A stretch of 64,000 nucleotides of DNA, taken from Acidithiobacillus montserratensis (GTDB lineage: Bacteria > Pseudomonadota > Gammaproteobacteria > Acidithiobacillales > Acidithiobacillaceae). A model generated the notes under the pieces. The model worked only from the letters and a program-made list of their open reading frames with translations, had not been told where the DNA came from and did not search any database. Made by a program: the position numbers and the translations under genes. This document shows positions 1-64,000 of the stretch, in pieces. The first letter of the stretch is position 1. Every line of letters starts with the position of its first letter. The stretch lies in NCBI RefSeq assembly GCF_018853465.1, contig NZ_JABBOU010000009.1, positions 1 through 64,000 of the forward strand, read 5' to 3'.

Positions 1-1360
1 AACCCGCCGCACTGTCCACCAGTTGCAGTATCTGCGGGATTTCCGGGGCGTTGTACCAGTCCAGTACGTCTTCCCGGTGGAGAATTTCCATGGCGCTGGC
101 GGTTGCGCCTTGTTGTACGGCATCGGCCAGAGCGCCAATGCCGGCATTGAAGCGATGACTACGTTGCAGACGGACGACTCCGGTGGAAAGGGGATTGATA
201 TGGCTGTGGCGGGCCTCCAACGGGCAGTCGCAAGTGGCTTGCAGCCAGGTGCAGGTGTCGGGATCATAGGCTCCGGCATCGCTGCACAAATCGGCGAGAA
301 CCGCACCAGCCTCGACGGAAGCCAACTGGTCCTGGTCCCCCAGCAGAATCAGCTGGGCGTGTTCCGGCAGGGCGCGTAACAGGGCGGCCATCATTTCCTG
401 ATGGATCATGGAAGCTTCATCCACAATCAGCACATCCAGATCCAGAGGGTGCTGGCGATCATGGCGCAAGCGACGGGTGCCCGGTTTCGCGCCCAGCAGG
501 CTGTGCAAGGTGCGGGCGGGCCCCAGGCGGGTAAAGGCGGCAGACAGTTCTGCTGCGTTCAGATGACCCAGGGGGGGTAACTGGGCTATGGCGCTGTGCA
601 GGGATTCATTGATGCGCACGGCGGCCTTGCCGGTGGGGGCGGCGAGGACAATGCGCAGCGGCTCCCGGGCCTGGGCCATGAGCAGGGCCATCAGGCGGGC
701 TGCTGTATAGGTTTTGCCGGTGCCGGGGCCGCCGGTGATGATGCTGAAGCGCCCGCGCATGGCCAGGGCGCAGGCGATTTTCTGCCAGGGAACAGATTCC
801 CGGGCGGTGGCAGCGTCGTTGGGGAATAATAATGAGAGCAGAGGATGAAGGCTCTCTGTCTGGACCGGATGGTGGATGGAGCAAGTCACCCGTTCAGTCA
901 GGCTGCGGGCGATGTCCCGGGCATCCCGCCAGTAGCGCCGTAAATAGAGACAGCCCTGATCCAGCACCAGGGGCGTTTCGCTGCCGTCTTCCGGAGTAGC
1001 ACCAGGCTGCTGATCGATTTGTGTTACGACCCGGCAGGGGCTGAGCTGGTCTATCCATGGCTGCAGGTCGGGCCAGTGCTGGAGCTGCTCCTGGATGGCG
1101 CTCAGCATTTCCGGCGGGCCGCTGAGGTAACGCGCAGGTTCCCGGAGGAAGCGGGCAATATCCAGACAGGTATGGCCTTCACCTTCCAGATGGGCGAGCA
1201 GGGCGGCGGCCAGCGGCAATAGTGCCGGGGGCTGGATCTCCAGACTGAGCAGAAAACGGGCAAAGCTCAGATCCAGCATCCGGAGCCAGCCGGAGGCTGT
1301 CCAGCTTTGTAAAAGCTGCATCATGGCTGCGGTGTTGGTCTGCCTTGAATAGCCATTCAT
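1..1360 (-). CDS. recD: RecD, exonuclease V alpha subunit (5' part only)
   Basis: Superfamily 1B 5'-3' helicase subunit of the RecBCD double-strand-break repair nuclease. The minus-strand frame is open from the ATG at 1360 to the window edge (about 453 codons; E. coli RecD is about 608 aa), so the C-terminal part is missing. Seen: a Walker A motif GGPGTGKT near residue 211, APTGKAA just after it, and a Walker B-like stretch DVLIVDEASM near residue 310 followed by LLGDQDQLASVEAG, all typical RecD helicase motifs. The start ATG overlaps the recB stop (ATGA), so translation is probably coupled to recB. Partial because the window ends, not because the gene is broken. Confidence 0.95.
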   Translation of the reverse strand, partial: MNGYSRQTNTAAMMQLLQSWTASGWLRMLDLSFARFLLSLEIQPPALLPLAAALLAHLEGEGHTCLDIARFLREPARYLSGPPEMLSAIQEQLQHWPDLQPWIDQLSPCRVVTQIDQQPGATPEDGSETPLVLDQGCLYLRRYWRDARDIARSLTERVTCSIHHPVQTESLHPLLSLLFPNDAATARESVPWQKIACALAMRGRFSIITGGPGTGKTYTAARLMALLMAQAREPLRIVLAAPTGKAAVRINESLHSAIAQLPPLGHLNAAELSAAFTRLGPARTLHSLLGAKPGTRRLRHDRQHPLDLDVLIVDEASMIHQEMMAALLRALPEHAQLILLGDQDQLASVEAGAVLADLCSDAGAYDPDTCTWLQATCDCPLEARHSHINPLSTGVVRLQRSHRFNAGIGALADAVQQGATASAMEILHREDVLDWYNAPEIPQILQLVDSAAG

Positions 1361-4300
1361 GAGACAAGTTCTCCAACCGCGAACAGGCGGTCCATGGCAT
1401 CAATCAGGGCAATATCTGCAGGCAGGTGGAACATGCCGCGCTGCGGTCCCCGGATACCGCGCAGGAAAAACAGCAGCGTTCCACCCAGGTGTTTTTCTGG
1501 CAGGTAATGCTGGCCCAGCCGCTGCCGGAGCAGACGGTGCAGGGCGAGTTGATAGAGGCTGGCCTGTAATTCGTAACGATGGCGCAGCGTCTGGGCGCGT
1601 AAATGCGGCGCCTCATAATCCGCGTCCCGGGTGCCGAGCAGGTTGGATTTATAATCCAGAACGTAATAGCGATCCTGCTGGACAAAAACCAGGTCCATGA
1701 AGCCGCGCATCATGCCGTGCAGGACCCGGTCTGGCAGGCGGGGGCGCTGCTCTTGAGGAAAAAAATAGGAGCGGCATAACTGGTCCAGCTCCCTGCTGCG
1801 TAACTCCGCGCTGGGAAACCAGAAAGCCATTTCACTCTGATAATGCTGCAGTTGCCCGAGGGTGGCGCCGGTATCCAGCAGGGGCGTTTGCACTATGGCG
1901 CGCAGCCATTCCAGGGTGGCTTCGCTCCAGTCCGATAAGTCGGCCAGGACACAGTCGCGCTGGATGCGGGCGCCCGCATCGGGTTCGAGGATGGCGGCGA
2001 AGCCCTGTCCGGCCAGCTTCTGTAATTGTTCATGGAGAAAGGTACCCGCCTGCATTCCCGGCGGATAGCGATGCCAGGCCGGGCCCTGGCTGGCGCGTTG
2101 CACCTGGGAGAAGGGGGGGGATGAGTGGCTGGCCGGGAGGTCACGAATCAGCGCGGAAAAACTCGCCACGCCCCAGTTTTTGTCAAAGCGGACCGAGTAT
2201 TCCGGGATAGCCGTGGCGGGGGTGTTGGTGGTTTCGGTGCTTTCAGTCACGGGAACTTCTGCCGGCAAGGGCATGATCTGGATATTTTCACGAATATCCG
2301 GGTTGTCCTGAAGCTGCTGGAGAAGCGCCCATAAATCTGCATCGTGGCGTTGTTTGCCTAGTAAATAGGCGATGGCGCTTTGGGTAAAAATCGGGGATTT
2401 GCCGCTGCTCGCTTCCGCCAACCCCAGAAAGAGGGCATATTCAGCGCGGGTCAGGGCCACGTAGAGCAAGCGCAGATCTTCCTGCAGGCGGGCACGTTCC
2501 GCTGCGTCCGGGTTTTCCGCTTCCCAGATAATTTCTGTCGCCGCGCCTTCCTGTCGAATCTGAAAAGCCTCGGATTTGGCTTTTTTATAGGTGGCGATAA
2601 AGGGCAGAAAAACCAGAGGATATTGCAGCCCTTTGGCCGCATGAATAGTCACCACGCGAATCAGTTCGGCATCACTTTCCAGACGCAGGATGTGGGCATC
2701 GCTCTGGTCATGGCCGAAGCTGATGGCTTCGCGCAGAAAGTGAATCAGGGCTTCGGGACCTTCCCGGATGGCGCTGGCCGTCTGCAGCAGTTCACCGAGT
2801 TGCAGCAGGTTGGTCAGCCGCCTTTCGCCATCAGCCTGCTGCAATAAACCCCGGGCGATGCCGAAGTGATGGATACTGTGGTGGAGCATGGCCAGCACCC
2901 CCTGGCGACGCCAGCGCCGGGAGAGGTCCTGAAAATTCGCGAGTTGTTCCTCCCAGATATTCTCCTCCCGATTGAAAGCATCCAGTTCCTGATGGGATAA
3001 GCCGAGCAACGGCAGGGCCAGGGCGACGCGCAGGCGCTGGATATTTTCGGGGTCGGCCACAGCCTCCAGCCAGAGCAGCAGGTTGTGGGCTTCCGGGCTG
3101 CTATACACCGAGTCTTTTTCCGAAAGATAGACACTGCGCAGGCGCCGCCTTTGCAACGCCTCGCGGATGCAGGCAGCTTCGTGGCGGTCACGCACCAGCA
3201 CAGCCATATCCTTGCCCCGTGCCCGGCGGAATGCCGGCGGAGCGCAGCGGTCATTGCTGAAGCCGCTGTCGGGATCGGTAAGAATTTGCGCCATGGTTTC
3301 GGCGGCTTGTTCGGCAGCGTAGCGCAGGTATTGGTCCTTGTTGAGTGGCTGTGCGGCGGCCCAGATACTCAGCGCCGGGCCGGGGCGACCCTGATACTGC
3401 CATTGCCAGACCTTACCCTGGGCCTGAACCGGCGAGTAAGGCAGGGGGTTGTCTGACTGGAGAGCAGTACTCGATGGCGAATTTTTTTGCTCTGGGGCAT
3501 AGGCAAAAGCCCCTTGGGGTTCCCGGCTTTCGGCGCCGTGATACAGGGCATTGAGGGTGGCCACCAGCGCCGCGCTGGAGCGGAAATTTTTATTGAGAAT
3601 ATAGTGACGACCTGCGGTCAGGCGCTGGACGCGCAGGTAGCTGTCGATGTCGGCACCGCGAAAGCGGTAGATGGATTGCTTGGGATCGCCAATGAGCAGC
3701 AGCAGGCGTTCGGGGTGGTTGTCGGCGGTGGCGTAAATGGCATCAAACACCTGGTATTGCAGGGCCGAGGTGTCCTGAAACTCATCAATCATGGCCACGG
3801 GATAACGGCTTTGCAGGCGACGGATGAGGGGCGCCGCGTGCAGCGGATCACGGAGAAGCCCGGCAAGACGGCGCAGATAATCCTGATGGCTGAGCTGGTG
3901 GCGGATAGCCTTGAGGGTGTGCAGGCGCTGCTGGACCCAGGCAGCGGCATGGCTTTGTAACTGCTTGTGGACCATATCGAAAGCGCCCCGCAGCGTATCC
4001 AGTTCTGCGAGGATGGTTTCCAGGACGCGGGCAGATTCCGGGGGGGTGATCTGCTCGTTCTTGTTGACGTTGGCCTGCAGCTGATTGGCGCAGAGCAGTT
4101 GGCATTTTTCCGGTTTGATGTTGATAGTGACGGTAGCGCTGTCCAGCCAGTCCTGTAATGCCTGAAAAACCGGCTTTATGGAGGCCGTCTTGTATTTCTT
4201 GCCATTCAGAGGGCTCTTGGGGCCGTCGAGGATCTGCAGGAGCCAGACACGTAAATCTTCCTGATGCGCTGCCCAGCGCCGTTTCAACGCCTGCAGTTGT

Positions 4301-4989
4301 TGCCGGGGTTCTTCCAGGGCTCGGGACAGATAATCGTTCAGAGTCAGGGTCGGCAGGGGTAAAGATGCCGCATTTTTCAGCAGGGGGGCGATGCTTTCCT
4401 GCACCTTTCCGGGATCCTGAAAAACCGCCAGCACCGCTTCCAGCAGGTCTTCCGGAAGGGGATAAATTTCCTGACGCCAGAAGTCACGAATGGCATCTTC
4501 CAGCAGGTCATCTTCATTTTGCAGCAGGCTTTCCCGGCTGTCGCTACCTGTCAGCAAGGCATGTTCACGGAGACTGCGCTGGCACCAGGCATCGATGGTG
4601 AAAATCGCGCTCTGGTCCATGGCGTCGGCGGCCAGGGACAGTCGCCAGGCGGCAAGCTGACGCTGGGCGGGGTCGGGATAATCCTGCAGTAAATCTTCCA
4701 GAAAGTTATCCGCCTGGATCTGTTCAGGATGACGAAAATAGCGCGCGGCTTCCTGCAGGCGTTCGCGGATGCGCTCTTTGAGTTCCTGAGTGGCGGCGCG
4801 GGTGAAAGTCATGACCAGGATATTTTCGGGCAGCAGGGGCGCGAAGCTGGGTTGATCGGGCTGGCGGTGTCCGAGAATCAGGCGGAGATACAGGGCGGCG
4901 ATGGTCCAGGTTTTTCCGGTGCCGGCACTGGCTTCAATGAGGCGACTGCCCCAGAGCGGCATCTGCAAAGGATCCAGAATAATGCTCAT
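1357..4989 (-). CDS. recB: RecB, exonuclease V beta subunit (helicase-nuclease)
   Basis: UvrD-like 3'-5' helicase and C-terminal nuclease of RecBCD. The 1210 aa match the family size. Seen: Walker A in EASAGTGKT (residues 19-27), VMTFTRAAT, the DEFQDTS Walker B region, GDPKQSIYRFRGAD, the late helicase motif VVTIHAAKGLQYP, and the nuclease signature FMDLVF followed by YYVLDYKSN near residue 1110. The frame is open 37 codons further upstream, but the ATG at 4989 was chosen because it overlaps the recC stop (ATGA), the same junction as recB/recD. Intact by inspection. Confidence 0.96.
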   Translation of the reverse strand: MSIILDPLQMPLWGSRLIEASAGTGKTWTIAALYLRLILGHRQPDQPSFAPLLPENILVMTFTRAATQELKERIRERLQEAARYFRHPEQIQADNFLEDLLQDYPDPAQRQLAAWRLSLAADAMDQSAIFTIDAWCQRSLREHALLTGSDSRESLLQNEDDLLEDAIRDFWRQEIYPLPEDLLEAVLAVFQDPGKVQESIAPLLKNAASLPLPTLTLNDYLSRALEEPRQQLQALKRRWAAHQEDLRVWLLQILDGPKSPLNGKKYKTASIKPVFQALQDWLDSATVTINIKPEKCQLLCANQLQANVNKNEQITPPESARVLETILAELDTLRGAFDMVHKQLQSHAAAWVQQRLHTLKAIRHQLSHQDYLRRLAGLLRDPLHAAPLIRRLQSRYPVAMIDEFQDTSALQYQVFDAIYATADNHPERLLLLIGDPKQSIYRFRGADIDSYLRVQRLTAGRHYILNKNFRSSAALVATLNALYHGAESREPQGAFAYAPEQKNSPSSTALQSDNPLPYSPVQAQGKVWQWQYQGRPGPALSIWAAAQPLNKDQYLRYAAEQAAETMAQILTDPDSGFSNDRCAPPAFRRARGKDMAVLVRDRHEAACIREALQRRRLRSVYLSEKDSVYSSPEAHNLLLWLEAVADPENIQRLRVALALPLLGLSHQELDAFNREENIWEEQLANFQDLSRRWRRQGVLAMLHHSIHHFGIARGLLQQADGERRLTNLLQLGELLQTASAIREGPEALIHFLREAISFGHDQSDAHILRLESDAELIRVVTIHAAKGLQYPLVFLPFIATYKKAKSEAFQIRQEGAATEIIWEAENPDAAERARLQEDLRLLYVALTRAEYALFLGLAEASSGKSPIFTQSAIAYLLGKQRHDADLWALLQQLQDNPDIRENIQIMPLPAEVPVTESTETTNTPATAIPEYSVRFDKNWGVASFSALIRDLPASHSSPPFSQVQRASQGPAWHRYPPGMQAGTFLHEQLQKLAGQGFAAILEPDAGARIQRDCVLADLSDWSEATLEWLRAIVQTPLLDTGATLGQLQHYQSEMAFWFPSAELRSRELDQLCRSYFFPQEQRPRLPDRVLHGMMRGFMDLVFVQQDRYYVLDYKSNLLGTRDADYEAPHLRAQTLRHRYELQASLYQLALHRLLRQRLGQHYLPEKHLGGTLLFFLRGIRGPQRGMFHLPADIALIDAMDRLFAVGELVS

Positions 4990-7900
4990 GGCCGGGCTTC
5001 CTCTTCCGGGCCGGATATTTCCAGGCTGGATATTTCGAGGGTTTCCAGCCAAGTGACAAAGGGCCGGTACAGGGCTTCCGCATAGTCTGCAAAGCCCCAT
5101 TGACGGGGGCCGCAGCGCTGGCTGCTGAGGCTCGCAAAATCCGGATAGTCCCGGGCGAGGCCAAGATAACTGTGGACCTCCCCGGCGCTGTACTGGCCAC
5201 CGTCATAGACGATCTGGGGCTTTCCGCCCTGCAATGCGGCTACGGCCGTTTTCAGGGCGACCGGCAGGGGCTGGAGCAGCCCTTCCGCCCAGATGCCCAT
5301 GATCTCCTCCAGAATGTCGACAGCGGCTTCAATGGGCCCTGCGCTGCTGATTACAGCATCCTGGCCGAGGAACAGGGCCTTGCAGGGCAGCCCTTGCGCG
5401 GCAGCCAGCAATTGCTGGATCCAGAGCTCCGCGACCTTATCGGCCTGAACCTGGTGTTGATCATCGAGCAGACGGCTGGCCCGGCAGACCAGAAACGCCT
5501 GCTCATGGGCGGCATTGCAGTAGAGAGGCGGGAGCCAGTCTTCCAGGGACAGATGGGCGTTGGCGAGCTGCAGGCGGTGCCGCTGGCGATCCGGCTGCCA
5601 GATCTGCATCCACTGCTGCCAGAGCGCGAGCATGGGTTCGGCAGTACTACGCAGGGCCTCGGCCTGGCGTTGTCCGAGGATACCAAAGGAATAGTCGCCA
5701 GCGCGTAATTGGGCGGCAATTTTATGATCCACCAGCGCCGGACTTTCTGCTGACTTTTCACTTCTTTCAACCCGGTTTTCAATAGATCCCGGGCCGGTGA
5801 CGGTTTCCAGCACGGCGTTGAGCAGGGCGTAGTGATTCAGACCGTTCAGGACAAAAATTTCATCATCCTCAGCACCGTGGTCCTCGTCTCCAAAAAAGGT
5901 TTCCAGACGCTGCTGGTAAAAGGCTCGCGCCGGGCAGCGGAAAAATACTTGCAAATCCCGCAGGCTATGCTGGCTGTTGGCGGGTTCAGGGAGGATTTTC
6001 AGCGATGGCAGAGATGGCGGAACCTCCGGATCGGGAAACCACTCCCTGGCCCAAGTGGGGTATTTTTCGGGCTCTTCCAGATAGCGCGGGCTGAAGGCTT
6101 GCAGGGGGTGCACCCGGGTAATGCGGCGCAGCAGACGGTTTTTTTCCGGATCAGCGGCGTCTGCGGATGCTTGCACATTTTCTGCGGGCACCGGCTCCGG
6201 CCAGGCCTGACGAATGGCATCGCGGAGCTGGCTGATCATCAAGGCCGGTTGCCGGGCGGTATTATTGCGCGGATCCCGGCCCGTCCAGCTGATATAGAGA
6301 GTTTGCCGCGCGGCCAGAAGCGCTTCCAGCATGAGGTAGTGATCATCATCCCGACGTGATCGGTCGCCGGGGCGGCTCATGCCTGGCAGGGCCATCAGGT
6401 CAAAATCGGGACGCGGATGGCGACGGGGATAATCTTCCTCATTCATTCCGAGCAGGCAGATCATCGGGTAGGGCACGGCGCGCATGGGCAGGAGGGTGCA
6501 AAAGGTGACCCCGCCGCCGAGAAAGTGGCGCTGTAATTCGGACCGGTCGAGCATGTCCAGCCAGGTGCTGCGGAACACCGACAGCGGCAGGCTTTCGGCA
6601 AAGTCGGCCAGAGCACAGTCATCCAGCCATTGCTGCAGGGCGGTATCCAGTTGTTGCAGGACTTCCGCATCCTCTGCGTCTTCGCCACTGAAAAAATCCT
6701 GGAGCAGTTGTCGGGCTGCTGCCGCCCAGTCTGGAGGAGTCCGGGCAGTGGACAAATGCTCCTGCCAGAATTCCAGATGCTCCAGCAGCTGGTTGAGGGG
6801 ACCCAGCAGCGCGGCATCCAGTCCTCCCGCCTCGCCAAAGGCTTCAATGCCGGCAAAATGACTGTCATGCCCGTTGGCATAGCCGAGATTCAGACGCTGG
6901 AGCGCAAAAGCACCGCTGTTCTGGGTTCCGCAGTGGGTCATGCCCAGGGCCTCGCGATGGGCTGCCGATAATCCCCAGCGCCATCCCGCGCTTTCCATCC
7001 AGGATTCCAGCAGGGGCAGGTCTTCTGTGCTCACCGCAAAGCGTTGACGCAGGGCTGGGCAATGCAGCAGGTCGCGGATTTCGCTTTGTCGGCAGCGCTG
7101 TTCCGGCAATTGCAATAGCCACTCCAGGGCTTCCAGCAGGGGGGATTCCTGGCGGGCCTGCAAATCGACGATATGGTAAGGAATGTAGCGGGGGTCGCCA
7201 TGCGCGTATTGCTCAAACGTGGCGCGAATCAAGGGGGCGAAGCGACTGATATCCGGGACCATGACGATCATGTCCCGGGGTTGTAATGATCCTGTAGCCA
7301 GCGCGGCCAGCAACTGGTCATGGAGGACCTGCAGTTCCCGCAAGGGACTATGGGCCAGATGAAAGACGATGGAATGGTCGCTTTCGGCAATGGGCGCAAC
7401 GTGTTCCGGGCTGATGACTTCCTGCTCGCGAATCAATACCTGCAACTGGCGGAGCAGGGTTTCACCCTGATCTTCGCTGAACAGGTCAATACGCGGGATG
7501 CCCCACTGACTTTGCCGGGTGCGGGTGTCATCCCACTGCTCCAGCATGTTCAGAAAATCCCGGCCCTGACGACCCCATTGGGCGAGTAGCGCATTACATT
7601 CACTGTGCAGGTTTTCGGGGGCGATCAGGCTCAGATCCTTGCCCTGGCGTAGGGGCTGACGGCGACTTTCCCGGCGCAGCAGTTCGCGTCCGGAAATAAT
7701 ATCTCCCCAGTAATAACGACAGGGATTGGGCACGGCGAGCAGGACCTGCATGTTCTGGCCCAGAGCGGCCAAGGCGCTCAGGCTTTGTTCGGGCAGGGTG
7801 GCGGCACCAAAAAGCACGACCCGGCGTGGCAAGGCTTTCACCGGGGTGTTGCCTGTTCGCATGGCCTCCATAAACGCCCGGTGGATTTCTGCCCGTCCCC

Positions 7901-8516
7901 TGGCGCTATCTTGCCCTTGCAGGTCCTGCTGTATTGCCTGCCAGAGTTGAGGCTGCCAGCGTTGCTCATCGGGAATACGTGACACGTCTCCCTGAGCCGA
8001 GCGCAGGACGGTCTGCCCTTTGCTCCAGTCCTCCAGCCAGTCACTGCGATATACCTGATACTGATCGAACAAGTCGGCGATTTGTATGGCCAGCTGCCAG
8101 CGGCGTTCGACCCCAACGTTGCCAGACTCGGCCAGGGTGGGTCCTAGTGGCGCAAAGTTCGGGTCAGAAAATTGTTGCGGCAACAGGCGCAGCACACGCC
8201 AGGTCAGCGTTGACTTGTCCAGGGGAGAGCGGCTGCTGACCTGCTCACGGCCCAGTACCCGGGCATAACAGTCCCAGAGAAAACGACCCGGCAGCATGAC
8301 CTTGACGGCGGCGCAGATGCCTTCCTGTTGCGCCAGGGTCCACTGTAACCACTCGGCAATACCATTACTTTGTACCAGAAAAATTTCTTCTTCGAGGGGA
8401 TGCAGGGGGTGCTCGCGTAACCATTGGAGGATGGCATCGCGCAGCCACTCCAGACGATCACCGTGGAGGACCATAAAACCGGGTTCCAGGGAGGGTCTGG
8501 CGAAACTTTCAGTCAT
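4986..8516 (-). CDS. recC: RecC, exonuclease V gamma subunit
   Basis: Structural and Chi-recognition subunit of RecBCD; it resembles a helicase but lacks working helicase motifs. At 1176 aa it is slightly longer than E. coli RecC (about 1122). Family-like stretches include the N-terminal LEEEIFLVQSNGIAEWLQWTLA region, FLWDCYARVLG, VVLFGAATLPEQSLSALAALG, LCLLGMNEEDYPR-type sequence (here ICLLGMNEEDYPR) and TLYISWTGRDPRNN. Gene order recC-recB-recD with 4-nt overlaps. Its ATG lies inside the end of the upstream DUF2063 gene (8-nt overlap), so it appears to be part of the same transcript as the MNIO gene set. Confidence 0.95.
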   Translation of the reverse strand: MTESFARPSLEPGFMVLHGDRLEWLRDAILQWLREHPLHPLEEEIFLVQSNGIAEWLQWTLAQQEGICAAVKVMLPGRFLWDCYARVLGREQVSSRSPLDKSTLTWRVLRLLPQQFSDPNFAPLGPTLAESGNVGVERRWQLAIQIADLFDQYQVYRSDWLEDWSKGQTVLRSAQGDVSRIPDEQRWQPQLWQAIQQDLQGQDSARGRAEIHRAFMEAMRTGNTPVKALPRRVVLFGAATLPEQSLSALAALGQNMQVLLAVPNPCRYYWGDIISGRELLRRESRRQPLRQGKDLSLIAPENLHSECNALLAQWGRQGRDFLNMLEQWDDTRTRQSQWGIPRIDLFSEDQGETLLRQLQVLIREQEVISPEHVAPIAESDHSIVFHLAHSPLRELQVLHDQLLAALATGSLQPRDMIVMVPDISRFAPLIRATFEQYAHGDPRYIPYHIVDLQARQESPLLEALEWLLQLPEQRCRQSEIRDLLHCPALRQRFAVSTEDLPLLESWMESAGWRWGLSAAHREALGMTHCGTQNSGAFALQRLNLGYANGHDSHFAGIEAFGEAGGLDAALLGPLNQLLEHLEFWQEHLSTARTPPDWAAAARQLLQDFFSGEDAEDAEVLQQLDTALQQWLDDCALADFAESLPLSVFRSTWLDMLDRSELQRHFLGGGVTFCTLLPMRAVPYPMICLLGMNEEDYPRRHPRPDFDLMALPGMSRPGDRSRRDDDHYLMLEALLAARQTLYISWTGRDPRNNTARQPALMISQLRDAIRQAWPEPVPAENVQASADAADPEKNRLLRRITRVHPLQAFSPRYLEEPEKYPTWAREWFPDPEVPPSLPSLKILPEPANSQHSLRDLQVFFRCPARAFYQQRLETFFGDEDHGAEDDEIFVLNGLNHYALLNAVLETVTGPGSIENRVERSEKSAESPALVDHKIAAQLRAGDYSFGILGQRQAEALRSTAEPMLALWQQWMQIWQPDRQRHRLQLANAHLSLEDWLPPLYCNAAHEQAFLVCRASRLLDDQHQVQADKVAELWIQQLLAAAQGLPCKALFLGQDAVISSAGPIEAAVDILEEIMGIWAEGLLQPLPVALKTAVAALQGGKPQIVYDGGQYSAGEVHSYLGLARDYPDFASLSSQRCGPRQWGFADYAEALYRPFVTWLETLEISSLEISGPEEEARP

Positions 8517-9300
8517 CAGGGTCGAGTGGTTGAATCATCTGCAGGTCCAGCATCTGGCGCAGCCGCTGGTTTACTTGCGCAGCGAAGCTGCGGGCATCGC
8601 CGTCAATTCGAGCATTGTCCTGCCAGTGCTGGAACAGGGTGGTGCCAGACTGGGGTTGGGCCTTCAGAGTGACGAGTAGGTGCAGGCTCAAGGCATCGGG
8701 TTCCAGCATCTGGACAATATCGTCCCGGTCCCGATAAAGGTACAAGGAAACCGCTTGCGGGTCGAGCGTGGGCGCGGCGCTGAAATCCGGCTGGAGCAGC
8801 AGTTGTTGAACGGGATAGGCATATTGTACCAGGGCGTGTACCGGATTCAGTTGCAGGGCCACGGTCCAGGGATCTGCTGCCTCGATATCCTCCCTATTTT
8901 CGCGACATCCTTCGGCCTCGGCGACGCCCAGAGCCAGTTCCAACCATTCGAGGTGGGCCAGTTCCGGGGCATAGGGTAGGGTTTGCCGGAGCTGTGCTTG
9001 ATGCAGGTTCAGGTAAGCCATGAATTCATCGGGAATCTGTCGAAAAAAAGGGCTGCGACAGGCGTGTTCGGCAATGAAAGCATCCCGCCAGTGCATATAG
9101 AAGCTTTCGCCGAGGCAGCGAATCCACAATGGAAAACAAGCCCGCAGTGCTGCATCAAAATTAGCAACCAGCAGTTCCCGGTAGAGGCTGGCAGCCTGGC
9201 TGTCAAAACTTTCCGGGCAGGGAGAATGATCGGGGTCGCGCAGATGCGCGCTCAAGGCACGGAGCTGTTCCTTGGGGCCTTGCCACTCATCAGGAAACAT
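8509..9300 (-). CDS. DUF2063 family protein, MNIO partner (BufC/HvfC-like)
   Basis: 263 aa. The N-terminal third has the features of the DUF2063 putative DNA-binding/partner domain: a short helix-rich region with SLYRELLVANFDAALRACFP and then FIAEHACRSPFFRQIPDEF, which matches the family pattern of a helix followed by HxxxSPxFxxIPxEF. Such proteins sit next to DUF692/MNIO enzymes and are thought to present the precursor peptide to the enzyme (family knowledge). The start overlaps the DUF692 stop by 11 nt, and the end overlaps recC by 8 nt. I infer a role in peptide maturation; nothing in its sequence points to DNA repair. Confidence 0.8.
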   Translation of the reverse strand: MFPDEWQGPKEQLRALSAHLRDPDHSPCPESFDSQAASLYRELLVANFDAALRACFPLWIRCLGESFYMHWRDAFIAEHACRSPFFRQIPDEFMAYLNLHQAQLRQTLPYAPELAHLEWLELALGVAEAEGCRENREDIEAADPWTVALQLNPVHALVQYAYPVQQLLLQPDFSAAPTLDPQAVSLYLYRDRDDIVQMLEPDALSLHLLVTLKAQPQSGTTLFQHWQDNARIDGDARSFAAQVNQRLRQMLDLQMIQPLDPDD

Positions 9301-10123
9301 GGGGATTTTCTGGCGGACGGATTTTTTGCGCTTCCTGGAGCAGGAGGGGCAAGGGCGGAATTTGATTATCCCATTCCAGCAGGGTGGGTTTGCTGCCGAA
9401 CAGTTCCCGACTGTACTGCAAGAGTGCCCACACGGCGGGGTCCACAGCCGTATCGTGGGTATCGATCAACCAGCCCTGCCCATGCCGCTGATGCCCGGCA
9501 ATATGTTGATAAACAATGCTTTCTGCGGGGATGGCGCGTAAAAAAGCCCGGGCATCATAATGATGATTGCTGCTGTTCACATATAAATTGTTGAGATCCA
9601 GCAACAGGTTGCAGCCGGATTTGTGCAGCAGTCCGAGCAGAAAGTCCTGCTCGCTTAAGCTGCTCTCGGCATAATCCCCGTAATAGGCGGTGTTCTCTAT
9701 GATCAGGGGCAGGTTCAGGAAATCCTGAACCTGCTGGATGCGACCTGCGACATAATCCAGCATGTTTTCCGTCAGCGGGAGGGGCAGCAGATCGTAGAGC
9801 TGGCCATGGTCGGCACAAAAAGCCAGGTGTTCGCTGTAGTAGTGAATGTCGTGTTCGCTGAGGAAGTCCTGTACGGTCTGCAAAAATTCGGTGTCGAGGG
9901 GTTCCGGGCCGGCAATGGACAGCGACAGGCCATGAGCAATAAAGGGATAGGCTTCAGTCAACTGGCGCAGTTGGCGCTGTGGGCGCCCGCCAAAGCCTAT
10001 CCAGTTTTCCGGAGCCAGTTCAAAAAAGTCGATACCACTTCGGGGGTGGGCAAGCAAATCGTCCAGAAATTCCCGGCGCAAACCCAGGCCAATATCTTGA
10101 TCAGACAGGCTGAAGGAGGGCAT
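9290..10123 (-). CDS. DUF692 / MNIO multinuclear iron oxidase (BufB/HvfB-like)
   Basis: 277 aa, a TIM-barrel enzyme of the DUF692 (MNIO) family. These use two or three iron ions to modify cysteines of ribosomal peptides oxidatively (family knowledge). Conserved stretches seen in order: IDFFELAPENW, IAHGLSLSIAG, YSEHLAF, LIIENTAYY, LLLDLNNLYVNS, YQHIAGH and DTHDTAVD, which carry the expected His, Asp, Glu and Asn metal ligands. It lies 108 nt after a small secreted peptide gene with [E/D]xxC motifs (likely substrate) and overlaps the DUF2063 gene by 11 nt. The standard three-gene layout of bufferin/HvfABC systems supports the call. The substrate modification is inferred. Confidence 0.87.
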   Translation of the reverse strand: MPSFSLSDQDIGLGLRREFLDDLLAHPRSGIDFFELAPENWIGFGGRPQRQLRQLTEAYPFIAHGLSLSIAGPEPLDTEFLQTVQDFLSEHDIHYYSEHLAFCADHGQLYDLLPLPLTENMLDYVAGRIQQVQDFLNLPLIIENTAYYGDYAESSLSEQDFLLGLLHKSGCNLLLDLNNLYVNSSNHHYDARAFLRAIPAESIVYQHIAGHQRHGQGWLIDTHDTAVDPAVWALLQYSRELFGSKPTLLEWDNQIPPLPLLLQEAQKIRPPENPHVS

Positions 10124-10231
10124 GGGGATCAGCCTGTTGAAACGTACACTGAGGGTTTGTCCATTTTCCTGAAACAGATGAAGCCAGCCGGGTGCAGAGG
10201 CTTCAAGGAGTTACGGATGCGGAGAATATAC

Positions 10232-10597
10232 TCAGGAAGCCATGTCTGGCTTGTGCATTTTGCCCATGTATTGCTTGCCGCATTTCCCGTCATGAGCCTT
10301 GATAGCCGCACTACTGACGCAATGCGCCTCCTTGGCTTTGGCATTGCCCGGTGCTTTGGGCGCCATCTTGTTCATGCGTTTTGAGCAATTGCCTTCCTGA
10401 TAGCCCTTGCCAGACATTTGCGAACCCATCATCTGCGAACAATTTCCTTCTTTCTTGGCACTGCTACCCATCATGGCGACAGGTTGCAAAGTGGCAGTAC
10501 CGGCGGTGGCAGCCATGGCCGTAGCAGGCAGAGCGGTCAGGGACAGGGCGAATGCAGAACCGAGGGCAAAAGAAGCGTAAATCTGATTTTTTTTCAT
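10232..10597 (-). CDS. Secreted Cys-motif peptide, bufferin/HvfA-like RiPP precursor
   Basis: 121 aa. A Sec signal peptide (MKK start, hydrophobic core, likely cut at AMA-A near residue 29) precedes a Lys/Met/Gly-rich mature part. There are exactly four cysteines, each in an acidic-x-x-Cys unit: EGNC (Cys53), EGNC (Cys71), EAHC (Cys93) and DGKC (Cys106). EGxC units are the modification sites of known MNIO precursors, and the DUF692 and DUF2063 genes follow on the same strand. A GGAG stands 9 nt before the ATG. By analogy it may bind copper or another metal in the periplasm. Divergent from textbook examples: the motifs are spread out, not tandem, and two deviate from EGxC. Confidence 0.75.
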   Translation of the reverse strand: MKKNQIYASFALGSAFALSLTALPATAMAATAGTATLQPVAMMGSSAKKEGNCSQMMGSQMSGKGYQEGNCSKRMNKMAPKAPGNAKAKEAHCVSSAAIKAHDGKCGKQYMGKMHKPDMAS

Positions 10598-10666
10598 GAT
10601 GGTTACTCCACAAGGGTGTGCGGATATGAACTGAGGCTGGATGCCTACAGGGTCATTCCTAATTTC

Positions 10667-11086
10667 TCACAGCACATGAAATCCCGCAACTTTATTGTAA
10701 GCAAATGTAATTTGAATCAGGACCTGCTGCCCATTGGCCATGCTCAGACGCCAGATGCCACTCTGGTATTTCCCCTCATTGAGGGTGGTGACGTAATTGG
10801 CCGTCCAGTGTTTTTGCAGGCCCAGCTTTTGATCCAGGCTGCTGGCCATTTCCTGGAAGCTCTGGGCGGAGGCAGCCGTCGCAAACTGCGGATCAGCGTG
10901 TTCCGTCCAGAGGTTGAAGTCCTTATGAACGAGGGCCGTCATCAGACGGTCAAACTGTTGTTGGGTGTCTCCGGGAGCCGTCACCGTGCATTGGCTGGCA
11001 TCGTCCGCCCAGGCGTTTTGAAACAGCGGTACTGCCATACTGCAAAATACAATGAACAGGGCTTTTTTCAGCATGACTTTTTTCAT
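10667..11086 (-). CDS. Small exported protein, DUF3887/NTF2-like (tentative)
   Basis: 139 aa with an N-terminal signal peptide (cleavage likely at AWA-DDAS). The mature part is a short alpha/beta domain (FDRLMTALVHKDFNLWTEHA, later YQSGIWRLSMANGQQVLI and a final FHVL) that looks like the NTF2/DUF3887 type of small secreted domain, but I cannot name the family firmly. An upstream-extended frame to 11221 lacks a signal peptide and is rejected. An in-frame ATG at 11074 fits the upstream AAGGA better than the ATG at 11086, so the protein may start four residues later. It is 17 nt downstream of the slp gene on the same strand. Confidence 0.6.
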   Translation of the reverse strand: MKKVMLKKALFIVFCSMAVPLFQNAWADDASQCTVTAPGDTQQQFDRLMTALVHKDFNLWTEHADPQFATAASAQSFQEMASSLDQKLGLQKHWTANYVTTLNEGKYQSGIWRLSMANGQQVLIQITFAYNKVAGFHVL

Positions 11087-11103
11087 CCTTCGTTCGGTGC
11101 TAA

Positions 11104-11646
11104 TTACCAGCGCCTCGGCCAATATCCCCACCCGGGTCCATACCAGCCTGGATAAAATCCAAAGCCGGTACCCACAAAAACCTGTTGTTCCACCTGCGGA
11201 CGGGGGGGTTCTAGGGGCCATAAATACACGGTGCTGGCTGCCAGCCGTGGATAGGTATAACTGAACTGACCCACATTGTGGTGCTCAGTGCCAGTGATCA
11301 TACCGATGAAAGTGACCTCACGGTCGGGGCGATAGAGCATGGGATCATAAAAGCCGGGGGCACAGGCCTCGAAGCGGCCGATATGCGCCTCGCCTTCTTC
11401 GGAGCGTGGCCGACCACTGTTGCGCAGAGGCTCGCCCAGTACCGTGAAGCAGGTTTGTTGTGCTTCAGGTTGGGTTTCAATGATTTTTCCTCCCCAGCGC
11501 ACTTGCTGACCATTGAAATTACCGCTTTGTGCAGCCATGGGGGTGATGTTCGGGAAAGTCCCGCTCACCGGGGTGACAGTGGCACAACCCGCAAGGCAGG
11601 TCGCACTGATCATAAAGGTCCAGAATGCCAGATGTCGCTTCGTCAT
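11104..11646 (-). CDS. slp: Slp-family outer membrane lipoprotein
   Basis: 180 aa. The signal peptide ends in the lipobox LAGC (Cys21), so it is a lipoprotein. The body has the Slp pattern: NGQQVRWGGKIIETQPEA, then TCFTVLGEPLRNSGRP, GRFEACAPGFYDPMLY, REVTFIGMITG and YTYPRLAA. Slp proteins are outer-membrane lipoproteins induced by starvation or acid in E. coli. The aromatic, Gly-rich tail (GFYPGWYGPGWGYWP) is typical of environmental members. The start was chosen for a GGAG 8 nt upstream of the ATG at 11646; the longer frame to 11739 has no signal peptide. Confidence 0.83.
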   Translation of the reverse strand: MTKRHLAFWTFMISATCLAGCATVTPVSGTFPNITPMAAQSGNFNGQQVRWGGKIIETQPEAQQTCFTVLGEPLRNSGRPRSEEGEAHIGRFEACAPGFYDPMLYRPDREVTFIGMITGTEHHNVGQFSYTYPRLAASTVYLWPLEPPRPQVEQQVFVGTGFGFYPGWYGPGWGYWPRRW

Positions 11647-11776
11647 GATGTTCGCTCCGCAAAACCGACTCACCAGGTGACAAAAATGTATCAGGAGATG
11701 ATGTGAAGTCTCCTGAATCTGAATGTGTTTCTGAAGCATTTGCTATCGGGATAACCGATGACCCATAGATATTAGC

Positions 11777-12145
11777 CTAGCGAGGAGTGCCCGGTCTACC
11801 GTCATTTGCCTTGCTTTTACTGCCCCAGTAACTGACGGCAAAAAGGATGATGGCCATAATTAGCTCCTGGGCGGCGGGAATCAGCCAACCCTTCGGCCAG
11901 GACTGCAGCAGGACCATGGCGATGGTCAGCACTCCCAGGAGAATCAGGACACCGGCCAGCCGTGATAAAACCAGAAACACATTTTTGGCGGTGAAGATGC
12001 CAATTCCCCGCCGGAATCCGATGTTACGCAGGAAACGATCGAGTTTTTGCGGCGAGATCAGATAAACCAACGCAAGCACCAGGAATAAAAGAATACCCAG
12101 TGCAATGATGACGCCAATGATACTCATGATGTTGACCATGGGCAT
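11777..12145 (-). CDS. Small inner membrane protein, unknown
   Basis: 122 aa with three to four hydrophobic segments: residues about 5-27 (IIGVIIALGILLFLVLALVYLI), about 55-80 (LVLSRLAGVLILLGVLTIAMVLL) and about 90-108. A polar loop LDRFLRNIGFRRG separates the first two and a basic tail ends the protein. The start at 12145 is supported by GGGGAGAG upstream of the ATG; the longer frame to 12364 is not supported by any hydrophobic or ribosome-binding signal. I do not recognise the family. It is probably a single gene between slp and the TMEM175 gene. Confidence 0.6.
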   Translation of the reverse strand: MPMVNIMSIIGVIIALGILLFLVLALVYLISPQKLDRFLRNIGFRRGIGIFTAKNVFLVLSRLAGVLILLGVLTIAMVLLQSWPKGWLIPAAQELIMAIILFAVSYWGSKSKANDGRPGTPR

Positions 12146-12379
12146 GACAGTCTCTCCCCTGTGAATCTGTTGCCAGTATATCAGATATAGACTCTTTCGG
12201 GCGCTAAAAGTTGTCTGATAATCAGCGTAACGCCAGCGGGTGCTTCGCGCACCATCAATAGCGGTAGCTGCACGCTTGACGCTGATCCCTGTGGAAAACC
12301 GACTCATCCCAAGCGCTGTTTGACACCAAGCAAGAGATAGTCGGGGAAATCTGAAGCCCCGCAATTGGGCTGAAGGCCT

Positions 12380-12958
12380 TTATTCCTTGCTGGTCATCAG
12401 CAGGTGTTCTATGCGTCGGTCGGGAATCAGCCAGATAAAAGCGACGCCCAGATAAAGAAATTTGCCCACGGCGGGTGACCACTGCGAGGAAACAATACCT
12501 ATGAGATACAGGACGGGAGAAATTTTCCCTTTCCAGTCCCGACCCACGGCGCGGCGCAGGGTGCTCGCTCCGGCGGCAATGATCCGTTGCTGCAGGATGA
12601 AATAGGCCATGGCCGCCATGAACAGCACAACGCCGTATAATTGGGTGGGTACGGTTGCGTAGTGGTTTTCACCCATCCAGCTGGTTACAAAAGGAAAAAG
12701 AGATAACCAGAAGAGCAGGTGGAGATTAGCCCAGAGAACTCCGCCGGTGACTTTGCCGCTGGCTTGCAGCATGTTGTGGTGATTATTCCAATAAATACCG
12801 ACGTAGATGAAACTCAACACATAGCTGAGGAAAACCGGTAGCACGGGTAATAATGCTGACAGATTTTCTCCATGGGGAACCTGCATTTCGATGACCATGA
12901 TGGTAATGATGATGGCGATGACGCCATCACTGAAGGCTTCCAAGCGATTTTTGCCCAT
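12380..12958 (-). CDS. TMEM175-family (DUF1211) potassium channel-like protein
   Basis: 192 aa. It opens with RLEAFSDGVIAIIITIMVIEMQVP, the RxxxFSDGxxAI signature of bacterial TMEM175 (DUF1211) channels, followed by several transmembrane helices (about 40-60, 75-97, 108-128, 160-180). Bacterial members are usually single-repeat and tetrameric, conducting K+ with weak selectivity (family knowledge). GGGAGA precedes the ATG by 5 nt. A 9-bp inverted repeat lies directly upstream, with its last arm touching the ribosome binding site (see 12967-13000). Confidence 0.85.
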   Translation of the reverse strand: MGKNRLEAFSDGVIAIIITIMVIEMQVPHGENLSALLPVLPVFLSYVLSFIYVGIYWNNHHNMLQASGKVTGGVLWANLHLLFWLSLFPFVTSWMGENHYATVPTQLYGVVLFMAAMAYFILQQRIIAAGASTLRRAVGRDWKGKISPVLYLIGIVSSQWSPAVGKFLYLGVAFIWLIPDRRIEHLLMTSKE

Positions 12959-12966
12959 GTTTTTCT

Positions 12967-13000
12967 CCCTGACTGTCTGAATTTTTGCGATCAGTCAGGG
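12967..13000 (-). promoter_or_regulatory. Inverted repeat before TMEM175 gene
   Basis: Arms CCCTGACTG (12967-12975) and CAGTCAGGG (12992-13000), perfect over 9 bp with a 16-nt loop. In the minus-strand RNA the hairpin runs into the ribosome binding site AGGGAGA of the channel gene, so it could gate translation. It could also be the 3' end structure of the cfa transcript, whose stop is at 13039, but there is no U run after it. Confidence 0.45.
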
Positions 13001-13038
13001 CATATTAGGCAGTATCCCTGCGTCAGGGAATAATTTGG

Positions 13039-14292
13039 TTAAATATCTCCCCAATCCGGTTCGGCCAGGCGGTATTGGTTTTCCTCATATTGATAACGCC
13101 GTTCCCAGGGGCGCGGGGTGAGTTCTTCACCGGTCTGCTTGATAGCCAGTACCTGATGCAGGGCTGACCAGTTCCGCCAGAAGGCATAGGCACAGCCCGC
13201 CATGTAAATGGCCCAGATTCGGTAACGTTTTTCACCGACCATGGCGACCGCTTCGTCCTTATGGGCTTCGAGGCGATCTACCCAGTGAATGAGGGTCTGG
13301 GCATAGTGAGGACGCAGGTTTTCCACATCAATGACTTCCAGGTTCTGCCCGGCCATATCCCGAACCACCCGCCATAGGTGAGGTATTTCGCCGTCGGGAA
13401 AGACGTATTTATCCATGAAATCACTGCCGGAGTGGTGCCCGCCTTCATCATCCTGCTGGCTGGCGGTTATCCCGTGATTCATGACCCAGCCCCCTTCTTT
13501 CAGCACACGATTGATGACCTCAAAATACTCGGGGAGTTTGGCCCGACCCACATGCTCGAACATGCCGACCGAGGAAACCTTGTCAAAATAATCGCGTTCG
13601 GGAATATCCCGATAATCCTGCAAGCGGATTTCGACGCGATCGGCCAGTCCTTCCCTCTCGATCCGCTCTTTGGCGAAGGCAAACTGTTCTTCGCTGAGGG
13701 TGACGCCTACCCCCTGAATACCATAGTGTTTGGCTGCCCAGGTCAGCAGCCCTCCCCAGCCACAGCCAATATCCAGGAGTTTTTCGCCAGGCTGCAGATG
13801 AAGTTTGCGACAGATATGGTCGAGTTTCTGCTCCTGGGCGGTATCGATGTCTTCCTTACCGGTTTTGAAGTAGCCACAGGAGTACACCATGTTGCGATCC
13901 AGCCAGAGCCTGTAGAAGTCGTTGGAAACATCGTAATGATAGTGGATGGCTTCCTTGTCCTTGGCTTTGCTGTGCAAGGCCTTGTGGAGAATGCCGGTTT
14001 TGGGTTTTTTGGCGGGAAACGCATCACTTAGGCCTTCAGCCACCGCGAGAATATCCTGATAACGTCCATCTATGCCGATGTCTCCTTCCACATAGCCTTC
14101 ACCCAGGACGTCGAGGGCGCTGCCGGTGAGCAACTGAGTGATGATTTTGGCCGATTTGAGGTGCATCGTGACCAGAAAATTTTCATCAAATAGATACTCG
14201 TGACCATCCCAAAAGAGCACTTTCAAGGGTAAGACCCTGCCATTCAGGCCTTTTTTGACATGTTCGAGGAAGGTGGTTCGTAAGTCTTTCAC
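13039..14292 (-). CDS. cfa: Cyclopropane-fatty-acyl-phospholipid synthase
   Basis: 417 aa SAM-dependent methyltransferase that adds a methylene bridge across unsaturated membrane acyl chains, a common acid-resistance adaptation. Seen: the SAM-binding motif LLDIGCGWGGLLTWAA, GVTLSEEQ, RLQDYRDI, KVSSVGMFEHVG and the C-terminal HYAQTLIHWVDRLE and YMAGCAYAFWRNW stretches of Cfa. The start is a GTG at 14292 with a near-perfect AAGGAG 7 nt upstream; the frame extends 20 codons further but without signals. Single gene with its own likely promoter. Confidence 0.93.
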   Translation of the reverse strand: MKDLRTTFLEHVKKGLNGRVLPLKVLFWDGHEYLFDENFLVTMHLKSAKIITQLLTGSALDVLGEGYVEGDIGIDGRYQDILAVAEGLSDAFPAKKPKTGILHKALHSKAKDKEAIHYHYDVSNDFYRLWLDRNMVYSCGYFKTGKEDIDTAQEQKLDHICRKLHLQPGEKLLDIGCGWGGLLTWAAKHYGIQGVGVTLSEEQFAFAKERIEREGLADRVEIRLQDYRDIPERDYFDKVSSVGMFEHVGRAKLPEYFEVINRVLKEGGWVMNHGITASQQDDEGGHHSGSDFMDKYVFPDGEIPHLWRVVRDMAGQNLEVIDVENLRPHYAQTLIHWVDRLEAHKDEAVAMVGEKRYRIWAIYMAGCAYAFWRNWSALHQVLAIKQTGEELTPRPWERRYQYEENQYRLAEPDWGDI

Positions 14293-14361
14293 GAGATAAC
14301 TCCTTTTTTCAGATGAATTTCGGCTGGTTCCAGGTACGCATAGAACTGCCACTATGGTTTA

Positions 14362-14367
14362 ATTATA
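14362..14367 (-). promoter_or_regulatory. Probable -10 element of cfa
   Basis: On the minus strand TATAAT stands about 70 nt upstream of the cfa GTG, preceded by TG three bases before it (possible extended -10). No good -35 is visible (AGTCTG at the expected distance). Confidence 0.4.
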
Positions 14368-14391
14368 GAACAAAGCATTTACTTCCAGACT

Positions 14392-16506
14392 TCACGGGGA
14401 TCCTGCGACAATGATCAACACCAGTACCAGGGCGATCAGGATGTAGCTGGCATAGGTATTGACCCGGCCTTTGTGCATTTTGGCCAGTAATGCGGCAATC
14501 CGCATGGTGCTTTGAATGACAGGTTGAATCACCAGGCGTTCGGAGATGTTGGTGATGATCTGGTGATAGCTGCGGGTCAGCACAAAAGCACCCTGACGTT
14601 CTTCTTTTTCTTCCATCAGCGGATGAAAAAACCCCTGAAAGACAGCCCGGACCGGCGCGGCAAAAGTGGTTGCCGTGTACGTCATTTCCGGGCGCAAGCG
14701 TGTCAGTCCGGCATCCCAGAGGGTGTTGCGGCTGACCTGATGTTTACGGCGACGCAGGCCGCGCGCCAGCACCCATACCGTTGCGAGCATGAATATCAGC
14801 ACAAGAAAAGTCAGCAGTGTGGACATGGCATAGACCACCGGTGCGTTGCCCTGATTCAGATGCATGACCACGAGGCTGCGTAGCGGCAGGAAAGTGGCTC
14901 CCAGATTGGCGCCGATGGGATCCAGGGCGTGCCTTACGGCCAGGGGAACCTGACTGGGTATATGGAAAAAATCAGGCACGAGGGATGCGGTCGGATTGGC
15001 CCCCAGAAGGGGGGCTGCCAGACGGGACAGAACGGGCAGGATCAGGGTGGCCGCAAGGCCCAGCAATAAGGCGAGCAGGGCCAGCAAGCCCATGGGTATG
15101 ACCACGGTCAACGGTGCTTTTTTTGCCGCACTGGCATGGGTGGAACGGGGTAATCCCATCAGGGCGCTGCCGGGGAGCATGATAAAGCAGGTCAGGGCCA
15201 ATCCTGAGGTGAGGGCCAGCAAGGCACCGGACAGAGCGAAAGTGATGCGCACGGGAATGTCCGGTATTTCCACCACGCGCAGCAACGACTCCAGCAATAA
15301 CCATTCACTGACAAAACCGTTGAAAGGAGGCAGGGCGGCAATCGCAAAAGCGCCCAAAAGAAAGAAGGTACCCAAAGCGGGTAGCCGCTTCATCAGGCCC
15401 CCCAGTTCATCCAGATTATGGGTGCCGGTGCTGGCGTCTATTCCCCCGGCTCCAAGAAAAAGCAGGGTCTTGAAGGTCGAATGATTGATCATGTGATAGA
15501 GGCCGGCGACCATGCTGGCACCCCCCAAAAACGGATGTCCATAGGCGGCAAAGGTTAGCCCCGCACCTATTCCGGCAGTGGCAATGCCCATGTTTTCAAC
15601 AGAGCTCTGGGCCAGCAGCCGTTTCATGTCTTTTTCGACGAGTGCGTAAATAATGCCGATGAGCGCGGTCAGGGCGCCACTGCTGAGAATGATCAGGCCA
15701 AGTTGCGGCAGGTGCAGGGCTATGGGCGCGTCAATGCGTAAAAATGCATACAGCCCCAGATTGAGCGTGGCCCCCGAGAGTATCGGCGAAGTGGAACGCG
15801 GGGCGGTGCCATGGGCGGCGGGCAACCAGACATTGAGGGGAATGATGCCAGCTTTCATGCCGAATCCGAAAAATGCCAACAAACCCGCGACCATCAGCAG
15901 GGTCGGTGACATTTCCGGAACGGCACTGGCTATCGCTTCCAGTTGTGGAGAACCCGCAGCGGCGGCCAGTAACAGCAGACTGACCAGACCCGCAAGACTG
16001 CCCAGCTCGGATAATGCGAGAGTCAGTAATCCAGCGGCAACTGGTTTGCTCTGCCGGGTTTCAAAGGTGATCAGTCCCCAGATGGCCAACGCTGCCAGCT
16101 CCCAGCAGAAGATAAATGCGGCAATGCTGGCTGCCGAAAAAAAGCCGATCATACTGGCGAGCGTCAGCATGACAATGGTCAGAAACAGCCCCCTTCTTGC
16201 GCTTGGATAAAGATTGGCATCGTGGGTGACAAAAGGGAGGGCGACGGCAAAAACACTGGCAGTGATGAGAATCAGCAGCCCGCCCAAGGGGGTTTGCACA
16301 AAATCCAGGGGGCCAATGATGGGTAACTGCAGGGCAACCAGCGACTGGTTGTGGCCTGCTGCAATGGCTATGACCGCCTGAATACCCGCCAAAATACAGG
16401 CGCTGGTCATTACTGACCAAGCACTCAGGGCTGGTATGCGACGGCCGGGAATGAACGCCAGGATCGGACCGGCCGCAAAGAGCAGAAACGCAATGATGTA
16501 GAGCAT
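14392..16506 (-). CDS. HyfB-like antiporter subunit of Ehr complex 1
   Basis: 704 aa, NuoL/HyfB/MrpA-type proton-translocating membrane subunit with about 16 helices and a long polar C-terminal part plus a last helix. Key charged residues of the fold are present: Glu in FCWELAALAIWG, Lys in GFGMKAGIIPLNVWLP, and EKDMKRLLAQSSVENMG. The ATG overlaps the stop of the I-subunit gene (TGATG), so the longer frame to 16605 is rejected. It is the last gene of the first C-E-F-G-I-B operon. Ion pumping is inferred from the retained residues; which ion is unknown. Confidence 0.88.
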   Translation of the reverse strand: MLYIIAFLLFAAGPILAFIPGRRIPALSAWSVMTSACILAGIQAVIAIAAGHNQSLVALQLPIIGPLDFVQTPLGGLLILITASVFAVALPFVTHDANLYPSARRGLFLTIVMLTLASMIGFFSAASIAAFIFCWELAALAIWGLITFETRQSKPVAAGLLTLALSELGSLAGLVSLLLLAAAAGSPQLEAIASAVPEMSPTLLMVAGLLAFFGFGMKAGIIPLNVWLPAAHGTAPRSTSPILSGATLNLGLYAFLRIDAPIALHLPQLGLIILSSGALTALIGIIYALVEKDMKRLLAQSSVENMGIATAGIGAGLTFAAYGHPFLGGASMVAGLYHMINHSTFKTLLFLGAGGIDASTGTHNLDELGGLMKRLPALGTFFLLGAFAIAALPPFNGFVSEWLLLESLLRVVEIPDIPVRITFALSGALLALTSGLALTCFIMLPGSALMGLPRSTHASAAKKAPLTVVIPMGLLALLALLLGLAATLILPVLSRLAAPLLGANPTASLVPDFFHIPSQVPLAVRHALDPIGANLGATFLPLRSLVVMHLNQGNAPVVYAMSTLLTFLVLIFMLATVWVLARGLRRRKHQVSRNTLWDAGLTRLRPEMTYTATTFAAPVRAVFQGFFHPLMEEKEERQGAFVLTRSYHQIITNISERLVIQPVIQSTMRIAALLAKMHKGRVNTYASYILIALVLVLIIVAGSP

Positions 16507-17249
16507 CAGGGCTGTTCCTCCAGGGAGGCTGGCGCTACCCGTCCCACCAGGCTGAGCAAGCCATGAATGATGGCGAGAGGCGGGGGTGGGCAGCCGGGCA
16601 ACCATAAATCGACGGGAATGATTTTTTCCAGTCCACCGGCACAGGCAAAGCTTTCCCCGAAAATGCCGCCATTGATGGCACAGGTGCCCATGCCCATGAC
16701 CCTTTTGGGGGCTGGCATGGCGGCGTAGGCCTTGAGGATAGCGGTACGCATGGCATCGGTGATCGGACCCGCCACCAGGAGCACATCGGCGTTACGCGGG
16801 GTTGCCGTCACAAAAATACCGAGACGGTGAAGATTATAAGGGGGTGCATCGACCAGTCGGACTTCATTGACACAGGCCCCGCAAGCTCCTGCATCAATAT
16901 ATAAAACATGCAGAGAAGCCGAAAAGCGCGAGCCCAGAACGGGCTGCGCAGAGGCTGTAGAAGCGCCCCAGGCGAAATCCCGGGACCAGGGGAGGGCATG
17001 GGAGCCGGTCCGGCAGCGTTGGCAATGAATACAGCGGGAAAAATCCACCGCCACACCATGCTCTGAGGTCTCCTGTTGCTTGACGACCCGCAGGGCCTGG
17101 GTCGGACATTGCGCAGCGCTTTCTTCGGGGTGCAGGCTCTGCGTCGCTCGCGGCCGTCCCGGGGTGATGCCGACACTGTCCTCTTCGCCATCGGGCCAGG
17201 ATGTCGTGCTTATGCCTCTTTTCAATCCATAATAGGGCCAGAAGCTCAT
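16506..17249 (-). CDS. HyfI/NuoB-like subunit of Ehr complex 1 with one-cluster ferredoxin domain
   Basis: 247 aa. The NuoB-like half keeps all four ligands of the proximal [4Fe-4S] cluster (Cys123, Cys126, Cys190, Cys220 in GACGAC, GMGTC and LPGCPPPP). The N-terminal ferredoxin-like part retains only Cys48 (in QCPTQAL) and Cys73/76/79 (CIHCQRC). In a normal 2[4Fe-4S] fold these are exactly the ligands of the second cluster, so one cluster seems lost cleanly and the other kept. The start overlaps the G-subunit stop (TGATG). Compare the paralog at 25587-26378, which has all eight ferredoxin cysteines. Confidence 0.87.
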   Translation of the reverse strand: MSFWPYYGLKRGISTTSWPDGEEDSVGITPGRPRATQSLHPEESAAQCPTQALRVVKQQETSEHGVAVDFSRCIHCQRCRTGSHALPWSRDFAWGASTASAQPVLGSRFSASLHVLYIDAGACGACVNEVRLVDAPPYNLHRLGIFVTATPRNADVLLVAGPITDAMRTAILKAYAAMPAPKRVMGMGTCAINGGIFGESFACAGGLEKIIPVDLWLPGCPPPPLAIIHGLLSLVGRVAPASLEEQP

Positions 17250-18826
17250 CAGCGATCGTTCTCCGCTACGGACAGGCCCCAGGTGGCCAGAATGATGGGA
17301 AAATCCTGGAATGCCGCCCCTTCAATGGCGCGTTCGAAGGCGTGCCAGTTTCTGAAGCCGGGTGTCCCGAGGCGCAGGCGCGTGATCAAGCCGTCTGCAG
17401 TGCAGCGCAGCCAGTGAAAAGTGGCGCCTGAGGGCGCTTCTACCCAGGCCAGGGCATGCCCCTCGCGCACCGGGCAGGGGCTGTGTATGGGGCCGTCTGG
17501 TAAAAAGGCCAGCAAATCGAGGATCAGTTTGACGCTGATCCGGCTTTCGGCAAAAAATACCCGTAAGCGGGCGTAGCCATCGCCTTCTTCTTCCAACGGA
17601 ACATCAGGCGCCAGGAATCCATACTGTCCATAAGGCAAATTGCGCCGCAAGTCGATGTTTCTGCCCGAGGCTCTGGCGATGGGACCGACTACCCCGTAAG
17701 TTTTGGCCATCTGGCTGTCGAGCGTGCCCATTTCTTCGATACGATCAAGAAAGCTGGAGCTTTCTTCCAGGTGCTGTTCCAGCGCACGCATGCGCTGATC
17801 AATGGCAGGCAGATTGTTGTGAAGTATTTCGAGAGCGTCTGTATTCAGATCTTCGCGGAGTCCTCCCGGCGTCAGGACGCCAAAAAAATAGCGATGTCCA
17901 CACAGTCTGGCGCTGAGTCTCAGCAAATCTTCGACGATGCCTTGGGCCAGGGCCTTGGCCACGGACAGGGCCGTGGATCCGGCAATTTCGGCAATGTTGG
18001 CGGCATGATGACGGATGCGCTCCAGCTCGGCGAACACCATCCGCAATTGTTCGGCGCGGGGAGGTGGCTGACACGCGCCAATTTGTTCCAATGCCTGACA
18101 ATAAGCCCAGCCATGGGCAAATGCTGAGGCACCGGCAAAGCGTTCTGCCAGCAGCAGGCCCTGATCAACCGTACGGCCTTCGGCAATTTTTTCGACCCCG
18201 CGATATTTGTAAAACAGTCGGGTATGGAGATAGCGGATCTGCTCACCCGGTGTTTCGAGCAGCCACAGCCCGGATTCATTGAAATCTCCCCAGACTGGAC
18301 CGATGGGAAAAACGATAGCGCCTTCTTCCTGTAAAAGTCGGGGCGGTGCCCATTCTGCGCCAGTGCCATGGGCATCCGGACGTTTGCTGCCGTCAAACTG
18401 GCGGCGCATGGGGTCTATCCCTTCCGGCCAGTCATCATCGTGCAATACAAAATCGCCCAGAAAGGGGTGACCGCTGAAACGCAGTCCATACAAATCCCAG
18501 GCCTCGCGTTCGTGCCAGTCAGCGGCGTGAACGGTATCACTGATGGCCGGCAATTCTGCCCCCGCCTTGACGGCGACCTTCAGCTCGATCAATTTCCCGG
18601 TGGCAGGTAGATAAAACAGATAATGCACCGTCAAATTTTCCTGATCGGCAAGTTCTTCCACCAGCAGGGTGGCAAATTCGGCCTCTTCTTTTTCCAGCAG
18701 ATACCGGGTCAGCGTGGGTAACTGTTCTGCTGGACACATTATCTGTAACCATTGTTCAGAATGTTCGTGCCAGGACAGTGCAGAGTTGCTGTGCAGCACG
18801 GTTTGCAGTTCTATGGAAATACTCAC
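17249..18826 (-). CDS. HyfG-like large subunit of Ehr complex 1, no [NiFe] ligands
   Basis: 525 aa. NuoC-like N-terminus (HEREAWDLYGLRFSGHP at about 105-121) fused to a NuoD/hydrogenase large-subunit domain (YKYRGVEKIAEGRT). In group 4 hydrogenases the first metal motif is RxCGxC; here it is RFAGAS (229-234). The C-terminal DPCxxC is replaced by GLSVAE before the final NDR. All four Ni/Fe cysteines are therefore absent, as in energy-converting hydrogenase-related (Ehr) complexes, so it cannot be a normal [NiFe] hydrogenase. It starts with ATG overlapping the F-gene stop by 4 nt. Confidence 0.9.
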   Translation of the reverse strand: MSISIELQTVLHSNSALSWHEHSEQWLQIMCPAEQLPTLTRYLLEKEEAEFATLLVEELADQENLTVHYLFYLPATGKLIELKVAVKAGAELPAISDTVHAADWHEREAWDLYGLRFSGHPFLGDFVLHDDDWPEGIDPMRRQFDGSKRPDAHGTGAEWAPPRLLQEEGAIVFPIGPVWGDFNESGLWLLETPGEQIRYLHTRLFYKYRGVEKIAEGRTVDQGLLLAERFAGASAFAHGWAYCQALEQIGACQPPPRAEQLRMVFAELERIRHHAANIAEIAGSTALSVAKALAQGIVEDLLRLSARLCGHRYFFGVLTPGGLREDLNTDALEILHNNLPAIDQRMRALEQHLEESSSFLDRIEEMGTLDSQMAKTYGVVGPIARASGRNIDLRRNLPYGQYGFLAPDVPLEEEGDGYARLRVFFAESRISVKLILDLLAFLPDGPIHSPCPVREGHALAWVEAPSGATFHWLRCTADGLITRLRLGTPGFRNWHAFERAIEGAAFQDFPIILATWGLSVAENDR

Positions 18827-20304
18827 CCTTGCACCTCTAACAACTGCGCCGCTTCATGTACCAGATGGGTCAATGGTGGGGGAAGATAAAAGCCAAAAAC
18901 CAGAACCGGGATGAAGGCAATGGCCATGGCCGCCAGGCTGCTGCGGGGAATTTTTATGGCAGGGGAGGGCTCATTCTGGGCCGTATCCGGTGTACCAAAG
19001 GCGATGCGCGTAGCCTGGTAGGCCAGGGCAATGAAGGCGATCACTATAAAGGCGGTCAGCAGGCCTGTGGGCAGATACTGACCGTTACTGTAGCCGGTAT
19101 CGAGAATTTCAAATTCCGACAGGAAAAGGGCAAAAGGCGGAGCGCCGGCAATAGCCAGGGTGCCGAGAATCAGCGCCCAGCCAACCGCCGGAGCACGGCT
19201 GATCAGCCCCCGCACCTTGGCAATTTCCTGGGTGCCAAAAATGATGCCGGCCAGGCCTGCCGCAAAAAAGCAGAAAGATTTGGTAAAGCCGTGGGCAAAC
19301 AGCTGATAGACGGTGCCCTGCTCATGAACGGCGGCGCCAATGCCGCAGGCAGTGAGGATAATGCCCATGTGTTCAATGGTGGAATAGGCGAACATTCTTT
19401 TGAAATCATGTACCTGTATCAGCATGAAGGCAGCGCTGCCGACGGTGATGAGTCCGGCAGTCATGTACCAGGCGGCCGGATCATGGATGCCCGGATTGAC
19501 CGCGAGTGCCGGGTAGATACGTAACAACATGTAGAGGGCTGCACTGGTTTCAACTCCGGATAATACGGCGCAGACCGAAGCGGGAGCCTGACTGTGGGCA
19601 TCAGGAAGCCAGGTGTGCATGGGGACCAGACCGGTTTTGGCACCAAAACCGATCAGCCATAATACAAAAGCCAGGAGCAGCAAAGGCGCCGACATATGGG
19701 GTGCGGCTTTCAGCAGGCCGTCCCAGGTGGGGGCCTGCCCGGCGGCATGGGTTCCATAGTACAGCATCAATACCCCGAGCAAGGCGATCATGGCCCCCAT
19801 ACTGGTCAGAGCCACATATTTCCAGGCGGCTTCCAGCGCTTCGGCCCGATCTTCATAAGCCACCAGAAATGCCGAAAAAACGGTGGTGAGCTCAATGGCA
19901 ATCCACATGAGGGCTAGATTGGCCACCAGAGGTACGGCGAGGATGACCAGGGCAAAAACATTCATCAGCGGAAAATACTGGCGGTAACGCGGTTCTGCGG
20001 CGTCTTTGGCCTGTTCCTGTTGGCGGGCCCACAGGTAACCGATGGCATAAAGGGAGGAAGTAAAGTAAACAAAGCTCACCGGCAGCAAATACAGGGCACC
20101 CAGAGCGTCCAGATAAAACAGGCCATCGCTCCCGCTCAAGGGACCATGGGCTTCTACCTGCCAGGCTGCGGAAATCGCCAATAGCAGGGTAATAAAAGCG
20201 GCGAGCACACTGAAATAAGGTGCGGAACGCCGGTTTGCCAGGGCGAGCAAAGCGCCGCACAGGGGCACAAGCAGAATAAGTGCTGGCAGCCATTCAGTGT
20301 TCAT
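18823..20304 (-). CDS. HyfF-like antiporter subunit of Ehr complex 1
   Basis: 493 aa, NuoN/NuoL-type membrane subunit with about 14 helices. Conserved Glu in MWIAIELTTVFSAFLV, Lys in GFGAKTGLVPMHTWLPDAHSQAP, and the region VHDFKRMFAYSTIEHMGI. These support a working ion channel half. It starts at ATG 20304, 11 nt inside the E gene end; the longer frame to 20373 lies in the E gene. Paralog of 27890-29359. Confidence 0.9.
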   Translation of the reverse strand: MNTEWLPALILLVPLCGALLALANRRSAPYFSVLAAFITLLLAISAAWQVEAHGPLSGSDGLFYLDALGALYLLPVSFVYFTSSLYAIGYLWARQQEQAKDAAEPRYRQYFPLMNVFALVILAVPLVANLALMWIAIELTTVFSAFLVAYEDRAEALEAAWKYVALTSMGAMIALLGVLMLYYGTHAAGQAPTWDGLLKAAPHMSAPLLLLAFVLWLIGFGAKTGLVPMHTWLPDAHSQAPASVCAVLSGVETSAALYMLLRIYPALAVNPGIHDPAAWYMTAGLITVGSAAFMLIQVHDFKRMFAYSTIEHMGIILTACGIGAAVHEQGTVYQLFAHGFTKSFCFFAAGLAGIIFGTQEIAKVRGLISRAPAVGWALILGTLAIAGAPPFALFLSEFEILDTGYSNGQYLPTGLLTAFIVIAFIALAYQATRIAFGTPDTAQNEPSPAIKIPRSSLAAMAIAFIPVLVFGFYLPPPLTHLVHEAAQLLEVQG

Positions 20305-20971
20305 GGAGCTTGTCCAGAGTGCCCACACGCGTGGAGCCGGTAACCCGGCGAATGCTGCGGATGAGTAGGCCAATCACCAGGGCGACAATGGGCACGTCCA
20401 CCGCAGCGGCTATTTCGGCAATGACGGTCAGATTATGAACAATGGCGATGGAACCAAAAAAAGCACCATTTTCCATGATCAGCAGACCCATCATCTGCGC
20501 CACGCTCTCGCGCCGCAAGGCCACAGTGAAGGCTCCCCAAAGGACCATGATCAACCCCGTGGGCAGATTGATGACGGCAAAGGGAACCCCATGCAATGTG
20601 GGTAAAACCGGGGCAACCGCAAACCAGCCGACCAGGGCAAAAACGGCGGCAACCAGGACCGAAGCAGGAATTCCCAGGGCCTGATCCACTTCGCGACGAC
20701 CATAGACTTCTTCTCCGGCAGCCCAGCGCAGTACCAGGGGAACGGCGATAACCTTGGTGACAAAAGTGATCAGGGCTACCCAAAGCAGGTTGACTGTATG
20801 CAAGGCATCGGCAAGCACCAGGGCGGAAAGTGTCAGGGCGATCGACTGGCCCATGAAAAAGCGCAGGGAGGCGAGCATCTGGCGGGAGACCATGACGCCC
20901 AGCCCAAATACCACAAATAGCGCTGCGACGGATCCGGCAATACTGAGCATGATCGGACTGACGGTGATCAT
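20294..20971 (-). CDS. HyfE-like subunit of Ehr complex 1
   Basis: 225 aa, about seven helices, with the HyfE-type C-terminal stretch MMGLLIMENGAFFGSIAIVHN (Glu in a helix next to Asn). HyfE combines a NuoK-like half with extra helices and lies in the membrane arm. The ATG at 20971 overlaps the C-gene stop (TGATG); the longer frame to 21241 is a read-through of the C gene in another frame. Confidence 0.85.
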   Translation of the reverse strand: MITVSPIMLSIAGSVAALFVVFGLGVMVSRQMLASLRFFMGQSIALTLSALVLADALHTVNLLWVALITFVTKVIAVPLVLRWAAGEEVYGRREVDQALGIPASVLVAAVFALVGWFAVAPVLPTLHGVPFAVINLPTGLIMVLWGAFTVALRRESVAQMMGLLIMENGAFFGSIAIVHNLTVIAEIAAAVDVPIVALVIGLLIRSIRRVTGSTRVGTLDKLHEH

Positions 20972-21933
20972 CAGGCAATTCCTGTCAGCCGGATGCTGAC
21001 TGCAAAGAGACAAATGATGAAAGCCACGGCGAGAAACTCGGAAATTCTGAACAGCCTTAGCTTCGCGAGGGTGGTTTCCACCAGGGCGAGAATGATGACA
21101 AAAGCCAGCAATTTGAGCAGAACCAGACCAACAGCTGCGAGAACAGCTGTCCACTGCGTGCTCTGCGCCAGCCCCCAGGGGGTCACCAGTACATTCACAA
21201 ACACCAGTGCCAGCACCATGAGTTTGTTGGCCCCACCCCATTTCATCAATGCCGCGCTGGTCCCGGAATACTCCAGCCCTTTGGAATGGCCGATCATGGC
21301 GATTTCTACTTTTCCTGCTGGACTGTCTACCGGAATACGGCCCTCATCGGCCAGTATCAGCAGGAAAAAAGCGAGAATGACCATAAAGTGGGCAGGCTGT
21401 AACATGCTGGCCCATGATGCCCCCCAGGTGGCAGTCACAAAATAAGGGATGGTGCTGTTGGCAACGTAAGACACGCTAAAAAACACCATGATGAAAACAG
21501 GTTCGGCGAGAAAACCCACCATGTGGGTCCGGCTGGCGCCGACGGCGGCATAAAGATTGCCTGTATCCATGCCGCCCAGGGCCACAAAAAAACCGGAAAT
21601 GGCCATCAGGAAACCCACAGCAACCATATCTCCCATAAAAGCAAAAAACAGGGGATAAGCCGTCAGAGCAGGTATCAGTAACACGACGAAAAGAGGCATC
21701 ACAAAAGCGACGATGGGGGCAAAGCGGAATACCCAGGTGGACTGTTCGGAAATGACTTCATCCTTGGCAAAAAGCTTCCAGATATCGCGATAAGTCTGCC
21801 AGACGCTGACGCCACTTTTTCCCTGGATGATTTCTTCCAGACGGTGCAGCACCCCTTCCACCAAGGGGGCAAACAAAAGAATGAAGCCCACTTGACAGAG
21901 ATTCAGCACCAGATGGGTCCAGAGCGTGCTCAT
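20971..21933 (-). CDS. HyfC/NuoH-like subunit of Ehr complex 1
   Basis: 320 aa, eight predicted helices. NuoH/HyfC features: LLFAPLVEGVLHRLEEIIQGKSG, YRDIWKLFAKDEV, DEGRIPVDSPAGKVEIAM and KGLEYSG, i.e. the acidic cytoplasmic loops that line the quinone/proton entry in complex I relatives. Joined to the preceding unknown gene by an ATGA overlap and to the E gene by TGATG. Confidence 0.9.
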   Translation of the reverse strand: MSTLWTHLVLNLCQVGFILLFAPLVEGVLHRLEEIIQGKSGVSVWQTYRDIWKLFAKDEVISEQSTWVFRFAPIVAFVMPLFVVLLIPALTAYPLFFAFMGDMVAVGFLMAISGFFVALGGMDTGNLYAAVGASRTHMVGFLAEPVFIMVFFSVSYVANSTIPYFVTATWGASWASMLQPAHFMVILAFFLLILADEGRIPVDSPAGKVEIAMIGHSKGLEYSGTSAALMKWGGANKLMVLALVFVNVLVTPWGLAQSTQWTAVLAAVGLVLLKLLAFVIILALVETTLAKLRLFRISEFLAVAFIICLFAVSIRLTGIA

Positions 21934-22421
21934 GACAGCCCTACTTTGTAACCCAGTGCGGCCAGCAGGTCACCAATACCCATCAACCCCAAAGCCCATT
22001 TCCAGCGTGCTCCCTGCACCCATTGACCCAGGGTGAGTCCTACGCCCAACGGGGCCGCAGCGCCCATAAAACTGCTGGCTGTGGCAATGCTGGCCATATC
22101 CTCAATAATATCTCTATAACTGCAGGGATGTTGATAGTGACCAATAAATTCGCAATCCGTTTTGACAGATTTCTGGAGAGAAGAATGTAAAATCATGGGC
22201 AGAACATGGGCTGTTCCACTGGCGCATATCCACAAATCTACACCAGACCGTGAGTATTCTTCGGCTTTTCGGGAAACTCGGGTGGCCAGCGCTTCTACCG
22301 ATTGCTTCAAAACTATGGGCTGTTTTGGGCGCAAATTCGGTACTGTAAAAGATTGCGATGATGACAAATTACCCTCCACATGCCAAACTTTAATTCGGTC
22401 AATGTAGAAGTCATCAGCCAC
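21930..22421 (-). CDS. Unknown protein heading Ehr operon 1
   Basis: 163 aa from a GTG at 22421. No family recognised. The first 110 residues are soluble with three cysteines (ICASG, TDCEF, HPCSY) and the last 55 are hydrophobic and Gly/Ala-rich, probably two membrane segments (MGAAAPLGVGLTLGQW; WALGLMGIGDLLAALGY). It lacks any counterpart in the second operon. Its stop overlaps the C-subunit ATG (ATGA), so it is translated together with the complex. The GTG has no good ribosome binding site; a TTG at 22367 has a strong GGAGGG 5 nt upstream, so the true start may be 18 residues later. Accessory or assembly role is a guess. Confidence 0.65.
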   Translation of the reverse strand: MADDFYIDRIKVWHVEGNLSSSQSFTVPNLRPKQPIVLKQSVEALATRVSRKAEEYSRSGVDLWICASGTAHVLPMILHSSLQKSVKTDCEFIGHYQHPCSYRDIIEDMASIATASSFMGAAAPLGVGLTLGQWVQGARWKWALGLMGIGDLLAALGYKVGLS

Positions 22422-22453
22422 AAAGGCGGTTATTTGGTGGACTTCATCACCAT
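22422..22453 (-). repeat. 32-bp leader block, copy 1 (Ehr operon 1)
   Basis: Identical at 27 of 32 positions to 31067-31098, including an uninterrupted 13-bp match (plus strand AAAGGCGGTTATT). Similarity continues weakly into the next 20 bases. In both copies the minus strand holds a 7-codon mini-ORF (here MVMKSTK) that ends just before the 13-bp core. The block lies directly after the predicted start of transcription. Confidence 0.6.
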
Positions 22454-22459
22454 CGATTA

Positions 22460-22488
22460 ATTATACAAAATTAAATCATTTCATTCAA
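22460..22488 (-). promoter_or_regulatory. Sigma70-type promoter of Ehr operon 1
   Basis: On the minus strand a -35 TTGAAT (22483-22488) and a perfect -10 TATAAT (22460-22465) are spaced by 17 nt. Transcription would start near 22453, at the edge of the 32-bp block shared with operon 2. Confidence 0.7.
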
Positions 22489-22527
22489 ATTTAATTCCCC
22501 AAATTATACTACAGTACATATTAAAAT

Positions 22528-22914
22528 TCACGATAATACGGACAGCTTTTCGGCCGCTGAAACCCTGACGGCATGTGCGGGGTGATGGCTGAGTTTCTCC
22601 AGTGCTTCGCGTTTTTCTGATCCGGACGGAAGACGTTCAATGGCATCCAGCACTGCCATACCCTGAACGACATCCACGGGATACTGGGCCGCACAATCGG
22701 CCAGAGGGCCCGCTGCTTCCGGACGCTTCTGGTTAGCCAGGCTGAGAATGGCGCCCATCCGTACTTCTGAATGGGGATTGCGTAGAGCCCAGATCAGTCG
22801 ATCAAAATAGGGCGTTTCCCGCTCCCAGCGTTCAATGTCACGGCCATATACCGGACAAGAGACGCTGCCGACGGGGATCTCGGCATAGCAGAGTGGGCAG
22901 TAGTGGTGGTTCAT
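22528..22914 (-). CDS. HEAT-repeat protein with degenerate zinc ribbon
   Basis: 128 aa. N-terminal CPLC then SCPVYG resembles a zinc ribbon, but the last Cys is Tyr (CPVYG where CPxCG is usual). The rest is helical repeats of HEAT type: NPHSEVRMGAILSLAN, YPVDVVQGMAVLDAIE and HPAHAVRVSAAEKL. Such proteins serve as docking scaffolds. Its ATG overlaps the DUF190 stop (ATGA), so it ends the crcB-DUF190 tail of Ehr operon 2. Function unknown. Confidence 0.7.
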   Translation of the reverse strand: MNHHYCPLCYAEIPVGSVSCPVYGRDIERWERETPYFDRLIWALRNPHSEVRMGAILSLANQKRPEAAGPLADCAAQYPVDVVQGMAVLDAIERLPSGSEKREALEKLSHHPAHAVRVSAAEKLSVLS

Positions 22915-23228
22915 GCGCAGCCGCAGTCGGCTTCCCAGCGTAAAATATGATTACCGGGAACCAGCTCCAGCAGGTGTGGCATGACCGCATCCACGGTTTC
23001 CGGCTCATCAAAAAACTCCAATACCAGAGGCAGATGGACGTTCAGGCGCAGGATATCATCAGCATGCACCACCCCCTTGCTGCCAAAACCGGCAATGCCG
23101 CGAAAGGCCGTCACGCCATGAACTTTGTACTGATCATGGAGCATGCGAAATATTTCCTCCATCAGATTGTGGCCGCCGTGTTTGTCGCCTTCTTTGATGT
23201 AAATTCGCACTACAGAAACGCTGGTCAT
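22911..23228 (-). CDS. DUF190 (PII-like) protein
   Basis: 105 aa with the DUF190 pattern: VVRIYIKEGDKHGGHNLMEEIFRMLHDQ, GVTAFRGIAGFGSKGVVHADDIL, LPLVLEFFD. The family has a PII-like ferredoxin fold and is commonly next to crcB, as here. AGGAG lies 8 nt before the ATG at 23228; the longer frame overlaps crcB. Likely a regulator or accessory factor of the fluoride exporter (inferred from context). It ends in an unusual GCGCA tail with two cysteines (DCGCA). Confidence 0.85.
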   Translation of the reverse strand: MTSVSVVRIYIKEGDKHGGHNLMEEIFRMLHDQYKVHGVTAFRGIAGFGSKGVVHADDILRLNVHLPLVLEFFDEPETVDAVMPHLLELVPGNHILRWEADCGCA

Positions 23229-23242
23229 GATTGTTACTCCTC

Positions 23243-23620
23243 TCAGATACTGCGGGATATCCAGGCACCGGCAAATGCCGCTGCCACACACAGGAATAGT
23301 GAAGCAAACATGTAAATCAGAGCCTTGACGGTATCGCCATTTTCGAACAGTACCAGGGTTTCCAGGGAAAATGTCGAGAAAGTGGTGTAGGCACCCAGAC
23401 CTCCGGTGAGCATGCCGGTACGCAATTCCGGACTGAGGGAAATGCGCTCCAGGGTTTCAAAAAACAAAAAACCCATGATGAAACAGCCCATGATGTTGAT
23501 GCTTAGTGTGGCCCAGGGAAAATCTCGTCCAAATACGGTTTGCACCAGCAAACTCTGACCATATCGAGCCCAGGCACCCAACACCGCAAATATGGCAATG
23601 AAGCCGAAGGTGGCAAACAT
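23243..23620 (-). CDS. crcB: CrcB/Fluc fluoride channel
   Basis: 125 aa, four helices. Seen: GAWARYGQSLL, TLSINIMGCFIMGF (the conserved Asn-x-x-Gly turn) and GGLGAYTTFSTFSLE, the Fluc signature. It acts as a dimer that lets fluoride leave the cytoplasm, important in acid where HF enters. AAGGAG 6 nt before ATG. Only 18 nt separate it from the hyfB-like stop, so it is in the Ehr 2 transcript; no space for a fluoride riboswitch exists directly upstream. Confidence 0.92.
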   Translation of the reverse strand: MFATFGFIAIFAVLGAWARYGQSLLVQTVFGRDFPWATLSINIMGCFIMGFLFFETLERISLSPELRTGMLTGGLGAYTTFSTFSLETLVLFENGDTVKALIYMFASLFLCVAAAFAGAWISRSI

Positions 23621-23638
23621 TTCTACTCCTTAACTGAA

Positions 23639-25597
23639 TTAAATATAAAAAACACTCGCAAAAATGATAATCAGCAATAATCCTATATAGGCAAGATAAG
23701 CATTCAAGGAACCATTTTGCAGAGCCAGTCCGATGCGGTCACTCAAAAACTGAATGAAACGAACAATTGGTCGAAATAACCAGGGGCCGAATACCGGTGC
23801 CTGGCTATAATCAAAGTGCAGTTCCCGCACAAAATAATTACGTTCCGTATGGCTTCTGCGGGTGTTGGTACTGGGACGATACACAAAGCTGTAAAATTCC
23901 CGCAAGGCATTGGAAAAAGCCAGGGCGGTCACTGCATTATTGGCCGGAATCTGCCGCAGACCATGTCCCCAAACCGGCACCCGTTTGCGGCCCTGACGGA
24001 GATGACTCCAGCCCAGCAGCGTCAGGGGAATGAGCGACAACAATAGGCCCATCAGCAGCAACAGCGGCGGGGAAATAAAGGCGAAATGGAAGCGCAGGGG
24101 AATCAGAATCGGCCCTTTCACCATGGCCTGCAGAGCGGCCGGTACGGCTGGCCAGTTGTCCTGGGCGAGGAAACCCAGCGTCCAGGGCAGGGCTGCGGCA
24201 TAGGCCAGCACCAGCAAACCGAGACCGAGAATCGGCCAGCGTCCGGAAACGGCTTGATGATTTTCCTCACGGCCCAGAAGGCCCAATCCAAACACTTTGA
24301 TCATGGTGGCCAGGGCGATGGCGGCAGTCAGTGCCAGGCCGGCACCACCCAGGGCCAAAGTGACCCGGGCAGCAGAGCTGCTCAGGTGAAAATCCTGGAA
24401 TACGGTCTGGAATAAATACCATTCACCGGCAAAACCGGCGGTGGGTGGCATGGCGGCCAGACTCATGGCGCCGAGCAGCGCACCGATACCCAGAGTCCAG
24501 GGAGCAAGTGCCAATAGCCGGCTTTGGGCAATGGCATAGCTTCCCCGGACTCCAGCAACCCGGTCCGCGCTGAGCATCATGCTGCCTTTGGCGAGACTGT
24601 GACCACCCAGATGGATGAGTCCTACGGTCCAGGCCAGGGTAGAGAGCATGGTGAGCCCATCCGCCCGGAACAGGGACGCCGCACCTAAGGCAACCACGGC
24701 GAGCCCGGCATTTTCAGCGGTGGAAAAAGCCAGCAGACGCCGCCAGTCTTCCTGTTGAAAGGCATATAAAATGGCGAGAATAGCGGTGATGGTTCCCAGG
24801 GCCACCAGTAAAATACCGGTGCCGGTCGCGCTGCTGCGCGGTAACCAGTCGAGCATGGCCCTCCCCAGAGCAAAATAGGCGACATTGAGCACAATACCTG
24901 ACAGCAAGGCTCCGGAAGCACCACTGCCGCTGCCATAAGCGCCGGGATACCACTCATAGAAGGGCAGGATGCCGAGCTTGGCGCCAAAGCCGATGATAAA
25001 GAGGATGGCAATACCGAAGGCGGCGGATCCATAGCCTGCCCATGTGCCCGCCCAGCTGGCAAAATCCGTGTTGTGGGCGCCGAGCAAAAGCAGGCACAGA
25101 AGCAGTGCGACAGCACCCACTTCCAGTAGCGCGAGCATATACAAATTGGCCTGGCCACTTTTTTCGTCTTGCTGCAAGCCGTCGGCCAGAAGCATGATCG
25201 CACCGCCGAAGCTTAGAAATTCCCAGGCGATCAAAAAAGCAATGCCTTCCTGCAGGCCGGCAATACCCAGACATCCCAGCAAGGCGAGACCTGCGCCGGA
25301 CATCCAGATGCCGGGATTTTTGGCGCGGCTTGGCGACAGAACAGCGGCTAGTGCGGCGAGCCCCCCCCAGAATATCAACCAGGCAGCCGCTGCTTGCAGG
25401 TGCCAGGTGACGGGAATGTCACCCAGTGACCAGAGCTGACCGGAGCTGTTTCCGGACGAAAGGCTGAGAACGCTGCCCGACAAGGTGGCCAGGGTGCCGA
25501 TAATGAGGGCAATGCGCGCGCTCTGAGCCAGTCGCAGCAGGCCCAGGACGATGGCCAGGACAAAAAATCCGGCTGCCAGCAGAAAACTATTCAGCAT
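23639..25597 (-). CDS. HyfB-like antiporter subunit of Ehr complex 2
   Basis: 652 aa, paralogous to 14392-16506 but divergent. NuoL-type helices with Glu in IAWEFLSFGGAIML, Lys in GFGAKLGILPFYEWYPGAYG and QQEDWRRLLAFSTAENAGLA. The usual VWLPxAH segment is altered to EWYPGAYGSGSGASGALLSG. The polar C-terminal part ends in one more helix (LAYIGLLLIIIFASVFYI). The ATG at 25597 lies 11 nt inside the end of the I gene. Confidence 0.87.
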   Translation of the reverse strand: MLNSFLLAAGFFVLAIVLGLLRLAQSARIALIIGTLATLSGSVLSLSSGNSSGQLWSLGDIPVTWHLQAAAAWLIFWGGLAALAAVLSPSRAKNPGIWMSGAGLALLGCLGIAGLQEGIAFLIAWEFLSFGGAIMLLADGLQQDEKSGQANLYMLALLEVGAVALLLCLLLLGAHNTDFASWAGTWAGYGSAAFGIAILFIIGFGAKLGILPFYEWYPGAYGSGSGASGALLSGIVLNVAYFALGRAMLDWLPRSSATGTGILLVALGTITAILAILYAFQQEDWRRLLAFSTAENAGLAVVALGAASLFRADGLTMLSTLAWTVGLIHLGGHSLAKGSMMLSADRVAGVRGSYAIAQSRLLALAPWTLGIGALLGAMSLAAMPPTAGFAGEWYLFQTVFQDFHLSSSAARVTLALGGAGLALTAAIALATMIKVFGLGLLGREENHQAVSGRWPILGLGLLVLAYAAALPWTLGFLAQDNWPAVPAALQAMVKGPILIPLRFHFAFISPPLLLLMGLLLSLIPLTLLGWSHLRQGRKRVPVWGHGLRQIPANNAVTALAFSNALREFYSFVYRPSTNTRRSHTERNYFVRELHFDYSQAPVFGPWLFRPIVRFIQFLSDRIGLALQNGSLNAYLAYIGLLLIIIFASVFYI

Positions 25598-26378
25598 ATT
25601 GGCCTCCGCTGACACGTTGGGGCATGCGCTCCAGCAACAGCAGTAGTGCATGGATCAGGGCGGCGGGATTGGGTGGACAGCCCGGCAGCCAGATGTCCAC
25701 AGGAAGAATTTTTTCCACGCCTGACCCCCCGGCATATCCGCCATCCATGGGCGCTCCCGAAACCGCACAAGTGCCGGTGGCGATCACGCTGCGGGGTTCG
25801 GGCATGGCTTCCCAGGTCGCCAGCAGCACGTCGTGCATGGGCGCCGTCACCGGACCCGTCACCATGAGCAGATCGGCGAAGCGTGGGGAAGGCGTAAAGA
25901 AAATTCCGAGACGATGCAAATTGTAAAAAGGATTGTCCAGGGCGCTGATTTCCGCTTCGCAGGCATTACAGGAGCCGGCGTCCACATGGCGAATATGCAG
26001 GCTGCGCCGCTGGCTGGACGCAATGCGTTTGCGCAGGTGTTCCGCCTCATGGCTTTCCAGGGCTGAAGACCAGGTCAGGTCACTGCGCTGGCGAACGCCA
26101 AAGGCCCAGTCATAAGAGCTCTGCATGGCGCCTTCGGGACATTCTTCCACGCAACGCTGACAGACAATGCAGCGTCCGTAATCAATGACCGGTTCAGCCT
26201 CTATCTGGTGAATGGCCTGGGTGGGGCAACTGTTGACACAGAGGTCGCAACCGCTGCGGCATTTATCGATATCCAGACGCGGCATACCGAGGACGCCCTG
26301 CTGTCCGTCGGAACCGCTGTGTGGCCAGCGGGTGGCGGCTTTGCCGGCTTTGAGTCCTGTCCAGGTCCATAGAGGCAT
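25587..26378 (-). CDS. HyfI/NuoB-like subunit of Ehr complex 2 with 2[4Fe-4S] ferredoxin domain
   Basis: 263 aa. N-terminal ferredoxin domain with two full motifs: Cys40/44/47/51 (CRSGCDLC then SCP; note CxxxC instead of CxxC at the first step) and Cys70/73/76/80 (CIVCQRCVEECP). The NuoB part keeps the proximal cluster cysteines in GSCNAC, ATGTC and LPGCPPNP. Electrons should pass ferredoxin-like clusters to the NuoB cluster, but the partner large subunit has no Ni/Fe site. AGGAG precedes the ATG; 9 nt after the G gene. Confidence 0.9.
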   Translation of the reverse strand: MPLWTWTGLKAGKAATRWPHSGSDGQQGVLGMPRLDIDKCRSGCDLCVNSCPTQAIHQIEAEPVIDYGRCIVCQRCVEECPEGAMQSSYDWAFGVRQRSDLTWSSALESHEAEHLRKRIASSQRRSLHIRHVDAGSCNACEAEISALDNPFYNLHRLGIFFTPSPRFADLLMVTGPVTAPMHDVLLATWEAMPEPRSVIATGTCAVSGAPMDGGYAGGSGVEKILPVDIWLPGCPPNPAALIHALLLLLERMPQRVSGGQYAE

Positions 26379-26387
26379 AATTTTCTC

Positions 26388-27893
26388 CTAACGGTCGCAG
26401 CCGGCAATGGTGAGGCCGAAGCTGGCTTCGTTGATAGCGTAATCCATCATGTTGGTACCATGTACCGTCAGCGGGAATACGCGCCAGTTGGAAAATGAGG
26501 GAGATTTGATTTTGACCCGCTGCAGTCGCCCGTCCCGGATGCGCACGGCGTACATGAGTGTGCCCCGGGGGGTTTCCGCCCAGCCGAGGCCCTGCTGCTC
26601 TCCTGGCGGTGGCGCATATTCCGCCTGTACCGGACCGGCCTTGAGACGCCCGGATGCCTGCACCAGTAAGGCCAGGGCTTCGCGCAGGGATTCGGCGCGA
26701 ACCTCGCTGCGCGCCATGGCATCCCCTTTCTCGCGGACGGGTACGTTAAAACGTAACTTATGATATGCCGCGTAGGGATGATCCCGGCGTAAATCCCGGT
26801 CCAGTCCCGAGGCGCGGGCGACCGGGCCGGTGGCTCCCTGATCGAAGGCGGCTTCCCGGGAAAGTATCCCGGTGCCCATCAGGCGGTCCAGATGAGTCGC
26901 GGTCTGATGCAGGCGATGCAGGTAAGCTTCGCCTTCGTCGATAATGCCTTCCAGGGCGCTTGCCAGATGTTCGGCGGATAGATCCCGTCGCAGGCCACCC
27001 ACGCAGAGCAGGCTGCGCAAATAGCGGGACCCCGTCAATTGGCCCGCTAGCTGTTTGACTCGCTCTTCCATCAGAAAACCGGTGGCGGCCCCGACCTTGA
27101 GGGTGGTGGTTTTGGCCAGTTGGCCAAAATAGTGAAAATGATTATACAGTCGCTCCAGTTCCACAATGATGACGCGCAGCAGCTGCGCCCGCAGCGGTAC
27201 TTCAATGCCCCAGGCATTTTCCACCGCCTGACAGTAGGCCAGGGCGTGGCAGGCACTGCCCACACCCGATACCCGCTCAGCCAGATACACACTGCGTGCG
27301 GCATCCTGCCCCGCAAAGCGTGCTTCCATGCCCCGGTGTTTAAAAAACAGCCGGGGATGATAATGAAGAATGGCCTCGCCAATGTAGGAGTAGTGGAATT
27401 CGCCGGTTTCCACCACATCGGCGCGTACGGGTCCCCAATACAAGTCCTGTACCTGATCGCTCTGCACTTCGGGCATGCTGGGGGGCTCGTAACTTCCTTG
27501 CAAATGGCCTTGCAAATGGTCGTCTGCAGTCGTTCGGCCCAGGGGCGGCGGGGAGATGCTGAAACCTTCATGAATGATCAGGGGAAAGGGCTCGGGATGT
27601 CCGCTGAACTCAAGGCCACCCAGATCGTGCATTTCCCGTTCATACCAGCCTAAAAGCGGGACTACAGCAGCCAGGGAAGGCAGCGTATCGGTACCCCGCA
27701 CTTCCAGCAGCACAAATTCAGCGTTGCCTTTCTGACTGAGTAAATAACGGACCACACATTCCTGGTCCTCCCAGTCATGCCAAGCCATCAAAAAGCGCAT
27801 CTGCTGATTCAGACATTCCCGGGCGACATCTACGAGTTGATCTACCGTAACCAGTCGGGTGCTGCACGAATTCAATGAACTCTCCATACTCAT
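26388..27893 (-). CDS. HyfG-like large subunit of Ehr complex 2, no [NiFe] ligands
   Basis: 501 aa, NuoC-NuoD-type fusion. NuoC-like stretch WYEREMHDLGGLEFSGHPEP at 83-102; NuoD-like FFKHRGMEARFAGQ. Where hydrogenases have RxCGxC, this has RVSGVG (207-212); where they have DPCxxC before the C-terminal TDR, this has GLTIAG before CDR. So all four metal cysteines are missing; a lone Cys at the end is one position off. The start ATG overlaps by 4 nt with the F-gene stop at 27890. The longer frame to 27983 is rejected. Confidence 0.9.
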   Translation of the reverse strand: MSMESSLNSCSTRLVTVDQLVDVARECLNQQMRFLMAWHDWEDQECVVRYLLSQKGNAEFVLLEVRGTDTLPSLAAVVPLLGWYEREMHDLGGLEFSGHPEPFPLIIHEGFSISPPPLGRTTADDHLQGHLQGSYEPPSMPEVQSDQVQDLYWGPVRADVVETGEFHYSYIGEAILHYHPRLFFKHRGMEARFAGQDAARSVYLAERVSGVGSACHALAYCQAVENAWGIEVPLRAQLLRVIIVELERLYNHFHYFGQLAKTTTLKVGAATGFLMEERVKQLAGQLTGSRYLRSLLCVGGLRRDLSAEHLASALEGIIDEGEAYLHRLHQTATHLDRLMGTGILSREAAFDQGATGPVARASGLDRDLRRDHPYAAYHKLRFNVPVREKGDAMARSEVRAESLREALALLVQASGRLKAGPVQAEYAPPPGEQQGLGWAETPRGTLMYAVRIRDGRLQRVKIKSPSFSNWRVFPLTVHGTNMMDYAINEASFGLTIAGCDR

Positions 27894-29359
27894 GGCTGCA
27901 CCAGAAAAGCCTGTTGAAAAAATCCCCACAATCCGGTGGGCCACCACAAACCCAACACCAGTACCGGGATCAGTGCCAGCCACATGGGCAGAGTATTCCA
28001 GAGAGAGAGTTTCAGGGTCGGCGCCGTATCGGGTTCGGGTTCCGGTCCCCAGATCATCCGCCGGAAATGATTCATGAAAGCGGTAAAAATGAGAATGAGC
28101 AGAATCGCCATCACCCAGACCGCCCAGGGGTTGGGGCTGAGAATGCCACCACGGAGGATGGTCAGCTCCGACAAAAACAAGCCGAAGGGTGGGGCGCCGG
28201 TAATGGCGACCGCGCCGAGCAGCCAGACAGTGCCGCTCACCGGATAGTAGCGCAGCACATGCCGCATTTTGCTCATGGATTTGGTGCCGTAAGCACGCAT
28301 CATGTTGCCCGCGCCGAAAAACATCAGGGACTTGTTCAGGGAGTGATTGAGCATGTGGTACATGGCACCCGCAAAGGCAATGGCCCCGCCAAAACCGAAA
28401 CCTATGGCCAGCACCCCCATATGTTCCAGGGAGGAATAGGCGAGCATGCGTTTGGCGCCATCCTGACGGACGATGAACAGTCCGGCCACGAACAGAGAAA
28501 GCACCCCCAATACCAGCAGGGCAGTGTGGCCCATGACGCTGTAACCACCGCTATCGACAATGGCCAGAAAGCGATAAATCCCGAGCAGGGCAATATTGAG
28601 CAAGGCGCCGGAAAGCATGGCGGACACCGGAGCCGGGCCTTCGCTGTGGGCATCGGGAAGCCAGGTGTGCATGGGGGCCAGACCAACCTTGGTGCCAAAC
28701 CCTACCAGAGTCAGGAGGAAGGCCAGAAAGAGCAAGGTTTCCGGCACCTTGGGGGCAACTTCGCGGAGATTGGCCCAGGTCAGCGCATAGGTCGGTCCGA
28801 GTACAAAGGTGCCTCCCCAGTAAAACAGGATGATGCCGAGCAGAGCCAGAGCTAACCCCGCAGACACCACAATCAGGTATTTCCACGCGGCCTCAATGCA
28901 CTCCGCTTCTTTCTCAAAACCCACCAGAAAGGCACTGACAATGGTTGTAAAGTCAATCGCAATCCAGAAAATGCCCGGATTGTTCATCAATGGCGCAATG
29001 AGCATGGTCAGCGCGAAACCCGCCTGCAGGGCGTAGTATTTGTGGAGTCGCGGCTTTTCTTCAGGCAACAGGCGCATGTAGCCAATGGCATAAATGGAAG
29101 CCAGCAGGTACACCAATCCTACACAGAACAGCACCCAGGCCCCCAGCGGCGTCAGCAAAATATAGCGCGCCCCGGTAACCAGGGGCTTATCGGGTGCGGC
29201 CACCAGAATGGCCAGGGTCAGCCCAAACACGGTGATGGACGTGAGCAGATTCAGATATTCCGCCAGACGCGGGCGGCGCAGGGCCAGCATCACGATAATG
29301 GCGACACCGGGGATGATCCAAAGCGCGGCGATCAGAGCAGCAAAATTGACCATGTTCAA
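27890..29359 (-). CDS. HyfF-like antiporter subunit of Ehr complex 2
   Basis: 489 aa, NuoN/HyfF-type. Lys in GFGTKVGLAPMHTWLPDAHSEGP is present; the helix-5 acidic residue is Asp (FWIAIDFTTIVSAFLVG), where the paralog has Glu. RQDGAKRMLAYSSLEHMGV is conserved. ATGA overlaps on both sides with the E and G genes. Confidence 0.9.
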   Translation of the reverse strand: MNMVNFAALIAALWIIPGVAIIVMLALRRPRLAEYLNLLTSITVFGLTLAILVAAPDKPLVTGARYILLTPLGAWVLFCVGLVYLLASIYAIGYMRLLPEEKPRLHKYYALQAGFALTMLIAPLMNNPGIFWIAIDFTTIVSAFLVGFEKEAECIEAAWKYLIVVSAGLALALLGIILFYWGGTFVLGPTYALTWANLREVAPKVPETLLFLAFLLTLVGFGTKVGLAPMHTWLPDAHSEGPAPVSAMLSGALLNIALLGIYRFLAIVDSGGYSVMGHTALLVLGVLSLFVAGLFIVRQDGAKRMLAYSSLEHMGVLAIGFGFGGAIAFAGAMYHMLNHSLNKSLMFFGAGNMMRAYGTKSMSKMRHVLRYYPVSGTVWLLGAVAITGAPPFGLFLSELTILRGGILSPNPWAVWVMAILLILIFTAFMNHFRRMIWGPEPEPDTAPTLKLSLWNTLPMWLALIPVLVLGLWWPTGLWGFFQQAFLVQP

Positions 29360-30036
29360 CCCACCAGCTTTTGCAGGCCACGACTGCTGGTGGTGCCGGC
29401 ATGGGTCTGCAGGAAACGCACCAGCATACCGAAAGCCATGACAATGGTGAGCAGGTCGAAAATGATCACCAGTTCGAGGAGGGCTGGCATGCCCGGAACC
29501 AGAATCTGAGAGCCTAGAAAGATACCGTTTTCAATGACCAGCAAGCCGAGAATGTGACTGATGGCCTCGGAGCGTAAAATCATCATCAAAAAACCGATCA
29601 ACTTGAGACTGAACATGCAGGTCAGGGCGAGAACGGCAATATTGTCGGTCAAGTGCAGGGCAATGCCGAGTTGCCGGGACACCTCGTAGGAGAAAATGAC
29701 CAGCGCCGCACCCAGTATCATGCTGGATGAGGGTTTGAGCAGGGGGGTAAATTCCCGCTGGATATCCAGACGATTCACCAGACGGATGACCAGATAAGGC
29801 AGGAACGTTCCGCGAAACAAGGCGGTCAAGGCCGCAATGACATAAAGCTCGGGGTAATGTCCGTAATAGCCAATGGAGGCGGATATGGCGGCAATGGTCC
29901 AGGATTCTGCCGCGAAAGCGTACACATGATTTTTCAGCCAGTGGGAAGCCAGCATGACAAAGGACAGGACCAGGGCAAGAATGGCAAGCAGGCTGAACAG
30001 GGAGGTAGCCAGTGGACCCAGATGAAAGATCAGCAT
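29356..30036 (-). CDS. HyfE-like subunit of Ehr complex 2
   Basis: 226 aa, about seven helices, ending with ILGLLVIENGIFLGSQILVPG, the HyfE signature stretch also found in its paralog at 20294-20971. The Glu in this helix is retained. It is separated from the C gene by 9 nt and overlaps the F gene by 4 nt. Confidence 0.85.
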   Translation of the reverse strand: MLIFHLGPLATSLFSLLAILALVLSFVMLASHWLKNHVYAFAAESWTIAAISASIGYYGHYPELYVIAALTALFRGTFLPYLVIRLVNRLDIQREFTPLLKPSSSMILGAALVIFSYEVSRQLGIALHLTDNIAVLALTCMFSLKLIGFLMMILRSEAISHILGLLVIENGIFLGSQILVPGMPALLELVIIFDLLTIVMAFGMLVRFLQTHAGTTSSRGLQKLVG

Positions 30037-30045
30037 GTGCCGCTC

Positions 30046-30987
30046 CTAGAGTTGATCGGCCACAATGGCCAATACCGCGAAAAGAAAGGACAGTGCCAGA
30101 GGTTCCTGATAGCGGTAGAAGCGCAGCCGGGACTGCATGGTATCCACGCCCACCATCAACAGCCCGATGAACCCGTATTTTGCGAGAATGATCAGCAATG
30201 CCAGCAGTACCGAAGGAAAACTGCCGGTGGTTGATAATCCCCAGGGAAACAGAAAGACATTGAGAAAAATCGTATAGAGGATAAATTGCTTCATCCACCC
30301 CGCCCATTTCAGCAAGGCGAGGAGCGGGCCCGAATATTCGAGAATGCGCGCCTCATCAATCATGTAGATTTCGTAGGGGATGGTGGAATGAATGGGCAGG
30401 CGGTCAGTTTCCACGGTGAGCAGAATAAAAAAGGCCAGAATCAGAAAAATATGCGCCGGACTCCAGTAGGCCACGGGATTTTGGGCGAGCAGATGATTGG
30501 CCACAAAGGGCAGCATGGAGTGATCGAGAAAAGTGATGCCCACAAAAACCAGGATCAGGGTCGGTTCGGCCAGAATACCCAGCATGACGGCGCGACTGGA
30601 GCCTAAGCCCCCAAAAGGCTGGCCGGTATCCAGTCCTGCCAGCAGGATAAAAAAACTGCCCAGGGTCAGGATCAGGCCGCCCCCCAGAATGTCCCCCATA
30701 TCGGATAAGGGCAGGGGAAAATTGGTCAGCACCGGGATGAGCATAGGGACAATCAGCATCGCTGTAAAAGCAACGACTGGTGCCCAGAAGAACACCCAGG
30801 TGGCTGATTCCGGAACCAGCAGAGATTTATTAAAAAGTTTCCAGAGATCCCGGTAGGGCTGGAAAATGGAGGGACCTTGACCGCGCTGGACGCGCTCTTC
30901 CACGGTGGTGATGAAACCGTGCAGCAGGGGGGCAAGCAACATGACTGTCAGCACTTGCCCGCATTGCAGAAGGACGGAACCCAACAT
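30046..30987 (-). CDS. HyfC/NuoH-like subunit of Ehr complex 2
   Basis: 313 aa. NuoH-type features: LLHGFITTVEERVQRGQGPSI, YRDLWKLFNKS, the acidic loops ETDRLPIHSTIPYEIYMIDE and RILEYSG. First gene of operon 2; AGGGAGAG stands about 5 nt before the ATG at 30987. The longer frame to 31038 lacks signals. Paralog of 20971-21933, but with more Glu/Asp in the quinone-side loop. Confidence 0.9.
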   Translation of the reverse strand: MLGSVLLQCGQVLTVMLLAPLLHGFITTVEERVQRGQGPSIFQPYRDLWKLFNKSLLVPESATWVFFWAPVVAFTAMLIVPMLIPVLTNFPLPLSDMGDILGGGLILTLGSFFILLAGLDTGQPFGGLGSSRAVMLGILAEPTLILVFVGITFLDHSMLPFVANHLLAQNPVAYWSPAHIFLILAFFILLTVETDRLPIHSTIPYEIYMIDEARILEYSGPLLALLKWAGWMKQFILYTIFLNVFLFPWGLSTTGSFPSVLLALLIILAKYGFIGLLMVGVDTMQSRLRFYRYQEPLALSFLFAVLAIVADQL

Positions 30988-31054
30988 ACTGCTCTCCCTT
31001 GTCAGCTTGACTAATACCCAATATTCCCAAGCTTGCACTTGAGGTAGGTAGGAG

Positions 31055-31113
31055 TCATTAGCCTATAAAGGCGGTTATTGGGCGGAATCCATCGCCATAA
31101 TTTGGGCTAATGA
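31055..31113 (-). promoter_or_regulatory. Leader region of Ehr operon 2: 9-bp inverted repeat around the 32-bp block, copy 2
   Basis: Perfect arms TCATTAGCC (31055-31063) and GGCTAATGA (31105-31113) flank the 32-bp block at 31067-31098 that matches 22422-22453 at 27 of 32 positions. The minus strand here also holds a 7-codon mini-ORF (MAMDSAQ). It lies 68-126 nt upstream of the operon's first ATG. No clear -35/-10 pair is visible, unlike operon 1. Confidence 0.5.
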
Positions 31114-31158
31114 TAGGCAGAGCGCGCAGATGGGTCAAGCTTCCTGCCGGCGCTTCCC

Positions 31159-32304
31159 TCACTGAGGGCGAGCATCGGCTAAAAAGATGGCATGAGGACT
31201 GATGAAGCGGCTCAGATGCTGGGCCAGCCGGGCAGCGACCGATACGCCCTGGTCGGTGGCATCGGAGTTAAGAAAAATCACAATGGTGTCCTTGCTTTTG
31301 GGGGCATAGATGATTACGGATTCGTAACCCGCCTGACGGCTGGCATTGCCAACCCAGCCGTTATTGTCCAGGGATCCCCAGCGATAATGTATAGGGGTGT
31401 TTTTTTCATCAGCGGAATGGGGCTTAAAAGAATTCAGAACCGGCGTGTAGGGTTGCAGGTTGGCATTGATCCTCGCCCAGCGCCGCATGTCCTCTGCGGA
31501 CCCGGTCACGGCGCCTGCAGCCCAGAACTGTGAAGGATTCCAGGTGGTCGCAGACAATTTATTGGATTTATTGATTGTGTGACCGATTGCTTCCAGCAAG
31601 GGGTCGGCGAAGCTGGTCGAAAAATGGGTGTTGTGTAACTTGTGGGGTTGCAAAATCTGCTCGGCAATGACCTGGGACAAGGGCTTGCCCGTGACTTTTT
31701 CAATAATCAGGCCGAGAACGATGCTGTTGGTGGCAGAATACGCAAAGCGGCTTCCGGGCTTGAATAATAGGGGTTGGGCAAAACTGTAGTGCAACAGTTG
31801 CTCAGGACTCAAGCGGGTTTCCGGATGGGTTTTAATTTCCTGGATAAAAGCCGGGTCACTCAGGTAATCCGGCAGTCCGCTGCGCATCTCGGCGAGGTCG
31901 GCCACCGTAATGACGTTACCCTCCGGAACTCCTTGCAGGTACTTTGACACCGGGTCCTGGAGCTGGATTTTCCCGGCTCGGGCTAGTTCCAGGGCTGCGC
32001 GCACGGTCAAAGCGCTGCTGACCTGGCCGACCGGCATAAGCATACGTGTGGTCATGGGGGTCTTTTTGGTTAAATCGGCGTCACCAAAAGCCCGCAAATA
32101 GGCGGGGCGGCCATTTTGCCAGATGCCGACAATGGCTCCCGGCACGGCGGCCTTGTGCAGACTCTCGGCAATATATTGCGAATATAAGGTGGTGGTATTG
32201 TGGAATCCGGAAAGTCCCGAAAAACCTGTAGCCTGCGCCGATACCGCCGCCGTCATGCCCGATAACACTACGGCAGACAAGAAGAATCGTTTGATAAAAA
32301 TCAT
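31159..32304 (-). CDS. Exported serine-hydrolase/beta-lactamase-fold protein lacking catalytic motifs
   Basis: 381 aa with a signal peptide (cut near VSAQA-T). Overall it follows the class C beta-lactamase/esterase family (ELARAGKIQLQDPVSKYL, ITVADLAEMRSGLPDYL, FKPGSRFAYS, IIEKVTGKPL). But the SxxK nucleophile motif is Gln94-Val-Ser-Ser97, YxN is YSA (189-191), and the late HxG is replaced (RQAG). I therefore call it a probable pseudoenzyme, perhaps a binding protein. The start was set at ATG 32304 after AAGGA; the frame runs 7 codons further. Divergent from the next gene, with 247 nt between. Confidence 0.75.
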   Translation of the reverse strand: MIFIKRFFLSAVVLSGMTAAVSAQATGFSGLSGFHNTTTLYSQYIAESLHKAAVPGAIVGIWQNGRPAYLRAFGDADLTKKTPMTTRMLMPVGQVSSALTVRAALELARAGKIQLQDPVSKYLQGVPEGNVITVADLAEMRSGLPDYLSDPAFIQEIKTHPETRLSPEQLLHYSFAQPLLFKPGSRFAYSATNSIVLGLIIEKVTGKPLSQVIAEQILQPHKLHNTHFSTSFADPLLEAIGHTINKSNKLSATTWNPSQFWAAGAVTGSAEDMRRWARINANLQPYTPVLNSFKPHSADEKNTPIHYRWGSLDNNGWVGNASRQAGYESVIIYAPKSKDTIVIFLNSDATDQGVSVAARLAQHLSRFISPHAIFLADARPQ

Positions 32305-32551
32305 GGCATTCAGGTCCTTTTGCAAGAGAGCTTTGACGGGTGAATAAGATGCAGCCGCGAATATATCGGGTTGCCGTTCGTTCCCTAGAATACCGCCAGC
32401 GTATCATTCAAACAAATGCAGCCCCTGAAGGGCGTCATGGATCAGTGATATGACCAGGATGTTCAAGGGCTTCATTATGGGGAGGGTTTCAGCTATAAAC
32501 CATCAATAGTAAGTACAACATATGGGTTTTATTCACAAAGAGGAAGTGACT

Positions 32552-33604
32552 ATGAAAAAAAGGCTGCATTGGGTTTTATTGGGCGGGGTCGCGGCGTTGC
32601 TGTCAGCGGGCGCGGCCAATGCCTGCACTCGGGTGGTCTACCATGGCAAAGATGATCTGGTCATCACGGGCCGCACTATGGACTGGAAAGATCCCATGCA
32701 TTCACGGGTGTGGATTTTCCCTCGGGGGTTGGCCCACGAAGGCGGTGCCGGACGCAATTCCATTCACTGGACTTCCAAATATGGCAGTGTCGTGGTGACT
32801 TCCCTCCAAGCCGGGGTAAGTGATGGCATGAACCAGAAAGGGCTGGTGGCCAACATGCTATGGTTGGCGGGAAGCAAGTATCCTGATGATTGTGGCAAGG
32901 AACCGCGTTTGAGTATTGCCGCCTGGGCACAGTATTTCCTGGATAATTTTTCTTCGGTTAAGGAAGCAGTTGCCTCTATCAAGGCCTATCCGATGTGTGT
33001 CGTATCCGACCGGATTCCGGGTACGGATCGTTATACGACCCTTCATCTGTCCATTTCCGATGCCAATGGCAACAGCGCCATTTTTGAATATATTGATGGC
33101 AAGCTGGTGATCCATGAAGGACGGGAATATCAGGTGATGACCAATGATCCTGAATATTCGCAGCAGTTAGCCATTGAAAAATACTGGAATCAGATTGGCG
33201 GGACCACTTTCCTGCCAGGGACCAATCGTGCCGCTGACCGCTTTGCCCGGGCAGAATTCTATATTCATGCCATTCCCAAAACGGCCAACCAGTCTGAAGG
33301 AGTGGCAGAGGTGATGAGCGTGATGAACAACGTCTCTGTGCCTATGGGCATTTCCACGCCGGGGCAACCCAATATTTCCTCCACGCGCTGGCGGGTGGTG
33401 GCAGACCAGACCGGTCTGAAGTACTACTATAATCCGGTAAGCACTATGGATACTTTTTGGGTGAACCTGAATAAGGCCGATCTCAAAAAAGGGGCACCGG
33501 AGTTGCAATTGCCCATGGGTCAGGGGCAGGTTTATTCCGGTGATGTGACGGCAGATTTCAAGCCCGTCAGCAAGCCTTTTGAGTTTGTGTCCGTATCCCC
33601 GTAA
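32552..33604 (+). CDS. Exported linear amide C-N hydrolase (choloylglycine hydrolase/penicillin V acylase family)
   Basis: 350 aa. A signal peptide ends in ANA followed directly by Cys25, the family's N-terminal nucleophile after cleavage (Ntn hydrolase). Arg41 and Asp44 in ITGRTMDW, and later VSDGMNQKGLVANMLW, fit the known active site. Members hydrolyse bile-salt amides, penicillin V or acyl-homoserine lactones; in this organism the substrate is unknown. GAGGAAG lies before ATG 32552. Opposite in direction to the beta-lactamase-fold gene. Confidence 0.87.
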   Translation: MKKRLHWVLLGGVAALLSAGAANACTRVVYHGKDDLVITGRTMDWKDPMHSRVWIFPRGLAHEGGAGRNSIHWTSKYGSVVVTSLQAGVSDGMNQKGLVANMLWLAGSKYPDDCGKEPRLSIAAWAQYFLDNFSSVKEAVASIKAYPMCVVSDRIPGTDRYTTLHLSISDANGNSAIFEYIDGKLVIHEGREYQVMTNDPEYSQQLAIEKYWNQIGGTTFLPGTNRAADRFARAEFYIHAIPKTANQSEGVAEVMSVMNNVSVPMGISTPGQPNISSTRWRVVADQTGLKYYYNPVSTMDTFWVNLNKADLKKGAPELQLPMGQGQVYSGDVTADFKPVSKPFEFVSVSP

Positions 33605-33625
33605 AAAAGTCAGCCCTGAGGGGCT
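33605..33625 (-). terminator. Hairpin terminator of the glycosyltransferase operon
   Basis: In the minus-strand RNA AGCCC-ctca-GGGCT is followed by GAC and a run of six U. It lies between two convergent genes and fits as terminator for the operon at 33647-36585. Confidence 0.5.
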
Positions 33626-33646
33626 TGCAGCAAAGGGCGATTTTGC

Positions 33647-34867
33647 CTAAAACGCCCAATGCCCGGATATGAAAAAGGCTGCCTGAAGAATGAGGGCAGC
33701 CGCTTCTGCAATCAGCAACAGGCGCGGCCAGATGCGTTGGGTCGCGCTCTGAAACAACCAACCTGCCGCCAGAAACAGAGGCAGGTTGAGGTAAAGCAGA
33801 CGATAAGTGGATACGGGCCCCTGAGCGGCAGCCTGAAACCAGAGGTAAGCCCCAATCAGCGCGATGCTGATGATCAGCAAGGACCATTGGCGGCGTCGCC
33901 ATAACACTCCCAAAGTAATCAGATTGGCCAGCAAGACCAAAGCGTTCATCAGAAAATAGACACTGCGTGCCGGGTTCAGCACCGTCGGCTGAAGGAGTAA
34001 CGACTGGATCAGCGGTGTATAGTCGCCACCCCAGAAGGGATAGAGCTCCAGGATGTTTTGCAGCTTTTGCAGCGGTGACAAATGGCCGATATACGGACCG
34101 TGGGCGACCACAAATGCCCAAGGGGTTCGAAACAGGTACCATTGATAAATCATGAACAATATGAGGCCACTGCAGGCAATAATGCCGAGGCCCAGGCTTT
34201 TCAACGCCCGGATCCATCCGGGATATTGTCGGGCCGTCCAGAGGCGCCAAAGTACAACCAGCCAGGTGCCGAAGGCGAAAAAGACCATCAATGGCCCCGC
34301 CGCCGTGCCTATGCCGGCCCAGAGCGCAGCCTGAAAATGCCGTTGCCGGTGCAGGGCGAGTAAGGTGGCAATAGCCAGGCAGTTCATCAAGGACGTGGGA
34401 TAAGCGCTGATAAAAAAAGCAGCGGCGGGATAAAGGGCGTAGGTCAGGGTGGCAAAAGCAGCACTTTCGGCGTCCATCCAGGCTGTAGCAAGGCGCTGGA
34501 ACAGGAAGATCGAAACCACGCCCCCCAAAATGGCCATCCCGATACCAATGGCAGGTATCGGAATCGGCAAAATCAGACCAAGACCTGCGCATATGGCCGG
34601 GTAGAGTGGAAAAAAGATGATGTTCTGGCCAAAATCAGCATGGGGTATGTACTGATAACCCTGAGTGGCAATATTCATATACCACTTGGCATCCCAGTTG
34701 ATGAGCGCTTGCGCCAGCGAACCTGACACGGGATCAAGACCACGACTGAACAGGTAATAGCCGACCCAGGTTCCCACATAAATGGCCAGAGCACTGAGGG
34801 CGATGGCCAGAACGGAGTCGCGCCAGTTCTGCGCTGTTTTACGGATGGAAATACTGGGCCCGGGCAT
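33647..34867 (-). CDS. PIG-V-like mannosyltransferase-family membrane protein
   Basis: 406 aa polytopic protein with about 10 helices. An early periplasmic loop carries NWDAKWYMNIATQGY, the WDxxxY-type acidic motif of GPI mannosyltransferase 2/PIG-V-like GT-C enzymes, followed by FFPLYP. It would use a lipid-linked sugar donor. Starts 5 nt after the ArnT-like stop, with AAGGAA in front of the ATG. Acceptor unknown. Confidence 0.72.
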   Translation of the reverse strand: MPGPSISIRKTAQNWRDSVLAIALSALAIYVGTWVGYYLFSRGLDPVSGSLAQALINWDAKWYMNIATQGYQYIPHADFGQNIIFFPLYPAICAGLGLILPIPIPAIGIGMAILGGVVSIFLFQRLATAWMDAESAAFATLTYALYPAAAFFISAYPTSLMNCLAIATLLALHRQRHFQAALWAGIGTAAGPLMVFFAFGTWLVVLWRLWTARQYPGWIRALKSLGLGIIACSGLILFMIYQWYLFRTPWAFVVAHGPYIGHLSPLQKLQNILELYPFWGGDYTPLIQSLLLQPTVLNPARSVYFLMNALVLLANLITLGVLWRRRQWSLLIISIALIGAYLWFQAAAQGPVSTYRLLYLNLPLFLAAGWLFQSATQRIWPRLLLIAEAAALILQAAFFISGHWAF

Positions 34868-34872
34868 GCACG

Positions 34873-36585
34873 TTATTCCTTGTTTCCGGGAACAGCATCC
34901 GGCACCCGGGGTTTATGATCGATGATTGCAGAATAAGTGCGCTTGCGGATGTCCAGCAAGCTGATTTTTTGGTGGCTGTATATTTCATAGGTGGTCATGA
35001 GCCGGGTCGTTTGGTAGCCTGGAGGCGTGCCTGCCCGGACCGCAGGAATGTCTTTGGCAGGACACACCAGGTAAAGTGGCTCAGGACCCAACAGTGTAGA
35101 TAATTGCGCCAAAGCAGTCAGATGATGGATGGGCATGTCGCCGCGCCCGGCATAAAACAAAAAACTTGGCTGAAACCAGTCCCAGGAGGCCAGCTGATAG
35201 GGACTGCTGCCTTGCACGGCGGCGATTGCACGGCCCATGGCCTGGGAGGGTTTGAGGGGATTGATGGCTGGAAGCACGCTGAATACCAGCAATCCGCTCA
35301 ATATGACACTACCGGTTCCCAGAGCTACCCAGGCTGCAGACCAATATCGTCGCAGCATCAAAGCTCCCGCGATCAAGGCCGCAAGCATGTAAGGAAAACC
35401 GATGGCGATCATGGAGGGCAGATGCGGTTCCCGCAGGGGTAAAATCCAGGCTGCAAAAACGCTGAGGGCAAGACCCACAACGAACAGGGTGCCCAGGGAA
35501 ATGCCCATGCTCCATTGGCGGGGTGTTATTTGGTGCAGATGGATTTTATTCAACCAGACCGCCAACAGGATAAATAAAGGTGGGTAAGCTTCCCAGACAT
35601 AATTGGGCAGTTTGGTGGCTGACAGGGTAAAAAAAGCGATCCAGAGCAAGGCCCAGATCAGCAAAAACAGGGTTTTCCCGTCATCCCGCAAAAGCTTTTG
35701 ACGCCGCTGCCCAATATCATGCAGTACCTGGGGCAGGAAAATCGACCAGGGTAACATGCCCAGAAAAGTGCTGATGAGATAATAAAACCATGGACCCCGG
35801 TGGCCTTGCATACTGTCATCAAAACGGCCAATATTTTGTTGAAAAATAAACAGGCGATCCCAGAGCCAGTGGGTTTCGATGCCCACTGCCAGATACCATG
35901 GTAAGGCGAGCATTAAAAACAGGGGAATGCCTGTAGTCAGTCGGCCGGCTTTCCACAAAAAAGATAATTGCTGCCGCAGCAGTAAAAATACGACGATAAT
36001 CAATCCCGGTAACAGAAACCCGATAGGCCCCTTATCGAGCGTGGCCAGTGCCATGGCCGCATAACTCAGATGAAATTCGCGAGTCCGTATTGCCGGATCA
36101 ATATAAGCGCGTAAATAGCTCAACAAGGCCACGGTGACCAGCAAAATCAGCAAGGGGTCAGGTGTGGCGCTGCGAAAAATAACGGTGCTGTGGAGCGCTG
36201 TGGCCGTGAGTATGCCACTGAGCAGGGCGACGGGAGCACCGTAGAGACGGCGCAAGGCGATGATCAGGTAAAAAACCAGTAGTGCGCCAACCAGTGCCGA
36301 GCCAATGCGAAGACCCCAGGCATTCATGCCCAGCAGGCGGACACCGGACCACATCAGCCAGTAATTCAGTGCGGGTTTGTCGGGTAGCAGACGCTCATTG
36401 TAGATGGGCACTACCAGATTATGGGTGGCTATCTGTTGCTTCAGACTTTGCGCATAAATGGGTTCATCAATATCCCAGAGACTGGTATTACCCGTGTCCC
36501 AGGAAAAAAACAGAAAAGCCAGAAAGAAAAGGGCTATGGCCTTGAGGAGAAAGCCCTGGGGCCGGTCAGCGCTGGAGACTTTCAT
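34873..36585 (-). CDS. ArnT-like GT-C glycosyltransferase
   Basis: 570 aa, about 12 helices. The first loop has SLWDIDEPIYAQSLKQQ (Asp and Glu of the GT-C active site) and NERLLPDKPALNYWLMWSGVRLLG, as in ArnT/GT83 or GT39 proteins that transfer sugars from undecaprenyl phosphate in the inner membrane. A long periplasmic tail follows (from about residue 450). Upstream gene of a two-gene operon with the PIG-V-like protein. ArnT proper is one possibility; without other arn genes I do not give a symbol. Confidence 0.8.
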   Translation of the reverse strand: MKVSSADRPQGFLLKAIALFFLAFLFFSWDTGNTSLWDIDEPIYAQSLKQQIATHNLVVPIYNERLLPDKPALNYWLMWSGVRLLGMNAWGLRIGSALVGALLVFYLIIALRRLYGAPVALLSGILTATALHSTVIFRSATPDPLLILLVTVALLSYLRAYIDPAIRTREFHLSYAAMALATLDKGPIGFLLPGLIIVVFLLLRQQLSFLWKAGRLTTGIPLFLMLALPWYLAVGIETHWLWDRLFIFQQNIGRFDDSMQGHRGPWFYYLISTFLGMLPWSIFLPQVLHDIGQRRQKLLRDDGKTLFLLIWALLWIAFFTLSATKLPNYVWEAYPPLFILLAVWLNKIHLHQITPRQWSMGISLGTLFVVGLALSVFAAWILPLREPHLPSMIAIGFPYMLAALIAGALMLRRYWSAAWVALGTGSVILSGLLVFSVLPAINPLKPSQAMGRAIAAVQGSSPYQLASWDWFQPSFLFYAGRGDMPIHHLTALAQLSTLLGPEPLYLVCPAKDIPAVRAGTPPGYQTTRLMTTYEIYSHQKISLLDIRKRTYSAIIDHKPRVPDAVPGNKE

Positions 36586-36753
36586 CAGAATTGCCTGCCA
36601 GGAGGACGGCTAGCCAAGGGGTTTGCTATCAAGATGCGAAATTCCGGGAAGTACAAATAAAGAACTATACGCGCTCTATCCCTTCAAACCAACGCCAGAG
36701 ACTCCCCGTCATAAGATTTTCCGGAGGATTGCTTTTCGCCGGTTTGCTCCGGC

Positions 36754-37053
36754 TCAGGATGCGTTGAGCATATCTGGCGCGCAATGACGCAGGGTTTCCT
36801 TGAGCATCACAAAGTAGCGCTGATAACGACTGATTTCCTGGTCCATTTGTAAAAGCTGATCCATCATCTGGTCGGGTTTTTCTGCGGGCAGACGCTGCAT
36901 GATTTCCTGCCATTGATGGTTGATGCACTGGTGACGTTCTTCCAGGGCATTCAGTAAATCATCCAGATCCGGATTTTTTACGGAATGCGTGGACAGATGC
37001 TGTTCGGCGGCGAGTCCGAGCAATGCTGTAGCGTTCATGGGGCTTGATTTCAT
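36754..37053 (-). CDS. Small alpha-helical protein, unknown
   Basis: 99 aa, no signal peptide, largely helical (DLDDLLNALEERHQCINHQWQEIM, DQMMDQLLQMDQEISRYQRYFVML), with a possible coiled coil. AAGGGG lies 8 nt before the ATG at 37053; a second Met is five codons later. No family recognised; spacing and repeated hydrophobic heptads suggest a helical bundle. It follows cydB on the same strand but a strong terminator stands between them. Confidence 0.6.
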   Translation of the reverse strand: MKSSPMNATALLGLAAEQHLSTHSVKNPDLDDLLNALEERHQCINHQWQEIMQRLPAEKPDQMMDQLLQMDQEISRYQRYFVMLKETLRHCAPDMLNAS

Positions 37054-37145
37054 GAAAATCCCCTTGTCAGGATAAGTTTCTGAGTGGTGAACTTTTTGAC
37101 CCCTGCAATCGCAAAAAAGTTGCGCAGAGTCATAAAAAGGGCGAT

Positions 37146-37177
37146 AAAAAACCGGCCATGCCGAAGCAGTGGCCGGT
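37146..37177 (-). terminator. Rho-independent terminator of cydAB
   Basis: In the minus-strand RNA ACCGGCCA (37177-37170) pairs with TGGCCGGT (37158-37151) around an 11-nt loop and is followed by a U run. It starts 20 nt after the cydB stop. Confidence 0.85.
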
Positions 37178-37196
37178 ATGCTTTGAGAGAAAGTGA

Positions 37197-38285
37197 TCAG
37201 TGGGCGCCGTAAGCGCTCTTTTTGGTGAAGCGGCCCCGGAATACCCAGATCTGATACCAGTTATACATGATCATCACGGGGACAAAGCCGGTCATGAACA
37301 GGGTGAACACGGCCATGGAGTTGGCCGGGTTGGAGGCGGCGTGGACCGTCCAGGTACCCGGTACAATGTAGGGGAACATGGTAGCCCACATGGCCGCCCA
37401 GAGCAGAACTACCACCCCTTCTCCCCAAAGCAGCGCAGTGAAGTCATGCTGCATGGAATGATTGGTCATGGATTTGAACGCGAAGAACAGTACGATAACA
37501 AACCAGATGGCCCAGATCCACCAGTTGGGGCCGGTCCATTTGGCCGCTGCCCAGGGGAAGATGGCATAGGACCACACCAGGGTAATGACAATGGCTCCCA
37601 GGGCCAAAAAAGAAAACCAGTTGGTCCAGGACTTGGCGCGTTCGTGAATCACATCACCCGGCAAAAAGCGGGCACAGAGGAATAAACCACCAGCTAATCC
37701 GGCGGCAATGACCGCCCCAACCCCAGTCCAGATGGAAAAGGGGGTCAGGAAGTCCATAGCGCCACCTGAATAATGCATGACGGGGGTCGTGAAGCCCCGG
37801 TCGGCAATCCCTTGCATAGCGATGCCGGATTTCATGGGAAAACCCTGCAGGACGGCACCCAGGGAAACCCCGGCGAAAAATGGTGCGGTCAAACTGCCGA
37901 GGGCGAAAGCCCAACCCCAAATCCGTTTACTGCTACGGGCATGAATATGGAATTCAAAAGCAATAGCCCGTGAAATAATGCCCCAGAGAGCCAGCATCAG
38001 GGGAATCATCAAGAAGTTGAAGGCCGAGCCGTAAACCAAAGGAAAAGCGCCAAAAAGTACGCCTCCAGCGACCACCAGCCAGGTTTCATTACCATCCCAG
38101 AAACCGGCCATGGATGCCATGATCGCACCACGCTCATCTTCATCTTTAGAAAATAATGCAAAAATTCCGGCGCCGAGGTCGGCTCCATCAAGGGCGATAT
38201 ATAACAAAAACATCAATCCGAGGATCATCCACCACCAGGTGGAGAGAGCAGATACGATGCGCACAATATCCGTACTGAGTTCCAT
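37197..38285 (-). CDS. cydB: Cytochrome bd oxidase subunit II
   Basis: 362 aa, eight to nine helices. CydB marks: YIALDGADLGAGIFALF near the N-terminus, FWDGNETWLVVAGGVLFGAFP, YGSAFNFLMIPLMLALWGIISRAIAFEFH, and the late WTVHAASNPANSMAVF and the Tyr/Trp-rich C-terminus. It pairs with CydA to reduce oxygen with quinol. It follows cydA by 69 nt that hold a very stable hairpin; no cydX-like small gene was found after it. Confidence 0.94.
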   Translation of the reverse strand: MELSTDIVRIVSALSTWWWMILGLMFLLYIALDGADLGAGIFALFSKDEDERGAIMASMAGFWDGNETWLVVAGGVLFGAFPLVYGSAFNFLMIPLMLALWGIISRAIAFEFHIHARSSKRIWGWAFALGSLTAPFFAGVSLGAVLQGFPMKSGIAMQGIADRGFTTPVMHYSGGAMDFLTPFSIWTGVGAVIAAGLAGGLFLCARFLPGDVIHERAKSWTNWFSFLALGAIVITLVWSYAIFPWAAAKWTGPNWWIWAIWFVIVLFFAFKSMTNHSMQHDFTALLWGEGVVVLLWAAMWATMFPYIVPGTWTVHAASNPANSMAVFTLFMTGFVPVMIMYNWYQIWVFRGRFTKKSAYGAH

Positions 38286-38316
38286 AGTAATAACTCCGGT
38301 GACTTTTATCAGTGGC

Positions 38317-38341
38317 GAAGGAGGGGGATTCCCCCTCCTTC
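38317..38341 (-). promoter_or_regulatory. Perfect hairpin between cydA and cydB
   Basis: 12-bp perfect arms (GAAGGAGGGGGA and TCCCCCTCCTTC) around a single base, 13 nt after the cydA stop and before the cydB start. No U run follows it, so it more likely protects the cydA message or pauses RNA polymerase than terminates. It would set the cydA/cydB ratio (inferred). Confidence 0.7.
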
Positions 38342-38354
38342 TGACAGCGGTCTG

Positions 38355-39821
38355 TTAACGATCAGAATGCATCATGGGTTTGTGGGCAAAGGTCGGCGCA
38401 ACATGTCCGCCCCCCGCCTGGGAAGCCTCATGGTCTTCATCATGACCGTGGAACAGGGTGTCGGAGTGGGCAATGCCATCCACTCCTTTCTGGATCACAC
38501 GGGTGAAGAAGTACCAAGCTCCCGCCCAAACCACCAGCTCGAAGATGATATAGCCCACGAACCAGACGACTTCCTGGGTGATACTCATGTTGCTGACGCC
38601 TTCATAGGTACGCATCATTCCGTACACGACCCAGGGCTGACGGCCGATTTCGCGAACCCACCAGCCGGTCCAAATAGCCAGGAAGGGAAGGAATCCGGAA
38701 AAAGTCACAGCACGCAGGAACCAAGGATGTTTACGAAGTTCTGTGGCGGTGAACTTACCACGTACTCTCAGCATATTTCCCCAGATTGCCACGAAGAACA
38801 GAAGGAAACCAATGCCTACCATAGCCCGGAAAGCGTAAAAGGGGACCCAGACATCAGGGCGTTCATTGACGGGAAACTGATCCATTCCAGTAACAACACC
38901 ATTCCAAGTATGTGTTTCCAACAAGCTCAGTACGTGTGGTATCTGAATGGCAAACAGGTTCTTACCGGCCTCCACATCAGGAATGGCAATCAAATTCCAG
39001 TCCGTATTGGGCTTTCCATCAGGCAAATACGTATGGAAATGTCCTTCCATGGCTGCCAGTGAAGTAGGCTGAGTTCTCGCTACATCTTGGCCTGCACTGT
39101 CCCCAATATAGATCTGTAGAGGTGTGACCACTAGTAAAGCCAAGATAGTAGGTTTTAACATCTTCGTGAAAAGTTCGGCATTACGATTTTTCAGAATGAA
39201 CCAGGCGCTGACTGACGCCATTAAAAATAGAGCCAGCTCGACGGTGGCTACCCACATATGTGGAAAACCCCAAACGAAATTGTCATTGATAATGGCATGC
39301 CACCAGTTGGTGACCTGAAAGAGACCATCCTTGAGAACAACCCCATTGGGGGTCTGCATCCAGGAGTTGGCGACCAGAATCCACATGGCCGAGAGACTGG
39401 AAGACAGGCCGACGTTGAAGGTGGCAAACAGATGCATACCTTTGCTGATTTTACCCCAGCCAAAGACCATCAAGCCGATGAAGCCGGCTTCATACATGAA
39501 GGCGGTAATGGTTTCAAAGCCGAGGATGTTGCCGAAGAAGGGACCTACGGCCTGGGAGAAAGGGCCATAAAGGATACCGAAGGCCATTTCCATGGTGACG
39601 CCGGTAGCCACACCAGCCCCGAAATTGATGATGAAGATTTTTTCAAAGAAGCGGTTGAGCTTATACCAGCGTTCATCACCGCTTTTCAACCAGGCGAGCT
39701 CCATAAAAAAGAGCAGCCAGGACATGCCGATGGTCAAGGGCGTCCAAAGGATATGCATGGAGGTGATCCAGGCAAAATCCAGTCGGCTCAAGAGCACCGG
39801 TAATGAATTTTCGATAACCAT
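38355..39821 (-). CDS. cydA: Cytochrome bd oxidase subunit I (CioA-type, short Q-loop)
   Basis: 488 aa. Haem ligands: His in ITSMHILWTPLTIG (near residue 23), His in WGFPHMWVATVE and Met in VVYGMMRTYEG; the GRQPW motif is conserved. The quinol loop around KNLFAIQIPHVLSLLETHTW is short compared with E. coli CydA, the form known as CioA. The C-terminus is His-rich (LFHGHDEDHE, GGGHVAPTFAHKPMMHSD), unusual and possibly metal binding. Divergent from the c-di-GMP gene; 357 nt lie between. Confidence 0.93.
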   Translation of the reverse strand: MVIENSLPVLLSRLDFAWITSMHILWTPLTIGMSWLLFFMELAWLKSGDERWYKLNRFFEKIFIINFGAGVATGVTMEMAFGILYGPFSQAVGPFFGNILGFETITAFMYEAGFIGLMVFGWGKISKGMHLFATFNVGLSSSLSAMWILVANSWMQTPNGVVLKDGLFQVTNWWHAIINDNFVWGFPHMWVATVELALFLMASVSAWFILKNRNAELFTKMLKPTILALLVVTPLQIYIGDSAGQDVARTQPTSLAAMEGHFHTYLPDGKPNTDWNLIAIPDVEAGKNLFAIQIPHVLSLLETHTWNGVVTGMDQFPVNERPDVWVPFYAFRAMVGIGFLLFFVAIWGNMLRVRGKFTATELRKHPWFLRAVTFSGFLPFLAIWTGWWVREIGRQPWVVYGMMRTYEGVSNMSITQEVVWFVGYIIFELVVWAGAWYFFTRVIQKGVDGIAHSDTLFHGHDEDHEASQAGGGHVAPTFAHKPMMHSDR

Positions 39822-40178
39822 GGTGATACTCCCTTTAACATGATTGATATTAGTAACTACTGCCCGCTATGACAGCAAATGCCGTGCCATCTGGGAGAGT
39901 GCAATGAAAGTCCACTGCATCAGTATCTTGTGATATAGCTCGAAGATTTTGTGGGCATAACAACCATATCGAGGTGGTTCAAAATAACCATATTACATAA
40001 AATAACCCAGTATAAAAATATCTTCTTAAATTTTTATAGTTCGACTTGCTGCTTTATATCCACAAAAATAATGCGTTTCAGCCCTCGAATTGTTACAGTT
40101 GGGGAAACTACCCATCCACCTGCTGGTTTTGGCATACGTTCTTGATTGCGGAGGATATCCTTTGAAACAGGGCCAGGT
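39822..40178 (+). other. AT-rich intergenic region between cydA and GGDEF-EAL gene
   Basis: No coding gene seen. Bases 39,950-40,080 are clearly more AT-rich than the surroundings and probably carry promoters for both divergent genes, but I cannot assign -35/-10 pairs safely. Near the end GGAGG (40149-40153) precedes a tiny TTG-started reading frame (40162-40188) whose stop overlaps the start of the GGDEF-EAL gene, a possible coupling leader. Confidence 0.5.
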
Positions 40179-43100
40179 ATGTCGCTAAGGCAAAAGGTTT
40201 CCGTTAATGCCCGGCAGAAGTCCAACTTCTATCTGCTGGATCAGGTAACTGTGCTGCTCGGCCTGGTATTGTCCGGCCAGTTTGCCCGCTTTCTGATCCC
40301 GGATGTCCAGAACGGATGGTATTTGTCGGTATGGGCCAGTTCGGGGCTGTTTGTATTTTTCCTGATGCGCAAGGGAGACATCTTGTTTCCCGGGTTGTGG
40401 TTGGGTGGGTTCTTAGGCAACTGGTTATTAGGGTATAGCCCCTTTGACGCCCTGGGGTTTGCGAGTGGAGAACTGCTTGCCGCATGGATTTCGTTACGTT
40501 TGCTGTACCGCTGGGCGCCTGACTGGCGATCGCTGGCGTATAAGACGGATTTTTTGCTGTTTCTGGCCTTTCCCGTTGGTTTGAATGGTGTGCTTGCCGG
40601 TGCCTGGGGACTGTTCTGGCAGCAAATGTTTTACCAAGGACCGTGGCATCTGGCCCCTGCCCTGCTCCTCAGTAATAGCTGCGCGGTCAGTTTTGGTGTT
40701 TTGCTGCTGGGCACGAATTTATTGTCCTGGCAGAAGCCCTGGTCCTGGCAACGCCTGCTTGCCGAAGAATCCAGCTTCTGGTTTTTTTCGATTTATGCCC
40801 TGGTCGCGACAGCCTGGCTTTTCTGGCAGCAGGATAGCGGATTTCTGGGGATTGTCGGGTTGCTGTTTGTCCTATTCATGCCCATGCTCTGGGCGCTGAC
40901 CCGTTTCCCAGCTGACGCAGTCTATCGTTTGGCACTGCTGGTGTTTCTGCTGGCCATGGCCGCTACTGCCCATGGCCTCGGGCCTTACTCAGGGGCTACT
41001 GCCCTGCACCCCATCACCGTCCTGCAGATTATTGGAATAGGCATGATCAGTATGGGCCTCTTTGCGGCGGCCATGATTGCGGAGGCGGCACGCAACAAGG
41101 AGTCCTTGCGGCAGGGCAGCCGCTGGCTGGAGCGGCGTGTCGAAGAACGGACCCTAGCCTTGCGTCAGAGTCAGCAGGACTTGCTGGCCCGGGAGCGTTT
41201 CATTCGCACGGCAAGCGCCGTGAACCGCTTGTTTTCGGAGAGTCTGGATCTGCCGGAGGAGCAGATCTTTCCGCAATTTTGTGAAATTCTCCAGAGACAA
41301 TTACATCTTTCTCTGGTGTGGGTTGTGGAAGATGCCCAGAGCGCCAGCGTCCCACTACTGCTGGGGGTGGCTGGGCCCCGGGCCGAAATGTTGCGGAGCA
41401 TGCTGGAGCAAGCACCCGGTCTGGCTAAGATCAGTCGTGAGTCCGCTACCAGTATGGCCCTGGACTTTGTCTGGCCCGATGGGCGCTCGGGTCATGTAGT
41501 CCTGCAGTGTGCAGATGATGAGGGCTTTGCAGAGGAGGTTGCAGGGGTACTGAGGCAGGTGACCCAAGATTTGCAGGATTTTTTACAGCGTCAAAACAAT
41601 CATTTTTCATTACAACGTACCCGCATCTTGCAGCAAGCCCTGTTGCGCGCTGGAGAAGCGATCCTGGCCGCCGAAGATATGCATGAGCTGCTCCAAAAAA
41701 GCTGCCAGCAACTGATCGATAGTGGCATTTTCATTGCCTGCTGGGTGGCGCGGCCGGGAGTGGATGCCTGTATGGACGCCCTGGCTTACGCCGGCTGGAG
41801 TGCGCCCAATGCTCTCCAACGACGCTGGCCGGTATCCGCAGATGTCCCCGAGGGACAGACAGTGGGTGCCAGAGCCTGGCGCGCCAATAGCCTGGTGGTT
41901 CAGCAGGATTATCTATCCGATCCTTTGATCCAGTCCTGGCGCGCCGAAGCTCTGGATTACGGATGGCGTGCAGCAGCGGCACTGCCCATTGCTCACGATG
42001 GACAGCGCTGGGCGGTTCTGGCCGTCATTGGTGATCGGCCACACATGTTTTCCAGGGATATTTGTGACGTTTTGCAGCAGGTGGCGCGCCTGGTAGGACA
42101 TGGACTGGACGAGCTGGTTCTGAAGCAAAAACTGGCCGAAGAAAAAATGCAGCTGACCTTGCTTGCCGCCCAGGATGCCGCCATGCGCCGTTATCAGTCT
42201 GCAGTGATGAAAATCCAGCGCGATCTGCTGGATCGGGCGGCAGTGACGCAAATGTTTCCGGATTTGCTCCGTACCCTGGTACAGGAAACCAATGTGCTTG
42301 CGGCCTATATTACCTTGCCTGACCCCGAAAAGGCGCAGATCGGGAATTATTTTATCCACTGCGATCATGTAGGCTTGCGCAGCGCCCTGGAGTCTTTCAC
42401 AGACCAGCAAAATGCACTGGAATGGCCGGTAGCGGCCAGCCTGATCGGGCAATTTCTTCATCACCCCCCGGCGCAGATTCATCCCCTGGGTTATCCGGTC
42501 CCTCTGGTGAACAGCCTTTTCCTGCAAATGAATCCCCACCTCCAGAAACTCGAACTGGTGAGCAGGCTCTGGGTCATCGCCGCTACGGACGACAGTCGAC
42601 CCATGGCCATTCTGGGCGTTTTCAGTGAGAACCCGCAACATTTTACCGAGGCTGTTCAGCAACTGTATGGGCAGCTGGCCAACAGTATTGGTCTGGCCCT
42701 GCGCCAGGACGAATATCAGAAAACCATTGAAGAGGCCCGGCAAAAGCTGGAGAAAGTGGCGTTTTATGATCCTTTGACGGGCCTTGCCAATCGTCGTCTG
42801 CTGGAAAGCCAACTGGAGCAGGCCATGGCCCGGCATCAGCGGCAGGATGAAGTGCTGGCGGTATGCATGCTGGACCTCGATCGGTTCAAGCCCATTAACG
42901 ATGAATTCGGACACGAGGCCGGAGATCAGGTACTGGTGACCTTGGGGCATCGTCTGGCCGAAGTGCTGCGCAAAAATGACATGGTGGGGCGCTTTGGTGG
43001 TGATGAGTTTGTGATTCTGCTGGAGTCTGTCCAGAACCAGGACGATCTCTATCAAATTTTGCGCAAAATTGAAAATGTAGTGACCTCGCCCATGCAATTG

Positions 43101-44369
43101 CAGAGTGGTCAAAGTGTGCGCGTCGGATTGAGCATCGGCGTCAGTATCTATGCTGGCGGTGACAAAGTGCTGACTCCCGAAGAATTGCTCCATCAGGCGG
43201 ATCTGGCCCTTTACGAAAGCAAGCATCATAAACAGGACCGGGACGCCTGTTGGATGCTGCATCAACCCAGTACAGCCCTGGAGCGGGCGCCGCTGGCGCA
43301 GCGACTTCTCGCCAGCGGCCAGTTGCTGGTTTTATACCAACCGGTTTGGGATGCCCGGTCAAACAGGGTGGCAGGTATGGAGTCCCTGGCCCGTCTGCGC
43401 GCGGAAGATGGCCGTATATTGACCCCCCGGGAGTTTCTGCCGCAATTGCGCGGGGGAAATTTGTGTCATCTGACCCAGCGGATGCTGGCGCAGTCTCTGG
43501 AGGATCTCAAAAGTCTGGGGGAGGTAGGTGAGAACTTATGGGTTTCAGTCAATATTGATCCGCAATCCCTCAACAAACCCTGCATTCGCCAGATTCGCCA
43601 GATTATCCTGGATAGTGGTCTAGATCCGGCCCGCATTATTCTCGAAATTCTGGAGGGCAGCGATTTTCTGGAACGCAATTCCGCTCTGGAACTATTGCGC
43701 CAGATACGCGCCCTGGGCGTGCGACTGGCGCTGGATGACGTGGGTAGCGCTTATGCGTCCCTATTGCGACTCAAGGACCTGCCGGTTGATGAAATAAAGC
43801 TGGATCAAGGCTTTGTGCGAACACTGGCCACCCGTCCGGAGGACTTGCATTTTGTGCTGGCGGTACGGGATCTGGCCCAGGGACTGGAAGTGGAACTGGT
43901 CGTGGAAGGGGTTGAAAACGAAGCCGTCATGGATGCCATGATGACTCTCAATATTCCCCTCCTGCAGGGACGGCACATTGCCCGACCCATGCCTATCATC
44001 CGTTTGCGCTCCTGGTTGCAGCGCAAACAACCCCTGCGCAAGTACCCCGCAACCATGCTGGGAATTTACGCCGCACAAATGGCCAGTCATAACCTGCTGT
44101 TCAAAATGGCCCGGCAAAATCCGCATTTGATGCAGGTTGAAACCCTCAGTCAGGCCCGTTTATGCCCCATCCATGACTATTTGCAGAATCTGGAACTAGA
44201 CGACCAAAAGCGTTTGATGCGCCATCACCAATTATACCATCGGGAGCTGGGCAGTCTGCTCCGACAACTGGCAGAAGATCGCGATCAGGCCGACTGGATA
44301 GCCTGGAGTAAAGCCCAGGAAACTTTTCTGCATCTACTGCGCAATGCCTGGCAGGAGCAGGAACATTAA
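40179..44369 (+). CDS. MASE1-GAF-GAF-GAF-GGDEF-EAL c-di-GMP protein
   Basis: 1396 aa. Residues about 25-300: eight helices of MASE1 type (membrane sensor). About 340-850: three GAF-like segments. GGDEF near 937 in RFGGDEFVILLE, with the inhibitory I-site RKND five residues before it, so a working, feedback-controlled diguanylate cyclase. EAL domain from about 1050: EAL is ESL, but Asn (VSVNIDP), Glu (EILEGSD), DD (LALDDVGSAY), Lys (EIKLDQGFV), Glu (VEGVEN) and Gln (LLQGRHI) are all there, so phosphodiesterase activity is possible. The last 100 residues are helical with CPIHDY and RHHQLYHRELG, unassigned. ATG 40179 has a weak binding site; a TTG at 40146 in frame is the alternative. Confidence 0.85.
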   Translation: MSLRQKVSVNARQKSNFYLLDQVTVLLGLVLSGQFARFLIPDVQNGWYLSVWASSGLFVFFLMRKGDILFPGLWLGGFLGNWLLGYSPFDALGFASGELLAAWISLRLLYRWAPDWRSLAYKTDFLLFLAFPVGLNGVLAGAWGLFWQQMFYQGPWHLAPALLLSNSCAVSFGVLLLGTNLLSWQKPWSWQRLLAEESSFWFFSIYALVATAWLFWQQDSGFLGIVGLLFVLFMPMLWALTRFPADAVYRLALLVFLLAMAATAHGLGPYSGATALHPITVLQIIGIGMISMGLFAAAMIAEAARNKESLRQGSRWLERRVEERTLALRQSQQDLLARERFIRTASAVNRLFSESLDLPEEQIFPQFCEILQRQLHLSLVWVVEDAQSASVPLLLGVAGPRAEMLRSMLEQAPGLAKISRESATSMALDFVWPDGRSGHVVLQCADDEGFAEEVAGVLRQVTQDLQDFLQRQNNHFSLQRTRILQQALLRAGEAILAAEDMHELLQKSCQQLIDSGIFIACWVARPGVDACMDALAYAGWSAPNALQRRWPVSADVPEGQTVGARAWRANSLVVQQDYLSDPLIQSWRAEALDYGWRAAAALPIAHDGQRWAVLAVIGDRPHMFSRDICDVLQQVARLVGHGLDELVLKQKLAEEKMQLTLLAAQDAAMRRYQSAVMKIQRDLLDRAAVTQMFPDLLRTLVQETNVLAAYITLPDPEKAQIGNYFIHCDHVGLRSALESFTDQQNALEWPVAASLIGQFLHHPPAQIHPLGYPVPLVNSLFLQMNPHLQKLELVSRLWVIAATDDSRPMAILGVFSENPQHFTEAVQQLYGQLANSIGLALRQDEYQKTIEEARQKLEKVAFYDPLTGLANRRLLESQLEQAMARHQRQDEVLAVCMLDLDRFKPINDEFGHEAGDQVLVTLGHRLAEVLRKNDMVGRFGGDEFVILLESVQNQDDLYQILRKIENVVTSPMQLQSGQSVRVGLSIGVSIYAGGDKVLTPEELLHQADLALYESKHHKQDRDACWMLHQPSTALERAPLAQRLLASGQLLVLYQPVWDARSNRVAGMESLARLRAEDGRILTPREFLPQLRGGNLCHLTQRMLAQSLEDLKSLGEVGENLWVSVNIDPQSLNKPCIRQIRQIILDSGLDPARIILEILEGSDFLERNSALELLRQIRALGVRLALDDVGSAYASLLRLKDLPVDEIKLDQGFVRTLATRPEDLHFVLAVRDLAQGLEVELVVEGVENEAVMDAMMTLNIPLLQGRHIARPMPIIRLRSWLQRKQPLRKYPATMLGIYAAQMASHNLLFKMARQNPHLMQVETLSQARLCPIHDYLQNLELDDQKRLMRHHQLYHRELGSLLRQLAEDRDQADWIAWSKAQETFLHLLRNAWQEQEH

Positions 44370-44449
44370 AACTTGCGATGGCGCGCAACCTTATCCTAAG
44401 CTTTAATTGAATCATGGATTTGTTCCTTTCTCGCTCAAGGAGTTTCCTC

Positions 44450-46072
44450 ATGTCGGCAGCCCTGCTCAATGCTTCACCCGCCTGGCAACATTTACAGGCG
44501 CATCGTCAGACCTGGGAGGGCGTTACCCTGCGTCAGCTTTTTCAGGAAGATCCCCAGCGTGCTACCCACTTTTCGGCAGAAGCCTGCGGGATTTATCTGG
44601 ATTATTCCAAGCATCTGCTACGTCGCGAAAGCATGCACCTGCTCCTGGATCTGGCTCGCAGTCGTGACCTGGAGGCGCGCAGGGACGCCATGTTTGCCGG
44701 CGAAAAAATCAACCATACCGAGGGCAGGGCGGCATTCCATGTCGCCTTGCGGGCACCCAAGGGTACGGTTATGCGGGTTGATGGTGTGGATGTGGTTCCC
44801 GAGGTGCATCAGGTCCTGGATCATATGGCGGAGTTCACCCAGGCCATTCATTCGGAATCCTGGCGAGGAGCCACCGGAAAACCCATCCGCCAGATCGTGA
44901 ACATCGGCATTGGCGGATCCTACCTGGGTCCGGAAATGGCCTGGAAGGCACTGCGGACTTATCGGCATCCCCATATACAGCTGCATTTTGTGGCCAACGT
45001 GGATGGTGCCACCCTCAGTGATGTGACCGCGCATCTGGACCCTGCGGAAACCCTGTTCATCATTTCCTCGAAAACCTTTACGACCCTGGAAACCATGACC
45101 AATGCCCATGCCGCCCGGCAATGGCTGGTGGATGCCCTCGGCGAGGAGGCAGTAGCCCGGCATTTCGTGGCAGTTTCCACCAATGCCGAAGCAGTCAAGG
45201 CTTTCGGCATGGATACAGAGCATATGTTCGGTTTCTGGGAATGGGTGGGTGGCCGCTATTCCATGGACTCCGCCATTGGCCTGTCCACCATGCTCGGAGT
45301 CGGCGTGCAGCATTTTCAGGCCATGCTGGCTGGTTTCCATGCCATGGACCTGCATTTCCAGAGTGCTCCGCTGGAGAAAAACCTCCCGGTTCTATTGGGC
45401 CTCCTGTCCATCTGGTACAACAATTTCTGGGGCGCACAAACCCAGGCGATTTTGCCCTATGCCTATGATCTGGCCCGCTTCCCGGCGTATTTGCAGCAAT
45501 TGCAGATGGAAAGCAACGGCAAAAGTGTGGATGAGGCGGGGCAAGGGCTGTCCATAGATACCGGTCCTATTATCTGGGGTGAGCCCGGCACGGACGGTCA
45601 ACACTCTTTTTATCAATTGATTCACCAGGGCACCCGCCTGATTCCCTGCGATTTCATTGGGTTTTGTCATCCTCTCAGTGATTCTGCGGAACAGCACGAA
45701 TTGCTCATGGCAAATCTCATTGCCCAGGCGGAAGCCCTGGCTTTTGGTAAAAGCGCGGAGGAACTGCGCAGTGAAGGCGTGGCCGAGGCCCAGATTCCTT
45801 TCCGTACTTTTGCCGGGAACCGGCCGAGCAGCGTTCTGCTGGTGGATGCCTTGAGTCCCCATAGTCTGGGAACCCTGGTGGCCTTATATGAACACAGCGT
45901 ATTTACCCAGGGGATCATCTGGGGGATTGATTCTTTTGACCAGTGGGGCGTGGAGCTGGGCAAGGTGCTGGCGCAGCGCATTGTGTCTGATCTGCAGGGC
46001 AAAACCCGGCATCCCCATGACGGTTCCACCTCGGCCTTGCTGGAGCGCTATTTGCGGCGGCGCGGTCATTGA
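44450..46072 (+). CDS. pgi: Glucose-6-phosphate isomerase
   Basis: 540 aa, interconverts glucose 6-phosphate and fructose 6-phosphate. Signatures: [62 protein letters not shown] and [25 protein letters not shown], then [24 protein letters not shown] lies 8 nt ahead of ATG 44450; the frame opens 12 codons earlier without a site. Intact. Confidence 0.96.
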
Positions 46073-46269
46073 TGCAGGGAGTAGTAACCCCTCTTTGCCA
46101 TCACCGAGATTTCCGAGAAATTTGGACGTGGTCATAGTGCGGTAAAGGGGGATGTAAATAGATTGGCGGCCTCTGCTTTGCTGGCTGTCGGGGCAGGTTG
46201 GGGAACTTTTGCCCGGCTGCGGTTTTCCAATGAGAGATTATCAGCTGGATTGAAGAGCCGCCCAACCAT

Positions 46270-47439
46270 ATGAAACATCCAATTACTCTGGCCGTTACGG
46301 CCGTATTTGCCTGGGGGAGCGTCGCTTATGCCGCTGTTCCGCCTTTGCCGCCCATGCCCACCCTGCCGCCGCCGCCTCCCATGCCGGCGCCACAATTGAC
46401 GGGTATCCAGTCTGCTGTTTTGCTGGACGTCAACAGTGGTCAGGTGCTGATGGCGGAAAACGATCAAAAACCCGTCAACCCCTCGGGGCTGGTGAAGCTC
46501 ATGACCGCTTACCTGATGTATCAGGCGGAAAAGCAGGGATTGGTCCAGCCCGATGAAAATGTCCATGTGTCGAACGAGGCCTGGCATGCCCAGGGATCAC
46601 GCATGTTCATCCAGCCGGGGCTGCCGGTGACCATGTCCGAGCTGACCCACGGACTATTGATTGACGGCGGGAATGATGCGGCCATCGCCATTGCCGAAAC
46701 AGTGGCAGGTAGTGTCGGCGGTTTTGTGGATCTGATGAACCATGATGCCGCAGCCATGGGCTTGCAGCATACCCATTTCACCAATCCCGACGGCTTGCCC
46801 CAACCCGGGCAAAGCAGCACGGCGCTGGATATGGCCCGTTTGTCGGAGCACCTGATCCAGACCTACCCGCAAGTCATGCAGGTGGCGGGTAAGGTTTCTT
46901 ATACCTACAACCATATTACCCAGTACAACTATAATCCCCTCGCCGGCCAAAATGGGGTGAATGGCCTGGGCGTGGGATTGGCCGGAAAAAACAGCTGGAA
47001 TCTGGCGGTCAGCGCCACCCGGGACGGTCGTACCCTGGTGGCGGTGGTGTTGGGGGCGCCTTCCCGCAGTGCGGCGGGCAGCGATGCCAGCGCCTTGCTG
47101 CATTATGGCTGGAACGGCTGGCATAATGTCTCCCTTTATTCAGCGGGAACCGTAGTGGCCCGGATCCATAACGGCGACTGGAGTCCGGCGGCGGTGAAAG
47201 GCATTACTGTAAGTCCTGTGGTGGTTTCTGAACCCAAGCAGCAGAAAAGCCAGTTACAAACCCGTTTTGTCGCTATTCCCGATTTGAAGGCACCCATCGC
47301 GGCAGGAGCCGATCTGGGTACGCTGCAAATTTCCTGGCATGGTCATCTCCTGAAGACGGTTCCTGTACATGCCCAGACTGCGGTAAAACCGGCAGGATGG
47401 TTCACCCGTCTGGTCCACGAAGGCGAGTCCTGGTTGTGA
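46270..47439 (+). CDS. DacA-like D-Ala-D-Ala carboxypeptidase fold protein with lost active site
   Basis: 389 aa, with signal peptide (cut near YA-AVPP) and a Pro-rich linker, then the peptidase S11 domain (MTAYLMYQAEKQG, WHAQGSRMFIQPG, NPDGLPQPGQSS, LVAVVLGAPSRS) and a PBP5-type tail. All three catalytic motifs are changed: SxxK reads GLVK (Gly73, Lys76), SGN reads GGN (133-135) and KTG reads GVG (234-236). The intact paralog of the same length at 59515-60684 has SLTK, SGN and KTG. I infer loss of peptidase activity and perhaps a peptidoglycan-binding role. 49 nt before a class A PBP. Confidence 0.88.
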   Translation: MKHPITLAVTAVFAWGSVAYAAVPPLPPMPTLPPPPPMPAPQLTGIQSAVLLDVNSGQVLMAENDQKPVNPSGLVKLMTAYLMYQAEKQGLVQPDENVHVSNEAWHAQGSRMFIQPGLPVTMSELTHGLLIDGGNDAAIAIAETVAGSVGGFVDLMNHDAAAMGLQHTHFTNPDGLPQPGQSSTALDMARLSEHLIQTYPQVMQVAGKVSYTYNHITQYNYNPLAGQNGVNGLGVGLAGKNSWNLAVSATRDGRTLVAVVLGAPSRSAAGSDASALLHYGWNGWHNVSLYSAGTVVARIHNGDWSPAAVKGITVSPVVVSEPKQQKSQLQTRFVAIPDLKAPIAAGADLGTLQISWHGHLLKTVPVHAQTAVKPAGWFTRLVHEGESWL

Positions 47440-47488
47440 GCGGCCTGGAGATCAAGCTGTCTGCCGTTCAGCGGACCCGGAGCTGATT

Positions 47489-49969
47489 TTGGCAACGCGT
47501 AGAAAGTCCCCCCGGCGCCGCTGGGTATTCTGGACGCTTGTGGTTCTGCTGCTGATTGCGCTCAATATCGTAGTGGGCATCGGGGTCTGGACCTGGCGGA
47601 TCTGGCAGGAGTTACCCCCGGTTGTGCAGCTCGAAAACTGGCATCCCCAGGAACCTTTGCGCATTTATGCGGACAATGGTCATTTGCTCCAGGTAGTCGG
47701 GCCGCAATTGCGTTATGCCCTGCCCCTGCAACAAATCCCCAAAACCCTGCAGGAAGCTTTTATTTCGGCGGAGAATTCCAAATTCTACAGCCATAATCCG
47801 ATGTATTATCCGGTCAGTTTTCCCGGAATTATCCGGGCGGCCTTTGTGGATCTGGTACATATGGCACCAGTCCAGGGTGCCAGCACCATTACCGAACAGG
47901 TGGCCCGCAATTTTTATTTGACCCCCAAAAAAACCATCACCCGCAAGGTGGCGGAGATTCTTCTGGCCTATAAACTGGCAGCGCGCTTGCACCGGCCTGA
48001 GATTCTGGATCTGTATCTCAACAAGATTTATCTGGGTGAGGGCGCTTACGGCGTCGAGGCGGCGGCGGAGACCTATTACGGCAAAACCGTCCAGCAACTC
48101 AGTATTGCCGAAATGGCTACCCTGGCAGGTTTACCCGCGGCGCCTTCGGACTTCAATCCTATTGCTTCACCGGCATCGGCCAAAACCCGCCGGGATTATG
48201 TGTTACGGCACATGGCGCGTTATGGATACATCAGCAAGACCCAGGAACAAGCAGCCCTGGCCGAACCCATAAAGGCCCATTACCACGCCCCGGCCAGCAA
48301 TATTGCGCCTTATGCCACTGACTGGATCCGGAACTGGCTGGAAAAGCATTTTGGTGCTGACTTCACCTATCGTACCGGGCTGCGGGTGTACACCAGCATC
48401 AATCCCGTCGATCAGCGCGCGGCGGATCGGGATATTGCCGTGGGTCTCGAAAATTACGGCATGGGTCTGGACAGTATGGATCCCAAGGCCTGGCATGGTC
48501 CCATTGCCCAATTATCGGCCAGCGCCATGGAAACGGCTCTGCAAGGCCAGCGTCCCAGCCAGTTGCCCCATCATAATCCCGCTAATTTGCACTGGGGGGT
48601 TGTCGTCAAGGCCACGCCGGCCATGGCGACGGTATCCTTCGAAGGCCGCCATCTGGTGCATCTGACTCTGCGCGACGTGGCCTGGGCACGTTCAGCGCCC
48701 AAGGGCAGTCCGCCGACGGCGGTCAACCAGGTGCTGCAGCCGGGTGATCTGATCTGGCTGCGCCGCTATGTGGTGGCTGCCACCTCGGGTACCGGTAACC
48801 CGGTGTGGGGAACCAAGGTCTGGCACACTATTCCCCATGGCGGCTGGCAACTGGCGCAAATACCCCATGTACAGGGCGCTCTCGTGTCTCTGGATAGCCA
48901 TAGCGGTGCTATCCTCGCCCTGTCGGGAGGGTTCAGTTATGAGCTCAGCCATTTTGACCGGGCCTTGTACGCCTTCCGTCAACCGGGCTCGGGATTCAAG
49001 CCATTTGTGTACGCATCGGCCATGGATGCGCCGACTTATCTGGCCAGTGGCCGCAAACATTATCTGACGCCCGTATCGCTGATTGCCGATACCCCGCTGG
49101 TGATTCATCTCAGCGACGGGCAGGTTTATGCCCCGACCAATTACAGCCGGACTTTTTCCAATATTCCTTTTCCGGTTTGGGAGGACCTGGCAGACTCCCA
49201 TAATGTCCCCAGCGTGCGTTTGTTGATGCATGTGGGTATTCCCTACGCCAAGCGCTACGTGGAACGCTTCGGGATTCCGGCTAAACAGATTCCCGCTTCG
49301 CCTTCCATGGTGCTGGGCTCGGGAGATTTTACGCCCCTGCAGATTGCCCGGGGTTATGCGGTCTTTTCCAGTGGCGGGTTTTTACCCCATCCCTATTTGA
49401 TCCGGAAAATCGTTACCGCCCATGGCACGACGGTTTCCTTGCTGGGTTGTCCCCTGGGTTATCGCCCCCCGGCAAAGCAGACCGTGATTCCCCCCGGAGT
49501 GGCTTTTTTGATGACGCGCATGATGGAGCGGGTGATCCGGGTAGGTACCGGGGTGGCTGCGCAGATTTTGCATCGTCATGATCTGGCTGGGAAAACCGGC
49601 ACTACCAACCACGAAGACAATGCCTGGTTCAATGGTTTTAATCCCAATATCACCACTTCCGTCTGGGTGGGTTACGACAATAATCAATCCATGGGGACTT
49701 GGGCGGCAGGCGCCCGCGAAGCCTTGCCCATCTGGATTCGTTACATGCATACGGCGCTGGCGGCTTATCCTGATGCAGGTTTCTTCCAGCCGCCTGATGT
49801 GGTGACAGCGCATTACAATCCCAAAACCGGGGATCTCGCCCCCCGGCATGATCCCGGGCACAAGTATCCTCTGGGTTATTTTCTTGCCGGTTATCTGCCG
49901 CCCAAGCCTAAACCCAAAGTCAGTGCAGAAACCCGGAGTTTCATTCATGCGTTGATGCAGATTTTCTAG
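47489..49969 (+). CDS. mrcA: Class A penicillin-binding protein (PBP1a-like)
   Basis: 826 aa from a TTG at 47489 with GGAG 8 nt upstream. N-terminal helix (12-35), glycosyltransferase domain (about 55-230) and transpeptidase (about 430-780). Transpeptidase motifs are complete: SGFK (in RQPGSGFKPFVYASA), SHN (ADSHNVPSVRL) and KTG (AGKTGTTNHEDNAWF). The glycosyltransferase site is unusual: ENSKF where EDxxF is normal (first Glu kept, residue 95), TITEQ for TITQQ, and EILDLYLN for EILExYLN. It forms and cross-links glycan. Downstream of the degenerate DacA homologue. Confidence 0.88.
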   Translation: MATRRKSPRRRWVFWTLVVLLLIALNIVVGIGVWTWRIWQELPPVVQLENWHPQEPLRIYADNGHLLQVVGPQLRYALPLQQIPKTLQEAFISAENSKFYSHNPMYYPVSFPGIIRAAFVDLVHMAPVQGASTITEQVARNFYLTPKKTITRKVAEILLAYKLAARLHRPEILDLYLNKIYLGEGAYGVEAAAETYYGKTVQQLSIAEMATLAGLPAAPSDFNPIASPASAKTRRDYVLRHMARYGYISKTQEQAALAEPIKAHYHAPASNIAPYATDWIRNWLEKHFGADFTYRTGLRVYTSINPVDQRAADRDIAVGLENYGMGLDSMDPKAWHGPIAQLSASAMETALQGQRPSQLPHHNPANLHWGVVVKATPAMATVSFEGRHLVHLTLRDVAWARSAPKGSPPTAVNQVLQPGDLIWLRRYVVAATSGTGNPVWGTKVWHTIPHGGWQLAQIPHVQGALVSLDSHSGAILALSGGFSYELSHFDRALYAFRQPGSGFKPFVYASAMDAPTYLASGRKHYLTPVSLIADTPLVIHLSDGQVYAPTNYSRTFSNIPFPVWEDLADSHNVPSVRLLMHVGIPYAKRYVERFGIPAKQIPASPSMVLGSGDFTPLQIARGYAVFSSGGFLPHPYLIRKIVTAHGTTVSLLGCPLGYRPPAKQTVIPPGVAFLMTRMMERVIRVGTGVAAQILHRHDLAGKTGTTNHEDNAWFNGFNPNITTSVWVGYDNNQSMGTWAAGAREALPIWIRYMHTALAAYPDAGFFQPPDVVTAHYNPKTGDLAPRHDPGHKYPLGYFLAGYLPPKPKPKVSAETRSFIHALMQIF

Positions 49970-49979
49970 GAGACTGACG

Positions 49980-50108
49980 ATGAAGCAGTGGCTGGCCCTG
50001 ATTATTATCGCCCTGTGTTTCTGGGGGGCTTTTGAAGTCAGCCATCACTGGCTGGTACAGCATCCGGATCGCCCGGATCAGCGGACCCTGAAGGTGATTT
50101 CCCCATAA
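49980..50108 (+). CDS. 42-aa single-helix membrane protein
   Basis: AGGAG 7 nt before the ATG, 11 nt after the PBP gene. It starts MKQWLALIIIALCFWGAFEV and has a short polar tail ending KVISP. One transmembrane helix. Unknown function; co-transcription with the PBP is likely from spacing. Confidence 0.6.
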   Translation: MKQWLALIIIALCFWGAFEVSHHWLVQHPDRPDQRTLKVISP

Positions 50109-50214
50109 GCGAAAGCAGGAATACTGAAATACCCCGGTGTAAACATCTGTGCTACATTTCCACGGCTTTAACCTGGATGTTGTGAAATTACAGCCATTAT
50201 CAAAGGAAAATATT

Positions 50215-50670
50215 ATGCGCCGTATGTTGACTGCCGCTTTATTGTTGACCGGTTCGCTTTCTGTTTCTGCGGTGGCGGCCGATGCGCCCATGCAGCCCGG
50301 GCTCTGGGTGATGCATGTTTCCGGAGTCACCAAAGTTTCTTCGCCTCCGGTCAGCACGCCCATGGAACGCAGTACGCAGATTTGCGTGAAAGCTCATCAG
50401 AAACCAGAGTCCGTTTTCCTGCCACAGGGGAGTGATCGCTGCACCGGTAGTCATAAACTCCTGCCCGATGGAAAAACCCAATGGACTTTCCACTGTCAGG
50501 CACCCGGAGCCTCCATCACCCAGGTGGGTTGGTTCCGGACCAGTCCCCATCATCTCCATGCCCACTGGGTCATTACGGCAGCGGTCCACAGCGAAGCCCA
50601 TTACGAAACGACCACGGATTTGCAGATGCAGGGTACTTATCTCAGCGCCCACTGTGGCAAGGTGAAATAA
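50215..50670 (+). CDS. Exported DUF3617-like protein
   Basis: 151 aa with a signal peptide (cut near VAA-DAP). The mature part starts MQPGLWVMHVSG, as in DUF3617 proteins (PGxW at the N-terminus), with cysteines at ICVKAH, RCTGSH, FHCQAPG and AHCGKVK that could form two disulfides. Function unknown; periplasmic. AAAGGA precedes ATG 50215. It is convergent with the LysR gene across the inverted repeat at 50703. Confidence 0.72.
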   Translation: MRRMLTAALLLTGSLSVSAVAADAPMQPGLWVMHVSGVTKVSSPPVSTPMERSTQICVKAHQKPESVFLPQGSDRCTGSHKLLPDGKTQWTFHCQAPGASITQVGWFRTSPHHLHAHWVITAAVHSEAHYETTTDLQMQGTYLSAHCGKVK

Positions 50671-50702
50671 GCCAGCGGAAAGCGCGGAGCTGATTGAAAA
50701 AC

Positions 50703-50883
50703 GGCGGTGAGCAGGGGCTTTTTTTCGCGACTTTGGCCCGCGCCGTCGTTGTTCTTGGCGAAATCCCGCGCCCGGCAGGAGAACTGTCTGAGCCCGCAGG
50801 GCGAGTTTTCTCCTGCCAGCGGGATGAGCCCCAGAACAACAGGCAAGGGGCGTTGGAGCGAAAAAAAGTCCCTGATCACCGCC
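50703..50883. repeat. 181-bp imperfect inverted repeat
   Basis: The two halves pair along their length. The ends match closely: GGCGGTGA at 50703 pairs with TCACCGCC at 50876-50883, and CTTTTTTTCGC near 50718 with GCGAAAAAAAG near 50859. Inside, GTTGTTCT pairs with AGAACAAC and GGCAGGAGAA with TTCTCCTGCC. About three quarters of arm positions match. It lies between convergent genes, so it could be a two-way terminator, a folded RNA or a non-autonomous palindromic element. No gene inside. Confidence 0.75.
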
Positions 50884-50905
50884 ATTTAATACGAGTTAAT
50901 ACGGG

Positions 50906-51793
50906 TTACTGGCGCAGCAGTTCCAGAAAAGCCCTGCTGCTGTGACTGGCTTCCCGGCGATACAATACTGAAAGACGATGCTGAATGCGCGGTTGTGTAT
51001 TCAGGGTGATCAGTCCCGGGCGCTGACCACTGCCGTCATTCAGCGCCGAAACAAAACTCACGCCCAGGCCGCAGCGCACCGCATCGCGAATGGCCGCCAA
51101 ACCGCTCAGCTCATAACGGATTTCCGGATATATTCCGGCCTCTTTCAAGGCCTGCAGGGCATGGTCACGAATGCCCGAGCCTTCTTCCCGCCAGACCAGC
51201 GACTCCGCAGCCAGTGCCTGCAGAGGCAGGGCGGCTGCAGCCAATCCCAGCCAGTACGGATTTTCCGGGGCCAGCAGGACAATGGTCGTTTCCCGCAAGG
51301 TTTCCTGGACCCAGTCGGTATGTCTTGGCACCGTCAGGTCGTCCTCGACAAAAATCAGATCCGCCTGATCGCGCATGGCCCGGGCGGCACGACTGTTGGT
51401 GGCCGTCAGGCGTAACGAGACGCCGGGATAAAGTTGCTGGAATCGGGCAATAGCCTGAGGGAGCAGGCTTTCGGCATTGCTGTGGCTGGCGAGGATGGAC
51501 AGGGAACCGCGGAGCTTTTTTTCGGTGTCCTGACAGAGGGTCCGGGCATCTTCCAGGGCGTTTTCGATTTGTTCGGCAATACGCAGCAGTGCCATGCCCA
51601 TGGCCGTGGGAGTGATGCCGTGACGGGTCCGTTGATAGAGCGCTTCGCCGACGATTTCCTGCAAGTTTTTAAGACGATGCGATACCGCCGGTTGGGTCAT
51701 GAACAGGCTTTCGGCTGCCGCATGGAGGTTTCCGTGCCGCGCTGCCTGGGCCCAGACCAGCAGTAAAACCGGGTCAATACGCTGATGCAGCAT
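50906..51793 (-). CDS. LysR-family transcriptional regulator
   Basis: 295 aa. N-terminal winged helix-turn-helix about residues 10-65 (AAESLFMTQPAVSHRLKNLQEIVGEALYQR) and the usual two-lobe ligand domain. It is divergent from the TDT transporter with 120 nt between, the standard LysR layout, so it likely regulates that transporter and itself. Effector unknown; sulfur compounds are a guess from the neighbour. Confidence 0.88.
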   Translation of the reverse strand: MLHQRIDPVLLLVWAQAARHGNLHAAAESLFMTQPAVSHRLKNLQEIVGEALYQRTRHGITPTAMGMALLRIAEQIENALEDARTLCQDTEKKLRGSLSILASHSNAESLLPQAIARFQQLYPGVSLRLTATNSRAARAMRDQADLIFVEDDLTVPRHTDWVQETLRETTIVLLAPENPYWLGLAAAALPLQALAAESLVWREEGSGIRDHALQALKEAGIYPEIRYELSGLAAIRDAVRCGLGVSFVSALNDGSGQRPGLITLNTQPRIQHRLSVLYRREASHSSRAFLELLRQ

Positions 51794-51913
51794 GTCTTCT
51801 TTTCCCCATTATAAAATTATCTATGCTTATTCACCCATGAAAAACTAGCATTGGATGCATAAGCTGTCCAGGTGCAAGCTGTCCTTATATTCATTGAGCA
51901 GGAAGCCGCCGTC
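51794..51913. promoter_or_regulatory. LysR/TDT divergent regulatory region
   Basis: AT-rich stretch around 51809-51835 and a 6-bp dyad GCTTAT (51825-51830) / ATAAGC (51859-51864) spaced by 28 nt. This could be the LysR operator; no T-N11-A core was assigned. Confidence 0.35.
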
Positions 51914-53104
51914 ATGAAAATATGGGCTGAAGCACCCGGAAAAGATCCCCGCGAAATCATTCGTCATTTCACTCCCAACTGGTTCGCCGCCAATATGGGT
52001 ACGGGTATTCTGGCGCTCATGCTCGCGGAGTTTCCCTATGGGGAGTGGGGACAGAAAGTACTGGCCCAGGGCTTATGGACCATCAATGTCGGGTTTTTTG
52101 TGCTCTTTGCCCTGTTGTTCATGGGGCGGGCGGTGTTTTATCCGGCCAGTTTCCGGCGCCTCTTTCAGCATCCGGTACAATCCCTGTTTATTGGTGCCAT
52201 TCCTATGGGCTTTGCGACCATTATCAATGGCCTGCTCATCATCTGGCCGATCACACCCCTCACCCTGCAGTTCACCCTGATTTTGTGGTGGATAGATGTG
52301 GCCATGGCACTGTTTTCCGTGCTGCTGGTGCCCTTTTTCATGTTTACCGCACAGGAACACAGCGTGGAGCGCATGACCGCTGCCTGGTTGCTGCCCATTG
52401 TCCCACCCGAGGTGACGGCGGCCAGTGGCGGATTGCTGGCCCGGCATCTGGCCCCGGCGCTGGGCAGTACGGTCATTTACCTGAGCTATCTGCTCTGGGC
52501 CGTTTCGGTGCTGCTGGCCATGGGCATACTCGCCATCCTGCTGCTACGCCTGACTCTGCACAAGCTCCCGCACCAGGATATGGCGGTATCCGCCTGGCTT
52601 CCATTGGGACCTCTGGGTACCGGCGCCATGGCCATGATCACTCTGGGCGGCGCCGATAAAATCGTATTTGCCGGAGGCCCCCTGGCCGCCATGAGTCAAT
52701 TTGGAGCCATGGCGGGACTGTTTATCGCTCTGCTTCTCTGGGGGTTTGGGTTCTGGTGGCTGCTGATGGCAGTGTTTTTTACCCTGCGTTATCTGGGAGA
52801 GGGGCTGCCCTTCAATATGGGCTGGTGGGGTTTTACCTTTCCCCTGGGCGTATTCAACGCCGCCACTTATTTGCTGGCCCGGGAAACCAGTTGGCCTGTG
52901 CTTCTACCCCTGGGCGCTTTCTTCACCATCGCTCTGGCCGGCTTCTGGATCATCGTGACCCAGCGCAGTTTTGTGGGCATGTGGAGCGGACGCCTGTTCC
53001 GTGCGCCCTGCTTGTCGGTGGAAACCGGGCTACCGGAACCCGTTTGTGTGGACGCTGCGGAAAATACCGCCAGCGACGATCTCATGCGCTCCTTGCGGGA
53101 GTAA
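51914..53104 (+). CDS. TDT/SLAC1-family anion exporter (sulfite-type)
   Basis: 396 aa, ten helices. It begins HFTPNWFAANMGTGILALML, the SLAC1/TehA/Ssu1 start (conserved WF..xMGTG), and continues with the family's paired helices, e.g. PMGFATIINGL and NMGWWGFTFPLGVF. Members move sulfite, dicarboxylates or chloride; sulfite efflux would fit a sulfur oxidizer (inferred). The start is ATG 51914 after AGGAAG. Confidence 0.85.
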   Translation: MKIWAEAPGKDPREIIRHFTPNWFAANMGTGILALMLAEFPYGEWGQKVLAQGLWTINVGFFVLFALLFMGRAVFYPASFRRLFQHPVQSLFIGAIPMGFATIINGLLIIWPITPLTLQFTLILWWIDVAMALFSVLLVPFFMFTAQEHSVERMTAAWLLPIVPPEVTAASGGLLARHLAPALGSTVIYLSYLLWAVSVLLAMGILAILLLRLTLHKLPHQDMAVSAWLPLGPLGTGAMAMITLGGADKIVFAGGPLAAMSQFGAMAGLFIALLLWGFGFWWLLMAVFFTLRYLGEGLPFNMGWWGFTFPLGVFNAATYLLARETSWPVLLPLGAFFTIALAGFWIIVTQRSFVGMWSGRLFRAPCLSVETGLPEPVCVDAAENTASDDLMRSLRE

Positions 53105-53130
53105 AACGTGCGATCAATGGATTAGCCCTC

Positions 53131-53346
53131 ATGAAACTCACTGTTGCCGCTTTACTGTTGTTACCGAATCTGGCCTTTGCCGATAGCCATTATGTCAGCA
53201 TCCAGCAGTTTCTGGAGGCGGGCCATGTGACTGGGAATATCCGTTCTTACTATTTCAACCAGATATTCAGTGGCAGCATTCTACCCAATAAGCACGCTTA
53301 TTCTCTACAATCAGATTTTCACCTAATACAGGGAACTTTCCTATAG
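53131..53346 (+). pseudogene. Truncated OprD-family porin remnant
   Basis: 71 aa from ATG 53131: signal peptide (cut at AFA-DS) and then FLEAGHVTGNIRSYYFNQIF, which looks like the start of OprD porins (short plug then GxIRSYYFNR). Full-length OprD is about 400 aa or more; here the frame ends after IQGTFL and the next 90 bases show no continuation. Probably a deletion remnant. It is 26 nt after the TDT gene. Alternatively a short functional periplasmic peptide. Confidence 0.55.
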
Positions 53347-53433
53347 GTCATTCGGTCTTTTTCAATAGTCAGGAGTCCTGCTTCCTGACAATGGTTTGGA
53401 TCTCAGGGTTTTTTGACATTAAGGAGGATAGTC

Positions 53434-54003
53434 ATGAAAAGAAGCCCTCTCTCGAAATCAAAACGTCAGTGGCTCACCTTGCTGAGCCTGCCCATACTGG
53501 GAACAGCAATGGCCTTCCCCCTCGCTCATGCGGCAACTAGCTATGTCTCGGTAGATGGCCATTCAGTGCCTGTTTCCACAGAAAACCGCACCATCCACAT
53601 CCCGGGGGGTGTTATTCAAATTCACAGTGTGACCTGGGGGACGCAGGGGGTGCCGGGGCATTTGCAAGTGACCGCCGGACAAATCTCTCCCGTCCAGGCG
53701 GAAGCAATGATCCATCACAGCTTGTGGCAAATGCGTTCGATGCAAGTGGCGATGGATCGCCAGATTGCCGAGATGAACCAGTTGATGCGGGTGTCTTTTG
53801 GCCCATTCGCAAGTCCGTTCTTTAATTTCCCGGAGCCGGTCATGATGACCCGGGTATTTTTGCCGGGACCGGTCATGGTGCCGCCGGCAGCTCCAGCCCA
53901 CCTGGTAGCACCATCTCCCGCAAAAACTCTGCCGGGCCATGAGCTTATGTCGGTGCGCTGGCGGCATCCACAGCAACCCGCTAGTCCTAAGCTACCCATT
54001 TAG
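53434..54003 (+). CDS. Exported protein, unknown
   Basis: 189 aa. A long signal peptide (basic KRSPLSKSKRQW, core to about residue 32, cut at AHA-AT), then a beta-like stretch (SYVSVDGHSVPVSTENRTIHIPGG), a helical part (QAEAMIHHSLWQMRSMQVAMDRQIAEMNQLM) and a Pro-rich tail. AAGGAGG lies 6 nt before the ATG, a strong site. No family recognised. It sits among small secreted genes in a disturbed region. Confidence 0.7.
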   Translation: MKRSPLSKSKRQWLTLLSLPILGTAMAFPLAHAATSYVSVDGHSVPVSTENRTIHIPGGVIQIHSVTWGTQGVPGHLQVTAGQISPVQAEAMIHHSLWQMRSMQVAMDRQIAEMNQLMRVSFGPFASPFFNFPEPVMMTRVFLPGPVMVPPAAPAHLVAPSPAKTLPGHELMSVRWRHPQQPASPKLPI

Positions 54004-54140
54004 TCGCATCTATTCGATACACCCCAAGGACCAGCTCGCGGTGTCTGAACACGAGCAGCAGATGATGATGGCAAATAGTCCAAACGTCTCTTGGAATCAG
54101 GCATCTGCCGGGAATCTGTTTATCTTTGCAAATAGATTCA

Positions 54141-54163
54141 GCCCCACGTCACGGGGCATTTTT
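54141..54163 (+). terminator. Hairpin with U run
   Basis: GCCCC-acgtcac-GGGGC followed by ATTTTT, 137 nt after the end of the unknown exported protein and just before the next small gene. Confidence 0.55.
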
Positions 54164-54179
54164 ACTGAGGAATGTTTTT

Positions 54180-54470
54180 GTGTCTGCGCGATTCCATAAA
54201 AAATATATCGGGGCATTCATTTTCGTTGTCGTTTTTGCCAGTAGTCATGTTATGGCCTTTGCTGGTCAATTAAAGGTGTCCATAGTACCCCACTATCCAG
54301 TCCATGTTTTGGAAATGCCCAGATCAGTGGCAGGTATGTCATTAGGCAGAATGGAAAAATGGGCACGTATTGGAGATCCCGCAGCAGAAAAGGCCCTTGG
54401 TCTGGATTACTTATATGGCAGAGGCCTTCGAGAAAACTGGCAACAATCCACCAAAGATCGACGGAAATGA
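54180..54470 (+). CDS. Small exported protein with one Sel1-like repeat
   Basis: 96 aa from GTG 54180 (GAGGA about 9 nt upstream). Signal-like helix (IGAFIFVVVFASSHVMAFA), then a single Sel1-type unit (ARIGDPAAEKALGLDYLYGRG). The protein ends soon after (QQSTKDRRK), where a Sel1 array would normally go on, so it could be a truncated gene. No continuation in the other frames. Role unknown. Confidence 0.5.
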   Translation: MSARFHKKYIGAFIFVVVFASSHVMAFAGQLKVSIVPHYPVHVLEMPRSVAGMSLGRMEKWARIGDPAAEKALGLDYLYGRGLRENWQQSTKDRRK

Positions 54471-54491
54471 GCCCTTCTTGTGTTCAAGCGC

Positions 54492-54620
54492 ATGATGAAA
54501 ATCCTTGCAGTAGTTCTGTTCGCGACTTTCTGGGTGGTCTGGATTGGTCACCAAGGGCATCTGCATAGCGAACGAATATTCGCTTCGGAAAATACCGGCA
54601 AGATATCCGTGAGCGGGTAG
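54492..54620 (+). CDS. 42-aa single-helix membrane protein (tentative)
   Basis: MMKILAVVLFATFWVVWIGH and a polar tail ending GKISVSG. Same length and layout as the small protein at 49980-50108 (hydrophobic start, FW in the helix, His after it, polar tail with K[VI]S). No clear ribosome binding site. 21 nt after the Sel1-like gene. Confidence 0.35.
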   Translation: MMKILAVVLFATFWVVWIGHQGHLHSERIFASENTGKISVSG

Positions 54621-54801
54621 TCTGCCTGCTGGGTAGACCGTTAATACCTAACCAGATTCAGTGGGATGCTTGATCACGGCAGGTCATTCCACACAATTCC
54701 AACGCGCTGGCTATGAAACTTGGGGGTGGAGTTGCCCGGCTGAACACTGCAGCAAAGCTGCGTAATTCTGCAATGGTGTCCTGATGATCACGACGTCAGC
54801 G

Positions 54802-56211
54802 CTACGCCTTATTTGCCGATGTCTTCAGTTCGGGCTGGACATTTTCGGCTTGCAGTCCATGTCCAGTCAACCAGCCCAGGAGAATCCCTACAATCGCCAT
54901 GGCGGACAAGGCCGGATAACCGATAAATTGTACCAACGGCCCACCCAGAAAGGTTCCCAAAACGGTCGCGACCGCGCCACTGGCATTGAATAAACCCATG
55001 GCAGCCCCTTGACTGAAGGGGGTCAGGCGGGCAGTCAGGGTGGTGCCTGAGATGCTTTGCAAGGGCCATACCGCCATAATTACAACAAAGCCCAGCAAGG
55101 CGACGAATGTTTTCGGAATAGGGGTAAAAAACACGAGCAACAACAGACTAAAACCGATTAAGCGCCCGAGCAGGGACCAGCGATAGACCCGACCAGCACC
55201 ATATTTTCCGGATAATTGCCCACCCACTGAATAGAGAATCAAGGCAAAGGCAGCGGTGATGGCATAGACACTGGAAGTCAACGTGGGGGCCACGCTGTAA
55301 GCTTTTTGCATGGCCACCGGGAAATAGGCAAAGAAGGCCGCCACGCCAAAGGCCACCGCAAACCAGGAAAACAGAAAGCGTCCGAAGCGCGTATGCAAAA
55401 CATCCATGAAGCGTTTGCCACCCCGGAGGGAAAGATGATGGGAAAAGCGCAGTAGCCCACCCCCCAGCAGTTCGGGACGGCCGAAATTGGCCAGCAGACG
55501 CCAGTCCAAATCCCGGCGCATTTGTTGACCGATTTCCGCTGTCCAATCAACCCGCTTTGCGGCCGAAGGGAGCCCCTTGGCAGCCAGCCATATTGCCGGA
55601 AACAAAGCCAGCGCAGAACAGATCAGCCCCCATTTGAAATTCGCGGTAAAAATCCCGGCAAGCAATAGTCCTCCCACTTGTCCCGCACCATTAAAGGTCT
55701 GTAGCCAGCCGAGCCGGGCCTCCCAGTGGTTTTTGGGATCGAATTCCACAATAAACAAACTGGCCACGGTAGCGACCGCTGAAGTGCCTGCCCCCGCCGC
55801 CAACGATAACAGTGACCACGGTAACAGTCCGGGTAAAAACGGCAGAAACCCCAGAGCCAGCATCAATACGATGAAACCACCAAAGAAAACGGGAAGATGC
55901 CATTGCTTGTTGTCCGCCAGAAAGCCCCATAGAGGCGAACTCAATAATCCCAGATTGAATCCTCCCATCACATAGGCGACCCAACTGAGATGATGGGATA
56001 TTGCGACAATCATCAAGGGGAGAAGAATGGGGAGTATTCCTGAAGAGATCGCCCCCAGAATGGCGTAGGAAAGAAACCAGATGGATATCCAGCGTCTTGG
56101 TTCATTCAGGATGTGCAGAACCTTGGCCAGATGCGCACGTGCCCGCTGCCTGCGATCCATGGATGAAATGGGTTTTTCGGGTTCAGCCTGCTGAGTGATA
56201 CTTTCAATCAT
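54802..56211 (-). CDS. MFS transporter
   Basis: 469 aa, twelve helices. Each half has the MFS architecture; helix 2-3 loop GGFNLGLLSSPLWGFLADNKQWH corresponds to motif A in a degenerate form, and the second half has SVGGQLSGKYGAGRVYRW. A basic segment precedes helix 1 (MDRRQRARAHLAKV). Substrate unknown. GGGAGGA stands 6 nt before ATG 56211; the longer frame to 56457 is hydrophilic and unlikely. Confidence 0.8.
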   Translation of the reverse strand: MIESITQQAEPEKPISSMDRRQRARAHLAKVLHILNEPRRWISIWFLSYAILGAISSGILPILLPLMIVAISHHLSWVAYVMGGFNLGLLSSPLWGFLADNKQWHLPVFFGGFIVLMLALGFLPFLPGLLPWSLLSLAAGAGTSAVATVASLFIVEFDPKNHWEARLGWLQTFNGAGQVGGLLLAGIFTANFKWGLICSALALFPAIWLAAKGLPSAAKRVDWTAEIGQQMRRDLDWRLLANFGRPELLGGGLLRFSHHLSLRGGKRFMDVLHTRFGRFLFSWFAVAFGVAAFFAYFPVAMQKAYSVAPTLTSSVYAITAAFALILYSVGGQLSGKYGAGRVYRWSLLGRLIGFSLLLLVFFTPIPKTFVALLGFVVIMAVWPLQSISGTTLTARLTPFSQGAAMGLFNASGAVATVLGTFLGGPLVQFIGYPALSAMAIVGILLGWLTGHGLQAENVQPELKTSANKA

Positions 56212-56707
56212 GACAGATCCTCCCAGGATGGGTGATAAAAGAAATTCGGGACAAGAGCTTGGCCATATAAAATATGGATAGGCATCCCGGCCAATAGTTC
56301 CATCGGGAATGGCAAAGGCGCTTACGCCAACTGATTGTGCTGAAACATCCTTGTTTGACATTTCAGTAACATTTTTAAGGCTTGGCCCTTGAAAGTTGTC
56401 CCCTATGCATTCACCTGAACCTCCCGGATAATCAGCAGTCAGATGAATTTGGAACATTTTTTAAACTGCTAACCTTATAAACTGATTGGCAGTTGTCAGA
56501 GTAGGCATTGCCCCCGCTGCAAACTTTTTGCTCCGCCGGGTCCTGCGAAGCGTTATATACTCGCAATGCCTGGATGATAAACGCACTGAAAATAGCCTGT
56601 TGTCCGGTACATCCGGCTGGGCTTGTGGGACAAATTAGTCAGTCAGCTCGAAAATCTCCCTGTCTGGAAGTCATCCTTTTCCGTTCTCATACGTTCGTCG
56701 GGGTGTA
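56212..56707. other. Intergenic stretch, nothing assigned
   Basis: Short chance frames only. AT-rich stretches near 56268 and 56450 could hold a promoter for the MFS gene. Confidence 0.5.
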
Positions 56708-57043
56708 TGAAATCAGCAAACACCATCTTTTCGTCTATAGTCGAGCTGAATGAGGCTGCTCTCGGATTTTTTTACCTGAAAACCATGTTAACCGCCGGAC
56801 TGGGATTTTTTCGGCAGCCTACGATTTGTTCATCATTGGTTTTGCCTTGGCCTTGATTCGGCAGGAATGGCATCTCGATGCCTTCAGGATGGGATTGATC
56901 ATTTCCATTTCTCTGATTGCAGTGCTTTTGGGGGCCTATTTTTCGGTAGAATTGCGGGTAGTTACGGACGGCGGAAAATATATGGTGTTGAGGTCCTGCT
57001 GATGGCGCTGGGTGTATTGATCTGGCCGGCCAAACGATAGGGG
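56708..57043 (+). pseudogene. Frameshifted N-terminal part of a second MFS transporter
   Basis: Three reading frames must be joined. Frame 1: MKSANTIFSSIVELNEAALG, ending LTAGLGFF. Frame 2: AAYDLFIIGFALALIRQEWH, going on LIISISLIAVLLGAY. Frame 3: GRIAGSYGRRKIYGVEVLLM, ending IWPAKR and stop. Together these give helices 1-3 of an MFS protein with motif A (GxxxGRRK), closest in look to the phosphate:H+ symporter (PHS) type. It has at least two frameshifts and an early end, so it is not functional. Confidence 0.65.
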
Positions 57044-57068
57044 TCCATAGTGATATCCCAACAATACA

Positions 57069-57983
57069 TTATTGGAGGACTGGACCTTTGGGTTGGCTAT
57101 ATCCGGTTTCCTTGAACATGGCCTGACCGGCCGCGCTGGTCATGAAATGGATGAAGGCCATGCCCAGTTTGGGATCAGGAGCATCCGTAGGCACTGCCGC
57201 ATAAAATACCAGCGGTTGGGTGTGAACCGTTTTGGGGTGGCCATCCACATTCAGAGTGAAGTGGACCTTGCTGTACCAGTCCTTGGACATGGCCGGATCG
57301 CTGAGGTTGATCTGCGCAGGGAGGGTGATATAGGACAGATGCAGGGATTTGACGGCGCTTAAGTAACCCGATGAAGCGGCCATCTGACCACTTTTGAGGC
57401 GGGCAAGCAGAGAGGCTTCGGTGAAAATCTGTTGCTGGTTTTCGACGGGGCCGAGAATGTTTTTGACCAGATCCGGCTGGTGATAATATTTTTCTGCCAG
57501 CATGAAGGTGAAAACGATGTTCTGACCTTGTGGATCGGTTTTGGGGTCGGTACGACCAAAGCGGACCCCGGGCATTTCAAGAACCTTGTACCAGGGCATT
57601 TTACCCGCAGCCGCTTTTTCAAAGTCCTTGGCGTAGGGACTGTTGGGGCTGTAGGCAATGCACATGGCGGTGCTGGCCACTGGATAGGCTTCTTTAACCA
57701 GGCCCGCTTTCATCAACACTTCAATGGGTCCGGGAGTAATGGAAACAAACACATCCGGACGCAGCTTGTGTCCGGCGATTAGATGCGCCAGGCCATAGGC
57801 GCCCTGGCCTTCACCCTGGTAATGGACACCCTGGGCCTTGGCAAAGGCGGGCCCCAGGTGCAGATCCATGACGGCACCCATGGAGCCTGCATAGGCAACC
57901 CGAAAATCTTGAGCACTGGCAAAGGCAGGCAGAGTGAGAAAGATGGCAGCGGTGAGGCCGGCGGCAATATGAAGTTTTTGCAT
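57069..57983 (-). CDS. WtpA/ModA-like molybdate-tungstate binding protein
   Basis: 304 aa with a signal peptide (cut at ASA-QD). Class II periplasmic-binding fold: FRVAYAGSMGAVMDLHLGPAF at the start of the mature protein, RPDVFVSITPGPIEVLM, RFGRTDPKTDPQG and SGYLSAVKSLHLSYITLP, as in the WtpA family of tungstate/molybdate ABC transporters. No permease or ATPase gene is adjacent, so it would work with parts coded elsewhere. A ModE-like palindrome 16-43 nt upstream supports the metal role. Confidence 0.8.
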   Translation of the reverse strand: MQKLHIAAGLTAAIFLTLPAFASAQDFRVAYAGSMGAVMDLHLGPAFAKAQGVHYQGEGQGAYGLAHLIAGHKLRPDVFVSITPGPIEVLMKAGLVKEAYPVASTAMCIAYSPNSPYAKDFEKAAAGKMPWYKVLEMPGVRFGRTDPKTDPQGQNIVFTFMLAEKYYHQPDLVKNILGPVENQQQIFTEASLLARLKSGQMAASSGYLSAVKSLHLSYITLPAQINLSDPAMSKDWYSKVHFTLNVDGHPKTVHTQPLVFYAAVPTDAPDPKLGMAFIHFMTSAAGQAMFKETGYSQPKGPVLQ

Positions 57984-57998
57984 AAAGTGAACCCATGG

Positions 57999-58026
57999 TT
58001 GTTTATATATGAATATATATAACGAT
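57999..58026. promoter_or_regulatory. ModE-like operator
   Basis: TTGTTTATATA - six bases - TATATAACGAT, a dyad with the right half equal to a ModE half-site and the left half matching its reverse complement in 8 of 11 bases. It stands between -16 and -43 of the binding-protein ATG, where a molybdate-bound repressor would block transcription. Confidence 0.55.
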
Positions 58027-58215
58027 AGATCAACAACAGGTCAAGCGAGCGCGCTCAGCACAGCGGTGAGAAGCCATTTGGGCGCGGTTGACGCCCCTCT
58101 ATTCGAACGATGGCCGCTGCTTGCCGTTGATTTTTATGATGGATATTCACCACGATGCGCCGCTGTAAGGTGGCGGGATGATGCGACATCCGGGCGTCGG
58201 TCCAGTAGCAGTCCC

Positions 58216-59496
58216 TCAGCCCGGAGACCAGGCCGGTTCGTTGGCTTGACCGGATATATCCAGAAAATGCAGGCCCTTACCGTTGACGGCCACTTCTCCC
58301 AACACTTTTTGTCCGCCGCGATGGGTGGCAAAAACCAGCATCCGGCCATCTTCGGCAAAACTGGGGTGCTCGCAGTTGCCGCCATCATAAAGAATCTGCA
58401 GGTCATTGCCGTCGGGGCGCATTTCGGCCAGCGATAATACTCCGCGATAGGCATGAATAAAGGCAATCCAGCGCCCGTTGGGGGCGTAGCTGGGAGAAAC
58501 ATTGTAACCACCCGCGTAACTCAGTCGTTCAATGTGACTGCCATTGGCGCGCATCTGATAAATCTGGGCACTACCCTGGCGGTTGGACACAAACACCAGA
58601 TGGTGGCCTCCGGGGGACCAGCTGGGACTGGTATTGACGGTTCCCCGGCGCGTCAATACCCGTTCGTGACCAGTATGCAGGTTTTCCAGTACCAATTCGG
58701 TGCGTCCCCGTTCCCAGACCTTGGCGAAAGCGAGGTACTGGCCATTGGGCGAAAAAGCCGGAGCGCTCAGGGCGCTGCCCTGGTCGGGAACCTGCTGGCG
58801 CTGACCGTTGGCGAGATTCTGAATGTAGATGACCGAATGGCGGTGCCGGTAGGTGACATAAGCCAATTGCCGACCATGGGACGACCAGTCCGGAGAGATG
58901 ATCGGAATTTTGCCGCGCAAAATGCTGCGGGCATTCCAGCCATCCGACTGGGCCACATCCAGGTCGTAATGGCTGCCCTGTTGATCCACATAAGCAATAT
59001 GACTGGCAAAAGGGCCGGGCTCACCGGTAATCTGCTGATAGAGCAGGTCGGCAATTTCCTGACCGACCATGTGATAACCCTCGGCATTGCTGACATAGCG
59101 GCGTCCCGCCAGCATTTTGTGGGTGATCAGGCTGACCGCATCGGCATCCACCACATATCCTTGGGATGTTTGCCGGACTTTGCCAACGGCCATGGCCAGC
59201 GCCCCGGTTTTTTCCCATGCGCCGACTTTAATGGCAGCGGCGGAGTGGGGATCATCCGGATACAGAGCGGGATTGATCACCGAAAAATAGCCACTGTGCT
59301 GCAGATCGTATCGCACAATGTGGGCAATATCCGGCTGTCCGGCTGGGCCGGAGCCAAAGCTGGGGACGGCGACGGGGGCTGAGCTGCTGACAGCTTTGCT
59401 GATGTTGACAGTCAGAGCGCTGGCCGTGAGGGGCAGACCGCCCAAAGCTAGTAGCAGGGCGGGGAGCAGAATAGGTCGATGAATAGGCCGAGACAT
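58216..59496 (-). CDS. tolB: Tol-Pal system protein TolB
   Basis: 426 aa periplasmic protein: signal peptide, an N-terminal domain of about 150 aa and a six-bladed beta propeller made of WD40-like TolB repeats (PDWSSHGRQLAYVTY, PAFSPNGQYLAFAK, PSWSPGGHHLVFVS, PSYAPNGRWIAFIH, PSFAEDGRMLVFAT). It links the Tol inner-membrane complex to Pal and peptidoglycan. AGGAG 6 nt before ATG. It is 18 nt after the carboxypeptidase gene, not next to tolQRA/pal, so this could be a TolB outside the usual cluster. Confidence 0.85.
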   Translation of the reverse strand: MSRPIHRPILLPALLLALGGLPLTASALTVNISKAVSSSAPVAVPSFGSGPAGQPDIAHIVRYDLQHSGYFSVINPALYPDDPHSAAAIKVGAWEKTGALAMAVGKVRQTSQGYVVDADAVSLITHKMLAGRRYVSNAEGYHMVGQEIADLLYQQITGEPGPFASHIAYVDQQGSHYDLDVAQSDGWNARSILRGKIPIISPDWSSHGRQLAYVTYRHRHSVIYIQNLANGQRQQVPDQGSALSAPAFSPNGQYLAFAKVWERGRTELVLENLHTGHERVLTRRGTVNTSPSWSPGGHHLVFVSNRQGSAQIYQMRANGSHIERLSYAGGYNVSPSYAPNGRWIAFIHAYRGVLSLAEMRPDGNDLQILYDGGNCEHPSFAEDGRMLVFATHRGGQKVLGEVAVNGKGLHFLDISGQANEPAWSPG

Positions 59497-59514
59497 GAAA
59501 GGCTCCTGATGCTT

Positions 59515-60684
59515 TTACAAGGATTGTTTGACGCGATTCCAGAGGCTACCGAAGGTGCCTGCCGGTTTGGCGGCCTCAGCGGCGACCAGATCTGTGCTAC
59601 CCAACACCTTGCCGTTCAGGGATACGGTCATTTCCCCGAGTTTCTGACCTTTGGCAATGCCCTGACTACCGATTTTCTGATAAGTGACCTGGGTTTTCAG
59701 ATCCTTTTCGGCGCCGGTGGGAATCATGACCTCCACATTCCGGGCGACCGTGACCGGCAGTTTGTCCGGGTCCAGGCTGGTATCGCTGTAAGTGCCGACC
59801 ACGCTACCGGCCTTGGTCACGGTGTGGTCTGTGGTAAAGCGGTAACCGTAATCCAGTAAGGCCACCACATCATTGACCCCGCTCGGCCAGTTGGGGGCAC
59901 CCATAACCACGGCAATCAGGCGGCGTCCATTGCGGACGGCGGTGGTATCCATGCAGTGCCCTGCTGCGTTGGTATGTCCGGTTTTCAGGCCGTCGATGTC
60001 AGGATGCCCGAACAGGGCCGGATTCCAGCTCCGCTGGGTGATGTGGTTGTAGCGATAGTATTTGATTTTGGAGATATGGATGACTTGCGGGTATTTCGCT
60101 ATCAGATCCCGGGAAATCATGGCAATATCCAGGGCGGAAAGGTGCAGATCAGGAGTGGGAAGCCCATCCACGTCGCCATAGTGGGCCCCCGGTAAACCCA
60201 ATTTACGGGCTGTGCTGTTCATTTCATCCACAAAACTGGCGCGACTACCCGCTACTGCTTGAGCCAATGCCACTGCCGCATCATTGCCGGAGTCAATGAT
60301 CAGACCATGCATGAGCTGGGCGACGGTGACGGGCAGATTCGGCTGGATGAACATACTCGACCCGCCGGTATGCCAGGCTACCCGGCTGACATGAATGCGT
60401 TGATTCCAGTGCAGGGCGCCATCGGCGAGAGCCCCGTAAGTCAGGTAGGCCGTCATCAGTTTGGTCAGGCTGGCGGGAGGTAACTGCAGGTTGGCGTCTT
60501 TTTCCGCGATAATCTGTCCGGTCCGAAAATCCATCAGCACATAGCTTTTGGCATCGGCTATGGGCGGTGGCGGAGGCATCAGCAGGGCGGTATTGGCAAA
60601 GGCAGTGCCTCCTGACAACAGCGTGGCAACAGCCGCCAGCAACAGGAAACGCGTGGATTGCAGCGAGGTGGTTTTGTGGCGCAT
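59515..60684 (-). CDS. dacA: D-alanyl-D-alanine carboxypeptidase (PBP5/6 type)
   Basis: 389 aa, exported, trims pentapeptide stems of peptidoglycan. Active site complete: SLTK (Ser72, Lys75), SGN (132-134) and KTG (234-236). A signal peptide of about 30 aa and a Pro-rich spacer MPPPPPI precede the domain; the PBP5 tail with a possible amphipathic anchor (FGSLWNRVKQSL) ends it. AAGGAAG before the ATG. Paralog of the degenerate gene at 46270. Confidence 0.93.
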   Translation of the reverse strand: MRHKTTSLQSTRFLLLAAVATLLSGGTAFANTALLMPPPPPIADAKSYVLMDFRTGQIIAEKDANLQLPPASLTKLMTAYLTYGALADGALHWNQRIHVSRVAWHTGGSSMFIQPNLPVTVAQLMHGLIIDSGNDAAVALAQAVAGSRASFVDEMNSTARKLGLPGAHYGDVDGLPTPDLHLSALDIAMISRDLIAKYPQVIHISKIKYYRYNHITQRSWNPALFGHPDIDGLKTGHTNAAGHCMDTTAVRNGRRLIAVVMGAPNWPSGVNDVVALLDYGYRFTTDHTVTKAGSVVGTYSDTSLDPDKLPVTVARNVEVMIPTGAEKDLKTQVTYQKIGSQGIAKGQKLGEMTVSLNGKVLGSTDLVAAEAAKPAGTFGSLWNRVKQSL

Positions 60685-60711
60685 ACGACTTCCTTGTAAG
60701 CAGTTTTGGTT

Positions 60712-62202
60712 TTAATGTTCCGACAGGGTGATCACCACATACAGACTTTGATGCCCCTGGCGGACCAGCAAGGGAATGGGCGTATGGGCCGGTAATTTCC
60801 GGACAATCTGCTGGAGTTGCTCAGGACTGTTGACCATCTGCTGATCGATTTGCTGGATGACCATGCCGTCCGTCAACCCCATTTGCGCCGCAGGGCCAGG
60901 ATAAATGCTCTCGATCAGGACCCCGTGATGGATGCCGAGACGTTTTTGCGCGGCCTGGTCCAGAGTGGTAACCCGCAGCCCCAGACGACGGATATCGGCG
61001 GTTTTTTCGGCTTCGACATGGCGCATTTTGGACGGCATGGTGCCAATGGTGACTTGCAGGGTTTCCGGCTTGCCATTATGCAAAATACCCATGGGCACGG
61101 TAGTTCCGGGGGGCGTATCGCCCACCAGCGGGGGGAGCTGTCCCACGCTGTAAATCGCTTCGTGATTGTAAGTCACAATCACATCACCCGGCTTCAACCC
61201 GGCCTTGGCAGCGGCCTCATGGGGGCTGACCGAGGCGACCAGAGCGCCCACCGGTTCTTTCATGTGCAGGGCCTTGGCCATTTGCGGCGTGACTTCCTGA
61301 ACATCCACACCGAGCCAGCCAAAGTGGAGTTTTTTATGAGCCTCAAAAGCATGAACAGCGCGCATGGCGGTGTTGATGGGAATACTGAAAGACAGGCCCA
61401 TATAACCACCATCGTTGGTATAAATCTGGTCATTGATACCTACGACCTGTCCTTCCATGTTGAAAATTGGCCCTCCGGAATTACCCGGGTTGATAGGCAC
61501 ATCGCTCTGAATGAAGGGGATATATTCATCATCATGGGGAAGTGGCCGATTCAAGGCACTGACCACCCCCTGGGTGACCGTATTGTAAAAGCCAAAAGGC
61601 ATGCCAATGGCCAGTAACCACTGTCCTACTTTGAGGTTGCGGGAGTTGCCCAGCTCTACAGTGGGTAGGTTATGAGCATCGATTTTCAACAGAGCGGTAT
61701 CGTAACGTACCGATAATCCCACGACTTTTGCCGGGTAAGCATGATGATTGGTGAGGGTCACAATAATGTGATGCATCCCCCGCACGACATGCCCGGCGGT
61801 GACAATATAGCCGTTAGGGGAGATGATGAATCCGGAGCCGAGGGCTTCCATTTTTTCTTTTTGAGGGGGATTGGCCCCGGAAAAGCCCTGAAAGAACTGG
61901 TAGAAAGGCGAATTTCTGGGAAATGGATCGGCACCGTTGCCGCCCCGGACAATTTTGGTGTCGGAATCGTCAATTTTTACGATGGCATTACCGTACTTGT
62001 TCACAATGGGCGTGAAATCCGGCAGATCTACCAGCTTGTGGGGATCAGCAGCAGTTTTATTCGCGGAAGTCACGACTGCGCTTGGTGAATGATTGTCGGC
62101 AGCAAAAGCCCATCCTGCAGCGCCCAGTCCAAATCCGGCAGTGGCAGCAATGACGGCAACGAGAATTTGCCGTGGCTGAAAATTAAATGCACGTAAAGGC
62201 AT
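60712..62202 (-). CDS. DegP/HtrA-type periplasmic serine protease
   Basis: 496 aa. Signal anchor, trypsin-like domain with His138 (TAGHVV), Asp168 (RYDTALLKI) and Ser242 (PGNSGGPIF), then two PDZ domains (about 300-390 and 400-490, each with a GLxxGD/GLTDGM carboxylate loop). Periplasmic quality control and chaperone (DegP/DegQ/MucD). AGGAG stands 10 nt before ATG and overlaps the stop of a tiny upstream frame. Confidence 0.93.
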   Translation of the reverse strand: MPLRAFNFQPRQILVAVIAATAGFGLGAAGWAFAADNHSPSAVVTSANKTAADPHKLVDLPDFTPIVNKYGNAIVKIDDSDTKIVRGGNGADPFPRNSPFYQFFQGFSGANPPQKEKMEALGSGFIISPNGYIVTAGHVVRGMHHIIVTLTNHHAYPAKVVGLSVRYDTALLKIDAHNLPTVELGNSRNLKVGQWLLAIGMPFGFYNTVTQGVVSALNRPLPHDDEYIPFIQSDVPINPGNSGGPIFNMEGQVVGINDQIYTNDGGYMGLSFSIPINTAMRAVHAFEAHKKLHFGWLGVDVQEVTPQMAKALHMKEPVGALVASVSPHEAAAKAGLKPGDVIVTYNHEAIYSVGQLPPLVGDTPPGTTVPMGILHNGKPETLQVTIGTMPSKMRHVEAEKTADIRRLGLRVTTLDQAAQKRLGIHHGVLIESIYPGPAAQMGLTDGMVIQQIDQQMVNSPEQLQQIVRKLPAHTPIPLLVRQGHQSLYVVITLSEH

Positions 62203-62214
62203 AAATGGAGGCTC

Positions 62215-62325
62215 CTATTTGTCCCAATGACGTAATATCCATTCCACCAGCAGGCTGGCTGGAACAGTAAAAACCGCAATGCCCGCTAAAATGAGGCATA
62301 TTTCCAGAATATCGACCATCAGCAT
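62215..62325 (-). CDS. 36-aa membrane protein (tentative)
   Basis: MLMVDILEICLILAGIAVFT then PASLLVEWILRHWDK, one helix with charged ends. The TAG stop lies within the ribosome binding region of the protease gene, 12 nt before its ATG. Binding site in front of this ORF is weak. Possibly a small regulator or chance frame. Confidence 0.4.
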   Translation of the reverse strand: MLMVDILEICLILAGIAVFTVPASLLVEWILRHWDK

Positions 62326-62594
62326 TTTTCTGACAGGAACCCAGCAGCCAAAGGCGTTATGGGAATCGGTTTGCGGTTTTTTAGCGGCATCTTTCAGTTT
62401 GAGTTAAAGTCCTTACACCCGTCTTAAGACGCCTACTCTTTACGGGAAGTTCCCGGAACATTTTTCCGGGACGGAGTCATCCTGCGGGAACTTTCCCCGG
62501 CTGACGACCTCTCAGCTAAGCCATAGACTGGGTTTTCTGAGGTGGTTACGTCATTGTTTTCTCCATGTTTGACGATTATTGAAGGGATTTCTGG

Positions 62595-64000
62595 ATGAGC
62601 CCGAATGCGGAGAAAACCGGCCGTTTCCGGGGCCGTCTGGCGGTGGCGATTGTTCTGCTGCTGCTGGCTTTCCTGTATCTGATATGGCGTTTGGTGGATC
62701 TGGAAGTGCTGCATTATCAGCGCTTCCGGCAAATGGCCCAGGCTAATCACACCGCCATTGTTCCGGATGCGCCAGCGCGCGGACTGATTCTCGCCAGCCA
62801 CGGTCAGATTCTTGCCGCCAATCACCCGCGCTATGTGCTGGAGCTGATCCCCGATGAAACAGAGCATCTGCACGGAACGCTCCAGCGTCTGGAACAACTG
62901 TTTCCCATTCCCCCGAAAAATGTCCGGCACCTGCTGCATACCCTGGATGACAAGCCGCCTTATATCCCCCGCATTCTCTTGCATCACCTGGATGCTGCCC
63001 AAATTGCCGACTTTTCGGTGCGTGATATGGAATTTCCGGGCGTGCAGGTGGCCGCCCAGTGGCATCGCTATTACCCCTACCAAAAGCTGTTTACCTCGGT
63101 AGTGGGTTATGTCGGTCCAGTCAGCGCCCGCAATCTCAAAGGTTTTGACCCGCAAAAATACATTTATCGGCGCTTCATCGGTGAGAGCGGTCTGGAATAT
63201 GCCTTTGAGCGCCAGTTACGGGGAAAATTCGGCTATCAGATCAAGGAGGTGGATGCTTTTGGTGTGCCGGTAGCCAATTTGCGCAATATTGCCCCGACGC
63301 CGGGGGATAATCTGCAAACCAGTTTACGCTTGCGGGTGCAGCGAGCCGTTGCCCGGGTCATGCGCCGCAATCATTTTCGTGGTGCCCTGGTAGCGGTTAA
63401 TCCGAAAAATGGTGCCGTCATCGCCAGCTACAGCAATCCGAGTTTCAATGCCAACTGGTTTGTCGACGGTATCAGCGATACCCACTGGCAAAGCCTGCTG
63501 CATGACAAGGGGCGGCCATTGCTCAATCGGGTGGCGCAAGGGTTGTATCCGCCGGGTTCCTGCATCAAGCCCTTTTATTCCATTGAAGCTTTGCAGGACA
63601 AAGTCATCCAGCCCGATTTCCATACTTACTGCCCCGGCTATATCCGTCTGGGTGGTCACGTTTACTGGGACTGGTATCGTTCGGGTTTCGGGGAAACCGG
63701 GCTGACCAAGGCCCTGGCCTGGTCCGTGGACGTGTTTTTTTACAAGCTGGCCATCAAAATGGGTATTCAGCGTCAGGATGCCGCCCTGTGGCGCTTTGGT
63801 TTCGGGAAACCTGCACCCATTGATACGCCAGGCAGCGCATCTGGTTTTGTACCCACGCCTCGCTGGAAAGAAGTGCATTTTCACCAGCCCTGGTACACCG
63901 GTGATTCGGTGATTCTGGGAATTGGTCAGGGGTATCTGCTGGTCACCCCACTGCAGTTGGTGCGCGCCGTTTCGGCCATCGCCAACGGCGGCTATTTACC
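62595..64000 (+). CDS. mrdA: Penicillin-binding protein 2 (5' part only)
   Basis: 468 codons to the window end, no stop. Membrane helix at about 15-33, then the PBP dimerisation domain (FEYxxERQLRGKxG-type sequence, here GLEYAFERQLRGKFGYQ) and transpeptidase with SCIK (in YPPGSCIKPFY, near residue 320) and SVD (AWSVDVFFYKLA). Class B monofunctional transpeptidase of the elongasome, partner of RodA. AAGGGA lies 8 nt before the ATG. Convergence of Dac, DegP and MrdA here suggests an envelope locus. Confidence 0.93.
   Translation, partial: MSPNAEKTGRFRGRLAVAIVLLLLAFLYLIWRLVDLEVLHYQRFRQMAQANHTAIVPDAPARGLILASHGQILAANHPRYVLELIPDETEHLHGTLQRLEQLFPIPPKNVRHLLHTLDDKPPYIPRILLHHLDAAQIADFSVRDMEFPGVQVAAQWHRYYPYQKLFTSVVGYVGPVSARNLKGFDPQKYIYRRFIGESGLEYAFERQLRGKFGYQIKEVDAFGVPVANLRNIAPTPGDNLQTSLRLRVQRAVARVMRRNHFRGALVAVNPKNGAVIASYSNPSFNANWFVDGISDTHWQSLLHDKGRPLLNRVAQGLYPPGSCIKPFYSIEALQDKVIQPDFHTYCPGYIRLGGHVYWDWYRSGFGETGLTKALAWSVDVFFYKLAIKMGIQRQDAALWRFGFGKPAPIDTPGSASGFVPTPRWKEVHFHQPWYTGDSVILGIGQGYLLVTPLQLVRAVSAIANGGYL

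Follow-up and report, generated by a model that had tools for sequence, protein, structure and literature searches.

Gene content and organization of the locus

The 64,000-nucleotide stretch of Acidithiobacillus montserratensis DNA that was analysed (the window) carries two six-gene operons on the minus strand, Ehr-B (5', 30987-23639) and Ehr-A (3', 21933-14392). As described in the initial annotation, they lie head to tail with the same gene order, C-E-F-G-I-B, and their frames are open. The fluoride-channel gene crcB and a DUF190 gene lie between the operons, and each operon is led by one RF01734 fluoride riboswitch; these two were the only ones found in the genome. That annotation contained neither the riboswitches, crcB and DUF190 nor the ferredoxin domain of subunit I and its ligand loss in Ehr-A. 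The features are as follows.

31042-31105, minus: fluoride riboswitch 1, Ehr-B leader (RF01734, 53.1 bits, gathering score 34, E 6.7e-12)
30046-30987, minus: Ehr-B subunit C, HyfC/NuoH-like (NADHdh PF00146, E 1.2e-30)
29356-30036, minus: Ehr-B subunit E, HyfE-like (Oxidored_q2 below cut-off; place conserved in relatives)
27890-29359, minus: Ehr-B subunit F, antiporter-like (Proton_antipo_M PF00361, E 2.6e-50)
26388-27893, minus: Ehr-B large subunit G without [NiFe] ligands (Complex1_49kDa, E 4.7e-41)
25587-26378, minus: Ehr-B small subunit I, with two-cluster ferredoxin and proximal-cluster domains (Oxidored_q6 and Fer4 families)
23639-25597, minus: Ehr-B subunit B, HyfB-like antiporter (Proton_antipo_M, E 7.3e-25)
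23243-23620, minus: CrcB/Fluc fluoride channel (CRCB PF02537, E 4.2e-28)
22911-23228, minus: DUF190 (COG1993) protein (PF02641, E 7e-25 on the longer ORF 22911-23291)
22528-22914, minus: HEAT-repeat protein with a weak zinc-ribbon match (HEAT_2, E 6.6e-8)
22398-22460, minus: fluoride riboswitch 2, leader of the Ehr-A group (RF01734, 56 bits, E 7.6e-13)
21930-22367, minus: deletion fusion of a small ORF and a VIT-like membrane protein gene (two BLAST pieces and ORFs in relatives)
20971-21933, minus: Ehr-A subunit C (NADHdh, E 2.8e-29)
20294-20971, minus: Ehr-A subunit E (Oxidored_q2 below cut-off; 31% identity to Ehr-B E over 91 residues)
18823-20304, minus: Ehr-A subunit F, antiporter-like (Proton_antipo_M, E 1.9e-47)
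17249-18826, minus: Ehr-A large subunit G without [NiFe] ligands (Complex1_49kDa, E 9e-40)
16506-17249, minus: Ehr-A small subunit I, with an intact proximal cluster and a degenerate ferredoxin domain (Oxidored_q6, E 3.3e-24)
14392-16506, minus: Ehr-A subunit B, HyfB-like antiporter (Proton_antipo_M, E 4.4e-45)

In both operons Pfam matched C to NADHdh, F and B to Proton_antipo_M, G to Complex1_30kDa plus Complex1_49kDa, and I to Oxidored_q6 with an N-terminal ferredoxin part, while E matched Oxidored_q2 only below the cut-off. Pfam, solved structures and gene order agree that group-4/complex-I-like G, I and C are encoded together with antiporter-like subunits. Subunit B of Ehr-A scored 426 bits with the hydrogenase-4 B model, under that model's cut-off of 667. 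The orphan gene at 21930-22421 was considered as a new family, a reading rejected because it is the deletion fusion; relatives also hold a DUF211 gene at this place (locus L053). Comparison with PHROGs gave nothing useful.

Fluoride riboswitches and neighbouring genes

Each RF01734 aptamer lies in a 5' leader, on the same strand as its operon. In the ligand-free fold of riboswitch 1, aptamer bases are paired with the Shine-Dalgarno sequence and start of gene C; in that of riboswitch 2, they are paired with a Shine-Dalgarno-like GGAGG and a TTG start. A same-strand fluoride riboswitch precedes gene C in all 69 testable loci (gene C present and upstream DNA available) among 80 homologous loci, and Rfam's own model confirmed it in 7/7 loci tried. 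RF01734 is present in 48 of the 49 genomes carrying 50 of these loci; it exceeded the cut-off in 57/398 genomes of a phylum sample used for comparison. Together these observations argue strongly for fluoride regulation of both operons, and induction by fluoride at this locus may be expected.

A chance or general linkage of riboswitches to group-4 genes was rejected. Queries from A and B had matches in 72 and 70 other genomes, respectively, at 27-35% identity (398 Pseudomonadota genomes, including that of the window), and these other group-4-like genes had no riboswitch within 50 kb on the contig, positions being compared by eye with few candidates scored per genome, a strict riboswitch filter and draft neighbours that may sit on other contigs. 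Only three genomes had match and riboswitch on one contig, at distances of > 1.3 Mb in G251 and G224 and of 57 kb in G307. The GATGATGCC variant had hinted at another class of riboswitch, a reading rejected since it too is RF01734, and Rfam matches to mir-2772, sR5, DicF and Mu-gpT-DE were set aside as below their gathering scores.

The homologous loci contain genes for enolase (27 of the 80), a MutS-like protein (26), CLC (12) and CrcB (41), all of which are known fluoride-regulon genes; open reading frame clustering served only to pick these neighbours for naming, as shadow ORFs hide genes in GC-rich loci. CrcB or CLC relatives are present in 51/80 loci, and BLAST found no exporter in 9 of the 36 long loci. 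The riboswitch-linked Ehr clade occurs in Pseudomonadota and Acidobacteriota. Within the family, CrcB and DUF190 lie downstream of Ehr-B in 13/13 regions with the full operon.

Could the Ehr genes merely reside in a fluoride island and contribute nothing to fluoride defence? In 8/26 family regions Ehr-B has been lost and only scars mark its place, yet riboswitch and crcB persist, so some hosts can do without it; four further family regions have riboswitch-crcB without Ehr. However, the riboswitch precedes gene C at every testable locus, though CrcB lies ≤ 1 kb downstream in only 25 of the 61 loci with room, and in loci L139 and L203 it is directly ahead of A-type gene C. Such hitch-hiking is therefore most improbable. 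By the model, 4/8 family A operons have no riboswitch of their own.

Loss of the metal site and conservation of other residues

The B-type large subunit G has cysteine at none of the four ligand positions in 94/94 proteins (the window and 93 homologues, 88 distinct). In the A type (the window and 12 homologues, 9 distinct) cysteine is absent at L1 in 13/13 and at L2 in all ten readable sequences. The claim that both large subunits have lost their metal-binding cysteines thus holds across homologues. Ligands displaced but present, named beforehand as grounds for abandoning it, were looked for in the G alignments and rejected: 75/94 B-type proteins have one cysteine adjoining an L2 position, and one displaced cysteine does not make a ligand set. 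Both G proteins stop at the mature hydrogenase end, without a tail; CxxC, DPCxxC and tail are present in three [NiFe] controls. The best solved relatives of G and I belong to E. coli FHL-1 (HycE)/hydrogenase 4 (7z0s_E, E 6e-48, and 7z0s_G, E 2e-32), but unlike these A and B have neither the two CxxC pairs of a [NiFe] group 4 large subunit nor a processed tail.

Complex I shares the fold families of G, I, C, E and F. Nevertheless, His38 and Tyr87 of Nqo4, which we take to be quinone-binding residues of complex I, are replaced by Val (B) or Asn (A) and by Gly, and the NuoD-like proteins of this genome form a distant branch in the tree. A complex-I-like quinone reductase is not supported.

Assignment of both complexes to the Ehr type was right. 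Ehr complexes, including archaeal Mbx, are defined as group-4 subunits without Ni/Fe-binding residues, accompanied by Mrp antiporter-like subunits (PMC6349859), and A and B show the same set. In the tree each forms a clade of its own (support 100/100 for both); the node uniting them has 97/90, subject to a long-branch warning, and both lie apart from 43 other Ehr-like control proteins. None of the controls has a fluoride riboswitch within 50 kb on the contig. Fluoride-linked Ehr is a variant of the known Ehr kind.

Retention of the proximal iron-sulfur cluster in both small subunits was borne out by conservation. The twelve Fe-S cysteines of B-type I are invariant in 92/92 sequences; of the two sets of four ferredoxin cysteines in A-type I, one retains a single cysteine and the other three (8/8 rows), and with this loss A may not be fed like B.

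The key Glu/Asp and Lys residues of the antiporter-like subunits, noted earlier in the window proteins, are likewise maintained in homologues. In Ehr-B, subunit F keeps D/E136, K224, K343 and E398 in 90/90, and subunit B keeps E127 in 85/85 readable sequences and K208, K338 and E393 in 87/87; Ehr-A F has E140, K225, K344 and E399 in 13/13. In the alignment, Ehr-B subunit B has an invariant Tyr-Glu (87/87) where E. coli HycC has His-Gly. This substitution, dedicated fluoride regulation and the lack of nearby CrcB at some loci would suit a redox-driven primary pump for F- or HF, with F- accommodated by the antiporter-like subunits or by the re-lined pocket. All ion-path residues resemble those of cation translocators, however, and a fluoride pump would be redundant with the CrcB or CLC relatives of most loci; we know of no precedent for anion transport in the group-4/complex-I superfamily. 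Such a pump is very unlikely, and there is similarly little chance that Ehr-A and Ehr-B, assembled together or in series, expel F-/HF with electrons as driving force instead of membrane potential. Membrane potential is what fluoride channels and antiporters rely on.

The 'formate hydrogen lyase' of the fluoride regulon

To our knowledge, Ehr complexes have no settled physiological role. A 'formate hydrogen lyase' has been part of the fluoride regulon since 2010, explained only by a metabolic guess. Fluoride riboswitches are reported ahead of genes so named (PMC2864571; PMC11139923), and a 2024 review reads them as formate metabolism (PMC11139923). These genes, with the riboswitch in the same position, are very probably the same thing as the Ehr operons described here; no earlier work naming a fluoride-riboswitch Ehr was found in open PMC texts.

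A PF01924 search did not find HypD in the organism's own genome (100% complete; E. coli control positive), and tblastn at E 1e-5 found no FdhF relative in the 80 loci, 26 regions or the window. With no [NiFe] ligands, no HypD found and no FdhF beside the operons, both the name and the formate explanation are a misfit. The missing ligands and the negative HypD search also make H2 an implausible substrate for Ehr-A or Ehr-B, as judged from sequence. Two puzzles are thereby joined, since the riboswitch-linked complex would be an Ehr clade made for fluoride conditions and not a hydrogenase, and a name that leads interpretations of bioleaching bacteria astray is corrected.

Close to the review's reading (PMC11139923) is a metabolic electron valve. 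This outlet, formate-hydrogenlyase-like or oxidising ferredoxin, would keep metabolism going when fluoride blocks enolase and other enzymes, with pumping secondary. The complete Fe-S chain of B, the enolase genes in about a third of the loci and the review's metabolic interpretation would fit it, but the absence of [NiFe] ligands, of HypD in the genome search and of FdhF relatives in the loci and regions searched, and the strict retention of ion-path residues in two antiporter-like subunits make it doubtful.

Proposed fluoride-induced ion pumps

The lost metal site and the fluoride riboswitch ahead of each operon indicate that the complexes are probably ion pumps which aid fluoride survival of acid-living bacteria, not H2-making enzymes. 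Specifically, we favour (probability about 0.55) cation pumps that are induced by fluoride, driven by redox energy and make up for the protons brought in by the HF/F- cycle. This reading draws on the riboswitch linkage, the fluoride-regulon neighbours, the lost metal ligands and the retained Fe-S cysteines and ion-path residues, the last two suggesting that a redox reaction may be coupled to ion movement.

The locus would then be a fluoride regulon with the two Ehr complexes as its largest part. A rise in cytoplasmic fluoride would fold the aptamers and free the ribosome-binding sites, allowing synthesis of Ehr-A and of Ehr-B together with CrcB/DUF190. HF would diffuse in at acid pH and dissociate to H+ and F-, and CrcB would let F- out; as each turn leaves one H+ inside, detoxification would act as an uncoupler. 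According to the 2024 review (PMC11139923), fluoride reduces both the proton-motive force and the pH of the cytoplasm, and among the classes linked to the riboswitch Na+/H+ antiporters come second in frequency. Electrons may enter Ehr-B at the two ferredoxin-type clusters of subunit I and travel by way of the proximal cluster to an acceptor where G once held Ni-Fe, in a pocket that is now re-lined, the redox energy pushing cations, most likely H+, out via C/E/F/B and so repaying the leak. Redox chemistry, pumping direction and pumped ion are proposed here from sequence features. If correct, low-pH fluoride resistance would need repayment of the proton leak and not an exporter alone, and one Ehr family would have a specific probable inducer, together with a phenotype that is simple to examine. 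Given the riboswitches and the crcB between the operons, growth on sulfur, iron or H2 is not the first phenotype in question.

The complexes might instead run in reverse, the large inward proton gradient of an acidophile forcing electrons uphill onto a ferredoxin-like carrier that fluoride-stressed cells require. A group-4 complex in A. ferrooxidans has been proposed to use the proton gradient in this reverse sense (PMC2621215), and B has a ferredoxin-type domain. However, protons would then enter a cytoplasm that HF has already made acid, and Ehr loci also occur in bacteria that are not known to be extreme acidophiles, among them soil Paraburkholderia such as P. phenazinium (locus L132), which makes this reading unlikely.

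Counted against cation pumping were the ferredoxin loss in A, the dispensability of Ehr-B, sparse adjacent CrcB, A operons without a riboswitch and the absent complex-I quinone ligands.

The suggestion of related but different redox-driven pumps stands as to relatedness and difference, given the separate clades and the degenerate ferredoxin domain and different HyfB of A; pumping may be proposed as above. Identity between A and B is 38% for C, 31% for E (over 91 residues), 38% for F, 33% for G, 38% for I and 19% for B (over 124 residues only). Ehr-A may be a second pump, or a partner specialised to work with Ehr-B, in which electrons enter by an altered route and the distal antiporter subunit is of another kind. 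The two might also form one hetero-complex, as suggested beforehand. Another Acidithiobacillus with both operons is A. marinus SH (L041/L065). Among the regions and loci compared, the A type was found only beside the B type.

Two Ehr operons behind fluoride riboswitches

Two operons with the gene order C-E-F-G-I-B lie head to tail on one strand, as proposed in the initial annotation, and all ORFs are open on the minus strand. The first reading is partly supported: Ehr-type complexes without a metal site stand, but the fluoride riboswitches, crcB and a DUF190 gene had been missed. A cmscan search of the 64 kb against Rfam gave two matches over the gathering score, both fluoride riboswitches (RF01734). 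Between Ehr-B and Ehr-A lie crcB (encoding a fluoride channel), the DUF190 gene and a HEAT-repeat gene.

Features of the Ehr locus
31105-31042, minus: fluoride riboswitch directly before gene C of Ehr-B (cmscan/Rfam)
30987-23639, minus: Ehr-B operon, six genes, C-E-F-G-I-B
22460-22398, minus: fluoride riboswitch before the short gene preceding Ehr-A (cmscan/Rfam)
21933-14392, minus: Ehr-A operon, six genes, C-E-F-G-I-B

No further fluoride riboswitches were found in this genome (2.83 Mb, 178 contigs). Both leaders are predicted to be translational ON switches, and the folding fits this expectation: in the ligand-free folds the Shine-Dalgarno sequence and start are paired with aptamer bases (z of -3.25 and -2.68 relative to shuffles). 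The short gene ahead of Ehr-A (21930-22367) is a fusion left by a deletion. The corresponding place in relatives (L053 6879-7970, L041 4735-5858, L054 6846-7938) is occupied by a small ORF together with a DUF211 gene and one for a membrane protein with a weak VIT-like match, preceded in some by a riboswitch.

RF01734 was present in 24 of 40 genomes searched, comprising 17/17 of the genus (the window's own included), 7/8 others of the family and 0/15 further out. Gene content was assessed by tblastn with window proteins in 26 regions around family riboswitches, from 23 genomes. Thirteen have Ehr-B with all six genes and, after it, crcB and DUF190; in eight of these Ehr-A follows, whole or clipped by the region end, and a ninth (L053) has only a gene C piece of it. 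The second riboswitch occurs in four of the eight regions with Ehr-A, as well as in the window. In eight regions a scar of Ehr-B separates the riboswitch from crcB, made up of pieces of gene C, the end of gene B or both; four others have riboswitch-crcB-DUF190 without Ehr, and one (L060) ends just past the riboswitch, with no tblastn match. Breakpoints of the scars joining riboswitch to crcB (L047, L048, L051, L055, L058, L061, L062 and L063) vary by genome.

Riboswitch linkage beyond the family

A large-subunit alignment scan, with one genome per species, confirmed at least 538 relatives, of which the best 80 loci, biased to type B, were kept (69 from Pseudomonadota, 11 from Acidobacteriota). 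Riboswitches were sought in every one of these loci with a covariance model made from 32 examples. A same-strand riboswitch precedes gene C in 69/69 loci having gene C and at least 120 nt ahead of it, the other 11 being cut. The start of the BLAST match to gene C is within 400 nt of the riboswitch in 64, approximately 500 to 550 nt away in three and approximately 1.3 kb away in two; in L082 a CrcB-like gene stands between them. Seven of the 69 loci contributed sequences to the model, and Rfam's own model detects the riboswitch in all seven. Fifty of the 80 loci come from 49 genomes, 48 of which contain RF01734, compared with 57/398 over the cut-off in an even phylum sample.

Neighbours of the best 80 loci by BLAST were CrcB (41), DUF190 (38), enolase (27), MutS-like (26), MFS (19) and CLC (12). 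A CrcB or CLC relative is present at 51/80 loci (27/36 among those of at least 20 kb), and CrcB lies within 1 kb downstream in 25 of 61 with room. Five fluoride islands (L134, L113, L114, L136 and L138) have five to eight model riboswitch matches in a stretch of about 21 kb, and some of these matches form divergent pairs.

Large subunits without a [NiFe] site

Loss of the metal-binding cysteines, noted initially, was confirmed. The register of the first (L1) and second (L2) ligand pairs in large subunit G was set by profile alignments to Escherichia coli HycE (L1), Pyrococcus furiosus MbhL (L2) and Thermus thermophilus Nqo4, plus aligned controls. None of 94 B-type proteins (93 homologues, 88 distinct, and the window's) has cysteine at L1 or L2. 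At L1 the first residue is Ser (87), Ala (5), Val (1) or Thr (1) and the second Gly (57), Asp (36) or Ala (1); at L2 the first is Thr (75), Ser (17), Ala (1) or Gly (1) and the second always Gly (94). The C-terminal tail is absent from 94/94. A-type proteins lack cysteine at L1 in 13/13 and at L2 in 10/10 readable (three are cut). In contrast to complex I, the quinone ligands are replaced in A and B large subunits (alignment to T. thermophilus Nqo4). A search of the genome for the hydrogenase maturation protein HypD gave no match, and no relative of formate dehydrogenase FdhF was found in the best 80 loci, the 26 family regions or the window. With metal ligands and tail missing and neither HypD nor an adjacent FdhF found, the complex in this organism is therefore neither a [NiFe] hydrogenase nor a formate hydrogenlyase.

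Electron and ion paths

Small subunit I has an N-terminal two-cluster ferredoxin domain. Twelve cysteines are invariant in B-type proteins (92/92 rows), while ferredoxin-type cysteines are reduced to 1/4 and 3/4 in A-type proteins (8/8 rows, two from the same genome). Retention of the proximal Fe-S cluster, as first described, holds in B (92/92) and in A (four proximal cysteines in every readable row). The change in A is an old specialisation, not recent decay, because a distant A-type protein (51% identical) from an Acetobacteraceae MAG shares the pattern of loss.

Antiporter ion-path residues have functional roles known from complex I work. The key residues were indeed retained in subunits F and B, in every or almost every readable B-type row, and are kept in A-type subunits F (13/13) and B (3/3). 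Between A and B, identity of the HyfB-like subunits is only 19% over 124 residues.

Relation to other group 4-like proteins

A and B large-subunit queries against 398 Pseudomonadota genomes matched 27 to 35% identical proteins in 72 and 70 other genomes, respectively. At the listed places compared, no control protein had a riboswitch within 50 kb on the same contig, with few candidates per genome scored, a strict riboswitch filter and draft-genome neighbours that may be on other contigs. With own ones excluded, the 59 loci fetched as controls gave 46 distinct proteins; three have full [NiFe] motifs and tail and 43 do not, L189 among the latter having a single cysteine at L1. A second Ehr-like group, riboswitch-free and without metal ligands, is common in this sample (controls C_L145 to C_L198, for example L185 and L187). 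Its SGDS and SFNCSYSG-like motifs resemble those of the A. thiooxidans hydrogenase-like complex described in PMC6002666, which match these other-Ehr controls and not A or B.

A tree was built of 86 rows, comprising 24 of the 93 B homologues, 12 A homologues, the window's B and A, 46 controls and two NuoD-like proteins. B, A and other Ehr-like proteins each form one clade in it (100/100). A joins B at 97/90, a sisterhood that is less sure because long branches meet there, as the tree program warned. Of the earlier proposal of related but different redox-driven pumps, the difference is borne out by separate clades and by the ferredoxin domain and HyfB-like subunit of A; pumping is putative.

A possible role in fluoride stress

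From the equilibrium of HF, its entry and the exit of F- through CrcB would constitute a proton leak, which co-induced Ehr complexes may repay by redox-driven cation pumping. Many hosts of Ehr loci are presumably from acid habitats. The proposal of repayment draws on co-regulation, on conservation of the ion paths and of the Fe-S chain in B, and on a 2024 review (PMC11139923) that links fluoride to a lower proton-motive force, acidification of the cytoplasm and Na+/H+ antiporters. Against it, Ehr-B is dispensable in 8/26 family regions and part of electron entry is lost in A. The function of fluoride-linked Ehr complexes is now directly testable.

Weinberg 2010 (PMC2864571) places the crcB motif upstream of genes for mutS, for transport of K+ or Cl- and for formate hydrogen lyase, a statement repeated in PMC8004769; the 2024 review describes formate hydrogen lyase as a formic acid oxidiser. 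PMC6349859 defines Ehr, PMC2621215 describes an A. ferrooxidans group 4 cluster and PMC12053936 reports 'formate hydrogenlyase' changes in A. ferridurans, the word fluoride being absent from that text as available. No statement that a fluoride-linked complex lacks the metal site was found in the open PMC texts searched.

Genes flanking the Ehr locus

Next after the locus is a cyclopropane-fatty-acid synthase gene (13039-14352), and in L072 (1058-1301) and L079 (17098-17394) a fluoride riboswitch immediately precedes a relative of it; from this placement, the response to fluoride may include a change in the membrane. Beyond it is a TMEM175-family potassium channel gene (12380-12958), in the same place in several relatives. 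Just upstream of Ehr-B are genes for a beta-lactamase-family hydrolase (31159-32325), which holds the same place in some relatives, and a choloylglycine-hydrolase-family protein (32522-33604).
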